From Xanthostigma xanthostigma (taxonomy: Eukaryota > Arthropoda > Insecta > Raphidioptera > Raphidiidae): DNA of 64,000 nucleotides. Below, piece after piece: positions 1 through 64,000 of this stretch. The stretch is from positions 60,473,901 to 60,537,900 of the forward strand of contig OY754465.1 in assembly GCA_963575645.1 (NCBI GenBank), given 5' to 3'. Each line of letters opens with the position of its first letter. The first letter of the stretch is position 1. The position numbers and the translations under genes are program-made. Under the pieces are notes generated by a model. The model was not told the DNA's origin. It did not search any database and worked only from the letters and a program-made list of their open reading frames with translations.

Positions 1-558
1 GATTTTAATAGAATTTAATCTACCAACTCAGATAATGACACTAAATTGACGCGTTGATTAGTGTCAAATTTCGAATAAGGACTGCACATGACTAGATACG
101 GTGTAGCAGCATAGATAATAGTCCTTTGACTAATCAAAAGACAAGTAGAGAGTTCCCTCATATTACGTCATTAGTGCGGCATAGTTCGTGTCACATACAT
201 GCAGATGTCGCAACGATCGCAAACAAACGACCTGCAAACGGCGATGATGCTGATGTTGCGCGGCTAATTACAGAGAACCACCACCGTGGCAGCACAATGC
301 CTCACTCATGTATCACTCTATAATCATCCATACTACTAAGGTGGGGTGAAGTTGGGTGGGTGTGTGGGGGTTACGGACTGAACCGCGTGCGGATAAAATT
401 ACGCCGGGGCTGATTCGTAATACGAAGAGGATTTTTAATTTCTCGCGGTACATCGGGAAGTTATTGTAATGGGTACGAAAATCTAAATCAAAGTTTTTAA
501 CTAGTTTTTATGATTCAAGGTCACTACAATATTTTGAAATAAATAAACGAAAAATACT
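1..558. other. Unassigned spacer
   Basis: I see no gene or clear repeat. A moderately GC-richer patch (about 170-430) has short open frames on the plus strand, but no splice context or codon pattern that I trust. Confidence 0.5.
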
Positions 559-1228
559 TTTTTAAGGAGGTTGATCCGTTACAGTCCCAATCGAAAGTAT
601 GTCGAATTCTAAATATGAACTTTTCCATAATACATTTTTACAAAAGATTATAAGTCGATGATACCAATAAATTATTGTCATGAAGGCATAAATAAATATT
701 TTTTTTAATATTAATTAATTATTTCAGTATTTTACTTCATGGACTAACTTTTGAATTTTTTGTACAAAGTTAGGTTAGAAAAAATAAATTTATATAAATA
801 TCTGTATTTTACATATTTTTTGCAGTAAATAATTAAAAAAATTAAAATTCAATCATTAAAAAGTTGAAAATTCAGTTAAAATTGTTGAAATTTTCAAGAA
901 CAAAAGTCCATAATCGAAAAGTGCTAATATAAGGTTTAATAATTTTTTTTATTGATTAAAAGTCTCCTAATTAAATTGGAAAAAAATATTAAAATATGCG
1001 TAAGACGCGATGTTTTACATAGTTAGTTTTCGGAGCTGTTGACATTATTTGGTTATTTGCAAAAAATTAAAATGTACCGTTTGCATGCTAGGTTGACATA
1101 TTTTCCATAAGACTACATGTGAAAGTTTTTTTTAATTTTTAACTTTATAAATCTCCTAATGATTTTGGATTTTTTACAGAAAATTTTGTCATAAAAAAAT
1201 ATATTAAAAAAACTCAACCTCCTTAAAA
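559..1228. mobile_element. Possible AT-rich MITE with 15-bp terminal inverted repeats
   Basis: TTTTAAGGAGGTTGA near 559-573 is mirrored by TCAACCTCCTTAAAA at 1214-1228. The interior is extremely AT-rich with small palindromes (about 664-740). I found no convincing target-site duplication, and short AT-rich inverted repeats can occur by chance, so this stays a weak candidate. Confidence 0.3.
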
Positions 1229-1231
1229 ACA

Positions 1232-2640
1232 AGCTTTTATTAGTTAATAAAAATAAACTAAAAAATTAAAAATAATTTTATTCCAATTAAAAATAAGTCG
1301 TTTTATACGTACTTATCACAGTCTCAAGTTTTCAAGTAAAAAAGCGTGTTACACCGTCTTTTTTTAATGTGATTGAAGTATTTTTACGCTGCCGATGAAA
1401 TGTCAGGAATGGGTCAGCTAGTTGATGTTTGTTTTTTTAATATACCAAACTATTGATTCATTTCTACACTGTATTACATTTTATGACAGCGTAAACAAGG
1501 CTATTATTTTCTCAGTTTTATCCATGAGTGTACAAAGGCTTTTACATAATACAGTAGTTATTTCAACGTATTTCCTTTGAATCATTTTATTAACGTGATT
1601 GCATTATTCTTTTTTATCCATTTGCTTTGATAAAAATATACACAAAATTTATTATACTTTGTTGAATATATAATTTAGATAAATATCCCCACTGATTCTA
1701 TTTTACGAATAAGTATTAATTTTATTTCTATAAAAGAGGTCTAAATTTTAGAATTACTAGGGTAAAAAAATAGCAGATACTTGTTAATTTGCTACTGGTT
1801 TGAAAATAATTCGTCCCGGTCTTAATTTTTTTATTTCAAATGGCAATAAAAAAAGTATGAAACTTTGAAATATTTTCTCTTATGTTGTCTTCGTAGGATC
1901 AATCTTAAGTTATTGGAAAATTATTGAATTAGTCAATTCCTGTGAAATAATTGTTTTATGATTATACATAAACCCAAGAAACGCATTATCCACCACCAGA
2001 GCGGCGCCACCTTTGTCCTTCGTTACATTCTGCACAATTGTGTTTGTTGATAAGTACTAAACTCCTGAAACGTCTGTCGGCAATACAGAAAACTCTTTAG
2101 CCACAACTATGTATGTGTTAGTTGATAAAATTTTCGGATTCTTTGAGCTGTTTGAATTTAATTTTAGCATTTCAGGCCTATAATTGCTAGAACCGAGTTC
2201 GAATAGTCCGAGAATTTGGCCACCAGACACTCAATCCGTGTCTGTGTTTTGAAAGTTCACAACTTACCAATAAACACACCTCTTTATATCATTCAATCAT
2301 TTTGTATTGTCTTCAGGAACACATAAATAGTTGGTACGCCTGAGCAACGGCGACGTGTCTTGCATGGCATGTTCTATATGTGGCATCACTGTTCTAACCT
2401 AACTAATCGAACAATAAACTACATAATGGCGACATTTATAGCGCTATAATTTTTAAAGTTAACACATTATTTTCAAGTATCTATGCAGAGATTGTACCAA
2501 ATATTTAAAACATCTGTTTTCACGAATAGATAATATTTATTTCTTTACTAATGTTAACAGTTAAATTTTTAACTTTTCACTATTTTTCAAACATGATTTA
2601 ATCACATAGGTACCTATTGATGTTTGAATTGGGCAATACG
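1232..2640. other. Unassigned AT-rich spacer
   Basis: No gene, tRNA or terminal-repeat structure was recognised. A slightly GC-richer patch at about 1975-2290 has no convincing reading frame. Confidence 0.5.
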
Positions 2641-2733
2641 GTGGAGCCGAAGGCTCCACTACTGTTGTCGCTGACGAGCGATAATTTATCTTTTATAGGC
2701 AATCCGGGCGAAGCCGTACCAAGCCCCTAGTAT
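2641..2733 (+). mobile_element. Helitron-like 3' terminus
   Basis: A GGAGCC-GAA-GGCTCC hairpin is followed by a GC-rich stretch (GGCAATCCGGGCGAAGCC) and ends CCCCTAGT. Hairpin plus CTAG followed by T is the Helitron 3' signature (insertion between A and T). The 5' end was not located. The call rests on the shared layout of a dozen similar ends in this window. Confidence 0.4.
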
Positions 2734-2906
2734 CTTATAAGGATATCTCGAGTAATTTGCTTACAAGTCATTTACATATTATGTTGCATCAAATAATATG
2801 TGCAATATGATCTGCCTGTTGAGATCAAGAATTACAATAAAAATACACATTCTACATATATTTGTGATAAACTATTGGTAGATCAACTGGTGCAGAAATT
2901 ATTCTT

Positions 2907-3333
2907 TTAAGAGTATTCGTCCCTGCAAATACCCCCTGCACCCGTCATCTCAAATCTTTTCCCCTCGCCTAAAAACGCTTCGCGCTCTCCCGACGCTATT
3001 TTTAAAGCTAGAGGGTTCTGGTAAACGCCAAATGAAAGAGAAAGAATCAGACTACAGATCCTTCAGGCGAATTTTTTGAAAAAAAATTTTTGGAAAAACT
3101 TACAACCTTTTGAAAAAAATAATAAGTTATGTAATATTTCACACGTAGGCGAATCTGTTTTTTAAAAAATTCGCCTGAAGGATCTGTAGTCTGATTCTTT
3201 GTCTTTCATTTGGCGTTTACCAGAACCCTCTAGCTTTAAAATAGCGTCGGGAGAGCGCGAACCGTTTTTAGGCGAGGGGAAAAGATTTGAGATGAAGGGT
3301 GCAGGGGGTATTTGCAGGGACGAATACTCTTAA
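2907..3333. mobile_element. Palindromic MITE with TTAA ends (piggyBac-like)
   Basis: Two arms of about 165 bp are inverted copies of each other: 2907-3080 reads GAGTATTCGTCCCTGC inward from TTAA and 3165-3333 is its reverse complement, ending in TTAA. The AT-rich centre holds no coding frame. TTAA at both borders is the hallmark target site of piggyBac-type elements, but the terminal bases do not match the usual piggyBac CCC start, so the superfamily is an inference. The arms are nearly identical, which suggests either a recent insertion or gene conversion between arms. Confidence 0.65.
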
Positions 3334-4160
3334 GTAGATTCTTTTTATATAAAATTTCTTTTAAATAAAAGTACGTATAAGTTACTACACGTAATTTGTA
3401 CATAATAACGAATTTACGAAAGTACCCTTTATACATATACCTACATATTATTACCAGGATTCGATAAATTAAGTGTTTTGAGAGACGTATTTTTTATTCA
3501 AATTTGTAAACTGGAAATTGACTTTAAATTATATACAACACACGGACATTTGAGTGAACACAATTATCGTTCGATTTAAAAGCAAAAAAATCTGTAAAAA
3601 ACACTTTGTAAAATTGTAAATCGGTTACGGTTATTACTGAAAAACGGTTAACGGTTGATTAACTTGATCAATTAGCTTTGAAAATGAACATACCAATCAC
3701 ACGAGCTGTTAAAACCCGTACCAGTGACGTTCTTTAAAATAAATAAACTCTTCGAAATTTTAAATGGGGTCGTCCCAATTTTTGTTTGTTTGTCGCAAAC
3801 AGATTATGAAACAGTTTTTTTGAGAAGCTTTCAGGAGTAATCGAAGAATTTCGTTAGAGATTCTTTTCTGTGCTAAATGCCGACGAATCTCTAAACAGAT
3901 TCTTATACATCGATTTTGCCACTCTCCCATATAACGCCGTGTATATGAGGCCAGTTTCCAAGTTTTATAGTTCTGTGACTACGTGATTTTCGTATTACCG
4001 AATTTTCGTATCTTTATATCTAATTAAGTGCATCTTACATATAAATACAGCGGGGTTTTCCTGTGTCTGTATATATAGTAATGGGTTTCAAAATCCACAT
4101 ACTGTGAGAGTTGTTTTTTTTAATGAATTATACAGACGTTAGCTCAATTAATACAAAGTA
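3334..4160. other. Unassigned AT-rich spacer
   Basis: Nothing gene-like was seen. Runs of low-complexity AT and short A/T homopolymers dominate. Confidence 0.5.
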
Positions 4161-4500
4161 CCTGGGTGACCGAGCTTTGCTCGGAAAGTTAAATAAAATA
4201 CTGATATGCTGATATCGCCAAAACTTTGAGAACCGTAGGTTCTCTGTCGCTTCCCTTTGTGGAGCCTACGTCTCCACCTTTGTTACAGTCTCACCTCGCG
4301 GGGCTGCGCCCCGCTCGGTTGTAAACCACACTAGTCGAGCCTTCGGCTCTCCATATAAGAACCGTAGGTTCTCTGGGGAAGCTTCGCTTCCTTTTGTGGA
4401 GCAATAAGATAATATTGCTGAAACAGTTTGACTCCTTTGTGGAGAGGATTGTCGGCCCTTATGGCAATCCGGTACTTGTAAAACTGATTCGCCGTCATCT
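4160..4500 (-). mobile_element. Helitron-like remnant with GC hairpins
   Basis: Opens with the hairpin CCGAGCTTTGCTCGG after ACCTGGGTGA, then carries several self-complementary GC motifs (AGCCTACG/CTCC, GGGGCTGCGCCCCG, GAGCCTTCGGCTC). GAACCGTAGGTTC occurs twice, at about 4230 and 4369. Hairpin-rich modules of this kind are seen next to Helitron-like ends. No terminal CTAG is preserved, so orientation and limits are uncertain. Confidence 0.35.
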
Positions 4501-4567
4501 TGATCTATGATATTGCATCTTTCGCTTCAAATTTAGGTTAAAAATTTATTTATTAAAATTACTCACC

Positions 4568-5461
4568 TATTGGGCTTTGACATGCTCACTCCTGACATCT
4601 GGTGGCTAACATAAAAAATAAAATGTGACTGCATTTAGTCGATCTATCAAGTAAGTATACAAGTGTAACGTTACTATTATACTATATAACCTCAAAGTTT
4701 TAATATAATAATTTATTGTCTATAATTAATTTTTTTATCTACAGATACTGCTAAAAAAACAGGATTTGAAAGAAAATGCTATACCTTCAGTCAATTTGTC
4801 TGGGAAAAAAACACAGCTACTGATCAGAACCATAGGATTCAATTATTGTATGAATTAGGCAATAAAGAAAATGATGATAGTCTTATTGTTGAAAACTAAG
4901 ATAATAATGAAGTTTATGATGATGATCATAACGACAATCAAAGTAATTATTTCACTAAAAAATTAGTTTTAGTTACAATTTATTATAATTTTCATTGATG
5001 TTTGATGTACTGAATCTTTATTTTCCAAATTAAATTTTTTGTTCTTCTTTTCTCTTGTTTCTCTTTATCCTACGGTTCTCTTCAGTAGCTGTGTTTTTTT
5101 TTCCAGGTACTTATAGCATTTATTTTCTTTCAAATTCTGTTTTTTAGCAGTATCTGTATATAAAAATATTAATAATAAACAAACTGTATATTATAACTAT
5201 GAGGTTATAATATAATAGTAACGTTACAGTTGTATAGTACTTACTTGAAAACATCAAATCATCTTTTAAAATGTGCAGAGCAAACTTTCATTGATTTTTT
5301 AACTGCAGTTATTTTCAAAACTTTTTATTTATTTCATTTCTTAAGAATTTAAAAGTACGAATGAAGTACTGTTCACAGATGATAGATCGACTAAATGCAT
5401 TCACATTTTATTTTTTATGTTAGCCACCAGATGTCAGGAGTGAGCATGTCAAAGCCCAATA
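4568..5461. mobile_element. Foldback MITE, about 890 bp, with long inverted arms
   Basis: The left end TATTGGGCTTTGACATGC (4568) is mirrored by GCATGTCAAAGCCCAATA (to 5461). Imperfect complementarity continues for about 250 bp on each side, including the block around the exon-like segment at 4745-4900. The unpaired middle is about 250 bp. No clear target-site duplication was found. The element appears to have taken up, or arisen from, sequence with splice-site and coding-like character. Confidence 0.6.
4745..4900 (+). pseudogene. Exon-like coding fragment inside the foldback MITE
   Basis: A T-rich tract followed by ATCTACAG resembles a 3' splice site. From there one frame stays open for about 50 codons to a TAA at 4898-4900. 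It is lysine, asparagine and glutamate rich and has no family motif that I recognise. The inverted copy in the right arm (about 5085-5160) carries stops in the equivalent frame. It could be a captured terminal exon or chance; I assign no function. Confidence 0.2.
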
Positions 5462-5760
5462 ATAATAATAAATTGTTTATAACTTTCTTTCAAATACGTA
5501 TTTATTTTAATTAAGTCTCACTTGGATAAGTAATTAAAGATTAACTGTCATAATATTTTGAAAACAATTGTTTCATTGTATAAAATTCCAAAACCTACTT
5601 ACAATATTTAAGTATTTTCATACGTCAAAAAATTGATTTTTATAATGACAAAATTTGTAAGAAAACGATTTTTTCGAGAGATGAGACCTAGCTAAAACGA
5701 TTTTTTGCCCCCCAAAATCCCTTTTCAGTAAATTTCATCCAAATCGTTAGGGCCGTTTTC
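5462..5760. repeat. Dispersed repeat shared in inverted orientation with 30.8-31.1 kb
   Basis: The block containing TTTTTTCGAGAGATGAGACC and TTTTGCCCCCCAAAATC reappears as its reverse complement at about 30790-31090, with the same order of flanking motifs. It runs into the text for 'divide by the gradient of the target' type LINE tails (AAATCGTTAGGGCC then TTTTCGAGAAAAT). It is probably part of a degraded non-LTR or Helitron family. No coding frame. Confidence 0.55.
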
Positions 5761-5934
5761 GAGAAAATATTTAGGGACATAGGTACATAGATAGGTACAT
5801 AGGTACATAGATACAAGATTAGCTCGTTTAATAATATAGGGATAAATAAAATCGTAACTTAGTCTGTAATTGAAAAATTTTAAAGATTCCCAGAGCGAAT
5901 TTTTAATTTTTATCATTTTTTCTGTGTAGTTTCT

Positions 5935-6121
5935 GTACAATATAAATTTTGTTTGTTCCGGCTAATCTCCGAAACGACTGGACCGATTTTGACGGGACTT
6001 TCACTGCAGATAGCTAATATTATATAAGGAGTAACTTAGGCTAGTTTTATTTTAGTAAAAGAATTAGAGTTCCGCGCAAAACAATAAATTCCACGCGGAC
6101 GAAATCGCGGGTTACAGCTAG
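5935..6121 (+). mobile_element. Helitron-like short element, 3' end CTAG
   Basis: Contains the familiar insect segment CTAATCTCCGAAACGACTGG and ends in the hairpin CGCGGACGAAATCGCG followed by GGTTACAGCTAG and then T. The hairpin plus CTAG|T end supports a non-autonomous Helitron-like element. The 5' border is not defined; short CATAGGTA repeats (about 5776-5813) lie just upstream. Confidence 0.45.
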
Positions 6122-6365
6122 TAATAAATAAAATTAATAGTATTTAAAAACATGTGACTGGGTATGCTCAGCGTTTAATAAATATGTATTTCTTTAAATC
6201 CCCGCTCAGGGGAACAATATGTAGTTAGTATTCCAATGTTTTATGAGAATTAACACTTCAAAGAATCCGAGCTTGTACCAGTCGGTCTGTATATGTTGGC
6301 TGGCAGATTCTCTAATACACTGAAGACCTTGGCTGTTTAGCGTCTATAATCTACGGTCTATCTAT

Positions 6366-6498
6366 CTCTTTAATTCTTGCAGTTTGCAATTAAGAGAAAG
6401 AATAATATAAGAACGAAAAATTTTAATATGGCATGCATATTAAAATTTATCGTTCTTATATTATTCTTTCTCTTAATTGCAAACTGATAGAATTAAAT
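6366..6498. repeat. Near-perfect 107-bp palindrome
   Basis: CAGTTTGCAATTAAGAGAAA starting at 6380 is mirrored at 6467-6486 around a centre near ATGGCATGCAT, and weaker complementarity extends to 6366 and 6498. With essentially no spacer it would extrude as a cruciform or hairpin. No target duplication is visible. It may be a minimal foldback element. Confidence 0.7.
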
Positions 6499-6499
6499 T

Positions 6500-6870
6500 G
6501 ATGTTCGGCGTGTGCCACCGTTGTAGTAAGTAGGCTATAAGTTACGTATATCATTTGAAATGTAGAACTGCAAGATATGTTAATTTAAAACGGTTAGTAA
6601 TAATCGTTCTAGTTAATAACGCGACGTTTGCATTTTGAATGATATAAATATATGTGTATTTGGAAGGAAGGAAGAAGTCAGGTGGTGGACGCACGTGGCT
6701 TTGCCAGCGCGAGCTGGCATAGATCGACGTTGGTATTGTAAATAAATGATTATTAAATCAAATTCAATAGTTTTACTAATTTAAAAGAACCTGATTAACC
6801 ACCAACACTACATGGCGATCCTGCCAGTTAACGGCAACACTACATGGCGATCCTGCCAGTTAACGGCAAC
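6500..6870 (+). repeat. Possible LTR-type remnant with a 32-bp tandem duplication
   Basis: A 32-bp unit (CAACACTACATGGCGATCCT...) is repeated at 6803-6834 and 6835-6866. AACACTACA|TGGCGATCC resembles the junction of an LTR end with a tRNA primer-binding site, and an AATAAA lies upstream at about 6743. No internal gag/pol is visible. The tandem repeat is directly seen; the LTR reading is a guess. Confidence 0.3.
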
Positions 6871-7081
6871 ACTACACCGTTGCTGCAAGAACTTGTCTTA
6901 ATGCACTGCCGTGCGCCTGGATGTCGATATAAAATTTGTACGTCACTGGATCGCTAATAAATGATTTATAGAACAACGGAACAGATGTTTGGACACCGTT
7001 GTGCTGTTAAATCAGTTTAATGAAGTGTCGTTATGCAACAATATTATGTTGCGGTATCGGAGCAACGATATGCCGGCGAAC

Positions 7082-7258
7082 TCAATTATTGTCACATATG
7101 GCGTTATTCATGTGTTCACTCGCATTATAATGTACTAAATTACTAATTGGATGCAATTTAAGAACAGCTTCCTCTATTCCGTGTCCGTCGTATTTGTCGG
7201 GGTTATCATCGTCCTTATGATTTTTTGTATGATAACTTACTTTATTGTGTTTTTGTAC
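7082..7258 (-). pseudogene. Coding-like frame interrupted by a hAT element (3' part)
   Basis: On the minus strand a frame with mixed charged composition (it includes NPDKYDGHGIEEAV) is open to a TGA at 7082-7084. If the hAT element 7259-7842 and one copy of its target duplication are removed, the frame continues without a stop into 7851-7900 upstream. A GTAAGT also occurs in it near 7230, so part could be intronic. No family is recognised. It could be a decayed transposase or host-gene fragment. Confidence 0.3.
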
Positions 7259-7842
7259 CAGTGATGTGTCCACATGACTCTTTATTGGGAGCTGGCTCCG
7301 TGCGCTCCGCTCACTAAAAAGAGTCGCTCAGAGCGAGTCGTTCAAAGGAGCGGCACTACACAAGAGTGCAGACTGCAGAGGTGTAAACTGTCATCATGCA
7401 TGATCGGGAGTCACGTAGCATTGCACAGCACAATACACACACTCAGCTTTAAGCTCATTTTAATATGATTCTGATCTTATATTATTCGCATTTCGGATAA
7501 ATTATAAAGTATAATAAAAGCTTAACAAAAATAATGTTAATTGTTACAATATTATATTATCTTTGTCAACGACGTCAATGTGAATGGTTTAAGTCACTGT
7601 AAGCTTAGTATTATTGCACTTACAGTGTGTCATTCAACATTAAATGACTCAGCAAAGATAACTCCGTACGTGCAAAATTCACTAGTGCGCTCTGTAAATG
7701 TGCGAATGCAACAGTACAGAATTGCTCAGCAAAGACCAATGGCGCTCGGAGTGAGTCATTCACAAAAAAAAGAGCGACTCGCTCCGCTCCGAGAAAGGAG
7801 TCGTTCATTATGAACGACTCGCTCAGGAGCGACACATCACTA
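7259..7842. mobile_element. Non-autonomous hAT element, TSD TTTTGTAC
   Basis: Terminal inverted repeats CAGTGATGTGTC and GACACATCACTA are flanked by a perfect 8-bp duplication TTTTGTAC (7251-7258 and 7843-7850). Eight-base duplications and CAG/TAG-type ends define the hAT superfamily. The subterminal regions are rich in GAGTC-GTTCA and GAGCGACTCGCTC motifs on both sides, likely transposase-binding repeats. No transposase frame is present. It sits inside a minus-strand coding-like sequence. Confidence 0.85.
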
Positions 7843-7969
7843 TTTTGTACCCGGATTGAATACAGCATCATGATAATGACATTGATTCTAATAAGAATCA
7901 GTTAGTTAATGGTGATTTGTCAGGAATTTTAGAAATTAAGGCCTACCACCGTATAAGTAGTACCTAATT

Positions 7970-8260
7970 ATGTACGTTTTTTAACGAAACTTTCTTGAAA
8001 AAATAAATAGAATAATAATCCGTTATGAAAAGTATACCATTATTACACCATTATAGCATATATCTCTTCTGCGCATGCGCCGATTTTCAATAGGGGTCTA
8101 TATATATCAAACATCGTCCCAAAATTTGGTTTCAAACCGTTCATTCGTTTGATCTGTATCGTGCTCATAGACAAGCAGACTAATATCTGCACAGAGTTTT
8201 TCCAAAAATATGTTTTTTGGAATCGGGGGACCTCAAAACGAAAAGATATTGTAGAAATTT
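7970..8260 (+). repeat. Dispersed repeat, copy 1 of 3
   Basis: The segment GAAACTTTCTTGAAAAAATA through CCGTTATGAAAAGTATACCA, GCGCATGCGCCGATTTT and the tail (TTTGATCTGTATCGTG, then GACAAGCAGAC) matches 62750-62970 (same strand) and, in its first part, 50515-50610 (reverse strand). The other two copies extend further upstream. The tail resembles a LINE or RTE-type 3' end. No coding capacity. Confidence 0.6.
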
Positions 8261-8261
8261 A

Positions 8262-8835
8262 AAAAGTTATTCTTGACCTAAACTATTGTGGGTTGGAATG
8301 GTAAAATGAAGTTATTACTTTTATGTATTTACATAACGAACTTTTCTTTTAAATACTTATGTACGGAAATATTAATTTAATATAATCGTTATTAAAAAGT
8401 TTTCAAACTGCTGATTAAATTACACAATAAAAATTCTGTAAATCCTTTTTGAGTAACACATCAAATTAATTAATAATTTTTGTCCCACAAATTACTGATA
8501 TTAAAAGCAATTTTCGGTAAACTATATCGAAGCAATGAAATTATAGGTATAGTTGATTAATATTTAACGACACGCCACAACCAGCCAGGCCTATCAATCA
8601 ATCAAAAAACGGTAACAATAAAGAATTGGTGTACAAAATAAGCAGCAAATAAACATAATTGTCGTCTCATTTATCATAATGTTGTACGTAATATGAATGA
8701 ATTATAATCAACAATCGATAAAATAACGTACAAGCACAAAAATATCACGAATTATACAATCGCTACCGCGGACAACAATCGATCAGTAAAATCAAACCAA
8801 AAATTGATTTTTAATTTATTACCAGACTAACGGCC
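8262..8835. other. Unassigned AT-rich spacer
   Basis: No feature recognised. Confidence 0.5.
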
Positions 8836-8880
8836 CCGATCCGGCTTTGCCCGGGATGATACAGCTTTTGCAAGCAATTT
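8836..8880 (-). mobile_element. Degenerate Helitron-like terminus
   Basis: ACTAACGGCCCCGATCCGGC, then TTTGCCCGGG, is a decayed version of the ACTAGCGGCCCGATCCGGCT end seen at 10180, 16546 and 26514. The CTAG is mutated. Confidence 0.35.
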
Positions 8881-9010
8881 ACTGTTATTATATTGGGTAA
8901 ATTTTTTATTTGGATTATCAGTTACATTATTGCATTTTTTCAAATTAATAATATTATTAATTTGATAATAATTGTCATTTTGAAAACATTTTAGAAAATA
9001 AAAAAAAAAA

Positions 9011-9329
9011 TATTATTATTATTATTATTTGAAGATTGACTCTATTCAATACATAGAGTAACTGTGACCCGTTGAAGTTAATGATGAGTATTTGGAAAGA
9101 ATTCCGTGGCATAAGGATCGAAAATGAAGCAATACTGAGATTTTTTTAAACTTGCATTTAATACTAACGTTTCGATACGTTTTGTATCATCTTCAGAATG
9201 ACAGCATATTTGAAACCTCTGAAGATGATACAAAACGTATCGAAACGTTAGTATTAAATGCAAGTTTAAAAAATCTCAGTATTGCTTCATTTTCGATCCT
9301 TATGCCACGGAATTCTTTCCAAATACTCA

Positions 9330-9386
<57 letters not shown>

Positions 9387-9387
9387 G
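9011..9387. mobile_element. Foldback element with CGAAACG hairpin motif, copy A
   Basis: Inverted arms read GAGTATTTGGAAAGAATTCC (from about 9087) and the mirror near 9309-9330, meeting around 9197-9215. The plus-strand copy carries CTGAAGATG, then a GATAC/GTATC hairpin, then CGAAACG (about 9219-9250). The left arm extends to 9027. Both borders abut (ATT)n tracts (9011-9029 and 9331-9385), which could be an expanded target duplication. The second copy is at 23913-24192. No coding function; the open frames here are by-products of symmetry. Confidence 0.7.
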
Positions 9388-9431
9388 ACGTCTCGCTTTA
9401 CATTTAAGCATCTTCAATAACTATAATTAGA

Positions 9432-9690
9432 GAGAAAATAAAGAGCAATATTGTGATGTAATATTGAAAATAGAGTAAAAAACATTTACATACTGTCAAT
9501 TTATGACATCAAAATGGTATTTATTTTTAGTTTTCGACATTTTGTCTTTGGAAAGATTTTTATCTTTGATGTAAAGACAAAATGTCGAAAATTAAAAAGA
9601 AATACCATTTTGATGTCATAAATTGACAATATATAAATGTTTTTGACTCTATTTTCAATATTACATCAGAATTGCTCTTTATTTTCTCCA
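9432..9690. mobile_element. Foldback element, about 255 bp
   Basis: GAGAAAATAAAGAGCAAT at the left is mirrored by ATTGCTCTTTATTTTCTC at the right. Arms are about 110 bp around a short centre (about 9550-9565). The plus-strand arm has GACA-AAA-TGTC followed by GAAAA, a weak version of the hairpin motif in the neighbouring foldback. No clear flanking duplication. Confidence 0.6.
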
Positions 9691-10039
9691 GTTCGAATTT
9701 CAGAAAAGAGATGGCACATCCTGTATACATATTGACACGTTCGTACATACGTACGTACGTATGTGTTTATGTTGTCGATGGTGAATAAATGTCTATATAA
9801 AAATGTTCCGGAAGTGAAATGTGTCGGGCAAATGCATAGGTAACGCGGCCCGCACGCTCTGATGCGGTGTGTAAGTGGACAATGTCATGTATGTTAGCTC
9901 CCCTCTGTGTGTATAACCTTACTCTTTCTATTTGTACACCAGCGACGTACTATCCTGCTCGAAGGACCAACCAAAAATGCTCTTCCATCAAAACAATTCG
10001 CATAGTCGATTGTATATTTGAAAAAAATATGATCCCTCG

Positions 10040-10115
10040 TGAAACGCCTGGCACATTTTAAGCGGAATTCTAGTAACTAAATTTCGATCTGTGAACTAAT
10101 TAGGTTCTGGTGCCT
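10040..10115. repeat. Dispersed repeat shared with 25.5 kb
   Basis: ACGCCTGGCACATTTTAAGC through TTCTAGTAACTAAATTTC and a following CTGTGAACTAA resemble 25522-25650, where the TAACTAAATTTC part is expanded into an 18-bp tandem array. Confidence 0.5.
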
Positions 10116-10179
10116 GCGCCAGTGGCGCAAATTCGGAAGGCAGCAATCAGCAATGCGATTATGATTCTTTTATTTGAAT

Positions 10180-10560
10180 ACTAGCGGCCTGATCCGGCTT
10201 CGCTCGAATTTGTAAATTGCCACCGTTTTTTCGTCGACTTACATTGCAAAATTGATATCCACGAAAAGCGCTTATAGCATTAAAATGGGTATAGTAAGCT
10301 ATCCCTCAGCCGGCTTGATTTTTTCCAACATCTTCAACAATCATCGTCATATTTCCAATTTACACAAAACATTAATGAATTATTCAAATCTTTGTCAATA
10401 ATTTTATTTATTGATTAATGAATTATACACATAAATCTTTCTCTTGAATCAGTTCGTCCATTTGAAAATCCGTTCGATAATTTTTGAGTTTATCGTGTTC
10501 AGACAGACGCGGCGGGGGGACTTTGTTTTATAATATGAAGTGATATCACCCAACAAAATT
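10180..10560 (-). mobile_element. Helitron-like 3' end followed by an RTE-like tail
   Basis: ACTAGCGGCCTGATCCGGCT marks a minus-oriented terminus (CTAG then T on the minus strand). Internal GTCGACTTACATTGCAAAAT and ATCCACGAAAAGCGCTT match 26570-26605. At about 10490-10545, GTGTTCAGACAGACGCGGCG and TATAATATGAAGTGAT look like a common insect LINE or SINE tail. The far end is not resolved. Confidence 0.4.
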
Positions 10561-11058
10561 TTGAAGGAGCGAAATCAAGATCTTGCCTTGGGTGCTTTGC
10601 CCAGTAACCTACTATAAGAAATTCAAATAACTTTTATAAGAAGTATAAACTTTGCGACTGTAAAGGGGTCTGAAAAATAAACAATACACATTACTTTAAA
10701 ACGTAGGTGCCACTGTTTTCCAGATTTCTGTGGATGAATTAATCAATGATTGTATAAATTATTAACATTAGACGTTCGACAACTCTTGTCTATCTTGATG
10801 AGCCATATCTATATACGTCATCGTACGCCACTGGCGTCTATTAATGAACTAAATGTACCGCCATAAGTGTAGATTTAGACGCTCACCACAAAACAACTAC
10901 CAAACAGTGAACACAACTTTGCATCACATACCGAGTTCACCCTCGCGTTTGGAAAAGCCACCATTAATATTAACTTAAATACATTACGCGTATCAACTGT
11001 TACGATAAATTTGAGTAGGTACAGTTTATATACAACCATGCTTTTAAAAATCTATTGA
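10561..11058. other. Unassigned spacer
   Basis: No gene or repeat recognised, apart from a short TAGACGTTCGACAAC motif (about 10770) that recurs at 43109 and, in part, elsewhere. Confidence 0.45.
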
Positions 11059-11165
11059 ACTAGCGCCCCGTCCCGGGTTTCACCCGGGTGAAAAACTGTA
11101 AGATTTATTAAAACATAATCTCTCTTCCTCTCTCTTTGGAAATATTATATTAACCTTCCCATCTA
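11059..11165 (-). mobile_element. Helitron-like 3' terminus with perfect hairpin
   Basis: ACTAGCGCCCCGT is followed by the hairpin CCCGGGTTTCACCCGGG. Read on the minus strand this is hairpin, short spacer, CTAG, T, the Helitron 3' pattern. Extent to the right is uncertain. Confidence 0.45.
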
Positions 11166-11568
11166 CGCAACCATCCACAGCCACCTAGTATAATATGTGG
11201 TGGTAGGTGAAAAACCGTTTTGATGGATAGGATTTACATAAAATTCGTTCTTATAGTGAATACCTAAGTCGAGAAAGGAGTAACTATGGCAAATTTTAAG
11301 TCTATCGGGCATTTAGTTTGGGAGATCTCGTGATGAGTCAATGTGTTAATGAATGGTATTTCGCTTATTTATGTATACTTATAGAGTAGTCACTTTCCAA
11401 AAAAATAGTATTGTTTTATAAAATAGCTGCGTTAGTGGTTTCTATAACTCCTCGGAAAATTCGGATTATTCAAACAAAACCAGAATTTTTCGTTGTGGTC
11501 AGAATTCTGTTTCAAAATACTTTACTGCGGAGGAGATAACCAGTCCTAAGAATTACAAAGTCCAGATT

Positions 11569-11890
11569 TATAATACGCGCCACAAATCTAAAAGGCTCGG
11601 AAGTTAGATGCGAATGCGGGCATGCGCTTTGTACAGTCTGTACTACAAACTCGCAACTCAACAAAACAAAATTAACAATAACAACTTGACAATAGCGTAC
11701 TCGACTGTACTTTAAAGCAGGAAAGCCACAAGTGACAAAGGCAACGAGCGATCACGGCCAATCACCGACGAGCGTACTTTCCGTGCAGGTAGCTGGGAGG
11801 TGGTGGGAGTATCAACGGCTCTAAAATGTGCCTTTGCGACGCGGTTTATGACTAGCTTCCGAACCTTTTAGATCCGTGGCGCGTATTATA
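11569..11890. mobile_element. MITE with about 35-bp terminal inverted repeats
   Basis: TATAATACGCGCCAC and AATCTAAAAGGCTCGGAAG at the left are mirrored by CTTCCGAACCTTTTAGAT and GTGGCGCGTATTATA at the right. TA at each border fits a Tc1/mariner-type target site, but the symmetrical TATA makes the exact border ambiguous. The interior is more GC-rich than its surroundings and non-coding. Confidence 0.65.
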
Positions 11891-12014
11891 CTAAATTTCA
11901 AAATCTGTTAAACTGTTCCGATCCAAAATTGCTTTCGCCTGAAAAAACCACACGATCTCATTTACCCTCTAAAATTAACTTATATTGAAACACCGATTAG
12001 CTCTCTCAATATCT

Positions 12015-12157
12015 GAAGTGAAATTTCTTTAGCGACGTAGGTATTTGTTTGAAATCTTCCGTAACGTTAAAGGAGAAATTATTCACCGACAGGGAAACAT
12101 TAGTAACGCAAAAGGAGAAATATAAAAGAGGTTATAACTCTAAAGAAGTTTCACTTC
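12015..12157. mobile_element. MITE of the GAAGTGAAACTT family, copy 1
   Basis: GAAGTGAAATTTCTTTAG at the left and CTAAAGAAGTTTCACTTC at the right. The inner bases CGACGTAGGTATTTG resemble 54394-54412 of another copy. Related ends are at 15703-16029, 17783-18033, 39155-39382 and 54373-54578. Confidence 0.55.
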
Positions 12158-12159
12158 CC

Positions 12160-12802
12160 TCGTGAACTTTGTGGTTGAGGCTGCACATATTTGTTTTTAT
12201 TTCATTTTAGTTGCTTTAGAAGCACACCAAAAGTAATTTCACATACATTTTTCAGAAAGTATGTGGAGAGAGATTTTGGTTGCGTAAAGTTTATTTCGAT
12301 TTAGGACGATGGTGAATAAATTTTGTTCGGTGCGTCGTTTCTCGTTGAGACACTTCGTGGCACGTGACTGTTAATGTTGTCTCTTTTCATTCTACTGGGT
12401 GCTTTACGCTTTCAATGGAGGGTTATAAAGAGGGCTTAGACGGGGCGGCGGTGCCCTTTGGGCGTGTATTTGGTCACGGTACAGCTGTCCTTGAAGCAAT
12501 TCGCTTTGCTAATCGAAAACAACACAATTATTATTATAGGTACTGCATTCACAAAAACTATAACTTTTTTGACGTCGCCTATGAATCTGCGTCGTTAACG
12601 CGCGCCCTCTTTTAGAAAAAATCAAAATGAAACAGTCATTGCTTAGAAATTAGTTGCTCGTATCTTAATTTCAATAGTATATTACACCACAAGGGCAGAA
12701 AATTTGAGATTCTTGCACTGCGCGTTATGATATCCAACAGAGCCGAGGGCATCATGCGACGCAGAACAGCGCCTGAACGCAAGAAAGTCTGCCTCACGAA
12801 AC
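12160..12802. other. Unassigned region with a GC-richer patch
   Basis: About 12300-12520 is GC-richer and holds an open plus-strand frame (12364-12615) without an ATG start or a family motif. I see no splice or promoter evidence and do not call it a gene. Confidence 0.4.
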
Positions 12803-13026
12803 CAGGGTTGCCAACTTTAGGGTTTCCCCCTAAATTTGGAGGGATAAAATGTAGAATGGGATTTTTTAGGATCCTAATATTTTTAGAGACACAAAAAACA
12901 CTTAAAATTTTTCTATCAGACATTAGATGAATTACAAAACCGAGTCATTGTTAAATATCTGTTTACTAAGTAGTAACTTAAGTCTTAATAATATAATTAA
13001 TAATATAGTATTATATAGTAACATGA

Positions 13027-13641
13027 TGTGGCACTCGGTCTCCTTCAATATCAGAATACTGTCGTCTTTGTTGAACACGAATTAAAATGAATTCCGATTA
13101 TAGTAACAGAAGAACAATCTTTTTTTATTGTTAACTTAAGTTCTTTCAACACAGTTTTCCGCTTTGACGACTGTATCTACCAGCGTTGCCAGTTTTTTTT
13201 TGCCAAGTCGGGATTTTGGAACTCTTTGAGTGAAAACAGCGGAATTCTTTCGTCGAAAACGGGACATAGTAAAAGAACGTATATAATCAGAAGTTTTCAA
13301 ATATTTATCTTTTTATTTGAATTAAAATTACGTTTACGTGACAATAGCCATAGAAAATGTATTTTAATAAAAATATGATATTTTAAATCAGATTTACCCT
13401 ATCGTTAAATAGTTGAGTCTTATTCTCGTCTTCAGAATAAAAAAAAAAAAACAGAAATCAAAATCAAAAAAGTTTCCTCAGCACGCTGCGCGCACGGTCG
13501 AGTTATCCCCGAAAAGCGGGACTGAACCTGTCCCGCGCGGGACATTTAATTTTGATTTAAAAATCGGGACATCCCGCCAAAATCGGGACGTCTGGCAACG
13601 CTGGTATCTACTATTCTATGTAAGGAGACCGAGCGCGGTCT
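13027..13641. mobile_element. Middle element of the nest
   Basis: GCACTCGGTCTCCTT at 13031 is mirrored by AAGGAGACCGAGCGC at 13621-13635. The target duplication could not be read confidently, so the superfamily is open. It contains the intact 423-bp hAT element. Confidence 0.5.
13181..13603. mobile_element. Non-autonomous hAT element, TSD GTATCTAC
   Basis: Ends CAGCGTTGCCAG and CTGGCAACGCTG with a perfect 8-bp duplication GTATCTAC (13173-13180, 13604-13611). Many CGGGAC/GTCCCG motifs lie near both ends. As the innermost level with a perfect duplication, it is the youngest of the three. Confidence 0.88.
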
Positions 13642-13941
13642 ATCGTAATACGATAGATTTTTGCAAAGTAGGTAAAATAATTATTTTTTTAGGAGATTTT
13701 TAGGGATATTTCAACTTGAGATCGGGGTGGGGGGGAGATTTTTAGGAGTTGGCAACCCTGCACAGAACACATACGAGTTTTGTGACCTGTGGATTGTGTA
13801 AACTATTTAATTAAATGTTAGTTGAATATGGAAAATATAATTAATTCTAAAATTATAAAGTGTCTAAGATTTTGGTTGTTCTGCAGCTCTCATAGAGGAA
13901 CCGCCACTGCCAAGAAGACAAATTATTATGATAGTCCCAGA

Positions 13942-14988
13942 TAGGGTTACCATATGTAAATAGAGGGACGCCTGTATATGGTACCTAAAATGCCTGATTT
14001 TTCAGAAAAATGCCTGTCTAAAGCAAAACGCTGTATAGGTAATAAGTAAAAGCCAACAGATAATAATGAAGAAGGATGTTTATTACTGATATTTGTCAGA
14101 AGACATTATTTTTTTCAATAGGCGCGAAATTTGAAAATGTCTGTCTCAGACCAATGCCGGCCGCACGCCTGTCTAAACCTTAAAATGCCTGTCAAATGCG
14201 GCAAACGCCTGTCATATCGCACATCATATAGAAAAGTGACACAACTAAAAAATAGCAACTTTTTAGTTAAACCCCACATTAGATCCAAAATTGTACATTC
14301 TCTCGTTTGGAAAAACGACATATTTCTGCTTAAAATATTTACCGCTAGAGGACACTTGTGTCACTTTACCATTTTACTTTATTTTTTCTCGGTGACGGTG
14401 GAATAGTGTCATTTCTGAGTTGGTGAAGTAAGGAGGGTGCTTGTAAAGAGAATAAAACGACACTTTTTTAGTTGTGACATTAGGTAAGTAATTTTTCATT
14501 TTTCTGGTGGTTTCAAGTCAAATTGTGTCATTTTTCTATGATGATATTTTTCACTAATATTATAGCCTATAGGTTATGTGCCACTTTTTTAATTGTAACA
14601 TTTTTCTATACTGTTATTTGTTTAAAATACTTTTATTTATCTGACCTTTTTTAGTTGTGTCGCTTTTCAATAATGAACCTATTATTTGTGAGTTGTAACC
14701 TGTCATACTTGCTATGAAATGGGTTTTTGGTCATTAAGGACGAGTGACACTTCTCGAATTTTTTTAATTAATTATGGGGCTTAGACAATTTTTTTATCAA
14801 AGTATTGCAGAAAATGAATCTATGTTTATATTATATTGACCCCTTTTATTAAAAAAAGCTTTATTTACTGTCAGTGATTAAAACGAAAATATTTGGCAAT
14901 TATCAGCATTGTTTTTATACTCTCCTGTAAAATAACCAGTTTGGGATTAAGACGCTTTTCCATGTGATGTGCGATTATGGTAACCCTA
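13942..14988. mobile_element. Non-autonomous hAT element, 1,047 bp, TSD GTCCCAGA
   Basis: Ends TAGGGTTACCATA and TATGGTAACCCTA are perfect inverted repeats flanked by GTCCCAGA (13934-13941, 14989-14996). The left third repeats GCCTGTC/GCCTGT at least seven times. The middle (about 14230-14760) repeats a degenerate TTAGTTGTGTCACTTTTC motif in both orientations. No transposase frame was seen; the interior open frames lack motifs. Confidence 0.88.
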
Positions 14989-14996
14989 GTCCCAGA

Positions 14997-15534
14997 CGGG
15001 GAACGTTCTAGGGTTCTAGGTGCATTTTTTCCGCCCTACGTTTTACTATTTATTACTTAACTATAACTTTATTATCCATGTAATATAATACATTCTCTAT
15101 AATGTTATGTTTAGAACTTTTTTAAAAGTTCTTTATTGTTGTTTCAGTAACTAGTCGTAAACTAATGACAATAATTGATCTGAATAATACCAACATTAGA
15201 ACAGTTTATCTACTAATACCTATATGGAGCTATTTTACACTACACTATAGTGTATTATAGTGTTCTATATACAGTAATGTAGCTCTTATAAACTTTGTAA
15301 TAATAACTATTTACTCACAGTTTAGTTGACCCGTCACGTAAATGTCTCATTTACAGTTTTACAACAATCGGGTGTAGAATTGCGACGCCTCCTTGTTTAT
15401 TGTTAACAATGCGTTTTAATTAGCCAACAATCACTTGTAGACTTATTGGCCTGTTTTGTTATTGCCCTTTAAAAATAATATTGTTATTCTTGTGTCAACT
15501 TTTTTTTGCAATTTTTATTTACGTGAATTAAATA
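14997..15534. other. Unassigned AT-rich spacer
   Basis: No gene recognised. A small palindrome-like CACTATAGTGTATTATAGTG lies near 15243. Confidence 0.45.
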
Positions 15535-16140
15535 GATAGCGGTCCGTCCCGGTTTCACCCGGGTGCGATAGATATAATTCTGCAAAATGTCTCTCTTTTG
15601 CGGCCCGGCGTCTGAACTAATAGCTTTGAGCAAATTCTACCAGATTTGCTTCTGAACTGATAGCTTTGAGCGAATTCTATCAGATGTACTAAAACAGTTA
15701 TTAAAGTGAAACTTTTATTGTATCGCCCCGAATTTTTCTGGCCGTCTGTTGCATGTCGCATTACAGGCGGCCGCGGAGTAGGGGTAAAGTGAAAGGCGCT
15801 CGGAGTAGGCGCTCGGTAGAGCAGCCAAGGCCAATATAGCGGCGCCCATGGTTAGCATCAGCTGACCGTGTAGTATGTATAACACATAGTCAGTCTGTCA
15901 TGCGGGCATGTGCTGTACAGTGTTTACATGTTTTTATTCGTGTATTCATGTGAATATTGTTGTTTATAATTAATCGTGATGGATAAGTGTCTACAATCCA
16001 ACGCCTACAATCCAATAAAAGTTTCACTTGCGTCGTGGTTTCTTAAAACCACACAACTGTTTTTTTTTGTTTGCTTCTGAACTAATAGCTTTGAGTAAAG
16101 TCTATTAGATGTCGTTACATGTTACTAAAACAGTTTTTTT
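15535..16140 (-). mobile_element. Helitron-like element with 41-bp repeats, interrupted by a MITE
   Basis: The minus-oriented end GATAGCGGTCCGTCCC is followed by the hairpin CCCGGTTTCACCCGGG. Then a repeated unit (TTGCTTCTGAACTAATAGCT plus TTGAGCAAATTCTA...) occurs at about 15608-15650, 15650-15690 and, beyond a MITE, 16070-16112. The same unit occurs three times in the plus-oriented element 58182-58481, so they are one family. Confidence 0.5.
15703..16029. mobile_element. MITE with AAGTGAAACTTTTATTG ends
   Basis: AAGTGAAACTTTTATTG at the left and CAATAAAAGTTTCACTT at the right, enclosing a GC-richer non-coding interior. It splits the Helitron-like sequence, whose 41-bp repeats resume beyond it. 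Confidence 0.6.
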
Positions 16141-16247
16141 TTTTTGTAACGACGTTTTCACGTCAAAAAATATTGTTTCATTTACTTAATTATTTTTCGA
16201 GCAGGATTGATTTAACATTCTACAATGCTGTTAATATGTGTGGTTAA

Positions 16248-16306
16248 TCTGAGGTCATTGTCAAATCAGATTTTCTGACAATGCTTTCTGCAACCCGGCA
16301 TTAGAC
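16248..16306 (+). repeat. 55-bp dispersed repeat, copy 1 of 3
   Basis: AAGGTCATTGTCAAATC-type segment ending in CTGCAACCC. Similar copies are at 51778-51830 and 63008-63064. Origin unknown. Confidence 0.5.
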
Positions 16307-16543
16307 TGCTGGCAAACGTTGCGTATACTTTTACTTAATTGAAAACAAGAGAGAATCCAGGCCACATTTGCATAGTTGAAGAGAGTGAGCGAGACGAGCG
16401 TAACAAGTAGCCTGTACCACGCCTTCAGAGCCCACTGTTTCAGATAAATCATTTGTAAGAGAAATAATTCACTGTTAAATAATTAATATGCAAAAGAGAA
16501 ATAGACAAGCATATTAATATCATACTTCTATAATATGTTATAA

Positions 16544-16906
16544 ATAGTGGCCCGATCCGGCTTCGCCCGAATTGTCGCTGTTCTTTCGTCGACTTACGTT
16601 GCAAAATTAACGCGAGAATGTGTCCTTCCTGAAGGTTCACTCTAAATAGTGGTGAAAGAATTTTTCAAATAGGTGCAGTTAGATTGCCCTCCACATTCGC
16701 ACAAACACAAAATTCGTATTCTCTTTTTACATTAAAATTGTGATAGAATATGTTCTAAATTATTTACATATATACATGTTCATAGGCCCTGAAGATGAAA
16801 ATAAATTTTTCGAAACGTTGGCCACTAGCGAAACATTGGTAATGCATATTTTATGATCCTCAACCAAAACCTTCCTTCATCTTCTCTTTATAATGTTAGT
16901 ATAGAT
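16544..16906 (-). mobile_element. Helitron-like element carrying a hairpin-motif insertion
   Basis: The 3' terminus (minus strand) is near ATAGTGGCCCGATCCGGCTT. The internal CGACTTACGTTGCAAAATTA matches the 26514 element. The right end CTCTTTATAATGTTAGTATA followed by GAT mirrors the TCTATACTAA-type 5' end. Between about 16793 and 16890 lies a foreign segment with CCTGAAGATG, a GAAAA/TTTTC hairpin and CGAAACGTTGG, related to 48646-48844. Confidence 0.5.
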
Positions 16907-17216
16907 TTACAAATTAATAGTAATTTTTCAATAGTGCCTTAAATAGATCCCCACTCGTACAATTAGGCTATTCGCATAATTTTGATCATTTTTAATTTTA
17001 AATTTTTTGATGTAGGAGTAATGGTGTTTTTGGTTATGATAGGATAAGGAAGCCAATACTATGCCAAGATCAACCGTGCTCTACAAGTAAGCGTCTCAAC
17101 ATTTATCGGGAACTATTTGCGGAAATCAATGAAAATCGCAGAGTGGCTGGAATTCATAGGAGTCATGGAAAGTTTGATACTCTGACCTTGGAACCATCTC
17201 GATATTTATAGTAGAA

Positions 17217-17467
17217 CTAATGTATTTTCAACCTGTCGGAACTAACCGACTCATGTATTTTCAACTGCTCCTTCATCCTCACTTGGTGGCAATCATAGAC
17301 CCAACCAGAAAAAGCCTTTATCAATTTGAGGTTAAAAGTTGCTAAACGGATTTTTCCCATTGGCCAAGGAGCGTAGAAGGAGACACTTTACCTGAAAAGT
17401 AGGGACTAAAAAATATTTGAATAAAATCAGTTGAAAATAGAAGGTGTTGAAAATACATGAGTCCGAC
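17217..17467. mobile_element. MITE with CATGTATTTTCAAC ends
   Basis: CGACTCATGTATTTTCAAC (17247) is mirrored by GTTGAAAATACATGAGTCCG (17446-17465). An outer related copy of the end occurs at 17217. Homologous elements are at 23195-23466, 34444-34620 and 35082-35580, sharing TTTATCAATTTGAGGTT and GTAGGAGGAGACACTTT blocks. Confidence 0.55.
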
Positions 17468-17640
17468 TGTATCTGGAATTATCTGAAGGAAACCACAAAA
17501 AAACTTAATCAAGGCAATGCAGATGTAGAAATGTTATATGAAATCAAGAAAAGGTAGCTAATTTTAAGAATAAAATAGATATTTATTAACTTTGGCCTTG
17601 AATATAGAACCACCTCGCCACTTGTTTTGAGGGAGACCAT
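17468..17640 (-). repeat. SINE-like fragments
   Basis: CTGGAATTATCTGAAGGAAA and TTGGCCTTGAATATAGAACC are reverse-strand relatives of the SINE central region at 24375-24440. The pieces are broken up. One plus-strand frame here is open for about 30 codons, but I do not consider it coding. Confidence 0.3.
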
Positions 17641-17782
17641 GGATAATAATCTATTCGATCAAGTTTTCCAGTACACGAATGATAATTTCTAGGAGGAGAT
17701 AGCTGGAATAAAATCTGACACATCTGTGTCCGATCAATTTTATCCTACTACAAAACTAGCAGCGAGTTATTTGAACATTTTT

Positions 17783-18033
17783 GAAGTGAACTTTTTTAGG
17801 CCTGGATCAGACGAAAAATGAAACGCTTCCCCTTCTTCGACTTCAACCGGCAGTTGAGAGGAAGAGTGGGAAAATCGTTTCTATTCTCTCTGTCAAAGCG
17901 TCATACGCACGCGCATTGCATATACTGTGTGTATACGTAGCATTTTCTCTAGCCACGGTCACAAATTCCACATGACCATTTCCTGAAATAATCAAATCGT
18001 CAACAAATGCTAGAACCTAAGAAGTTTCACTTC
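17783..18033. mobile_element. MITE of the GAAGTGAAACTT family, copy 2
   Basis: GAAGTGAACTTTTTTAGG at the left and CCTAAGAAGTTTCACTTC at the right. The interior (ATCAGACGAAAAATGAAACG, TTCAACCGGCAGTTGAGAGG) matches 39155-39382 in opposite orientation. Confidence 0.6.
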
Positions 18034-18049
18034 TAGCGCGCGGGAGACT

Positions 18050-20170
18050 AATGCATACTTTTTTATTAGTTAACTCTGAGAAGTAATTAAAATAATTATA
18101 TCTAGGTATATATTAAAAAATAAACTCGCGAATTTTGTAGCGAAACCTATAATTAAGAATTTCGTTTGAAATTAAAGCGTGGATAAAACTATAGACGGAC
18201 CGGTCGAATAAAATATTTAAAAAAACTGGTATCGATTTAAAAATCAATCGATATGTTCTGTAAAATTTCAAGTCGTTATTTTTTAGATGAGTTGACGCGA
18301 GTTCATTAAATTGAAATTATAAATAGTAATTCATACATTAAACATAAAAATAAATTAGCTCGTTACGTCGCGCCTCTTAAAATAATCTAAAAAACTAATT
18401 AATTAATTTTCTGCTTATAATTTCGTGAAATTTCTATGCATTTATTATGAGTGTGTTTACGTGATTATATATACACATATTTTGTTCACATCTCAACCGA
18501 AATAAATTTTAATTGTGCTACCTGTATTCGAATGAAAACAGGTTATAAAATTAGTTAGTTAACAAGTGGGGCCGTAAAGCAAATTATAAAAAAGTCACTA
18601 CCTACTAGACGTAGTAGAGTCTACGCAGAGGTAGATCCGGGCGTGTTTAGTTAGATCAAACTACATTTATATTCATGAGTATGGCCCAGGGCGGCAAGTG
18701 TTATAATTATTTTTTATGTTTTTGTATTATTTTGAATAACCACGTTTCATAGGTGTACCAGAAAAACAAAAACAGTGAGTTAATTTCTCAAAAGCCATCT
18801 TTAATAAATGATATAATCCAGCCACTCTTAGATTTTAAATTATAGACGCTACAAAACTAATGTCATCCTTATTTGACAAAGATGCAGTTCAAAAATGCAA
18901 ACTGTTGGTTTGTTCCTTGCCTTGCGAGGTGGACATTAAGAGGCTCAAGGACAATTATTATGCGAATATAAATCAGTTTTAATTTCAAAAATATCTGTCA
19001 AAATGCATTTTGATGTCTACATTATATTCTGAGTGTCCCTTCCAATAAAGTATTTACGATGATAATGAATCCCAAGGATAACTATGCGATTGAAGAATCA
19101 CCAATGCTATCTTGTTTAATCGAAGATTATTATCTTGGAATCTGAAGAGTATATAAGTTTTCATTTCTACAGCTTTACATGCTGCAATTACCAATTAAGA
19201 CGAGATCTAAATACGTTTGACCGCAATGAGATTGAAAATTCTATTCTACTTATTTGTTCTTTCAGCGTAGCTAATTGAAACTCGAAACAAAACAATGTTG
19301 TCAACATTGCAGAGTATTAGTGTTGTCTCCAAAAGATCCAACATCTATACTGGCTCAAATATAATTGACTATCGAAGAGAAAATATCAATCATCTAGTAT
19401 GAAAAGACTAGTGTCCTATTTCAAAGATAATGTACAATGCCGGAACTAGGGTTGTGCCCAGGTACAGGGCACAAATGACCAGAACAGGATCAAGTTTTAA
19501 GATTAGACTATTTTTCAAAGACGCAGTTATAGAAGCTCGCATCGGGCGCCCAAGAAATCTATAAATTATTGCCAATATACTGCTTGCGCAGCACGATTAC
19601 CAGAAAGCTTTGGAGTACTTTAGACAAACCAGAATAAAAATACTAGTTGTTAAGCACGATTTATGAAAATTTAGAAATTATTATTTAACTTATACAAAAA
19701 TATTAATTATTTATATTGTCCGAGATAAATTCATCATTGGGAATTTAGAATAACCTTACCAGCCAACGATCTTACAGTTCATAAAAAATAATTGTAGATT
19801 ATAGACGCTCGACAACTGAAATCATTAGCGGCATCCAAAAACAAGGAAACTGTTCTGCTTTACTTTCAACAAGAATAAATTATGTGGTGCTTCAAAAAGA
19901 AAAGATCATTTGTTTTTTTAACAACCCCGGTGTAAATGATTTAATAAAGACCCTGTAAAAGAACTAAATAGTATTTAATAGTATTTCAAACTGTTCTGTC
20001 ATATTCATAACTGTTTCTAAATCTGCCTCGGAGCTATTTCATTTCCACCGCAGTATACATAATATTATAACACACACGTAACTAATCGTGTCTGAAAGCC
20101 TTGCTTCGTAACGGCGCATTATAGCTCGTGCAGGTCTGAGCAAAACCCATTCTGAATTAGGCACAAGGAT
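18050..20170. other. Unassigned AT-rich spacer with a possible hAT scar
   Basis: No gene recognised. About 19440-19560 has GGGTTGTGCCCAGGTACAGG and GGGCACAA and, 80 bases on, GGGCGCCCAA, reminiscent of decayed hAT termini, but no target duplication could be read. Confidence 0.4.
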
Positions 20171-20173
20171 ACC

Positions 20174-20574
20174 AACGTATGAAAGTTTACTCAAGTTTAA
20201 AATAAAATTGTATCAGTTAGATTTAATAGAGGGTCGCCATGTGGCCGATATAAAATCAGATACGGCTGGAGGGAGTTCCGCAAGGTTCAAGCGTATGACC
20301 ATTGCAATATCACAAAATTATGATTTGCCAAGGCAATACTGTGCGTTGTACGTTTGTCGAGCTTGAGTTAAGGAACGTATGAAAGTTTACTCAAGTTTAT
20401 AATAAAATTGTATCAGCTAGACTTAATAGAGGGTCGCCATGTGGCTGATATAAAATCAGATACGGTTGGAGGGAGTTCCGCAAGGTTCAAGCGTATGACC
20501 ATTGATAATATCATAAAATTATGATTTGCAAAGGCAAATGCTATGTGTTGTACGTTTGTCGAGCATGAGTTAAA
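20174..20574 (-). repeat. 200-bp tandem duplication, possibly from a tyrosine-recombinase element
   Basis: AACGTATGAAAGTTTACTC begins copies at 20174 and 20374; they are about 90% alike over 200 bp. On the minus strand both copies keep a short open frame containing NLAELPPAVSDFISATWRPS before a shared stop. A hydrophobic helix followed by W-R-P-S resembles the N-terminal DNA-binding region of tyrosine recombinases in DIRS-like retroelements. That resemblance is from memory and short; the tandem duplication itself is certain. Confidence 0.6.
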
Positions 20575-20872
20575 ACTAAATGACCAAACACAGTTGACGT
20601 GCCAAGCGATCTGTCACTCGCTGGATGTAGGTGATGCCGATGTCGTGAAAGTTAATTAGTTTGATTTGTATGAACGTTATGAAGATAGCGATTGATCTGA
20701 AATAGCGACTCAAATATAGATTATTTATGGTGTGGTCCAGTGGCGTAAAGGTACCTTTTGTACTTATTAAACGCCGAATATATTAACGAAAAAAATAAAA
20801 TTAAAACACTATCTAGTCCTCAGTGCAATGTGTAACACGTCACTATATTATAGAGTGACCAATAATTGCTCG

Positions 20873-21005
20873 TATTCCTCTCGGGAGAAGAAACTATCAC
20901 TAATTTGGCATGGTTTAATCTCTATCCCTTAGGGGTCGGAAATGTGTCATTATCGAGAAAATCTACTTCGGTTCTTTTCTTACAAAAATCCGAGTTTTGG
21001 GAGTT
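20873..21005 (+). repeat. ATTGCTCGTATTCCTC repeat family, partial copy
   Basis: ATTGCTCGTATTCCTCTCGG, GAGAAGAAACTATCACTAAT, GGGGTCGGAAATGTGTCATT and AAAATCTACTTCGGTT match copies at 24587-24822 (reverse), 30537-31557 and 58496-58945. Confidence 0.65.
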
Positions 21006-21100
21006 AAAAACTCAGATCATAAATTCTCAAATTTAAGATAAGCGCTAGCATTCGGTTAAATATATATTAGCGCAAACGCGAAGAATAGACGTTTTATTTA

Positions 21101-21357
21101 GAGAAGTATCGTTTAGAGAAGATAATAGCAAGGTGGAGAATTTGCGCAGTAAAAAGAGTGGGAAAAGCGATCAGTAACGGCGTGATTTCAGAGGCCATCC
21201 AAGACAGTGTTTGTACTGTCAATGGTGTGTCTCGGCTAGCAACGAATAACTAAATGACCATATTCATAAAATCACCCGTTGTTAGAAAACATAGACCTGT
21301 CCGACTCGAAACTCATTTGCGCGCAGAAATGACGTCAGTATCTTCTCTGAGCGTTAT
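21101..21357. mobile_element. About 257-bp MITE, copy 1
   Basis: GTATCGTTTAGAGAAGATA at the left and ATCTTCTCTGAGCG at the right. It matches 37990-38249 across its length (TTGTTAGAAAACATAGA, CCGTCCGAC-type blocks). The open frames in it are not conserved between copies. Confidence 0.6.
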
Positions 21358-22152
21358 GCAGACACAAATTGTCTTACAAAACCCCGTGAGTGCAACATTT
21401 GTGAAACTTTTTGAGAACTATATCGGTTTTGTATTTACGTTGTACAAATTGTAACAGTAGGCTTTGTCCAGGTAACTAATTTTCGAATTATAAAATGATC
21501 CCAACTTACTTTGTCACTCGTGGATACCAAAGAAACCTTCAATTTTTGCTTAGATTTTCTCGATGGCCGAAGGCATCTTGTTTTGCAACACACGTGATTG
21601 ATCCCGTAAGGATCAGGGTGTTTGTGAGCGTTACGAAGCAAGGCCAGGTCAGACTGATTCAACGCACAGGACATAATAAACAAGTGGCCTTGACTAGAGA
21701 ACAAATGTTTCAGAATGAGGATATATGAGCCGGGTTGGCGCCTAAAGTCATTTCATATCTGCAGACAATGTATAGCAGCAGCCTCCGTCCACGGATATTA
21801 TTGTTTCATCTTTCAACCGCTAACTTGACGTCGGCATATTGCTTTACAAAAACAACTGCACACCGCTCTAATCTATCTCCCTCGCACATACGCTTCCTCT
21901 CTCTTGGTTAAATGTGTAGGATAATCACACCATTTACACCAGGTCTGGAGAAACAAATGTTAGATCTATTTGGTACACTTGTTCCAGAATTGTCCCGGCA
22001 TTAGACCATCAGTGCCCACAGAGAAATCACGAATATATTTTTTGGAGTGGTTCGGGTAGTCAATCTGAACGATTTAATACAGTTATCTGGTAAACTGACT
22101 GCAACTTATGTCGATGTATGGGGACAACACTTTTTCATTGGCAAAGCGGGAA
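21358..22152. other. Unassigned spacer
   Basis: Open frames exist on both strands around 21435-21728 but overlap each other and lack motifs or splice context. No gene is called. Confidence 0.4.
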
Positions 22153-22262
22153 AAAACGTCGAGACTTGATTCCCGTGATGGACGAACTATTTACATACCT
22201 ACAAGTTTGTACGGAATCCTCGGTGCGCGAGTCCGACTCCCACTTGGCTAGTTTTTTTCAAT
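22153..22262 (+). mobile_element. LINE/SINE-type 3' tail
   Basis: CGGAATCCTCGGTGCGCGAG, then TCCGACTCCCACTTGGCTAG and a T-run, follow the wording of a very common insect non-LTR tail. Only the tail is visible. Confidence 0.4.
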
Positions 22263-23190
22263 TTAATGTTAATAAGAATATTGTACATTTACCAATTCTC
22301 AGATTAGGGCTCTAGCTGTTCTCGTAGCTTATATAGAATGCAAACTTTTAATTAAAATATAAACAAGCCCTCTAGTTTTCCCTGCGGTAATTAAAACAAA
22401 ATTTCAAGTTTTTTGAAAAATAATAGTTGTTTCCAATTGCATAAATGTTTCGAGTAATTTGAAAATGTTGCACATGCCTGATATGACCACTTTCTCGTTC
22501 TAACACAACATAATAGTTTTGACCATCGTCAAAAACAAATGTCAGTTAAAAACTAATTAAATAACTTTTTCTGGAAATAACAGAAAACTTAAAGACTTGC
22601 CAAAGCCGCAGAATTCTCATTTACTATGTCTGTCAGTGGCGGGCGACAAACAAAACGGGTAATGTTTAAGGGATGTCATAATAATAAATTAGACTTCGAA
22701 TACTAAGGTCTTCTAACTTCTCATATCCTGCAGTATTCGGTTGACATAATTACAATAGAAGTTCAAGTCAAAAGGATTATTCACCGTTCAATATTGCTGA
22801 GAGGTTAGGAATATCACCGTTTATAAGATTTTAAATTCAGTATGCTATTTTCAACTTCTAATGTCACTATTTTATTGAAATTTTAATGGTTTAATGATTT
22901 TTCATTGTTTCAAATGAAAAGAAGACCCAAAATCTAAGCCATTTATTCCTTCAAACTTCAGATAGCTTTAAATTTTGATTATATATTTCTTGCCAGAAAT
23001 CCAAGTATTTTAGATCGTGTCTAATAGATATTAACAAAGTCGAATTATCAGCCATTTTGACTTGTCTTTTAAAGAATAAATGCAAATGTCATCCAATATT
23101 AGATTTATTCCCTCAGGTGTTAGTAGAATATATAAATACTTAAGTTATTCTTTCATATTCTATAGATTCTATTTATTGAAATTTTTGAAA
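22263..23190. other. Unassigned AT-rich spacer
   Basis: Nothing recognised. Confidence 0.5.
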
Positions 23191-23194
23191 ATAC

Positions 23195-23466
23195 GTGAAT
23201 AAAGTTAGTTGAAAATAGATGGTGTTGAAAATACGATTCTAAATCGACTCATGCATTTTCAACATCTCCTTCATAGTCACTTCGTGGCAATCATATAGAC
23301 CAAATAGAAAAGTACCTTTATTATTTTGAGGTTAATGTTGTATTTTTCCATTGGCTGAGTAGATAGGAGGAGATAATGTGCGTAGGAAGCAGAGACTAAA
23401 ACTTAAAACCACTTGACTAAAATCAGTTGAAACTTGAAAATAAATGGTGTTTTGAAAATCCGGCTG
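23195..23466. mobile_element. MITE of the TTTTCAAC family, copy 2
   Basis: GACTCATGCATTTTCAAC near 23255 and GTTGAAAATAGATGGTG-type ends on both sides. The interior has TTATTATTTTGAGGTTAATG and AGGAGGAGATAATGTG blocks as in 17217-17467. Confidence 0.55.
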
Positions 23467-23898
23467 TATTACACAAGTTAAACATCATTCCACAGGCCTG
23501 TATAAAGGACCAAAGGTGTTATTGCTTACATGACACAGGTACCAAAGAGAGGAAGGCATTGTCTTTTTGGTACCAGTACAAGCTATTAAAGCCATGTTCG
23601 AAAAGAACATTGTGGCGACCTCCTGGAGCGCGTCAAACACTTGCATTAGTGACATTATGTGACGTTTGACAGTTGACACATGCTTAAGTATAAATATGAT
23701 CGTGATTGACATTTATACAGTCTAAAGATGATTACTGGCTGATTGTTTCCCGCTGCGTTAATATTTAAACCCATTCATATTTTTTTTTTCTTCTCTCGGT
23801 GTGGCCCACGCCTCAAATCTCGACTGAATGTCACTAAGTCATCGATGTGACACTCAGGGCTAGACAATTACCGTCTCGATATATTAACATTTCTCAAT
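23467..23898. other. Unassigned spacer
   Basis: Overlapping open frames on both strands at 23427-23712, with no motifs. No gene called. Confidence 0.4.
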
Positions 23899-23912
23899 AA
23901 TAAATTAATTGT

Positions 23913-24192
23913 GAGTATTTGGAAAGAATTCCGTGGCATAATAAGGATCGAAAATGAAGCATTTAATACTAACGTTTCGATACGTTTTGTATCATCTTCA
24001 GAGTGTTCAAATGCTGTCACACACTCTGAAGATGATACAAAACGTATCGAAACGTTAGTATTAAATGCAAGTTTAAAAAAGTCTCAGTATTGCTTCATTT
24101 TCGATCATTATGCCACGGAATTCTTTCCAAATACTCATCATTAACTTCAATGGATCACAGTTACTCTATTTATTGAATAGAGTCAATCTTCA
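23913..24192. mobile_element. Foldback element copy B, flanked by a 14-bp direct repeat
   Basis: Same family as 9027-9330. The right arm is complete (ending CTCTATTTATTGAATAGAGT...CTTC) and the left arm is truncated. The hairpin motif CTGAAGATG, GATAC/GTATC stem, CGAAACG is at about 24025-24056, with its mirror at about 23970-24002. AATAAATTAATTGT flanks both sides (23899-23912, 24193-24206). A 14-bp duplication is unlike hAT or mariner and fits target-primed insertion. Confidence 0.75.
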
Positions 24193-24225
24193 AATAAATT
24201 AATTGTCACGTTATAGAACCAGAAA

Positions 24226-24582
24226 CCGAGCGGTGTAGCGTAGTGGTGAGAGCACTAGACTTGCATTAGGAAGAAACTGGGTTCGAATCTCGGCAGGGGC
24301 AGATGTGACTGGGACTTTTTCCTGCTGCCTCTCGACGAGAAACGGTAATTCCTGTACTGGCCATTTTGTTGAGGTTTTCCATGGTTTCCTTCAATAATTC
24401 CAGATAAATACCGAGATGGTTCCTTATTCAAGGCCATGGCCGATTACCTGTCAAACTCCTGTGCTCAAAATTTGCCTACCTTATCCTAAAATCCCTTCAT
24501 TCGCTCATTGCTATCAATTAGTTGAAGTTGAAAAAATCTAGAAAATTACGGGAAGTGTGATAGATGGAAAATAGTAAGAGTA
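24226..24582 (+). mobile_element. tRNA-derived SINE
   Basis: Internal RNA polymerase III promoter: A box TAGCGTAGTGG (24236-24246) and B box GGTTCGAATCT (24280-24290), about 35 bases apart as in tRNA genes. The body carries TTTTCCATGGTTTCCTTC and GATAAATACCGAGATGGTTC, then AAGGCCATGGCCGATTACC, the conserved central-domain style of several insect SINE families. The 3' part is duplicated at 40332-40490. It encodes no protein and would rely on LINE machinery. Confidence 0.8.
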
Positions 24583-24586
24583 AATT

Positions 24587-24822
24587 TCGTGCTTTTTAGC
24601 TTTAGCAAGGTTGGCCAATTAGTAAGCTATCAGATCATGGAAATATTCAGGTCAAAAAGTGAGAATATTTTCAACTCACAAAATTCGGATTTTTGTAACA
24701 AGAAAACCGATGTAGATTTTCTCGAAAATGACGCATTTCCGACCCCCAAGTGACAGAGGTTAAATTATTCCAAATTAGTCGTAGTTTCTTCTTCCGAAAG
24801 GAATACGAGCAATTACCGGTCA
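24587..24822 (-). repeat. ATTGCTCGTATTCCTC repeat family, reverse copy
   Basis: TTTTTAGCTTTAGCAAGGTT through GCAATTACCGGTC. It abuts the 3' end of the SINE. Confidence 0.65.
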
Positions 24823-25520
24823 GCCTGTATATAGATGACACTGGTACGTAAAATAATGCATTACAATCTTGATATATAAGCTATTTTTAGGGGCTGAGAA
24901 AATCTCATTTTAGTTATTTGCATAAAATAATTTATTGATTTTTGACATTCGAATGCTTTCCCGGAATTTCACTCTATACCATCAATTGTTCGTATAACTA
25001 TGACAGTAATAAGTAAGAAATCGACTTTTTTGTGCAGTTTCATGGTTTGTAAAGCTAACAGAGTAAAAAAATGGAGTCTTGATTTTATGATTACATCAAC
25101 TTGACATGTCTGACCGCAATTGGAATTCTCATTAACAGGTCAATTATCTTAGATTCTAGGAGAATAAAACAGCAATAAAACCGTATTTTTAAACATTATT
25201 TTTATCTAGCGTTTGTTTTATTGTTTCTTTTCATGTTCGAATAACAGAACTTGAAAGGCAATGTGTTCCTATTATTGTTTTGAACAAATTATTCAAATAT
25301 GAAGTGCCTATAATTTGGTTTATGTGTAATCTAAGATTAAAAATCAAACTCGGCATACTATGTACAGAGTGATCATAAAGTGACAAATTATCTTTCAACT
25401 TTTTAAAATCACGCATAAGTATGCAATTTTAAGAAATATTTTATTAACAAGCTAATTATCATTCGATTTTTATGCAGAACGTCAGTATGGGTAATAACAA
25501 AAAATATTGAACCATAATAG
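24823..25520. other. Unassigned AT-rich spacer
   Basis: Nothing recognised. Confidence 0.5.
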
Positions 25521-25562
25521 GACGCCTGGCAAATTTGAAACATACATTTAGGCGAAGTTCTA

Positions 25563-25665
25563 GTAACTAAATTTCACCCTGTAACTAAATTTCACCCTGT
25601 AACTAAACTTCATCCTGTAACTAAATTTCACCCTGTGACTAAATTTGGTCCTGTAACTAATACAA
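25563..25665 (+). repeat. 18-bp tandem array, about 5.5 units
   Basis: The unit GTAACTAAATTTCACCCT is repeated at 25563, 25581, 25599, 25617 and 25635, and partly at 25653, with divergence in the third and fifth units. A single related unit exists at about 10068, so the array grew from that repeat. Confidence 0.85.
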
Positions 25666-25894
25666 AGTGTGTATACAAACATACAGCGTGTCTGTGTTTG
25701 TGGGACAGCTCACACGGAGAAGCAACGAGTGTACCTACAGTATACATAAGGAAGTCGAGAGCGGAGGCGTAGAGAGGGCTTGATCCCGTTTCCGTCACGG
25801 CATGGTCTTGCGTTGCCAAACGTACCAATAAATGTTTGACATCAAAAGTAAATTAGAACGCCCCTTTAAATAAGAGTAAAACAATTTTGTTTTT

Positions 25895-25965
25895 TCCCTT
25901 ACAAATCTCTACGAGCAGAGATGGGATTCGAATCCACCACTACGCCAAATGTTCTTACATTGTAT
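25895..25965 (-). repeat. Truncated tRNA-like SINE head
   Basis: On the minus strand GGCGTAGTGG is followed within a few bases by GGATTCGAATCCC, a B-box-like palindrome. The tRNA-like arms between are missing, so this is not a functional tRNA. Confidence 0.3.
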
Positions 25966-26213
25966 TTTAATGATCAGCCTATAGGTTGTAATGGTCTTAT
26001 CATTATTCATTACACGACGTAAGTGTGCGTTCGACTTTAGTTAAACGACCACAAACCATGTAAAGTAATCATAAATATAACATAAATAACATGCCCACTG
26101 CTTTATATTATGTATGAAGTTGATGACGTTAAAAACAGCATTCAGACAGAAACAAAGATGTGATTTTACACTCTGAATGAGTGTCTGAGTGCGAAGATAT
26201 CGCAAGTGTAAAA

Positions 26214-26456
26214 TTGCATTATCTTTTACAAGCTATCTCAAAAACTGCAGGAGTACCAACTTAAAACAATATTGACATCATACAAGACAATATGGCGTCC
26301 ATTAACCGCCATGTTGTCTCGGATGATATAAAAATTGTTACAATGTTTTGTTGCATTATCTTGTATAAATTATGTCAAAAAAGAATACTAAGTTAAAAAC
26401 ATTTTTATATCACCCGGGACAATATGGTCACTAATAGACGCCATATTGGAACTTTG
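26214..26456. repeat. Diverged tandem duplication, about 138-bp period
   Basis: TTGCATTATCTTTTACAAGC...GACAATATGGCGTCCATTAA and, one period later, TTGCATTATCTTGTATAAAT...GACAATATGGTCACTAATAG. Old and divergent. The two copies keep the same order of motifs. Confidence 0.55.
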
Positions 26457-26513
26457 ACCTCTCCAAATTTCCGGGAAAATATTTTTAAACTTCCGTCTAT
26501 TGGATTAAACAAA

Positions 26514-26722
26514 ACTAGCGGCCCAGTTCGGCATCGCCTGAGTTTGTAGATTGCCACCGTTTTTCCGTCGACTTACGTTGCAAAATTGGTATCCACGAAA
26601 AGTGCTTTTATTTTTAGCCTAAGTTCATCCTGAAGGTCCATTCTAAATATTGCAATTGGATGAATAGTTTTCGAGATTACCTTCTACATCCAAACTTTAC
26701 CTCTTTATAATATTGGTATACT
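26514..26722 (-). mobile_element. Minimal Helitron-like element, about 210 bp
   Basis: The left end ACTAGCGGCCCAGTTCGGCA is the minus-strand 3' terminus (hairpin then CTAG). The right end TCTTTATAATATTGGTATA is the minus-strand 5' end of the TATACTAATATTATAAAG type. The full body (CGACTTACGTTGCAAAATTG, TCCATTCTAAATATTG) matches 52649-52868 and parts of 10180 and 16544. It is the best complete reference copy in the window. Confidence 0.6.
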
Positions 26723-26729
26723 TAGATTG

Positions 26730-27140
26730 CTTTCAAAAAGTCTTTGGTCGATACTGATGCTATAGATATTCTTTAATCACACCATCTATATTTATATAAC
26801 GTGTCTGTATGCAATGAATGGTTGCGACTTCCACATAACATTATTCTCACCCCCAGCGACAACAACACATTCCTTACGCGCCATTTGCTCCAAATGGGAC
26901 AAGAAGAAGACGTGTGCATTTTGTGGGTAAATAATAACATCGCGCTGCAGGTTAATCTTACACCGATCATTTGAAGTTTAGACACGATATATTTACCATG
27001 TTTTTCTCGTAACTGAAATTTTGAAATTTTTTAAAATAAACCAAATTGCAAGCAATTTCATGTTAAAAAAATAATGCCTAGATATTATGAGTTTCGTTAT
27101 AGAGAAATTTTGACGTTAATTATTTCAACAAATAAACTTA
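26730..27140. other. Unassigned spacer
   Basis: Nothing recognised. Confidence 0.45.
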
Positions 27141-27365
27141 TCATTTAGTCGAGTCTAAATGTCTGCCGTGCGGTTACAAAAATGTCTGTTATAGTGCGAG
27201 TAAGACGCTACGGGTAGGTTGGGAATGTGAGAAAGAGCGTATACAGGCTGCGATGCGATATACGCTCTCCCTCACACCTTAACCTATCCATAGCGTCTTA
27301 CTGGCACTCATGAATAATAGATAGTTTTGTAACCGCCTGGCAAACATTTAGATCCGACTAAATGA
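27141..27365. mobile_element. Fully palindromic MITE, 225 bp
   Basis: CATTTAGTCG...CGGTTACAAAA at the left is mirrored by TTTTGTAACCGC...CGACTAAATG at the right. Inner arms continue (GTAAGACGCTA, GAGCGTATA) to a centre near 27253. Target duplication unclear. Confidence 0.7.
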
Positions 27366-28895
27366 TCAGACTTATTTATTTTATTAAACATTGAATTTGA
27401 AGGTATTAAAATTTCAAAATACCTCATATTTTTGTAAATAAAATTTAGCAAAGTTGAAAATTCATAACTTAGGCCTCACTACCCTTCAGCTATGTCTTTG
27501 ATTTTGTGTTCAGACACGATAAAAGAAGTGTTACACAAATTTTCACGCTACCTCAAATAGCTACCAAAATTGTTTGATAGCTCTTGTACTATTAGTACAG
27601 ACGCTTAAATATCTTAAGACGGCCCTGTCATCATCCTTCTTTGTATTTAAAAATATTGAAAATAAATACTGATAGTCTAAGAGCCCCTTTACATTCATTC
27701 AATAAAAGTATCTGTTGAATAACCTTATACAAAATTTATATGCTTATTACGTAATTATACAAGTGAACTCTTGTTAGACGATTTTTGTTAGTTTATTACT
27801 TACTATGCACTATGCAGTGTTTCGGTTATAAGAGAATTCGTATTAATTGTGGTGTGTCTATTAGATGTCGAACGTCTATATTATATATTCTCTCTTATTA
27901 TTTGTGTAGTGAATTTCGGTAGCTCGAAGTGACTAGGATCTTAACGCGTGTGATTTGTTTTGCAGTAACGAAGCACTTGAACAACTCCAAATTAATGCGG
28001 TGTTCCAGGATTTTGCGTAGAAGAAACGTAGCGGTGAATATTTTTTTTAAATATTAATAGCGTGATTTAACTGTCGATAGATTGCAATTGTTATTTTTAT
28101 TCGAAATAAATGCCACTGCTTCTTCTATAAGAGAGCCTCCATCGAAACACGAGAGAATTTTAAACTTATTTTCACAATGAAGAGCTTTCGAATTTGAATT
28201 CACATAGAACTTTTTTTTATTCTGTTTCATAAAACACGTTAATATCTACGTTTCATGTAGAGTCATCTCTACTAACGTCGATATCAGTATTGTGCACTTT
28301 GTGATTAAAATATGAAATTTGGCACAGGTGTTCCTCTTTATGTTGATAAAAGATTTAGGTATAGTAAGGCACATAAGTGGTAAAACTCCCCCCCCCCCCC
28401 AAGATGTGTTTCTGCAAAAAATCTCAAGAAATATTAGATACCTATACAAAAAAAAGTTTTAAATAAAAATTGTTCCATTGTTAGATCTTTAAAAATTTGG
28501 TTCTTACACATTTTCGGGTATGTAGAAAGGCATGGTCTTTCTTCTGAACACACCTTTTTTTTCTCTAATTCGCTTACACTATATATTATAATAAATCATA
28601 TCGTATGCTTCCAAATCAGATAGAACGAATGAAAACAAATTATTGTCAGTTTTTCACGTACTATAAAAAACATATAATAAAAGTAATAGCAATTTACATT
28701 CAAATATTGGAAAACAATCAATCGCCATTTCATTGTTTCAATAAGTGTGTTTAACGTTTACTTTAGTGGTCAGTGCTTATGCAGTCAGGAGCGAACTGGC
28801 TACTGGCTCGGCACTTTAAATGGAGTATTTGTCGAGACTAGAAAATAGTTCGATAATTTTTTTTTTAATTTATAGTATTTAATGTAATTAACAGA
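27366..28895. other. Unassigned AT-rich spacer
   Basis: No gene recognised. A C-run of about 14 bases lies at 28387-28400. Confidence 0.5.
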
Positions 28896-29063
28896 CGGTC
28901 GAACTTGGTTCGAAGCGGACAGCGGATCTGGTCCGCTCCGTACCAAATCTGTTCGTTTGTACAGTAGTCTGCGTGTCCGCCCGGTTCGATGGGAACAGAT
29001 TCGGTCGTCTGTTGCAAGATCCGCCGTACCATGTCCGTTGTCGGACCGGACCAAGTTCGACCG
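28896..29063. mobile_element. GC-rich MITE with CGGTCGAACTTGGT ends
   Basis: CGGTCGAACTTGGT and ACCAAGTTCGACCG bound a 168-bp GC-rich, imperfectly symmetrical block (CGGACAGCGGATCTGG against CCGCCGTACCATGTCCG). Its composition contrasts sharply with the AT-rich flanks. Open frames inside follow from GC richness. Confidence 0.6.
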
Positions 29064-29194
29064 TGTGTTAGCACTATTAGGAAACAATTTCATAGCTCTC
29101 ACTACTGTTAACTAAGATAAAAATTAGCTCTCGCATGATGAACCAGTTACAGATTGCTATAAATATTAGAATGATTAACTGATAGTTGTGTGAC

Positions 29195-29290
29195 TGTGGT
29201 GTAATGTTACTCAGTCCGTCGCGAGAGTACAAAGATTCGGGGTTCGTATCCCGACAGTGACATTGTTTGAAAAATAAAAAAAAAAATCTA
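29195..29290 (+). repeat. Possible tRNA-like SINE head
   Basis: GGGGTTCGTATCCCGAC resembles a T-arm with B box, and an A-rich tail follows (AAAATAAAAAAAAAA). The A box is poor. Weak candidate. Confidence 0.25.
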
Positions 29291-30530
29291 ATGTAGATAG
29301 CCATGTAACAATGAGTGTTTCTAAACAATTGTAGCAAACAGTAATAAATTATTTTCTCCATTTTATATATTGTTTTTCTTTTTCATTTAATAGGTATGTA
29401 AATAGGCTATATTACACCGTTTTTTGAAAAGTGTTTTAAATGAATTCTAAAGTGATAAAGAAGCACTACAATTTTTATAATATTTTATAACCGAATAGAA
29501 AACGTCTTTTAATTTATCATTATGAATTTTCGCGGGAAAACCACTCGTGACGTCACTATGATTGTAAATAATAACGATAGTGCACGGTAACCGCATATAG
29601 TAACATTGACAATTAAAAATATTTAAGATTGCTGTGATTATTACATTACCTGTGTAAGTAGGTATACAAGTCAGTAAAACTTTATTTATTTATTAAACGT
29701 ATTTATCCTTGATAGATTAGTACGTTCTGCTTTCACAAAATCGTCTTCCATGATACGAAATCAATAAAATACAGGATAGAAGTCTATAAACGTGATAATA
29801 AATCGAAATAACTTCAAAATAACACACAGTACAACATAAACGTCGATAGTTTACAGACGAAGTGACGTCACGCCGGAATCCAACATGGCGACCCCGTATT
29901 AGACTATTGAAAAACAGATTAAATATACAATTCTTAAAATTGAATTATAAAATATATCGTGCATTATTATGAATAGAAATCAACAATTCACTTTTGCTTT
30001 TTACAAAATTTATCAAGAATATGTATTACTACATTTTTCTTACATGATGCAAAATACCCTATTAAAGTTGCTAAATCATATTTAAGTAGGTACTTAATCT
30101 TATCTTATCTTATTAAAAACGTCGATGTTTGGTTTTTGAGAACTACCATAATGATCTTTACTTAGCACATATTTTGTCCATAATTAAAACTTAAATATAG
30201 TATTATTTGGTACACAAAATTCGCCATGCAACCCTGCACCGTAGCTAGAAATGTCGATAGGATGAAACGGGTAGATAATATGCGATATTTATGTATACAG
30301 CTACAATATAATATGCAGCCATTATAGAAATGGGTGAACCATATTTTCTACATAATACAGTCTCATTTGTTTATCGTTCAAATTGTTATTAATTACGTCG
30401 TTATATGTGCTATAGACAAACGTTTGTTTTAAACATAGAATAAACAACTATATTATATAAATGGTTCAATCAACTCACTTAACTAAAAATCTGATTGAAT
30501 TTATAAAATATACAATAACTACCCGGGCTC
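29291..30530. other. Unassigned AT-rich spacer
   Basis: No gene or clear repeat seen. Confidence 0.5.
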
Positions 30531-30536
30531 GTAATT

Positions 30537-31557
30537 CATCTCGGGAGAGATGAATTTAGAATTATTTAACCTTATCGCTTGGGGTCGGAAAGGCGTCATT
30601 TTTTATGAAATTAACAATAAATTAAAAAAAAAATAAAAAATTTTCATATAAAATTTTTTATTTTTTTGACGTGATAACGTCTTATAAATTGATGAATCAC
30701 CAATCTTATAAATTGCTAAAACACCGGCTGCATGCACGAAAAAGTGTAACGTTCCTAACGTTCGTAACGTTCCGCCTGACCCTGTGCGTGCTTTTTTCGA
30801 AAACGGCCCTAACGATTTGGATGAAATTTACTGTAAAGAGATTTTGGGGGGCAAAAAATCGTTTTAGCTAGGTCTCATCTCTCGAAAAAATCGTTTTCAT
30901 ACAAATTTTATCATTATAAAAATCAATTTTTTGACGTATGAAAATACTTAAATATTGTAAGTAGGTTTTGGAATTTTATATAAACAGTGAAACAATTGTT
31001 TTCAAAATATTATGACAGCTAATCTTTGAGACTTAAAATAAATACGAAAGAAAGAAAGTTAAAAAAAACAATTACCTATATTATAGGTGGTGAGTAATTT
31101 AAATAAATAAAATTAACCTAAATTTGAAGCGAAAGATGCAATATCATAGATTCGAATTATTATAATTATTATATAAATTTAGGTTATGTATTACGGAATA
31201 CGTTATCACGTAAAACTATCGTCCGTAAACCGACTTTACAGACAACCAATTTTTTTTTTTTTAATTTATTGTAAACTTTAACACAAAACATAAAATCTCA
31301 CAGTAAATTTAGTGGTTTTTAGCTTTAGGGAGGTTGACCAATTAGTAAGCTATCCAGATCATGGAAAAATTCAGGCCAAAAAGTGAGAAGATCTTTTTTT
31401 TTTAATTTTAACTCCCAATTTTTTTTTTGTAAAAATAAAACCGAAGTAGATTTTCTCGAAAATGACACATTTCTGACCCCCAAGTGATAGAGGTTAAATC
31501 ATTCCAAATTAGTCATAGTTTCTTCTCCCGAGAGGAATACGAGCAATTACCGGTCAC
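30537..31557. mobile_element. ATTGCTCG-family element split by a second repeat
   Basis: The left part (TCTCGGGAGAGATGAATTTA, GGGGTCGGAAAGGCGTCA) at 30537-30660 and the right part (AATTTATTGTAAACTTTAAC through GCAATTACCGGTC) at 31262-31557 together equal the uninterrupted copy 58496-58945. Between them sits the ACGTGATAACGT element. Confidence 0.6.
30669..31255. mobile_element. ACGTGATAACGT element with internal insertion
   Basis: ACGTGATAACGT (30669-30680) and ACGTTATCACGT (31200-31211), followed by the shared tail AAAACTATCGTCCGTAAACC. It matches 63528-63755, but here its middle is displaced by sequence homologous to 5462-5760 (about 30790-31140, inverted relative to that copy). Three-deep layering is therefore visible. 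Confidence 0.6.
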
Positions 31558-31699
31558 CTGTACGTTGTCAATTCGAAATTAATATTTTTTTTATGTTCAA
31601 TAATTTGATAGATTTCAATCAAGTCCACCCGTGACGAAATTAATTTAATAAAATTATTAATATATAGATTTAACATTACGCACTACCCGATTGGTACAC

Positions 31700-32140
31700 T
31701 GTTTTTCGAGTACTACACGCCTAAAAATGAAATTTGAAGTTCAAATCGGATTTTCGATGCGATTTTCGGACGCGATAGTACGGTTAATAGTGCAGCAGGT
31801 GTCAGCAGCGGCGATTATCGCGTGCTGTCACTGTACAACAATTGAGGGGGGTTGTTGAGACTTGCGCGACAGAGCGTGAGTTGGAGAGCGCGCCAGGCCG
31901 TGAACCCCCGGACGCCATGCCACGCACGTCAGATACGGTGGAAGACCGCACCCCGCAATGTCAACAAACATCGCCTCGCCACATTTACCAATTCATATAA
32001 CTGGGTGAGTGTTAATATCGTCAGGCCCGGACTATTATCGACTGATGAGTTTACCTGTCGAACATCATCGGCGGCGCAACCGGAACCCGCGTCAGGGTGG
32101 CAAACCCGAGAAACTGCAATCAGCAATGCGAGTATGATTG
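31700..32140 (+). other. GC-rich island, possible promoter or first exon
   Basis: About 400 bp of CpG-rich DNA in an AT-rich window. It includes GTGCTGTCACTGTACAACAA and a GGGTGAGTG (about 32003-32011) that could act as a splice donor. An ATG at 31917 opens only a 27-codon frame that stops before the donor. I cannot tie it to a gene; it could equally be the 5' end of an LTR or LINE element. A Helitron-like element starts right after it. Confidence 0.3.
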
Positions 32141-32145
32141 TTATA

Positions 32146-32852
32146 TCTTTATATATAAAAATTACGTGTCACATGTTTGTCCGCGATGAACTCCTAAACT
32201 ACTGAACCGATTTTAAATTTGATTTGCACACCGTGTGCAATTCGACGCAACTTGAAAGATAGGATAGCTTACATTTCAATTTATAGTCGCAATATTATTT
32301 TATTGCAAATTATTTGTCTATTCCTTGACAGTCATAATACAACCATATAAGATGGCGAACCTGTTGACTGGATTAAGTGAATATTCAATAGATGGCGCAA
32401 CGAACTTAACAACCATATAAGATGGCACTACCTGTTGACTGGATTGAGTGAATATTCAATAGATGGCGCAACCAACTTAACAACCATATAAGATGGCAAT
32501 ACCTGTTGACTAGATTGAGTGAATATTCAATAGATGGCGCAACGAACTTAACAACCATATATCTAGATCGAGGATGTAAAAAAACCGAATATCGTTTAAA
32601 ACTGCTCGGCATGACGGCGCAGCCGGAGTGCTCGAAATAGAGCAAGTGTTTTAAAGACCAGTTATCCACGAATACTTTACGCTATTTTTTTTTCGGGCAC
32701 GACGGCGCAGCCGGAGTGCTCGACATACACACATATACGCCCATGTATATTTTAAAATAGCTAGCAATTAATAAAATAGATAGATAGATGTTCCAATTAA
32801 ATTGTTTTATTATTTCACTTTATACGTAGCGAAGCACGTACAGGGCCGCTAG
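32146..32852 (+). mobile_element. Helitron-like element with internal minisatellite
   Basis: The 5' end is A|TCTTTATATATAAAAATT; the 3' end is the hairpin TACGT-AGCGAAGC-ACGTA, then CAGGGCCGCTAG|T. Insertion between A and T and the hairpin-CTAG end match Helitron rules. Inside, a 70-bp unit (ACAACCATATAAGATGGC...) is repeated three times (about 32339-32560), and a 26-base GC motif (GACGGCGCAGCCGGAGTGC) occurs twice (32612, 32699). It encodes nothing itself. Confidence 0.6.
32339..32565 (+). repeat. 70-bp tandem repeat, three copies
   Basis: Units start ACAACCATATAAGATGGC at about 32339, 32409 and 32480, and a partial fourth begins near 32550. The copies differ by a few bases (GGCGAACC, GGCACTACC, GGCAATACC). 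Confidence 0.85.
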
Positions 32853-33823
32853 TTTGAATATATTAACCAGCCAAAAATTGGGGGGCGTGAAATCAAAAAC
32901 TTTCCATGAGAGCCGATGAATTCTGCTACGGTATTGGACATCACGCACGTGAAGGAAATGGGACCCACTAAGGTTAAAGTTCACAATTTAACTGTTTTCC
33001 TTATTGGGCGTCCCCGAAGTGCAAAAAATGTGTGTTTGCAAAAAGTTTGTCAAAACGATTCCGGATTTGAACGACACTTCGTCTGCGGGGAAAATCGGTG
33101 CATGCGCAGAAGCTATAACTTTCGGATATTTGACACAATAAAAAATAAATGATTAAATTATGTGAATACTATATAATTTTTCGAATAAGAAATAAGAAAT
33201 TATCGGTTTGTAAAACGCGAAGTCGATTTATTATTTCAGTGTTAAAATTGCAATTTATTCACTTATCAAAAAACACTGGTTGCCATGATGTTTTGAAACG
33301 TGACATCAGTCTTGTAGTAAACACACGTCCTATATATAAACGCACGACACATAGAATAAATAGAATAATATATATTGCCACATGTAAAGAAAAACCAATA
33401 CGTGGGTAAACGCTAAATGCGCCTCGTATAAACATTTACACTTGTTTATATGCTACAAGAATGACGTGCTCGTGACGGCTCGTGCTTTTATCAAATATGA
33501 AACACGTACCTACTGTTTTTATTGATAATTGCTCTTCGCATAAAAAAATTGTAATTTATGCTCAACGTTTCTAGTCCGGGCCTGACAATGCACTAATATA
33601 CAAAAAATAAAATAATAAATAATAACACATAACGCACTAGCGCAGACTATTAGCGGTATTAGTGCGAGAAAAAGGCGAGACTTGATGGGAAATAAGTGTC
33701 AAACACTAAAATTAACAATTCACCAAACTTAGGAGTTACAGGCTACATATCAGTTAAGATTTAAACTCGGGTATCTCGTATCAGGACGAATCTAGGTTGG
33801 AAAGCTATTATATCGCATTATAT
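32853..33823. other. Unassigned spacer
   Basis: Two open plus-strand frames (32916-33152, 33149-33409) have no motif or clear codon bias and are not called as genes. Confidence 0.4.
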
Positions 33824-33831
33824 AGTAGAAC

Positions 33832-34415
33832 TAGGGTTACCAGATTGGCGGGACTTGGCTGGATTGTCCAGCAATTTTACACTTTGTTCAGTGTCCCGGT
33901 TTTAGGCAAAATGTCCAGCTAAAAATAAAAAACATGCACCGCCAGAGCTAATAATTCGATTAAACTTTGAAGAAAACTGTACTAATTTTCAATCTTTTCT
34001 AAATACAGAGAAAGATTCTATATAATGATATAAAGGCGGCTAAGGGAAATACTAAATATATCGTATGGTCTGAGAAAAATTGGTCGACAATTTTATTTAC
34101 TTGAAGAGTTCTATTCAGACGTTAATCAAAGATTTGAAATACTAAATATATGTGGCAAAAAAGTGACTTAAAAGGTACCATTGACTGTTAGATTAAGCTA
34201 CCTCTGTTTTTGTACCAATTTCAGCTGTTCAGCTCAATAGTTCATATTTTCGTTTTTCTTATAACAATAATACCTAAGTAAGTACATATTACTTAATTAT
34301 ATGTCGTGTTTCGGTTGATTAATGCAGATTTTTTTTGTCCAGCCTAAAATCCTTTGGTCCAGATATTTTAGAATATTGTCCAGAAATTTTGATTTCCCAA
34401 TCTGCCAACCCTATA
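33832..34415. mobile_element. Non-autonomous hAT element, TSD AGTAGAAC
   Basis: Ends TAGGGTTACCAGATTGG and CCAATCTGCCAACCCTATA, flanked by AGTAGAAC (33824-33831, 34416-34423), allowing two extra bases at the right end. Subterminal GTCCAG/GTCCCGG motifs are repeated at least three times on each side. A tiny retroposon lies inside at 34062-34135. Confidence 0.75.
34062..34135 (+). mobile_element. Tiny retroposon, 74 bp, with a 16-bp target duplication
   Basis: GAAATACTAAATATAT flanks both sides (34046-34061, 34136-34151). The insert has an AAAATTG-GTCGA-CAATTTT hairpin and ends GAAGAGTTCTATTCAGACGT plus TAATCAAAGATTT. The same sequence is at 51862-51931 and, reversed, 49150-49254, each with its own different flanking duplication. 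Confidence 0.75.
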
Positions 34416-34443
34416 AGTAGAACCCATGGATTTTCAACCTGTC

Positions 34444-34620
34444 GTGACCAAAACGACTCATGTATTTTCAAATTCTCCTTTATCCTCACTTTATTGACAG
34501 AAAAACCTTTATTAAATTTGAGGTTAAACATTGTCAAACATATTATTCTATTGATTGAGCAGCGTAGGAGGAGACACTTTGTGAGAGAAGTAGAGACTAT
34601 AGTCACTTGAAAACACGTCA
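34444..34620. mobile_element. MITE of the TTTTCAAC family, copy 3 (partial)
   Basis: CGACTCATGTATTTTCAAAT, TTAAATTTGAGGTTAAAC and GTAGGAGGAGACACTTTG match 17217-17467 in the same order. It abuts the hAT element at 33832. Confidence 0.5.
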
Positions 34621-35080
34621 GTAGTAAGTTTTTTTTACATATTATAATATATCGATGTCAGAACATTGAGGTTATGATTTGACGATGCTAAACCAGATCA
34701 ATAAATATGTATTTCTCGTATTGAGTTGGCATAAGGTAACCTTTAAAATGGCCGCTTTCCCCCTCCACTGTATTATTAAAAGTAATGAAGTTACATTTAC
34801 AAACAATTGTATAAACTCCTTATTAAATATTGTGAGCATAATTTCGGCCTAATTATACAATATTATGAAAATAATAAGAGGAAAAAAACATCGGCATGGT
34901 GTAAAGTTGATAATAATGAATACTTTGTGCATATATTTACATACGATAGTATATTATGTAAACAGACACGAACATGCATGGAACAAAAACACATCAACAC
35001 ACATATGTCGACCACAATACATAATGATGATAATATATTATACAGATTAGTTCAAAATGCTATATTTCTAAAGTATATAC
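34621..35080. other. Unassigned AT-rich spacer
   Basis: A long plus-strand open frame (34807-35238) crosses from here into two transposons and so cannot be a native gene. Confidence 0.45.
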
Positions 35081-35081
35081 A

Positions 35082-35580
35082 GCCGGACTCGTGGATTTTC
35101 AACACCCTCTATTGTCAACTGATTTTACTCATATTATTTCAAATTTTTAGTTCCTACTTCTTACGCACAGTGTTTCCTCCTACCAAGGGCGTAGAGATAA
35201 GGGGGGTAAAGGGGGTAATTACCCCTCCAGGATCATAATAATACAAAAATAAAACTGAAAATAATACGAATACCTGGCTAAAAAATAAAATTTAGAAATA
35301 CTTCTTGAAAAAAATTTGTATAATTAGTTTGGGAATTAATATTTTGCTTGACACCTTCCTTCGTGAGTATTCTTGTGTGATATTAATAATAATAAAACTT
35401 AAAAAAATATCTACGCCCTTGCCTCCTACGCTGCTCAGACAATGTAAAAATACATTTTAATCTCAAAATAAAAGGTTTTTCTCTGTTTGATCTATGATTG
35501 GAACGAAATGAAAAAGAAGAAGTTGAAAATACATGAATCGATTAGTTCCGACACATTGAAAATACATGGGTTAAGTACAA
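35082..35580. mobile_element. MITE of the TTTTCAAC family, copy 4, split by a hAT element
   Basis: The reverse-oriented copy (GTGGATTTTCAACACCCTCT ... GTTGAAAATACATGAATCG) is interrupted at CCTCCTAC by a 238-bp hAT insertion. Removing the insertion and one CCTCCTAC restores the family sequence. Confidence 0.65.
35184..35421. mobile_element. hAT MITE, 238 bp, TSD CCTCCTAC
   Basis: Ends CAAGGGCGTAGAGATA and TATCTACGCCCTTG with a perfect 8-bp duplication CCTCCTAC (35176-35183, 35422-35429). The left subterminal GGGGGTAAAGGGGGTAATTA is G-rich. Confidence 0.88.
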
Positions 35581-35639
35581 AATAAAATTAAGATCTAAAA
35601 GAGTACCAAGATTTCATTTGGCAAGTTTTTACATTTATT

Positions 35640-36489
35640 TATTTTTAATATAAAACACGAAAACTTGGCACCCTCTTAGATTTGTTGGCAATCAGTCAAT
35701 AAACCCACAATTTGCTGTTTTCTCATTGCTTCCTCGTGTATGCCACATGACCTAACTGCGTGCCAAATTTCAAGGATCTAAGTTAACTCGAATTGGAATG
35801 ATTAAGTGAGTGAGTGAGTCAGTCAGTGAATGAGTATCAAAAGTAGTGGTATATCTGGAGAACTATATGATCTTGTTTTTAAATAAAATTTGAGATTCTA
35901 AATAATTGAGGGGGTTCTTAATAGATAAACTAAATTACAAGTGTGCAGATCAAATAAATTTTGAGTTATGTGGGGGTCAAAATTAGCTCGAAATGATTCG
36001 TGTAACTCACTGATTAGAAAAAAAAAATAGTTTCATTTCAAAAATCTTAGACGCCCATCATCTGCAATCTATAATTATATTTGAATCAAAATTTTCAAAT
36101 CTCTCCCAAAATGTTTTCGAGATAATTAATTAACGATCGCATTTTTGACCAGCCTGTATAATATTGTGTCATAAAGACTCGTATTAAATGAACAACTAAT
36201 CATGGACTAATCTATGGCTAACCGTTTGTCATTATAAGGTTGGTACTTGACGACCAAACAATTATGATGTCTGAATACATTTATGGCGTTACTAATTAAT
36301 TGGTTAAAATTCTATAAATTTTCTTTTTGACAGCAAATACCCGCGTTCTGTGATTTAGAATAAAATCCTGGTTTACGGCGTGCATTCAGTACACACGTGC
36401 GACAAAATAAATTAATATCATTCTAGTCAGCGGTTTTCAACTTTGAAAATAGTTGCAGTTCAAAGGGGGCCATAACTCGCAAGCTGTAA
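35640..36489. other. LINE-like tail and unassigned spacer
   Basis: About 35755-35840, GTGCCAAATTTCAAGGATCT and a GTGAGTGAGTGAGTCAGTC run form a common insect non-LTR tail. The rest, to 36489, shows nothing recognisable. Confidence 0.4.
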
Positions 36490-37132
36490 TAGGCCCCACT
36501 CACGATCAAACTTCATGCCACAGTTCAGTGTTCAAACTTAGAGTTCAGTGAAGCATGATAGGTAATGTGTGGGACAAATAAACACTGAAGTCAAGCATGA
36601 ACTCATTAAATGCATCTTGATTTTTGAACGACTTCAGTGTTCAGTGTTCAAGTAAACTGCTGTGTGTGTGGGTTTTTTTCAGTTCAGTTTTTGGAGTTCT
36701 GTGTTTTGTACAACCAGAAGCCAAAAATCTCAATGTTGCTGCAAGTCTTTCTTGTGTAGAAATAGATTTTCGCATATTTGTATCCTGGTTCTTAATAAAT
36801 GGGGTAGCTAATTCCAGTAAATTTTTTTTCTTATTTCTCTGTTTTAAATACAATCCCACAGCTATGAACAGCCAATCCTCACCATTTAAATAACTCATTT
36901 AGTTCTTATTAGTTATCTATAGTATAATATTATAGTATGTATATAATATATATTTTATATATCTATACTCGACGAGTGTATGCCAACAACTGAACCAAAC
37001 TGAACACAAAAAATTTTAAAAACTGAGCAGTTTGCATGAACTGTGTGTGGTGCCAGTCAGTCTTTCGATTAATCGGTCCAACTTCACTGAACACTGAACT
37101 GTGGCATGAAGTTTGATCGTGAGTGGGGCCTA
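36490..37132. mobile_element. MITE with 45-bp perfect ends (Harbinger-like)
   Basis: TAGGCCCCACTCACGATCAA and the following 25 bases are mirrored exactly at 37088-37132. TAA flanks both sides (36487-36489, 37133-37135), the 3-bp target of PIF/Harbinger elements; a TA target is an alternative reading. AGTTCAGTGTTCA-type motifs occur about eight times near both ends. The interior open frames are not transposase. Confidence 0.75.
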
Positions 37133-37139
37133 TAAGGAA

Positions 37140-37667
37140 AAACAATCAATAAAGTTGTCATTCACTTTTTTGCTCGCCACATGAAATAATGCGTAAAATA
37201 TTCATTATTTAATTATGTATTTATTGAGTCCTATATTATATACCTAAAATTTTATAATTTAAATTATTTTCGATTTTACTAGCATAGTTTGAGGTTGGAG
37301 GGAATCGATATAGTTTTTCGCTCGTGATTCGAAAGAGATTGGAAGCACTTATTTAAAGTTTTTCTCAGAATCGATGAAGTTGTATACGCAAAATAGGGAG
37401 ATGCCTTGAAACCAAGTCTAAAAAAAATTTCGAAAATTGTCGATGTAGGCAAAGTTCCTTCTAAGCTGCGCACTAATTTTTGGAACGATGTTTACCCGTT
37501 TTTGTATTCTGCGCACAGTGGGCTTGTTCACCATTTTTTTAATTTCGTTTTATAAAAGAATTGCATCGAAAAATACTAAAAAACCAAATTTCCTAAAAAA
37601 AATTTAAAGGTTCACAAAAATGTATTAAAAAAAAGACGGGTTGCACTCCGGGAGTGCCGGCAGAAGT
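37140..37667. other. Unassigned AT-rich spacer
   Basis: Nothing recognised. Confidence 0.45.
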
Positions 37668-37852
37668 GAAAACTTGAATATTACCTCTACTTTCCATCCG
37701 TCTTACGAATTTTCGGTCAGTTTACCCATACCTCTACTCTCCATCCGTCTTACGAATTTTCGATCAGGTCACGTGTCCTGACTCGAGTTTAACATTTTTT
37801 ACCCATTACAAAAAAAGTGTACAACGCCGCTAAAAAAGTTTTCACTTTAAAA
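37668..37852. mobile_element. Possible MITE with AAGTGAAAACTT ends and an internal 47-bp tandem repeat
   Basis: AAGTGAAAACTT (37670) faces AAGTTTTCACTT (about 37839-37850). Inside, ACCTCTAC(T)TTCCATCCG...ATTTTCGGTCAG occurs twice, at 37683 and 37730. Confidence 0.4.
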
Positions 37853-37989
37853 ATTGTTTGACTTCAAACACAGGCAACACGAACCCCCCCTCCCACTTGC
37901 ACACTTTTACATACGTTTTAAAAAATTTTGCTCTCATATACTTTGTACCGCGCAGTCAGTGAAAATATTAGAGGGAACATTGGATGGTA

Positions 37990-38249
37990 GAGTAGTCTCG
38001 TTTAGAGAAGATAGTAGCAACGTAGGAATCTGTGTAGTAAGAAGAGTTGAAAAAGTGATCAGTAGCGCCGTGATTTGTAATTTCAGGGGCAATCCTGGAC
38101 GGTATCAGTGGTGCTTCTCGACTAACGCCGATCAACTACATAACCATATTCTTATAGAGGACCACCCCTTGTTAGAAAACATAGATCCGTCCGACCAGAA
38201 ATTCGTTTGTGCACAGAAACTACGCTACTATCTTCTCTAAGCGATACTC
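37990..38249. mobile_element. 260-bp MITE, copy 2, TA target
   Basis: GAGTAGTCTCGTTTAGAGAA at the left and TTCTCTAAGCGATACTC at the right, flanked by TA (37988-37989, 38250-38251), which fits a Tc1/mariner-type MITE. Homologous to 21101-21357. The 128-codon open frame that covers it starts outside the element and is not conserved in the other copy, so it is not called as a gene. Confidence 0.65.
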
Positions 38250-38251
38250 TA

Positions 38252-39154
38252 ATTCACATTTCCAAAGTGACCGCATAATATGTGCTATCATCGCGTCTAA
38301 CTATGCTTACATTGTCTTAAAATTTATTGTTTATATCCATTTCCTCACTTTGTTTTGACATAAACGAAATAGTCGTCACGGGTTTTAGAACTGCCTGTTG
38401 TCCTCTAAAATAGACAGTCATTAATATCTTTGGACTCAAGTCAAAAAGGCTTATTTGGGAATGTTAGTATTCTTCTCTAAATCCTCAGATACATTTTGCA
38501 CAAACCGCTAAACTATAAAAGCGGTATGTGCTCTATTATCGCTTTGCGCGTCAGAGCTGACTTTCGTTCATACAAGAAGTTATATCTAAGTTAATTTCAC
38601 ACGAAATCCATTGTAGCCTCTTGAGAAGAGGAGATTCTGATCTATATAAAACGGAACCATTTTTAGATTGATTCGAGTTCAGCATTAGCACTAAAATTGT
38701 AATTGAAAATCTCGAATAGCAGTTGTCGCTTGGTCTGTACGTACATCCGAGCTCTACAGACTGCAATTTTGACCCGATCGCTTCGGTTTATATTTTATTC
38801 TATTTTCTGTAAAATCAGTTTAGTCCGACTGTAGTTCGTAAGAATACTGACGCCTTCGCTGCTTATACTGCCCACATTTTGTTTCTGAACTGTTGGTACA
38901 GAACAGCGGACAATGTTGTATCTGCGTGGTTTTTTAACTTCTACTGACTAGAAGATGACTAGGCAAAGTATCTGCCTGGCTGGCCGCCGGCATCGAACGC
39001 TTAAACAGACGGACAGACGAAACCAGCGCTGCCAAATTGGAAATAAAATCTCTGTATTACTAGACATGGAAAATTTATAGTAAGTGCTGATTGGACATCA
39101 GATCGGTTGAGTGAATAAGTAAAAAAAAAGTGTGCGTGAGACTCTCGCGCGTTA
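38252..39154. other. Unassigned spacer
   Basis: No gene or repeat recognised. Confidence 0.45.
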
Positions 39155-39382
39155 GAAGTGAAACTTCTTAGGTTCTATAGCATTTGTTGACGATGGTTAG
39201 AGAAAATGCACACAGTAAGCTACGCGCATGCGTGTAGAGTGGAAGAATCGTTTTTACTAAACGATTTTTCCACTCTGTCCTCTCAATTGCCGGTTGAAGC
39301 CTGAGGAGGGGAAGCGTTTCACTTTTCGTCTGATCCATCAGGTCAATTTACCATCCTAACGTGCTAAAACAAGTTTCACTTC
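39155..39382. mobile_element. MITE of the GAAGTGAAACTT family, copy 3
   Basis: GAAGTGAAACTTCTTAGG at the left and GTTTCACTTC at the right. The body is the inverted equivalent of 17783-18033 (GCCGGTTGAAG, GAAGCGTTTCACTTTTCG). A local hairpin GAATCGTTTTTACTAAACGATT is visible near 39245. Confidence 0.6.
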
Positions 39383-39895
39383 AATAAATAATACAGTACA
39401 ACAAATCTTGGTATCGACATAAAGAACTGAACTGCTAGTCTAAAAAAAAAAAAACACAGAAAAGAGGAATATGTATATGTATGTTTCTTTCTGGCGTTTT
39501 CCTATTGGCTCTTTACTACCAGCAGATCTACGCATTGAGACGGAATATATGCCTTAAATTTATCACCCTCTCTTTCTGCACCATTTAGCTTGTAATGCCT
39601 TGATTAGCTGTTCAAGGTTTTTTACATCGATTTGTTACAAAATTATATTTGGCAACAATGGACAAACAACAGTACATTAGTGTTACGTTGAGATTAACGC
39701 AAATCATCAACACAAGAAGATGTACCTCTGCTGAAACAAAGTGTTGCAGCGGTAAATATTTCTCAATAATAAGCATTACTCAGCTCCTGAACTGTACAAA
39801 ATACAAAACAAAGGCAAATATGAAAAATAAAGGCGTTAATATACTTAAGAGTAAACTGTACTCCACTAATAGTTTCGCGTAGTATAACGCAAGAT
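39383..39895. other. Unassigned spacer
   Basis: Nothing gene-like is supported. Confidence 0.45.
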
Positions 39896-40115
39896 CAGTA
39901 GAGCAGAGGTTACCTCGTTCCGTTAAATAGTATTGGGGACATGACGTCATTCGGCGGACCTGCCAAATGATTGCGAGAGAACGGCTGTTGTTTGTGAATT
40001 TTAAACGCAGTATCACAATATTCTGTCTTTTGATTTATTTGACATGTATAAACAAGAGCGATTGCTTCGCAATCATTGGATAGGTCCGCCGCATAAAGTC
40101 ATCCCTCCTCTACTG
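39896..40115. mobile_element. hAT-like MITE without a readable duplication
   Basis: CAGTAGAGCAGAGG at the left and CCTCCTCTACTG at the right. Inner arms GGCGGACCTGCCAAATGATT and AATCATTGGATAGGTCCGCC are also complementary. The flanks do not show a clean 8-bp repeat. Confidence 0.5.
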
Positions 40116-40259
40116 TCCAACGAAACTAGGCAGCCTCTTCTCTACTAACCTAGAGTTTAACGAACCCCCGACCCAAATTATGAAGCAAATATTAGTCAAA
40201 TTATTTCTGCGATCTCAAAAATTCAATTAGAGTCTAGGAAAAGAAACGTTTTTATATTC

Positions 40260-40305
40260 TACCAGCGGCCCGGTCCGGCTTCGTCCGGTTTTGCAGTTTC
40301 CGAAT
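40260..40305 (-). mobile_element. Helitron-like terminus fragment
   Basis: ACCAGCGGCCCGGTCCGGCT, then TCGTCCGG, resembles the ACTAGCGGCCCGATCCGGCT end but the CTAG is mutated. It abuts the SINE fragment. Confidence 0.35.
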
Positions 40306-40331
40306 TAAGGAAACGTATGAAATTAATCAAG

Positions 40332-40490
40332 GCCATGGCCAATTACCTGTCAAACTCCTATGCTCAAAATTTGCCTACCTTATCGTAATGTCCTAAAATT
40401 ACTTCATTCGCCCATATTGCTATTAATTAGTTGAAGTTGAAAAAAAGTAGAAAATAACGGGAAGTGTGATAGATGGAAAATAGTAATGGT
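40332..40490 (+). mobile_element. SINE 3' fragment
   Basis: AAGGCCATGGCCAATTACCT through GGAAAATAGTAA is homologous to 24434-24582. The tRNA-like head is missing, consistent with 5' truncation. Confidence 0.6.
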
Positions 40491-40539
40491 TCGAATGGCG
40501 TCTGCTATGACATAAAGTCGAGAAATGAACGTTAAACGC

Positions 40540-40676
40540 ATTATTAGTGTATTTGCCATAAGGCACTTACACTATTGGCGTCGGTCGGATGGCGGGACCT
40601 AGGGGTCGGACCAAAATTTCTCGACGTTTCATAACCTTCTAAGAAGTTTGGCACCATTTTTGGAAAAGTATGTTTA

Positions 40677-40715
<39 letters not shown>

Positions 40716-40990
40716 TAGCACGATAACTCTCGACAGACTTAATCGATTTAAACGAAATTTGGGCCACATGTTGGAATCTATCACCGCACGAAGCCTATTT
40801 AAAATGGGCCCAATCGGGCCACGATAAGGGTGGTATTTAGGGGTTGAAAAAATTTTTCGGGCCCAAAAATACCGAAAAAATTTTCGGAATCGTTTCAAAT
40901 TTGAAATTTAACCCTTTAGTAATTATTAAAATATGCTGCTAAAATTTTAAAAACATCGGCCCGACAGGACCGGACTTACAAATTTTATGA
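40540..40990 (+). repeat. Dispersed repeat plus (AT)n microsatellite
   Basis: GTGTATTTGCCATAAGGCAC through GGCACCATTTTTGGAAA (40547-40668) recurs at 48489-48610. A (TA)n run at about 40678-40713 separates it from CACGATAACTCTCGACAGAC and TTTAAACGAAATTTGGGCC, a common insect repeat tail. Confidence 0.55.
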
Positions 40991-41248
40991 AAACACAAGT
41001 TTACTGATATAGGTAGATTTACATACTGAAGGGTGTATATAATTTGGTACAGATGTTGAATTGATATGTAGTATTGAAATTTAGTAAAAATTGTTGTTTT
41101 AAGGGGTGTATTAAGGGGTAATTTTTTTTATTTTGTCCAAAAATAAGTTCATACAATAGAGCCACACTGCCTATAAAAGCAAATACACTATATTGTCGGC
41201 AGGGTTTGGCACTGCGACCCGAGTTTTTATATTATTATTCTTAAAATT
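40991..41248. other. Unassigned spacer
   Basis: Nothing recognised. Confidence 0.4.
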
Positions 41249-41704
41249 TATATTAGATATCGTGTCCATATAGAGATAAAAATAATTAATAAGAAAAATC
41301 GCAGGATTGTGGACAAAAAGTTAGATTTATTAATGTACGACGTTTCGTCTATATATTTAGATTTAGGCCTAGTTTATATGAGAGGCGTTCAACGCGCGTT
41401 AGCCCAACGCGCGTTTACAGTTTCTATACAATTGTATAGGACTGTTTATATGATAACGCGCGTTGGTGGCGCGTTGAACGCGCGTTATCATATAAACAGT
41501 CCTATACAATTGTATAGAAACTGTAAACGCGCGTTGGGCCAACGCGCGTTGAACGCCTCTCATATAAACTAGGCCTTAGACAAATGTTTATTTTCATAAC
41601 TATTGTTTTGAATTTTCTTATTGCACTTGAAAAAGTCTAAACTATAGACGAAATGTCGTACATTAATAAATCTAACTTTTTGTCCACAGCAATTTTTCTT
41701 ATTA
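41249..41704. mobile_element. Foldback with hairpin motif, 12-bp flanks, host of a nested palindrome
   Basis: Outer arms (AATTAATAAGAAAAAT at 41284 and ATTTTTCTTATTAATT to 41707; GGACAAAAAGTTAGATTTAT and mirror) are split by the element 41366-41575. ATTCTTAAAATT lies at 41237-41248 and 41705-41716. The plus-strand arm has CTTGAAAAAGTCTAAACTAT and then AGACGAAATG (about 41627-41656): a GTCTA/TAGAC hairpin followed by CGAAATG, the same layout as the 9.1-kb and 48.7-kb foldbacks. Confidence 0.6.
41366..41575. mobile_element. Near-perfect 210-bp palindromic MITE, TSD TTA
   Basis: GGCCTAGTTTATATGAGAGG at the left, its mirror at the right, flanked by TTA (41363-41365, 41576-41578), which suits PIF/Harbinger. 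The arms are dominated by AACGCGCGTT motifs and ATACAATTGTAT. Only a few bases differ between the arms. It lies inside a retro-type foldback. Confidence 0.75.
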
Positions 41705-42027
41705 ATTCTTAAAATTATTTTTTTTTGAAAATGTTTTAAGTTGGCTGTTATAGAGCTAATTCACAGTCAGAGGCCAGAGCGAAGGGACAGCTGAGGTAGA
41801 AAAAAAATTGATAATACTGAATCATCTAATGACTGATGACAAAGTACTTAAGTATGAAAAGGCTGATTGCGTTAACGATAGTGCTTGTAATTAAAGCCAC
41901 ACAAGAATAAAGGAAGACGCCGTTTAGTTAAAAGATCCCAACTCAACGTTTATTAAAAACACATTTTTAAACGAAATCCAAACATTAACGCAATGACGTC
42001 TCACGACAGGTAATATTCTTAGCGTTT

Positions 42028-42990
42028 TTTTTAACCGACTTAAAAAAGAGGTTATCAATAATTAATGAATACTAGTGGTCGTCAGTGGTCGAAATTCGAC
42101 CGTAATTCATTACATTTTTGTTTGAACGTTATTGAGGTTCTTTCGTCATTATGTGAACTTCTCTGGAGTCGATTTGATCTATGTTAAATCGTACACATTG
42201 TTATGAAACATATATTGTGTACTTTCCCCTCATTAAAACGAAGAGAACGATGTATGTTTCATCAGAATTAACACTCTCAAATCGGTACCACACTCTTTTT
42301 TTCCTCCCCGTATTTATATACAGCGTGTCCACGAAAGTTCTTTACAAATGGATTTTTTTTTTATTAATTATTGGAGCAAAAATGTTTTTCTGTGGAAAAG
42401 TTCTGCTTCGTCCAAAACCTCTAAAACATCTAAGAAAATTTTTTCGGCCTAAAGTTATACGTAATACGAGAGAAATCAAAAAGTTTTATTTTACTAAAAA
42501 TAAAAATTATCTGTGATATTCAAGATTTTCGCAAAATTAGTTACATAATCAAATTTAATTTAAAATAATAACTAACTTCTAAGTAATTATTTATTCAGAA
42601 TTATAAATCATAATTCAACACGTCCTCTATCTCTCTCCATTCAAAGAAAAGTTCTCCTAACAAAATTTTTTTTGGTGTTTTAGAGGTTTTGGACAAAGCA
42701 GAACTTTTTCACAGAAAAAAATTTTTGCTCCAATAATTAATAAAAAAAAAAATCCATTTGTAAAGAACTTTCGTGGACACGCTGTATATTTTTTGTTTGT
42801 TCAGCCATAACTTTTCGAGGAGTTAACTGATTAAAGAAATGTCGACATCATTTTGTTCAGAATGTGGTCCCATTTTTTTGAAATCGGTTCTTCAAAAAAG
42901 AGGATTTTTTTATATATTATTCTACCTAATATCTGCAGCATTTTTTAACTGATTTTTGTTGACTCTTTTTCTATTTGATAGAGCATATAC
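42028..42990 (+). repeat. AACCGACTT...GAGGTTAT repeat, interrupted by a MITE
   Basis: AACCGACTTAAAAAAGAGGT at about 42032, and CCATAACTTTTCGAGGAGTT with CTACCTAATATCTGCAGCAT at about 42807-42950, correspond in order to 63785-64000. The MITE 42319-42786 sits between. A common interspersed insect repeat; no coding frame. Confidence 0.5.
42319..42786. mobile_element. MITE with about 130-bp inverted ends, TA target
   Basis: TACAGCGTGTCCACGAAAGT and its mirror, with TA at each border (42317-42318, 42787-42788). Arms run through AAAACCTCTAAAACA. The 111-codon open frame across the left arm is an artefact of AT-rich sequence. The superfamily could be Tc1/mariner-like. Confidence 0.7.
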
Positions 42991-43141
42991 GTTCAGAATG
43001 GTCTCATATAAATTTTACTAAAACTGGTTCAGCAGTTTTTTTCTAGTTTAGTAATAAAATTACTGAAGAAGACAGTTAATATAGCGTTAGACAGATACTG
43101 TCAATTATAGACGTTCGACAACACAAGTTATAAACGTTTGC

Positions 43142-43584
43142 CAGGGCCGGATTAACCCTGTCCGGGCTCCTATCAAGGCAATAAGGTCTTTTCAAGTTGA
43201 TGAAGGATCATAGGATGATCGGCTCCAGGCATCCTGTTACTTCAATATCTTATGATGATTACTTTGACTAGATGCTGCAGCATCGCCTTACCTGACTCGT
43301 TAGCTTTATTGAAATGGTCTTAATAAATAGGTTATAGATACTTAATTGATGATCCAGGTTTTTTTATGGGTCAGAAAAGAGAAATGAGACGTGACGTAGT
43401 TATTTTAAATTTTAACTTGTTAAATGCAATAAATTACAATACACAACGAAAGAAAATAATATTGTTGTTGGAAAATTTCATACAAATTTTCAGATAAAAT
43501 TTTCGTTCAATGAAATTTATTTTCTTGGTGCGTGCGGGGCCCCCAGACAGTTGCCTACTCTGCCTAATGATTAATCCGGCACAG
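43142..43584. mobile_element. hAT MITE, 443 bp, TSD ACGTTTGC
   Basis: Ends CAGGGCCGGATTAA and TTAATCCGGCACAG (one extra base) with a perfect 8-bp duplication ACGTTTGC (43134-43141, 43585-43592). No transposase frame. Confidence 0.85.
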
Positions 43585-43592
43585 ACGTTTGC

Positions 43593-44564
43593 CTAAACCT
43601 CGAAATCAGTGGCAATGTTTTCCTTATACTGCAATGTATGCGGAATTTCAGAATTATGTTCGAGTGGTTATTTTTAAGTGTTCACTCTGCAGGTATTTTA
43701 TTTACTATATATAGTTGTTGACAATTTACAATACGGTCGACCCTTAACTCCAACCAAAAGAGCAGCGTTTGTACAAATAAACCGTTGTTATGATGCGAAG
43801 TACAATGTTAATCCAATCCGATTATCTATAACGTAAATATGTGCAACATTCATAATATAATGTTATATTGTAGATATACCTCTGAAATGTTTACAACTTT
43901 AGATATACTGGGTGTTTTGTCAGGTCATTTCATAAAAAAGTGATATTTTGAATTTTTAAAAATATTTCTCCCATGGATAAAAACGAATGAATGGTAGGTG
44001 GTTGGAGTGCTACCACAGGGCTATGAAACGCACTTGTTTTCAGACTGATTCATTAATTCTAAGTTAGAGAAATTTTGGTGTAAAGTTCGAAACTGTCTAC
44101 AATCACCCCAAATGACGGTACTATTACAGAAAAACTTCTACTCTGTCGAGGAATTTTTTAACCATAAGTTTTAATGATATTATCATTCAAGACACGTCTA
44201 ATCATTCAGTCCAATGTGGTAAGCAATTAATTAATATATAAATTAAGTTTGATATAAAAAAAAAATTATATGTATAAAACTATGATGTAAAAAAAAATCA
44301 AATAAATGGAAAAAAAAGATATTTTGTATTTTTCATTTAGTTCAAAATCAGCTTGATATTTAGATACTTCGAGTTAAATGTTAAGTGTTTTGTTTAAAAT
44401 AAAAATTGTAGTTGTTTTAACAAAATTAGCAATTCCAAACAAGTTCTATTTTATAGTTATATTAAAAACATTAGAGTTGGCACTAAAGATTTATTCACTT
44501 GAGTCTAGCGACTGTGTGTTGTTCCGAGAAATACCGTCAAGCGAACAGAGCGCTTCACTCTATC
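43593..44564. other. Unassigned AT-rich spacer
   Basis: Nothing recognised. Confidence 0.45.
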
Positions 44565-44572
44565 ACTTTATG

Positions 44573-45029
44573 TAAGATAATATATAAGAAGGTATTCCAA
44601 TCCTGCAATGCATCATGGGAAATATGTCAAGCGGTCGCGCCACCACGAGTGTGTCAGATACACTAGCCATCCAATCCTGCAATGCATCATGGGAAATGTG
44701 CCAAGCGGTCGCGCCACCACGAGTGTGTCAGATACACTAGCCAGTAACTAAAGTATTTTCATCCTAACTCTTGAAATAATAATAAATATTGTTTATTAAT
44801 TATTAGCGCCTAAAAAATTTTTTTTCACCCTTCAACAACAATAATATAGAATAATAATTAATTAATTATTATTCTATATTATTGTTGTTGAAGGGTGAAA
44901 AAAAATTTCCCATGATGCATTGCAGGATTGGATGGCTAGTGTATCTGACACACTCGTGGTGGCGCGACCGCTTGACACATTTCCCATGATGCATTGCAGG
45001 ATTGGAATACCTTCTTATATATTATCTTA
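44573..45029. mobile_element. Foldback of 74-bp units, TSD ACTTTATG
   Basis: TAAGATAATATATAAGAAGG and its mirror bound the element; ACTTTATG flanks it (44565-44572, 45030-45037). The left arm holds two tandem 74-bp units; the right arm holds inverted counterparts. The centre (about 44813-44908) is a perfect palindrome around TTAATTAATTAA. Each unit holds TTCCCATGATGCATTGCA or its complement (44604-44621, 44678-44695, 44907-44924, 44981-44998). The 8-bp duplication suggests hAT-type integration. Confidence 0.85.
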
Positions 45030-45037
45030 ACTTTATG

Positions 45038-46763
45038 AGTTTCGCCGTATCGAAGCGCGTAGGGAACTTGAGCCTAGCGATTCTGGTTTGAGGTCAGGAA
45101 CTATTTTTTACAGTGTACATAAAAACTGCATTTACATAAACTTCTATCTCATACAGTCTGTATATTTCCGTAATCCCGTGTTAAATGCCTTTACAATAAC
45201 CCAGTAGGTATTCTGTACAATGTGTACAATGCTTTGTGTCTGTGAGCAGAAAAGTGTCAACCCGGATCGATGTTACATCATATAACCTACCTATACGGCT
45301 AATTCAGACACCGGCATTCAATACAACAGATATTTGTTTACGCACTGACACAAGCACAGTCGAGCCTTTTGGAAATCTTATTTGCACGCTGTACTGGACT
45401 CCCATTCAAATTTGAATATTATTTTGAAATAGCCCAACTCTGTTTTTTTTATTACGTAATTATAGGTATTTTTATGTTTATATCGTAATTCTGAGAATAA
45501 AAATGGATTAAAAGATTAACGTACATGGACCCTTGCTATTGGTATTTGGAATTGAAGGTTAGATCATGCGGTTTGCTCGCGAGTAATCACCTTTTTGTAA
45601 GACGTGTGACCCACTCAGTAGAATGTATTCAAATTAGGAACACGGCAGCAAATCGGATTTTTAACACGTTTTCATTATAACAATGAATAATATTAATTAT
45701 TAAAAATAAATATGATTATATTCCGATACCGCATCTTTTTCGCCTGTATGTATCTATCTAATGGAATCTTTCAATTGTCTGAATAATTTAAAATTTTGCA
45801 CACGTATTAAGAGCCCATAACAATACAATAGCTTATATAAATTTATAAATATATATAAATAATTTATATAAATTGATTATATACTTAACTTGAAAAATTA
45901 CTGTTAACAGGCTAACGAGCCATGCGCGCTGTACGTTGCGTTGCCTACCCGTGGGAGTGGATTTTAGTGATAATGAAAATTATAGTAAAAAAAAAAACAA
46001 CTAAACAACCCGCTTTCATGTCAATGTATACAAAAAGTAAAAAATCATTTTTAAATATAATGATTTTTTTCAACAGCTATATTTTTTAAGTATATAGTTT
46101 TTTTGAACTACATATATTTTATTTTTAAGTTTGTTAAAAATGTGAAATTTTTGTTCATTTTATTTCTTGATTTTAAATATCTTTGATCTTTGTGTACAAA
46201 CGTGATATCGAGTTTTTTTATTTATTTTATTTTTTGTGAGGAGCGCAACTAATATTGGGCATTATCCTGCGTAATATAATAACAAAAATAAATAAACATA
46301 CGACCTCTAAAGTTAATATTGATTAAACGTCTTGGTATTTTCGTTTCATAGTCATGGGTTGCCCTTGACCCCAGGCAGCCATTTTGCATAACAAATAGCG
46401 TACACCTTGTCATGAAAATGAAAATTCATCCCTAAGGTTCAAACACGATTACATTCTGACAGAATTTTTTTTTACCTACTATCTTTTGTAAGGCTAAAAG
46501 TCCTGTATTTTAACGCGTCTATCCAAGCTAATGGTATAATTATTACTCATTCTTAAATTTCGTGGAACTATTAATACGTTCGACTATCGATTATAGAGGT
46601 ATAGGCAAGTAGTAGTCTCAGTTATAGAGGTTCATAAATGAAAAACGTCTTACTCGCTTATAGAGGTTTCTGTTTGTCACTTAATATAGAGGTTTCTCAC
46701 TTAGAGAGTTTTCTCGCTTACCCAGTTTTCACTCAATTAGGACTGTATTCCTAATTAATAATT
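45038..46763. other. Unassigned AT-rich spacer
   Basis: No gene, promoter or repeat recognised. Confidence 0.5.
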
Positions 46764-46764
46764 A

Positions 46765-47107
46765 CTAGCGGTCCCGCCCGGTTTCACCCGGGTGCAAAAG
46801 AACGAATGGAGGGGAGGGACATGAGTACTCACGTACATCTTTGTTTAACCGAGATGAATGTTGTGTCCAAATTTCATGATGATCGGAGTTACCGTTCAAA
46901 AGTTTTTATCGGACGGACAAATTTTGAGTTACATTTTGCAACATTTTTCATTGATGCTCCGCTCCTATTGGTCGTAGCGTGATATTATATAGCCTATAGC
47001 CTTCCTCGATGGACTATCCAACATTTTTTTTCAATTCGAACCAGTAGTTCCTGAGATTAACGCGTTCAAACAAACAAACAAACTCTTCAGTTTTATATAA
47101 GTATAGA
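46765..47107 (-). mobile_element. Helitron-like element, complete
   Basis: The minus-strand 5' end is A|TCTATACTTATATAAAAC. The body includes the widespread GTTTGAACGCGTTAATCTCA and CTATTGGTCGTAGCGTGAT (plus-strand reading). The 3' end is the hairpin CACCCGGGTGAAACCGGGCG, then CTAG|T (46768-46764). Both borders obey the A|T rule. A hAT MITE has inserted exactly over its 5' border. Confidence 0.6.
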
Positions 47108-47108
47108 T

Positions 47109-47337
47109 CAGGGGCGGGCAAATATTTTGATCGGCGGGCCGTATGGCTGATGAAATATTCACCGCGGGCCAAAAATTTGCAGACCAAAAAAAAGGTCCTC
47201 ACATTCTATTTCCGCATTTGGAGACCAAAAAAAAAGGGCCCCACATTCTATTTTCGCATTTTACTATTTTTCTAAAACTTTCTAAAATGCTTCGCGGGCC
47301 GGACAAAATTGCGCTGCGGGCCATTTGCCCAGGCCTG
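47109..47337. mobile_element. hAT MITE, 229 bp, TSD GTATAGAT
   Basis: CAGGGGCGGGCAAAT and ATTTGCCCAGGCCTG ends with a perfect 8-bp duplication GTATAGAT (47101-47108, 47338-47345). Subterminal GCGGGCC motifs repeat on both sides. The interior has two copies of a GACCAAAAAAAA(G)GG block. A shorter homologue is at 52869-53001. Confidence 0.88.
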
Positions 47338-47345
47338 GTATAGAT

Positions 47346-48485
47346 GTACACTGTCTAAACTATCAGAGATACGATAATTATGTTTGTTGCTCTGTTGCTC
47401 TTGATTGTTTCGTTTTGCTAATTCAAAATCTTCTCGGGCGAAACCGGGTCGGAAAGCCAATAATATAATATATAAACAATAAAAACATACCAATGTAGAC
47501 TCAGACATATTATGTTATAAAAACACAAATGCAAGGAATGATAATAGAATAATCTATCTGCACGGCATAAGGCATTGCAAACTTACAGCACACGATTTAT
47601 TCTGTAAATTATAGGTGTAATTTGCAAACATTAACCTTGAAATGTGTAAAATTATATCTGTATACACACACATACGTACATATATAGTTTCATACATGCA
47701 TACATATATACATACATACACACAAACATACATAACACCACTGCGTTCATAAAATTGCAAACCTCCATAAATTATTTTATTGCTGCTTGCTTTAATATAT
47801 GTCCACCGATTTTACTTATCGGAATGTCAAAGCAACTCATTTTTAGTAGCCAATTAGCGTTTTGTCAGATTTAATTTTTAATTTTGAGTAGCTTTTGTCC
47901 GCGGCTTTACTTGTGTGAACGTCAATTTTGCCTGCAGACTCACTCGCGTTATATTTTTTGTGGCAGTTTTGATGGGTTTTCTATCTTAACCCAAGTCTAT
48001 CACGGGGAAACGTAAGATACCTTATGCTTTTTAGTTTGGGTACCAACTTATAGGCTAAGTTTCACGAAAATCAGTCCAGAAATTTTTCAAGAATATCAGT
48101 ACCTATAGGCAATTATACAGACAAAATTTTGGTTACGTGTTTTCCTGTTTCAGTATCATAAAAGATGTAAAAAGCCACGAGAAAACTGTGGTACAAATAT
48201 TAGAATAGAATAGAATATTTACTTTATTAAAAACCAAAAAGGTATAATAGCGTCATTTAGGAAAAAAAGATAATTGGACAGATCTGTCTTAGAATTGCAC
48301 GCGGCAATCATATCAGCAATTTCTTTGCTCTATTTTTGAAAATTGTAATATTCTGAATTGATTTTATATCTGAAGGTAGCATGTTATAATAATTTATTCC
48401 CCTTGCAGAGCGGACTGTTTACTGTATTTAGTAGTTCTATATTTTTTTACAAATTAGACACAAATTCTAAAATTGTATATTCTTT
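47346..48485. other. Unassigned spacer with (CATA)n and a LINE-like tail
   Basis: Tandem ACATACATACACA-type repeats lie at about 47660-47735. At about 48060-48145, GTTTCACGAAAATCAGTCCA and ACAGACAAAATTTT look like a LINE tail. Nothing gene-like. Confidence 0.4.
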
Positions 48486-48488
48486 TTA

Positions 48489-48612
48489 GTGTATTTGCCA
48501 TAAGGCACTTACACTATTGGCGTCGGTCGGATGGCGGAACCTAGGGGGTTGGACCAAAATTTCTCGACGTTTCATAGCCTCTTAAAAAGTTTGGCACCAT
48601 TTTTGGAAATGA
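48489..48612 (+). repeat. Dispersed repeat, second copy of 40547-40668
   Basis: GTGTATTTGCCATAAGGCAC, GGCGTCGGTCGGATGGCGG and TTTCTCGACGTTTCATA are shared with a few differences. Confidence 0.65.
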
Positions 48613-48645
48613 TCTAAACTACACTACGTAGTCGAAACTGGTAAT

Positions 48646-48844
48646 TGAAGGAGATTTATTTGGTTGAGGAACAATTTAAAAATAAGCTTTACAAGAGTAT
48701 TGCTTGTGGCCAACATTTCGAAAAATATATTTTCATCTTCAGGGCCTCAATGCAAATTGAGATGGTAAAAGCGATACTCTGGTAAAGCTTATTTTTCAAT
48801 TGTTCCTCAACCAAATAAATCTCCTTCAATACATATTTTTGGAA
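48646..48844. mobile_element. Foldback with hairpin motif, 13-bp flanks
   Basis: TGAAGGAGATTTATTTGGTT and its mirror bound the arms. CGAAACTGGTAAT flanks both sides (48633-48645, 48845-48857). On the minus strand the insert reads CCCTGAAGATG, a GAAAA/TTTTTC hairpin, then CGAAATGTTGGCC. A homologous half-element is at 16793-16890 in plus orientation. Confidence 0.7.
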
Positions 48845-48886
48845 CGAAACTGGTAATGTACAGGTACATTTTTAAGTCTGACACTG

Positions 48887-49022
48887 AAACCACCAACGTT
48901 TCGATCGATATTCGATATTTTACAAGGTTCTAAAGAGTCAATCGCACTTTGTCATCAAATTTTGACAAAGTGCGATTGACTTTGAAAAAGATCGAATATC
49001 GATCGAAACGATGGTGGAATAA
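48887..49022. mobile_element. Foldback with GATCGA-stem hairpin motif
   Basis: CCACCAACGTTTCGATCGAT at the left and ATCGATCGAAACGATGGTGG at the right, around a CACTTTGTCA...TGACAAAGTG centre. The plus-strand arm reads CTTTGAAAAAGATCGAATAT and then CGATCGAAACG: a stem followed by GAAACG. A looser 17-base direct match (AACTACACTACGTAGTC, AACTGCACTAAGTAGTC) brackets this and the previous foldback. Confidence 0.6.
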
Positions 49023-49149
49023 ATAATTAACTGCACTAAGTAGTCCTAGATTACCCTTTAAAATTCAATTATATTATTTAACGGACATAGAACTCAACAT
49101 ATTATTAGGTCTGTATGTATCTTATACGTTCGAAATAGTGTCAAAAAGT

Positions 49150-49254
49150 CTAAATCTTTGATTAACGTCTGATTAGAACTCTTCAATAAATAAAATTATC
49201 GACCAATTTTTCAGAAAATTGTCTGAAAAATTGGTCGATAATTTTATTTATTGA
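49150..49254 (-). mobile_element. Tiny retroposed foldback, 105 bp, 13-bp TSD
   Basis: AGTGTCAAAAAGT flanks both sides (49137-49149, 49255-49267). A near-perfect palindrome (49181-49256, CTTCAATAAATAAAATTATC and mirror) is followed, on the minus strand, by the tail AGTTCTAATCAGACGTTAAT and CAAAGATTT shared with 34062-34135 and 51862-51931. Confidence 0.75.
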
Positions 49255-49267
49255 AGTGTCAAAAAGT

Positions 49268-49982
49268 GTTATCACATGTTACACAGGGGTATGGTACAAA
49301 ATACACCTATTATACTATCGTTAAAAATCATAAATGTGGTCTTAGGTCAGCAAACAAGGACTATACCTAGAAAACTTAGAAATATACTGACAAAAATTTG
49401 TTAAAGGAACTCAATTGATTGTTTTATTTTTTGAAACTCTGTTCATAAAACACATTCATAGTGCTCACACACGGCTGCTAGCCATGTAATGGTTTGATTA
49501 GAATGTAATTACATTTCATAATTTCATGTTTTTCGCTATAAAAACTATCCGGCTATGACGCAACGTATTATGTAGATAATGTGGGTAGGCATTAATAACC
49601 TGCAGATATGCAGGTAAAATATATTATAAAGGTCTTTACAAAACGCAATTTAACTTGATTCAACTTTATAATAATTAAACAAGACGATATAAAATTTTCA
49701 GTTGCCGATCTATAATTGTTTCTACGTGATTTAATGAATAATTGCGACGGGAAATCGATTATCCGACCATGAATTTAGTTAAGTTCATCCGACAGCTGAA
49801 GTGGAAAGTTTTGAGTATATTAATTTTAATTTGAAAATATCGTTTACAGATGATGTTTTTAATCTACCATATTGTTTTATAAGAAATTTTTTTCTTGTCG
49901 TTAAAGTCTACAGAACAAAAATATATCAGATTTTGTCGTTAATGTTAATTTTAAACTTAATAAAGTATACCTGTTTTATGCC
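49268..49982. other. Unassigned AT-rich spacer
   Basis: Nothing recognised. A long plus-strand open frame (49801-50181) runs from here into the MITE and is not supported as a gene. Confidence 0.45.
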
Positions 49983-50496
49983 GGCACTTCACATGGCTAT
50001 TTGTATTTGTGTATTTGGCACATTTGGCAAACAATTACCAAGTGTGGACAGTCTATTTGACAAAGTGTTTGCCTTATTTGCCTATTTGACAAATAAGGCC
50101 AATACCAAATACGCGTTACCGTGCGCTTGTCGGTTTTTCGAGGCACATCAAAGGAGTCAAATAGGCAAATACGGCAAATAAACCGTCCACACAATGGCTA
50201 TATTCAGAAGCGCACGCGCCGTGAACCTGTACGGACGCGCAGTATTTTTGTGTCTGTGCTGTGAGTGAGAACTGGAACAATTACTATTGAAAATTGAATT
50301 GGGACAATGAAACAGTGCTAAAATTCCTGGAATTTTGAACCTGCGTTCTGCTGCCAAATGTTTGTGTGTTTGCTATTTGACTGCCATGTGTGGATGGTCG
50401 TATTTGCCTCTATTTGCATGTTTGTCTTGAACGTCATATATTTTGCCAAAAACAACAAACACCCAATAGCGAACACAAATACCCATGTGAAGTGCC
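49983..50496. mobile_element. MITE with GGCACTTCACATGG ends and TATTTGCC subterminal repeats
   Basis: GGCACTTCACATGGCTATTT at the left and AAATACCCATGTGAAGTGCC at the right. TATTTG(G/C)C and its complement recur more than ten times near both ends. The target duplication is unclear, so the superfamily is open. Confidence 0.65.
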
Positions 50497-50514
50497 ACCT
50501 ATATATATAGGTAG

Positions 50515-50945
50515 TATATCTAAAGAGATATATGCTATAACGTTGTTTTTTATAATATAATAATGGTATACTTTTCATAACGGTTTAATATTCTATTTAT
50601 TTTTTCACGAAAGTTTTGTCAAAATATTTTTTTATCTAAAATTTATAGTTTCGGAAATATTTTCAAAAATAAAAAAAAATCAGCTGTTCTTTTGTTTTGT
50701 AGATCTGTCAGAAATAAGCTAGTTAAGCATGCTTTGATTAATTTTTACATGACGTGGAACATAGTATGTTACCTATACATAATATGTAGGTAACCATGAC
50801 AGCGAATAGCTAAAATCATATTGAATACTAAACATTACCCGCGTTACCTCACGCGATATCAGAAATTTTATTTTCTTTATTATACTATATGAAATGTCAA
50901 TATTTTTGAAGTTGGAATGATCCCGTCGCCCAATTTACTAGAATT
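50515..50945 (-). repeat. Dispersed repeat, reverse copy 2 of 3
   Basis: GTATACTTTTCATAACGG through GAAGTTGGAATGATCCCGTC is the reverse complement of 62540-62800 (and in part 7980-8035). Blocks such as AATGTCAATATTTTTGAAGT and GTAGGTAACCATGACAGCGA are shared. Origin uncertain, perhaps a non-LTR derivative. Confidence 0.65.
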
Positions 50946-51217
50946 TAATGTCTCTATTACATTAAAATAGTTACTAAGGAACAAAGTTAATTAGTGTTCA
51001 CGTATATATTTGGTTTTCACAATCACAAGCATCTCTAGATAAACTTCAGTTTTATAAGAGACAAACTTCATCACAATGCTTTTAGCTTGTTTATACAAGC
51101 TTATTAATAAACAAATCGGGTATTGTGACACCCTGGAGATGTGATGACAGGAGAGCTTAGAGCACAGCCGACGGGAAGTCTGTAATCCGGTATGTGTAAT
51201 CTGCGGATTACCCTTAA
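50946..51217. other. Unassigned spacer
   Basis: Nothing recognised. Confidence 0.4.
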
Positions 51218-51388
51218 TACACGTGTATTGATATTGTAACTAATGCTCCTAATAGAAAAACAGATCCCTACTCTATTGCCGCAATGGCATACTGTGCAGA
51301 AGTGGTTGACAAAATAATGCAGAAGTACCTCCGCAACAAAAGCCATGTTTATATGAAATTAGCGAGTGGTTTTAGGGATGCTGGATGA
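51218..51388 (+). CDS. Possible exon or coding remnant, unidentified
   Basis: The frame is open from just after a TAA (51215-51217) to TGA at 51386-51388. An ATG at 51284-51286 in GCAATGG context gives 34 residues. The composition is protein-like (includes AAMAYCAEVVDKIMQKYL), amphipathic and without low complexity. AATAG at about 51251-51255 could be a splice acceptor. The opposite strand is also open here, which weakens the case. No family recognised; it may be a transposon remnant. Confidence 0.25.
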   Translation, partial: YTCIDIVTNAPNRKTDPYSIAAMAYCAEVVDKIMQKYLRNKSHVYMKLASGFRDAG

Positions 51389-51847
51389 CACTCAAGGAGA
51401 AAGTATAGTAAAAGTCGGAAGAAAGCAACACAGTATGTTTTTTTTAACTCAGTAATGTTAGCGTTGTCATAAAATATGCTTTGAAAATAACCTTAGATTG
51501 TGACCATATTTCTTCATATAAGAAAAGCATTGTGGAATTTTAAAATCGACCCTGCTCGAAAAAAATTTAAACTTTTTTTAAATTGTGTGCCTATGTCTAC
51601 ACGTTTGTACAATTTCCAATTCAAAAATCTTTTTTTTTATGCATATTGTTCAAAATTCAGCTTCAAAAGCATTTTTTTTCTATGTATAGATCAAGTAGGT
51701 ATTTGTTTTTGTGTGCAGAGTACAATCTAATGTTCTACATGACCGGAGCACGTATAAAAACTGTATTTATATCATCACAATCTAAGGTCATTGTCAAATC
51801 AATTTTCTGACCATGTTTTCTGCAGCCCACCTTAAATTTATTTTGGA
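51389..51847. other. Unassigned spacer with a 55-bp dispersed repeat
   Basis: CACAATCTAAGGTCATTGTC at 51777 is copy 2 of the repeat at 16248 and 63008. Otherwise nothing. Confidence 0.45.
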
Positions 51848-51861
51848 AGTTGATTTATCTT

Positions 51862-51931
51862 CAAGTAAATAAAATTGATCGACAATTTTATTTATTTGAA
51901 GAGTTCTATTCAGACGTTAATCAAAGATTTG
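51862..51931 (+). mobile_element. Tiny retroposon, 70 bp, 14-bp TSD
   Basis: AGTTGATTTATCTT flanks both sides (51848-51861, 51932-51945). The insert is an inverted stub (CAAGTAAATAAAATTGATCG), then CAATTTTATTTATTTGAAGA and the tail GTTCTATTCAGACGTTAATC. Third member of the family at 34062 and 49150. Confidence 0.8.
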
Positions 51932-51945
51932 AGTTGATTTATCTT

Positions 51946-52648
51946 GTTAATATTATTAGGTATTAGATTAAATTAAAGACTATAAAAAAAAATATCGTTT
52001 TGAACTGACTGTATATTTGATAAACATATTTCACATTCACTTCTGAATTCAAATTTATATCAACAATAGGTAAACCGAGCGAATTACTCAGATTTTATCG
52101 ATTTACGTATTCTATTGCCTAATAAGCATGTGATAAATATTCTTAAACATTTCAATGGCTGCTGAATAGAAATAAATCCTAAACGGAGTCAAGCATTTAC
52201 AAAAGAATATTTCTCACATAACAAACTATGGCGCTTTGTCTTACTAAACAAAAAAAAAACTGTATTAGACAAGACTAGTTTTTCGGAATATGAAATCCGA
52301 CGGTAAACATTCTCCGTTGTAAGTTCGGAATGATTTTCAGAAACAGGAAAAGTTTTCTTCTATACGGTAAATTTTAATGGAAAGGTTTAACAATAATATT
52401 GTTTGAAAAAAAATGTTAGATTCTGTATTAAATAGTTTAGCTACATTTGTAGGGCTTTGCTGAACAGGCAACTGACTCTAAACAAAAGGAATCCAGCTAA
52501 TCAATGACAGTTATTTTTTTCCTTTATATAGCCCTGAAAAGTTTGCATTTTTTGAGCACAAATTATTACCAAACCGACGGCACATTCAAATTCTACCGAG
52601 ATATAAATAACTCTATGAAAACCGATAGATAATGAGGAAATTATTATC
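51946..52648. other. Unassigned AT-rich spacer
   Basis: Nothing recognised. Confidence 0.45.
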
Positions 52649-52868
52649 GACTTCGCCCGAATTGGTAGGTTTCCACTGTTTCTTCGTCGACTTACGTTGC
52701 AAAATTGGTCTCCGCGAAAAGCGCTTTTATTTTACCGCGATAATATATACTTATGTCCATCCTGAAGGTCCATTCTAAATATTGGTGCAAATTTTTTTGA
52801 AATCGGATGAGCAGTTTCGAAGATTACCTCTTACATCCAAACTTTGACTCTATAATATCAGTATAGAT
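52649..52868 (-). mobile_element. Helitron-like element, 3'-truncated
   Basis: GACTTCGCCCGAATTGG begins inside the conserved terminal hairpin region. The body (CGACTTACGTTGCAAAATTG, TCCATCCTGAAGGTCCATTC) matches 26514-26722. The right end CTATAATATCAGTATAGAT is the minus-strand 5' end. A hAT MITE covers the border. Confidence 0.55.
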
Positions 52869-53001
52869 CAAGGGCGGGCAAATCTTTTGATTGCCGGGCC
52901 ACATAGCTGATGAAAATTCGACCGCGGGCCGTATAGCTGACGAAAATTTGACCGCGGGCCAAAAAAAAGGTCTTTCTATTTCCGCCATTTGCCCAGGCCT
53001 G
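52869..53001. mobile_element. hAT MITE, 133 bp, TSD GTATAGAT
   Basis: CAAGGGCGGGCAAAT and ATTTGCCCAGGCCTG, with GTATAGAT at 52861-52868 and 53002-53009. Same family as 47109-47337 and inserted at the same base relative to a Helitron-like 5' end. It has an internal tandem TAGCTGA(T/C)GAAAATT(C/T)GACC block (about 52906-52966). Confidence 0.85.
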
Positions 53002-53009
53002 GTATAGAT

Positions 53010-54372
53010 GATGAAACCTGAACCTTTTAAAATTTGTTACGCAGGAAAGAGGAGGAAGATGAAGGATTTGGGTTCAACAGTGAGAGTAAATTTAATTTTT
53101 TATTGTCCTACAAATTTTGCATTTTCATGACCAAAATTAAGATGAAACCGACGGTTCATTAAAAGTACTCTATACCGAACTAATTCTGATGGCAATCGAT
53201 AGATGATTAGCAAATTATCGTTTTTTGTCGCTCTAATTTCTATTCGAACGAACCCCTCGTACACTGATGAAATAGTGCCGGGTTTGCGTTTACAAGTTTA
53301 CCGATTTACAAATTAGGCCGATCGGCACAGCGGGGATGCTTTTCAACGCTCTTCAACATCAAAAGAATGAGATCCTCACTCTCTCTCGGCACTTTGCACA
53401 TAGACCTCACGTTGCGTCGCATTAGTCGAATGACTGATGGTTCATATCCCGTATATACAGACCGACACCGTCTCTTGCATTAGACCTCTACAGACACTGA
53501 TTCAATAGAAAACACTTCACGCCGTGTTCCAAACGCATTAGGTCTATTATACCGTATAAATGTTTGTTAACTGAATCCGTGCTGCAAATGGACAACGCAA
53601 ATGCATTAAACGTTGGGTGTCTACTTTTAGAACAATTGACGATCATGATTTATTTAAATCTGCAAATTCATTGCGAATTGTCTCAAATGAAAACTGTATA
53701 ATATTCAATAGGGTATAATTGTATCCTCAAGAAAATAATATTAATGAGTATTGTTATCAATGTGGTCAACAATTGGTATTTTACTTGGATGCGGAGCCCA
53801 ATATTCAATATGGCTGCCATATGCGCATTGACAGTATATATACGAGGTTTCGAACAAGTTTGTCGTCGGGGTGATACTAGTCTTTCAAAACGTAATTACT
53901 TATATTGAAAAGAAGAAAATCGCGAGTACTGGTTACATCGTAAAATGTGGCAGCAGTATAGCGATGAGGTTAACTTTGTTGCTTTCTGCATGTAAACGTC
54001 ACATTTGAAAGAGAAACCACATGAAATTAACGGTGCAGTATAATCATATGGCAGCGGTCACTTTTCAATTTAATAATTTTATATCAACATTAACACTTGA
54101 TCTACTGATATAATTACGTTCTGCACAACACATATCATGCTTTTTCTTCGATTTTTCAATGACGTGTGTCACTTCCATAATTTATTGTAAACAATAAATA
54201 TTTACAAAAATACAATGCTTTACTGCATGAGACGCTTCGTGTAGGATAGTTCACTCAAAATGCTGAGTAGATGGCGAATGACCCAAGGAAAATCGCAATA
54301 GTCACTTTTTTTAAAGAGCATCACAACCGAATTTAAAAAAAGTGTCAACTTCGCCTGCATAAGCTCACGCGT
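53010..54372. other. Unassigned spacer
   Basis: No gene or repeat recognised. Confidence 0.45.
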
Positions 54373-54578
54373 GAAGTGAAACTTCTTTAGCCACGTCTGT
54401 GTTATTTGTTTACTTTTTTTCTACTTTTAATTACACAATAACTTAAATTAATTATGAATTCGGTTCATTGATGTGATATCCATTTTGCGTTAGCAAGCTT
54501 TCTCTTATATTTCCCCGTCGTTAAGTCGTTTCATCACAGAAAATTTCAAACAGATGTATCGCTAAAGAAGTTTCACTT
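54373..54578. mobile_element. MITE of the GAAGTGAAACTT family, copy 4
   Basis: GAAGTGAAACTTCTTTAGCC at the left and CGCTAAAGAAGTTTCACTT at the right. Interior AT-rich. Confidence 0.6.
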
Positions 54579-55620
54579 AAAAAAATTAATTCAATATTTT
54601 ACCATTTTAGCTGCGTAAAGCCTCTAATATGATTCTATTTTTTTTCACATGTCGCTAATAAATCAAGCACATTCATTGCTTGTTTTCTAAGGTTCGATCA
54701 GAAATTATTGTGACTCAGCGGTAGATTTTTTTTGCAATTAGACCTAAACTTTGATATAAAGATTTGTTTGCATTAAATTCAATGGCTGTGCAATTTTTAT
54801 TTTACATTCAAATAACAGTTTAAATTTAAGAACTTTTCTATTTACAAGCGCCTGTCAACTTTCACAAAAATGTTATTAATTGCGCTCTTATTTTAGTATA
54901 GTAGTGGCTATAAAAAATTATTTAGACAAGAAGATATCTCCATAGCAGCATTCCATTAGCTCTAATATATATTACATATTACTTTAAATAAATTTAAATC
55001 AATACCAAAAATTTAATGATCGGTTTCTGGCGGTTTATGTTAAGTTGTAGGGTTATTTGACGTTTATAATTTGCACACATTAAATGTAAAATTACCGATG
55101 GAAATTAATATTAACATTAACATAATAAAACTATAAAATGTTGTAGCAGAGAACATATATATATTGATTATATCAACTAATATTTAAAAAAAATAGATTA
55201 ATAATCCAATAAAATTAGATTTAACATTAATTATTAAATATCACATCTTTGACTTTGAATTTGATCAAATGTTTTATGTAATGATATTTAAATGCAAAAA
55301 TTGAATTCGCATTTCAATCCAAAATATAAAATTATATCAAGACTATAATTTAACCATAAAAAGACGGCTTATGCAAAATGTGACAATTTTGTAGCTATAA
55401 TTGACAAAAAGCATTCAGAATATTATATAATTTCACATTCATCACCCATTTTTACAAAGCTATTTAAAATTTCTTCATGGAAGTTCAAAAAGGACCACCC
55501 ATATCGTTTTGCTGAGTTACAGATTTAGTTCATTAATAGTTTTGGTGCTCGCAGAAATCGATGATAGTAGATATGGGATCGGTGGTATACGACCAAAGAA
55601 AAGCTCTTTAAGAACATTTG
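54579..55620. other. Unassigned AT-rich spacer
   Basis: Nothing recognised. Very AT-rich at about 54900-55440. Confidence 0.5.
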
Positions 55621-55624
55621 TTTT

Positions 55625-55915
55625 GGGTAATTGCCAACGATATCTCTTCACCATTAGAATTTGCATTTTCATAGTAATTCCTAAGCTATAAGGATGCTTT
55701 CTTGGAAGATCTCATTTAAGTTGCTATTTTTATTGTGTGGAAGATTGTCACAGAAATTTGTTGTATAGAAGTAATACAATTGCTTTGCGTTGTCTATATC
55801 TTCGCCAATAGAATTTATATTTTCATAGTAACTCGTAACCGATAAGGATACTCCCTTTAAATTTCTTGGATTGTTTCAAATAAATTGCTATTGTTATTGT
55901 ATACGGAAGATTGTT
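55625..55915 (-). repeat. Diverged tandem duplication with coding-like minus frame
   Basis: GAATTTGCATTTTCATAGTA (55657) and GAATTTATATTTTCATAGTA (55811) head two copies about 154 bp apart. On the minus strand both have a frame reading YYEN-x-NS-x-GE-x-I, with stops elsewhere. They could be two decayed exons of a duplicated gene or an old repeat. I do not recognise a family. Confidence 0.35.
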
Positions 55916-55965
55916 AAATTTTTTTGAGGAAATTTTTGTGTTGAATATTATTTAAAATTACTCAC

Positions 55966-56157
55966 ATTGGTTTTATTGAGATTAACGTTCATAGCCATGG
56001 CCGGTATTTGGGCGCCGTATAACTGGCCCGCCGTCGGCGTCATGTCCGTCAACATCGCGTCACCACGATGCGTCAACAGCTGTTGCTGGTTATAACGTCC
56101 GTCGCGTGAACACTTTATTTTTTTATCACTCACAACAACAAAAATAAAGACAGTATC
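55966..56157 (-). CDS. Candidate coding exon ending at a GTGAGT donor, unidentified gene
   Basis: The minus-strand frame is open from about 56157 down to AAT|GTGAGT (donor at 55965-55960). The first ATG in frame is 56055-56053, giving 30 residues beginning MLTDMTPTAG before the donor; sequence upstream of it is also open (NQQQLLTHRGDA). It is GC-richer and glutamine and methionine rich, in contrast with its AT-rich flanks. About 320-350 bases upstream on the same strand a CATATAAAAACGC TATA-like box lies in a CpG-rich block (56300-56640). I cannot name the gene; the next exon would lie at lower coordinates and was not found. Confidence 0.4.
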
Positions 56158-56264
56158 TTAACCATCAAAACCGTCCACATTTAGATCACTATCATTTGTA
56201 AAACGTTAATAATTTTTTATATTAATTAATGGCCAATATGATAATTATTGTACAAGCATGCTAT

Positions 56265-56345
56265 TTGTAAAGAGCACTTGACTTGTAGCATTCACGACGC
56301 AAACTGATTATTCCCCGAACTGGATTCGAATCGCGTACCCTATAA
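56265..56345 (+). repeat. Decayed tRNA-like SINE head
   Basis: AAGAGCACTTGACTTGTAGC followed 40 bases on by CTGGATTCGAATCGCG recalls the A-to-B-box span of tRNA-derived SINEs. The acceptor arms do not pair, so it is not a tRNA gene. Confidence 0.3.
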
Positions 56346-56640
56346 CTAAAGGGGCATGCATAGTCACGTATCGCTAGACAGCGGACGCACCCATTGGGCG
56401 GCGTCGTCGCACGACCAACCAATCGCAGTCGAAGCCATTTGAGGGAACTATAGTTCCGCCTCTCGTCTATGCGTTTTTATATGGACCCCACTTTGGAAGA
56501 ACTTGGCACAACGCGGCAAAGCGGTATTCCCCGCGGCATGTTTTGTTTTATTGTGTTTGGCAGGGGAATATTGTGCATTGCGCTTGTGTGTTAACGGGTT
56601 AACGAAAGTAGGGGAAGTCGCGCAACGATTCGTGATGTAC
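56346..56640 (-). promoter_or_regulatory. CpG-rich block, possible promoter of the 56-kb exon
   Basis: On the minus strand CATATAAAAACGC (56487-56475) is TATA-like, and GATTGGTTGG, a CCAAT-type motif, lies downstream of it, at about 56427-56418. The GC richness is exceptional in this window. Evidence is only compositional, and the block could instead be an unrecognised GC-rich repeat. Confidence 0.25.
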
Positions 56641-58181
56641 TTATTCTAGATTAGCACGTTTTATACAAACTGTAAACGATTCGGTTGTCAACGCGGAGAG
56701 TGAATCGACTCTGTTTACAAATTAACAGCTTTTAACCCATAACCACAATCAGTCTTACAGAACGCACTTTAATATCTAGATACCTTTGAAAATATTTAAT
56801 CTTTAATTTTTGTGTGTCATTTACAGTGAATACATTCATAATTGATATTTTTTATAAAATAGTCAAAGTAAGTGGCCAACATCAAAAATGGAAAATGATC
56901 AACGAGTACCATTATTTATTAAAATACTTACTGTTCCCAACTAACTTTCAGGAATGAATTCGTATAACGAATTATAATATACTTATTTAATGTAGGTATC
57001 TATAATTACAAATGTTTATTTCACACTGTATAGGTATTTATAAAATCAAAGTTGACAGTTGTGCCTTCTTTCTCTTTTTTCCTTTTTCTCTGTCCCTCTA
57101 TAATATGCTGCAGGACATGCGCCAACTGTAGGCCGCACTAAAAATCATATTATAGTAAATTGAATAGCGCGCCAGGCCCACCTGCCCCCCCCCCTCTTGC
57201 TACGCCAACAATAATTACTTTCATTTTGATGCAAACTTCTGCTCAAGCGACTGACCTAAAAATAGCTATTATACGGAAAAAAACATATTTTAAATGCGAC
57301 TGGGATTTCATCTGAGAAACCATATTTTACTCCCGATATTTTTGAGAGAGAGTTTAAGATTTTCAATTGAAATGGTATGTAGAGATGTAAGCAACTGACT
57401 TTATATTAATTATTATTATTACTTATATATAGCTATTAAAATATGAATACAACAAAAGTTATTCTTTGGAAATAGGAACAAAGTTTCAGGCAACTTAATA
57501 TATCTATTCGTCTTGGTAGGTATTACAGAAATGTAATTTCGATCTCAAGCATGCTTAAAATTGATCAGGATCTCTAGATTTTGAGGTAAGACGACCTAAA
57601 AGAAGCAGAATCACGTATCAATTGATGCATGGTGGAGGTAACGGGTTTAATTTACAGCATGATCAATTGGAGGAACTGATTTTTTTAATTCATTGGCATA
57701 ATAACATTCACTGCATCTATATTTTTTGTAACCGCACTTGTGATTCTCAGAATGGAACAGAACCATGCGTCGAGACTACTTGACCCAAACGAAAAACGTA
57801 CCTACCCCAAAATAATTACGGGATGATTTTTTATTTTACTGATTTCTATTTTTATTTTGAAGTAGGGTAGAACCTCGCATATAATATGTGGTTTCATTTA
57901 TTAAGAGATTTAAAATCTATTTTGGGATTGTAATTATTGCGTGCTTAAGTTTACAAAGTATAGACGTGAAACTCTTTCATTCACTCATCAGCGTCTCCTC
58001 TTGTCCACAAACACTAAAACAATGCAAATTTTCCAACATTTATGGCAATTTGTTGGAACCGAAGAAACGTCACTTCGTAAATTTTAATAGTGCCATCTGT
58101 TAGCGAGTTGACTAATTCATGTATTCCAGTACCGCGGTTGTATTCTTTTCTCCTTATACCCCGTGACCCCGTCACGCTTAA
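56641..58181. other. Unassigned AT-rich spacer
   Basis: No gene recognised. A C-run of about 12 bases lies near 57184. Confidence 0.5.
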
Positions 58182-58481
58182 TCTATATAATATACCTTTA
58201 TACATAAAATTCTCGTGTCACAAATTTTGTCCGCGCTAATCTCCGAAACCATTGAACCGATTTTAATGAAATTTTGTAAATGTGTCTTGCTTGGTCCAAT
58301 TTAGACGGCATCTGATAGAAATTGTTTAAAGCTATTAGTTCAGAAACAAACACAAAAACTGTTTTAGTACCCAGTAGTGACATGTGATAGAATTTGCTCG
58401 CAGCTGTTATTTCAGAAGCAAATCTGATAGACTTTGCTCAAAACTATTAGTTCGGACGCCGGGCCGCAAACGAACCGCTAG
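58182..58481 (+). mobile_element. Helitron-like element with 41-bp repeats
   Basis: The 5' border is A|TCTATATAATATACC, then TTCTCGTGTCACAAATTTTG and GCTAATCTCCGAAACCATTG. A unit (TCTGATAGAAATTGTTTAAA plus GCTATTAGTTCAGAAAC) is repeated three times at about 58311-58460. The 3' border is GGACGCCGGGCCGC, AACGAACCG, CTAG|T. Same family as 15535-16140 in the other orientation. Confidence 0.6.
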
Positions 58482-58495
58482 TTTATATACAGGCT

Positions 58496-58945
58496 GATCG
58501 TTAATTGCTCGTATTCCTCTAGGGAGAAGAAACTGACTAATTTGAAATGATTTAACCTTATTAGGTACTTGGGGATCGGAAATGAGTCATTTTTTTATGA
58601 TAATGACACTTCAGTGAAGAATTTTTATTTTATATTTTTTATTTATTGTAAGCTTTAACACACAACATAAAATTTAACAGTAAATTTCGTGGTTTTTAGC
58701 TTTAGGAAGGTTAGCCAATTAGTAAGCTATCAGGAAAAATTCAGACCAAAAAGTGAGAATATAGTATATACTTATATTTTTTTTTTAATTTTCAACTTCC
58801 AAAATTCGGATTTTTGTAAAAAGAAAACCGAAGTAGATTTTCTCGAAAATGGCGCATTTCCGACCTCCAAGTGATAGAAGTTAAATCATTCCGATTTAAT
58901 CATAGTTTCTTCTCCCGAGAGGAATACGAGCAATTACCGGTCACC
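58496..58945. mobile_element. ATTGCTCGTATTCCTC element, complete, about 450 bp
   Basis: GTTAATTGCTCGTATTCCTC at the left and GAGGAATACGAGCAATTACC at the right, with about 75 bp of terminal inverted repeat continuing through TTTGAAATGATTTAACC. This uninterrupted copy shows how 20873, 24587 and 30537 are broken. No target duplication is certain. Confidence 0.7.
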
Positions 58946-59654
58946 CTACTGTATATATATAAAACTTCTAGTACCTACCGCGAGTAGTTTCACTTCAAAA
59001 AGTTACACGATGTCCGGCGGAAACGATTCTTCCACTATTAACATAAGTCGATTCATTATGGCGCCTTTCGCTGGACTTTTCTCATATTGCGCCAAGTTCA
59101 AAAGGGCGCAAGCTGTGTGAAGAAGTTATGGGAGTGAGTGGGTGAGCGCATACAACAAAACAGCACATAAACGAAGAGACAGAACGAGACAGAGCAACCG
59201 GTCGTTATAAGTTCATTCCTGCTGTATGGAATCTTCACACCCGATTGCACGTCGAAATTATAATGTAGTTTGCCATGAGAGCGTACATTTGTGTCTATTA
59301 TTTTGTAAACAAGCACTTTATTAGTGAGTTGGTAATAGTAGTGCCAACTGTACAACACAAATGTACCTACTGATGTGTAAGTACTTCGCATGCACATGTA
59401 TAATACGGGCCCCGGCACCAGTAAGAGAGCTGTTAAACATTTTTGGAGGTACCTATGTACCTATTTGAAACAATGTGAAAATTTGTGTTACACTTCCCAA
59501 TCCTTCAATTTTTAACTGAACTTTTTAGCTCCTTCTGGTTGTACTACTGGCTAAAACTGTTATTTTGTTGAAATACGTAGCTTTACTTACTTCATAATAA
59601 TAATAATAATAATAATAACAATAATAATTTTATTTAATGTAGGTCTTACCCAGG
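58946..59654. other. Unassigned spacer with (TAA)n
   Basis: Nothing gene-like. A (TAA/TAATAA)n microsatellite is at about 59595-59630. Confidence 0.45.
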
Positions 59655-59769
59655 CAGGGGCGGACCGTGAATTTGTGGGCCCCTGGGCTAACACTACTTG
59701 GGGGCCTACCTAATTAAATAAAACTAATTGCAATTTTGTCGAAAAAAGTGTTTTCTATAATGATGTATA

Positions 59770-61019
59770 TAGGTAAAAGCCGGATAGTTCCCCACTTTTG
59801 AAAGAAGCTCTATTATTAAAAAATATGTACTTATTAAGAATAATGCAACACGTATATCAAAACATAGGTCTTTGATCATTCATAGTAGCCTATTTTTGAA
59901 AACATAATTAATATTGGTTTTGAGTAATTTCTGTTTTATTTGACCTCTGAAAAAGGGGATAGTTGCCTACTGTGGCGGATAGTAGCCTAACATTAAAAAT
60001 GCTTCGAAGGATACTTGCCTCGTGCGGGGATAGAGGCCTCACTATGATTTTTTAGATAGAAACAAATTTAGGTATATCAATTTAAGTAATCAGTCTTTAT
60101 TATTTACTGAGATCCTTTATTATGTACTAAAAATACAACAAAAATAGCATCCAAACTTTAAGTTAGGTAAGTTATTAGTAAATTATTATTATTTATCTTA
60201 AAGATAGAGCAATATGGGAATCAACTTTGGCATTAGCATTAATTATTACCCGAAGTCAGGGTGTTCAACTTTCCACATCGCATGCAATCATTTTTGAATG
60301 TTGTGCAAGTTTCATGCAACCACATTTGACTCATCTCACATTGAATCCAATCTGATTTCAATTTTGTAAAATTGTAATTCTCAAAACATTCTGCGCAATA
60401 ATCATCAGTTGAAACTTTTTTATTCGTATTTTCTATTTTTGAATTAGCGTTTTTCACTTTTAATAGTATCTTTTCAGTGCCTCTTATCGATTTTTCGTCC
60501 TTTTTACTTTTGATTGGTAGTCCCTTGGTGGCTTTTCCTTTAGACGTTTTTGAACTTAAAACATTTTCCACATTTTCACTGTCAGAACTGTAAATTTCTA
60601 TTCTTCTCTTCCTTAAAAAAGTCAATAGGGCGACTATCCTTTGTGATACGGATACTTGCCTTTCTTATTTGCGAAATAAATAAAAACTATTCAACAATAA
60701 AACGTAATAAACAGTGTAATTTAAACTCTGATGCATGCAAAGAAACAAAAAGTTGACTGAAACCACAATCAATAATAAAAATATTCAATAGAAATTACTT
60801 GCCAATATAATTTCGACGCCTGTCAAAGGTTCGTCGCGGAAGATGTTTGCTCACACGGGCAAAACGCATGCGTCTACTCCGATGTCTTACATGGCACTGA
60901 GGCCTACGGGAGGGGCACTTCTAAGTATAGTAAAGCGCAAATCCCATCAACATCTCTAACATAGTGTATTCAAAACCGAGGCATGTATCCCACTGAGGCA
61001 ACTATCCGGCTTTTACCTA
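59770..61019. mobile_element. pogo/Tigger-like element remnant, TA target
   Basis: Ends TAGGTAAAAGCCGGATAGTT and AACTATCCGGCTTTTACCTA are perfect inverted repeats, with TA on each side (59768-59769, 61020-61021). GGATAGTTGCCT-type motifs recur about eight times near the ends and once internally (60634-60660). The minus strand encodes a PHD-like C-terminus, as many insect pogo-like transposases have, but the catalytic DDE domain and helix-turn-helix are missing. Confidence 0.75.
60239..60666 (-). pseudogene. PHD-finger C-terminus of a pogo-like transposase, remnant
   Basis: The frame is open on the minus strand from about 60666 to TAA at 60241-60239. No ATG is available, so it was probably a 3' exon; TTGACTTTTTTAAG ending near 60608 could be its acceptor. 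A lysine- and serine-rich linker precedes a zinc-binding block near the C-terminus: C-x2-C (DDYCAEC), then WIQC, WLHETC, and C-x2-C (CMRCG). A PHD finger is C4-H-C3; here the cysteine expected two residues after WIQC is serine, so one zinc ligand is lost. In intact relatives this domain follows the DDE catalytic core. Here no core remains, so it is not functional as a transposase. Confidence 0.6.
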
Positions 61020-61176
61020 TAGGTGTTTATATATTTATATTAATTAGGACAAAAAATTATTAATTACATTTTTTAATTCGCAATTGTCTTCAATGGAAGC
61101 TGGGGGCTATTTATATCCACGGGGCCCTGGGCTGCAGCCCAAAAAGCCCATATATAGGTCCGCCCCTGTACCTAGG

Positions 61177-62519
61177 GCCCCACAAAAGCTATATAGTGTA
61201 ACGATGGGTGTTTCTTAACAATATTATGTAGCTAGATCTAACTGTAGGTACTGCTATTTAATATTTGAACTTAATATAAGTATATCTCCTATTAATTTAA
61301 AATTTGTTTCTATTTTCAAAGAATAAGTTCTGTTGTGTTCGTATATTTTAATAATTAAGGGTTGAGATGCAGCCATGATGCGTGAAAAACTAAGTATTTT
61401 TATTAATTTTTTTTCATAATAATTAAGTTTATTTTATAAAACTGGTTACACAGAGTTTTTACGTCATGTTTTAACTTGACTTCCACGAAGTAAAAAAAAA
61501 AATAAATATTAATTATTATTTATAAAAAAATCACCACCTTTGTCCGCCCCCCTTTCGCAAGTAGCGTTTCAGAAAATCTCACTGGATCATCCAAAATCAG
61601 TAAAACAAATAAAAATCATTAGTTTAATAATAAATCTAGGTTTTTAATCTTTTGTCCTTTAAATGGTTAAAAAAATGTTCAATTTATTTTCATTAGGTAC
61701 AAACACCACTTTTATGAAAAATTCCGATTCCATGAATCGGGACTGTTAAATCTAAGCCCGATAATGTCGGAATCAAATTCGAACTGAAAACCCAGTTGAG
61801 AATTTTGATTTTTGAAAAGTCAAGTTATCATAGATTCCCCCCAGTCGAATGCTTAGCCTTACACTTTATCCGACCCTGGGACTATCGGTAAAGAAGAATG
61901 TCCTTATAAATTCATTAAAATATTTTGAATGATATAAAATAACAGGCCACTGAACTATAAAGAGATGGATCAAAAAGCCTCGCTTTGATTTATTAATGTC
62001 GGATCCTGTATCTCTATATTTATTTCTGGTAGTTTGTTCGTACGTCTATAATCAATAGCAAGAGAGAGAGAATATGATATTATTTTAAACATATTTTCGT
62101 GTTCTCATTCATGTGTACATATTTCCTTATTACGTGGACAGTAAAGTAATAATTTCACATGTAATTGACAATGTAATTACAGATTTATTTGTATTAAGTA
62201 GGTGGTACCAACCTCTCTCTATTCAACTTACTGTAACTGTTGTGCACGTCAATTTTAAATCGGGTTGTGGTACGCGTGCATTGCTACGTCATAATTTACT
62301 GCAAAGCTTTGCGAATATTTGAAAACAAGAGTAGAAATTAAATAGAATAATAAACCACTTTCTGTAGTCCAAACGAGGTTACAAACAAACATACATGCTT
62401 ACATACATACATACATACATACCAACTTACAAGTGAAACTAATATAAAGCGCGTAAAAAGAGGTGTGTCAATTCGTGGACACACTACCGAAGCTATTTAT
62501 GTATATTATATAAATGTAA
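61177..62519. other. Unassigned AT-rich spacer with (CATA)n
   Basis: No gene recognised. ACATACATACATACATACATA lies at about 62399-62420, resembling a LINE tail. Confidence 0.45.
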
Positions 62520-62995
62520 ATGTAAATAGTCAAATTCCAGCCAATTGGGCGACGGGACCATTCCAACTTCAAAAATATTGACATTTGATACCTATAATAA
62601 AGAACAGAAAATTTCTGATAATGCGTGAGGTGACGCGGGTAATGGCTAGTATTCAATATGATATTTGCTATTCGTTGCCATGGTTACCTACATGCATAAT
62701 ATTCAAAATATTTCCGAAACTATAAAGTTTAGAAAACAATTTTTTAACGAAACTTTCTTGAAAAAATAAATAGAATAATAAGCCGTTAAGAAAAGTATAT
62801 CATTATTATATAAAAAATACAGTTATAGCATATATCTTTTCTCCGCATGCTCCGATTTTTCCCAAAAACAATGTAGGGCTCTTCATTTTGCATATCAAAC
62901 ATCCTCCCATTTGATTTCAATCCGTTCATCCGGTTTGACCTGTATCGTGTTCACAGACAAACAGACGCACAGTGTCTTTCCACAATATGGAGAAA
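62520..62995 (+). repeat. Dispersed repeat, copy 3 of 3, fullest
   Basis: AATTGGGCGACGGGACCATT, TCAAAAATATTGACATTTGA, CGAAACTTTCTTGAAAAAAT, then CGCATGCTCCGATTTTT and GTTTGACCTGTATCGTGTTC. It covers the spans of both other copies (7970-8260, 50515-50945), so it serves as the reference. Confidence 0.65.
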
Positions 62996-63007
62996 TATGT
63001 ATGTTCA

Positions 63008-63064
63008 CAATCTAAGGTCATTGTCAAATCGGATTTTTTGACAACCCTTCCTGCAACCCAGCAC
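63008..63064 (+). repeat. 55-bp dispersed repeat, copy 3
   Basis: CAATCTAAGGTCATTGTCAA through CCTGCAACCCAGCAC matches 16248 and 51778. It follows directly on the dispersed repeat above. Confidence 0.5.
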
Positions 63065-63526
63065 TATGGCCATAGTTTGAAGGATAATATCGATGCTATA
63101 GCTAAATCGCGCGTTTTAAAAAGTGGCAATGTGCATTGACCCTTCCATCTTCTTCATTTTATAGAGTTCCGACCGTATAAATAATCATTCATCAATACTT
63201 CTCAAGGGTTTTTCTAAACATATATATAAATAATTTTGTAGAGGATAATTGAATTGTTCATTGCTTATGTCGGTCAGTAATTTAGGGAAATAATTGAGCC
63301 TATTTTATATTAAGGCAAAGGACGAAATAATCAATCGGTGATTAGTCTAGCAAAGAGGACATCATCTTCACATTATCCCAAACAATCTACGTGCTTCTAT
63401 GAAGACTTATACAGGATGATCAGTCTGTTTTTATTAGCTGTTAATCTGAAATCCATAAATCTCTTTATTTGTAAAAAAAAAATAAAATAATTAGGTTGAA
63501 AATATTTATACCGTTACATTTTTATT
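63065..63526. other. Unassigned spacer
   Basis: Nothing recognised. Confidence 0.4.
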
Positions 63527-63527
63527 G

Positions 63528-63755
63528 ACGTGATAACGTCTTATAAATTGATGAAACACCAGCTGCACGCACGAAAAAGTGTAACGTTCCTAACGTTCCA
63601 CCTGACCCTGTGCGTGCAAGCGAGAGCGCAGTATGCTTCGGGATTCGGCCCAAGTTTGACAGCTACTAAAATTTAGGTTATGTATTATTAAATATGATAC
63701 GTTATCACGTAAAACTATCGTCCGTAGACCGACTTTATACAGACAACCAATTTTT
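63528..63755. mobile_element. ACGTGATAACGT element, uninterrupted copy
   Basis: ACGTGATAACGT (63528-63539) and ACGTTATCACGT (63699-63710), followed by AAAACTATCGTCCGTAGACC. This copy lacks the internal insertion present at 30669-31255. Confidence 0.6.
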
Positions 63756-63784
63756 TTGTAAAATAAGTAGTGCCTAATCCAATT

Positions 63785-64000
63785 TTAACCGACTTCCAAA
63801 AAAGAGGTCATAAATTCGTGTATTTTTTTCTAATGCTTGTTCAACCATAACTTTTCGAGGGGTTACCGGATTTGAAAAATTTCGACCAATTTTGTACAAA
63901 ATGTTTACGGATTAATTCCATATTATTTTTTAAATAGATTTTTTTACCTAATATCTCCAGCATTTGTAAACCGATTTTGAAAATTATTTTTCTGCTTAAT
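63785..64000 (+). repeat. AACCGACTT repeat, cut by the window edge
   Basis: TTAACCGACTTCCAAAAAAG, CCATAACTTTTCGAGGGGTT and TTACCTAATATCTCCAGCAT follow the same order as 42028-42990. Confidence 0.55.

Follow-up and report, generated by a model that had tools for sequence, protein, structure and literature searches.

Foldback elements of Xanthostigma xanthostigma that carry a minimal type I hammerhead motif and probably derive from Penelope-like elements

Introduction

A stretch of 64,000 nucleotides from contig OY754465.1 of Xanthostigma xanthostigma, hereafter the window, holds several foldback elements of unrelated sequence. A preliminary description, made from the letters of the window, had ascribed one layout to five of them, had taken it for a structured RNA with covarying stems and had noted a likeness to the hammerheads of Penelope-like elements (PLEs). 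What is this motif, and what kind of element carries it? The presence of hammerheads in PLEs is already known. It is very probable that PLE pseudo-LTR (pLTR) ends, in small non-autonomous copies with a minimal type I hammerhead motif, make up the foldbacks at 9.1, 24.0, 41.2-41.7, 48.7 and 48.9 kb and a lone arm at 16.8 kb. Papers given by PMC number are cited from excerpts throughout.

The motif and its copies in the window

The layout matches a minimal type I hammerhead (HHR). In order, it consists of stem I, CUGANGA (in some families UUGANAA), a single additional base, stem II, GAAA, YGU, H17 and the returning strand of stem I. The preliminary description had seen no obvious cleavage-site helix; stem I is that helix, and it flanks the core and U16.1-H17 on both sides. 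Stem III is mostly reduced to a palindromic ACGU and an intramolecular version is absent from most families, while copies with GAAACGATCGT (loci L054, L055 and L057) are able to form a stem III of 2 bp plus a tetraloop. The CTTGAAAAAG form of the preliminary description reads as the hammerhead core with U3-A8 replacing C3-G8.

The motif is present in four of the five foldback groups of the window. The 25 longest of 57 pairs in an inverted-repeat search include the repeats at 9.1/24.0, 9.5, 16.8/48.7 and 48.7 kb and a nested palindrome at 41.4 kb; direct reading of the sequence revealed the 48.9 kb foldback and, around that palindrome, the outer arms at 41.3-41.7 kb. The exception is the 9.5 kb foldback, a near-perfect long palindrome that has GACA/TGTC before GAAA but neither CUGANGA/UUGANAA nor, after GAAA, YGUH, and it was rejected as a member. 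The notion of five foldbacks with one layout must also be amended at 16.8 kb, where family B is represented by one arm alone.

Family A comprises two inverted repeats. That at 9025..9335 (minus strand) sits in an (ATT)n microsatellite in which a target duplication is unreadable, and its cores lie at 9166..9196 (minus; a match to the core pattern) and 9219..9249 (plus). In that at 23913..24192 (plus) an inverted arm, cut short, faces a longer one head-to-head, the longer arm ending TCTTCAA; a 14-nt direct repeat, AATAAATTAATTGT, flanks this element at 23899 and 24193. Its core at 23971..24001 (minus) has a stem I of the spliced type (GCAUUU..ACU / AGU..AAAUGC); in the second arm (24026..24056, plus) the upstream strand of stem I is shortened at the foldback junction. 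The family B inverted repeat at 48646..48844 (minus) is flanked by a 13-nt direct repeat, CGAAACTGGTAAT, at 48633 and 48845, and its core (48712..48742, minus) has a spliced-type stem I, GC..GGCC / GGCC..GC. The core of the single arm (16789..16819, plus) is of the unspliced type, its upstream sequence being the 3' end of the family B intron (..TTCATAG, then GCC).

The family C foldback (41249..41704, plus), with a U3-A8 core, is flanked by a 12-nt direct repeat, ATTCTTAAAATT, at 41237 and 41705. Its core at 41627..41657 (plus) reads UUGAAAA A GUCUA..UAGAC GAAAUGUC, and in the relatives L115 and L126 stem I is GUAC/GUAC. A palindromic insertion, MITE-like in appearance, is nested within this element at 41363-41578. 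The family D foldback at 48.9 kb (48886..49022, plus; read directly) is decayed, with damage in both arms, which read GAAACGAT and TTGTAAA. One core (48982..49012, plus), of the U3-A8 form, deviates at U16.1 (GAAACGAU) and the other (48895..48925, minus) at A6 (UUGUAAA); the family is intact elsewhere in the genome, at the related locus L158. A target duplication was sought at 48886..49022 and none was found. In all, direct repeats of 12-14 nt flank three of the five foldback members of the window.

The motif is far commoner than in shuffled sequence. The string CTGAAGA + T + perfect 5-bp hairpin + GAAA matches six times, as against a mean of 0.047 and a maximum of 1 in 300 dinucleotide shuffles of the window, although these matches (9219+, 9196-, 24026+ and 24001- in family A; 16789+ and 48742- in family B) represent two families and hence not six independent cases. 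With the core relaxed to YTGANRA there are nine matches (shuffled mean 0.63, maximum 6), the additional ones being 41627+ in family C, 48982+ in family D and 18003-, probably a chance match. Two other sets of matches were discarded. Rfam microRNA matches at the foldbacks lie below their own gathering scores, and any long hairpin would match. Scans of viral contigs gave one match (L001) and two more (L002, L003), of which L001 and L002 resemble chance matches in coding sequence.

Core variants across the genome

In the X. xanthostigma genome (623 Mb) the four core forms that were counted match 23,614 times in all, as opposed to 119 in reversed controls, although the copies are mutually related and their number overstates independence. 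The C3-G8 core, found with CUGANGA in families A, B and many others, accounts for 17,007 (control 16), and the U3-A8 core of families C and D takes its place in 5,199 (control 58). Forms with a mispaired 3-8 are much rarer: 874 for U3-G8 (control 24) and 534 for C3-A8 (control 21). These four counts are free of the bias that affects the tally among 32 aligned representatives (22 CG, 8 UA, 1 UG, 1 CA), most of whose loci had been retrieved by means of C3-G8 or U3-A8 patterns; a Fisher p value computed from that tally was set aside for this reason. At 23 GIY-YIG loci found independently of the core, the 3-8 pair is C3-G8 in 21, U3-A8 in two and mispaired in none.

Position 17 obeys the NUH rule. 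U, C or A stands there in all 29 of the representatives that have U16.1, which is absent from 3 of the 32. G17 occurs in 117 of the 17,007 C3-G8 matches and in 15 of the 5,199 U3-A8 matches, totals that include matches without U16.1. The NUH rule is kept in the U3-A8 class as well.

Exchanges of the 3-8 pair have been tested in vitro in other hammerheads. In the Anolis PLE (PAc), cleavage is abolished by C3G or by G8C and partly recovered when both changes are combined (PMC11167929). Neither the U3-A8 class nor an intron ending inside stem I was recognised in the excerpts that our literature search returned; Cervera and De la Pena 2014 and Lunse et al. 2017, which we know through citing papers, may contain either. 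A literature search with the motif strings gave only papers unrelated by title, and separate ones on C3-G8 or G8A in hammerheads gave none.

Covariation, folding and Rfam models

Stems I and II covary among the representatives, which bears out the structured RNA of the preliminary description. In the alignment of 32, 90.2% of cells are paired (55.7% when shuffled) with a score of 0.909 (0.233), values attained in 0 of 500 shuffles; slid versions of the alignment give at most 57.3% and 0.220. This set consists of 29 of 43 joined rows plus three composed ones (L137, L145, L159). Left out as near variants were L134, L116, L055, L140, L146, L130, L048, L105, L085, L052, L051, L121, L061 and the C3-A8 row L161, whose omission favours the hammerhead reading. 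Moreover, 11 of the 32 rows come from places chosen by eye in lists, a choice that favours paired stems. A second set of 33, made of all 32 joined rows not from such places plus L137, still gives 86.0% (55.7%) and 0.793 (0.233), again with 0 of 500 shuffles. Rows with GAAACGATCGT or a related form were scored with stem I misplaced (L054 and L047; in the 33-row set also L055, L051 and L052), which biases the result against our reading.

In stem II, whose first pair is fixed by the search pattern, 93.0% (32 rows) and 88.6% (33 rows) of cells are paired, with changes on both sides in three of four pairs; the corresponding values for stem I are 84.4% and 77.8%, with such changes in all three pairs. 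Of the five covariation measures, two are no better than in the shuffles, namely pairs with both-side changes (7 against 6.9 with 32 rows, 7 against 6.8 with 33) and further pair types (25 against 23.2 and 25 against 22.3).

Among six window copies, the hammerhead layout is the minimum-energy fold in three, at 24.0 kb (minus, the 23971..24001 core; z -2.83), 48.7 kb (minus; z -1.75) and 16.8 kb (plus; z -0.98), and is not in the other three, at 9.2 kb (plus, 9219..9249; z -0.75), 41.6 kb (plus, 41627..41657; z -0.64) and 48.9 kb (minus; z +0.80). The comparison with Rfam hammerhead models, proposed in the preliminary description, gave no window match at the gathering score or at E up to 10; 20 other loci likewise had none at the gathering score, and a further 6 had none at E up to 10. 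The whole 45-position model of Hammerhead_1 could be aligned at two (L054 and L055) of six loci where a short stem III is present or almost so, at scores of 17.2 and 17.5 bits (E 3.9 and 3.2), below the gathering score of 34.

Relation to Penelope-like elements

The supposed likeness to PLE hammerheads is supported by the neighbourhood of the motif. In 23 of 30 GIY-YIG loci of the genome, several of them overlapping or near-identical, a sense motif lies 551-1130 nt past the start of the GIY-YIG match; the remaining seven have no sense motif downstream. RVT_1 and GIY-YIG are both found in two of three ORFs tested, the third (L012) matching no family. An ORF with reverse transcriptase (RT) and GIY-YIG adjoins the motif in other families, e.g. 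at L033, while L022 holds both domains and no motif in the flank examined. No such ORF could be tied to families A, B, C or D, which would nonetheless descend from PLEs. Among 40 same-class neighbour pairs at most 1 kb apart, taken from the first 100 listed places of C3-G8 and of U3-A8 matches, 35 are head-to-head, five direct and none tail-to-tail. Direct tandem arrays exist as well, one of family A at L042 (three motifs, spacings 216 and 220 nt) and one of another family at L142.

Minimal type I hammerheads of PLEs were reportedly described by Cervera and De la Pena in 2014 and by Lunse et al. in 2017. They share with ours the core, stems I and II, the missing helix III, the location in pLTRs and thousands of dispersed copies (PMC6155905, PMC7761336), while the large U3-A8 class and the 3' splice site inside stem I set ours apart from them as citing papers describe them. 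Stem I, stem II and loop II are also alike in PAc, described with C3 and G8 (PMC11167929); the 25 nt from the A of AUG to the putative cut in family A would agree with an additional U ahead of stem II in PAc as well. Penelope of Adineta vaga likewise has pLTRs inverted head-to-head, along with target duplications, solo pLTRs, movement of sequences in trans between pLTRs, and retained introns (PMC3846280). Our units, however, are short and do not code for protein, and their direct repeats, at 12-14 nt as compared with the 8-10 bp published for A. vaga, count against the likeness. The word hammerhead is absent from the main text of that paper.

How might such elements move? For the palindromic ACGU to build a stem III, two molecules or two tandem copies would have to come together. 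RNA from tandem copies would pair as dimers through ACGU and be cut after H17, which would trim it to unit length. The RT/GIY-YIG protein of autonomous relatives would then copy this RNA into a new site in trans, often adding a second, inverted copy at the 5' end and so generating a foldback. The foldback copies themselves are probably poor ribozymes because the long arm duplex of the transcript should compete with the ribozyme fold.

Catalysis or structural signal

The motif could instead be what is left of a hammerhead that no longer catalyses and persists as a structural signal such as a protein-binding or reverse-transcription start site of PLE RNA. We consider this a serious, if rather improbable, alternative. 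Cleavage of the Anolis hammerhead needs protein, and the hammerhead is dispensable for insertion in vitro (PMC11167929); in our elements stem III is absent and the foldback arms compete with the hammerhead fold. On the other hand, the NUH rule at 17 is consistent, as is the pairing of 3 with 8, with selection on a catalytic centre, at least in the source elements.

A probable intron that ends inside stem I

A short intron is found in the 5' UTR of D. virilis Penelope. In families A and B the 3' end of an intron falls inside stem I, and copies with and without the intron both exist. Its identity as an intron is suggested by the splice signals together with the two kinds of copies. The family A intron (GTAAGT..ACAG) lies between GCATTTG and AACACT-CTGAAG and is 75 nt long in 46 of 51 copies. 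Family A has 51 exact copies with the intron and 318 joined; family B has 71 copies with its intron (GTATGT..ATAG) and 702 joined, with controls of 0 throughout. These ratios are not frequencies, as the patterns used for intron copies had greater length and stringency than those for joined copies. Prediction of introns from splice-site words alone is noisy and was used solely for A and B, where both kinds of copies can be compared. Across 26 clusters, YAG stands 3-6 nt upstream of the core at a summed mean fraction of 0.39 (0.054 expected), and in at least 20% of copies in 15 clusters, one of which is a deletion variant of B.

Splicing would complete the stem I helix in both families. An addition to the pLTR reading would be a hammerhead gated by splicing: with the intron ending in the 5' strand of stem I, full stem I and good cleavage would arise in spliced RNA alone, which would part coding from template RNA. 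Besides the paired copies and the YAG enrichment, it has in its favour the energy of RNA forced into the hammerhead fold, which is lower when spliced (-12.2, n=18, versus -5.5 with the intron, n=7, in A; -16.8, n=29, versus -11.65, n=18, in B). However, spliced and intron copies do not differ in what this fold costs relative to all others (median -4.37 versus -4.85 kcal/mol in A, -1.16 versus -1.31 in B), so a folding switch is unsupported, and we regard the idea as doubtful. Further, p values of 3e-4 and 6e-4 take no account of relatedness, the proximal GGCC/GGCC helix of family B stays even in unspliced RNA, and PLEs are already known to have introns, whose position may be accidental.

Other origins

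It is improbable, too, that the arms represent non-LTR retrozymes (retroelements with circular RNA and type I hammerheads) and not pLTR copies of PLEs. The family A spacings at L042 fall inside the published range of 170-400 nt, and the palindromic stem III tetraloop of metazoan retrozymes and axolotl hammerheads, also of type I, resembles that of our families with GAAACGATCGT (PMC7229834). Yet this is one array of one family, and 216-220 nt also matches the published pLTR length of 218 bp (PMC3846280). Unlike the retrozymes of PMC7229834, most families here have no stem III hairpin and occur mostly as dispersed and foldback copies, not tandem arrays; their head-to-head layout and introns resemble PLEs. 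An origin as DNA hairpins of DNA transposons (MITEs), or as palindromes that arose by chance, can practically be dismissed despite the inverted repeats and the MITE-like palindrome at 41363-41578, as the coexistence of joined and intron-bearing copies suggests an RNA stage, the direct repeats measure 12-14 nt, and a DNA hairpin needs neither an isolated 3-8 pair nor a rule at position 17.

Implications

In its boldest form, the pLTR reading would have splicing bring the core together with the distal stem I strand in PLEs of this genome, the ribozyme being on in spliced RNA only and unspliced RNA serving as template, with a large branch of these elements using a natural U3-A8 catalytic core. 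We put this forward as an unlikely conjecture. Cleavage by the U3-A8 copies would mean that hammerheads have undergone a large-scale natural exchange of the 3-8 core pair. The U3-A8 form would escape searches built on CUGANGA, and the Rfam models found no copy in the window. The in vivo activity and role of PLE hammerheads have been termed a mystery (PMC7761336). If splicing completes stem I, these hammerheads would gain a concrete, testable role, which might bear on why PLEs keep introns.

Motif, core and predicted fold

The hammerhead-like motif carried by the foldback elements is real, abundant and of an already known kind. Two of its features may be new, the U3-A8 class of core and a splice site in stem I, as judged by a literature search that covered papers citing the primary work on hammerheads of Penelope-like elements (PLEs).

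The window (64 kb, ~34% GC; G000:C2:60473901-60537900) belongs to what is taken for an animal genome, probably an insect's, of 28 contigs and 623 Mb. The motif reads CTGAAGA-T-hairpin-GAAA(C/T)GT in two foldback families, A (both arms at 9.1 and at 24.0 kb) and B (at 16.8 and at 48.7 kb). In families C (41.6 kb) and D (48.9 kb) it takes a second form, TTGAAAA-A-hairpin-GAAA. It is commoner than in shuffled sequence: the window matches the full core six times, and 300 shuffles match it 0.047 times on average. The grouping made in the preliminary description stands for these four families, but not for the 9.5 kb foldback, which is a near-perfect long palindrome (9450-9672) without a hammerhead core and is no member.

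Folded on its own, the minus-strand copy at 24.0 kb (z -2.83) gives a stem I in which GCAUUU..ACU pairs with AGU..AAAUGC; between its two strands the core is open, stem II forms and then GAAACGUU stays open. The 48.7 and 16.8 kb copies show the same layout with stem I GGCC/GGCC; the hammerhead layout is absent from the folds of the 9.2, 41.6 and 48.9 kb copies. A cleavage-site helix, earlier described as not obvious, is present in three predicted folds as stem I. The predicted layout is that of a type I hammerhead without helix III. PLE hammerheads are described in the same terms in passages of PMC6155905 and PMC7761336.

Covariation and the core pair 3-8

Covariation was assessed on 32 representatives, each joined from 3 nt of stem I, the core, 4 bp of stem II, GAAACG and 5 nt. 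The proposal that the stems covary is borne out: 90.2% of cells are paired (55.7% when shuffled) and the covariation score is 0.909 (0.233 when shuffled), a value reached in 0 of 500 shuffles. The search patterns predetermine the first pair of stem II, bias positions 3 and 8 and leave the remaining pairs free. Slid versions of the alignment score at most 0.220, and leaving out the rows picked by eye gives 86.0% paired and 0.793. In both row sets, neither the count of double-change pairs nor that of pair types is clearly above the shuffles.

Position 17, the proposed cleavage position (H17), is T, C or A in all 29 representatives having U16.1, and G in 117 of 17,007 C3-G8 matches and 15 of 5,199 U3-A8 matches. 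Rfam models miss the motif copies tested, except that Hammerhead_1 matches two loci, L054 and L055, over the full model length and below threshold; both carry GAAACGATCGT, where two base pairs with a palindromic tetraloop are possible.

Genome-wide, the core patterns are matched 17,007 times for C3-G8, 5,199 for U3-A8, 874 for U3-G8 and 534 for C3-A8; the corresponding reversed controls give 16, 58, 24 and 21, and the totals are 23,614 and 119. With controls subtracted, the odds ratio of paired over mispaired 3-8 states is 200, in counts of copies rather than independent events, large families each being fixed in one state. In the lists of mispaired matches (first 100 per form), many entries resemble single-base variants of C3-G8 families, and one family, AAG-ATCC..GGAT, occurs in both the U3-G8 and the C3-A8 lists. 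The motifs at GIY-YIG loci, a set found independently of any core pattern, comprise 21 C3-G8, 2 U3-A8 and no mispaired cores.

Link to Penelope-like elements

Scoring of 150 of 521 candidates yields at least 37 GIY-YIG matches. A sense motif lies 551-1130 nt past the start of the match in 23 of the 30 loci fetched, several of which overlap or are near-identical; in L014 and L017 it has the U3-A8 form. RVT_1 and GIY-YIG occur together in two of three ORFs tested. An additional inverted motif lies upstream in L021, L023, L034-L036, L038, L039 and L041, L038 and L039 being neighbours that point away from each other. Among the matches listed, same-class neighbours less than 1 kb apart are head-to-head in 35 cases, direct in 5 and tail-to-tail in none, which matches the head-to-head order reported for Penelope pseudo-LTRs (pLTRs) in a part of PMC3846280. 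Direct repeats of 12-14 nt are found at three window elements.

Tandem arrangements also occur. L042 (G000:C1:10655700-10658200) holds the family A motif three times in direct, retrozyme-like tandem (spacings 216 and 220 nt), and L142/L143 hold three direct copies of the U3-A8 family TTGATAATG-TCTACCGCAG (spacings 99 and 199 nt).

A probable intron ending in stem I

At locus L061, GCATTTG (GCCTTTG in one arm) is followed by a 75-nt GTAAGT..TTACAG stretch and then AACACT-CTGAAG; in other copies the two sides of the stretch are directly joined. Genome-wide, exact family A copies number 51 with the stretch and 318 joined, and a GTATGT..ATAG stretch is present in 71 family B copies, with 702 joined; the predicted family B junction is CTTGAG|GCC. 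The fetched copies divide into 17 joined, 6 intron-type and 11 other (family A, n=34) and 28, 17 and 9 (family B, n=54). Within the window, the 16.8 kb family B copy is intron-type and the 48.7 kb copy joined. A YAG ending 3-6 nt before the core is far commoner than further upstream (26 clusters).

Arm pairs of family A foldbacks are joined-joined in 14 cases, intron-intron in 6 and mixed in 1, against 9 mixed expected. The count covers exact matches only, taken from the first 100 among 318 joined places and from 21 among 51 with the intron. Since the arms are nearly always in the same state, the data fit the copying of both arms from one RNA or from like templates. The single mixed pair among the 21 listed, G000:C3:52531917 (-) and 52532329 (+), is head-to-head.

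When the hammerhead fold is forced, joined copies are lower in energy than intron-type copies, with p values that ignore relatedness; the fold cost relative to competing folds does not differ between them.

Other features of the window

Nested in the family C element is a separate MITE-like insertion (41363-41578), a near-perfect palindrome whose arms are 100 nt long; its ends are GGCC, and TTA flanks it on each side. No hammerhead motif is seen in the foldback at 42316-42789, with ends ACAGCGTGTCCACGAAAGTTCTTT, and motif scans found none in those at 2907-3333, 4568-5461, 6364-6502 and 44573-45029. The stretch at 24227-24300 is tRNA-like and resembles a SINE head; ARAGORN finds no tRNA in the window. 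On the minus strand, 60239-60664 holds an open frame of 141 aa whose Cys/His pattern resembles a zinc finger; it possibly derives from a transposon.

Proposed working

RNA transcribed from tandem pLTRs could form dimers by way of ACGU and be cut after H17, and splicing would lengthen stem I. The extra base before stem II is T in 137 of 185 fetched copies, where A9, this base and the opening base of stem II together spell AUG; cleavage would therefore separate this AUG from the downstream sequence. The same AUG can probably be read in the Anolis element, from what is given in part of PMC11167929, where cleavage by the Anolis motif depended on protein. Pairing between the two arms is expected in foldback transcripts, and the window copies may therefore be inert by-products.
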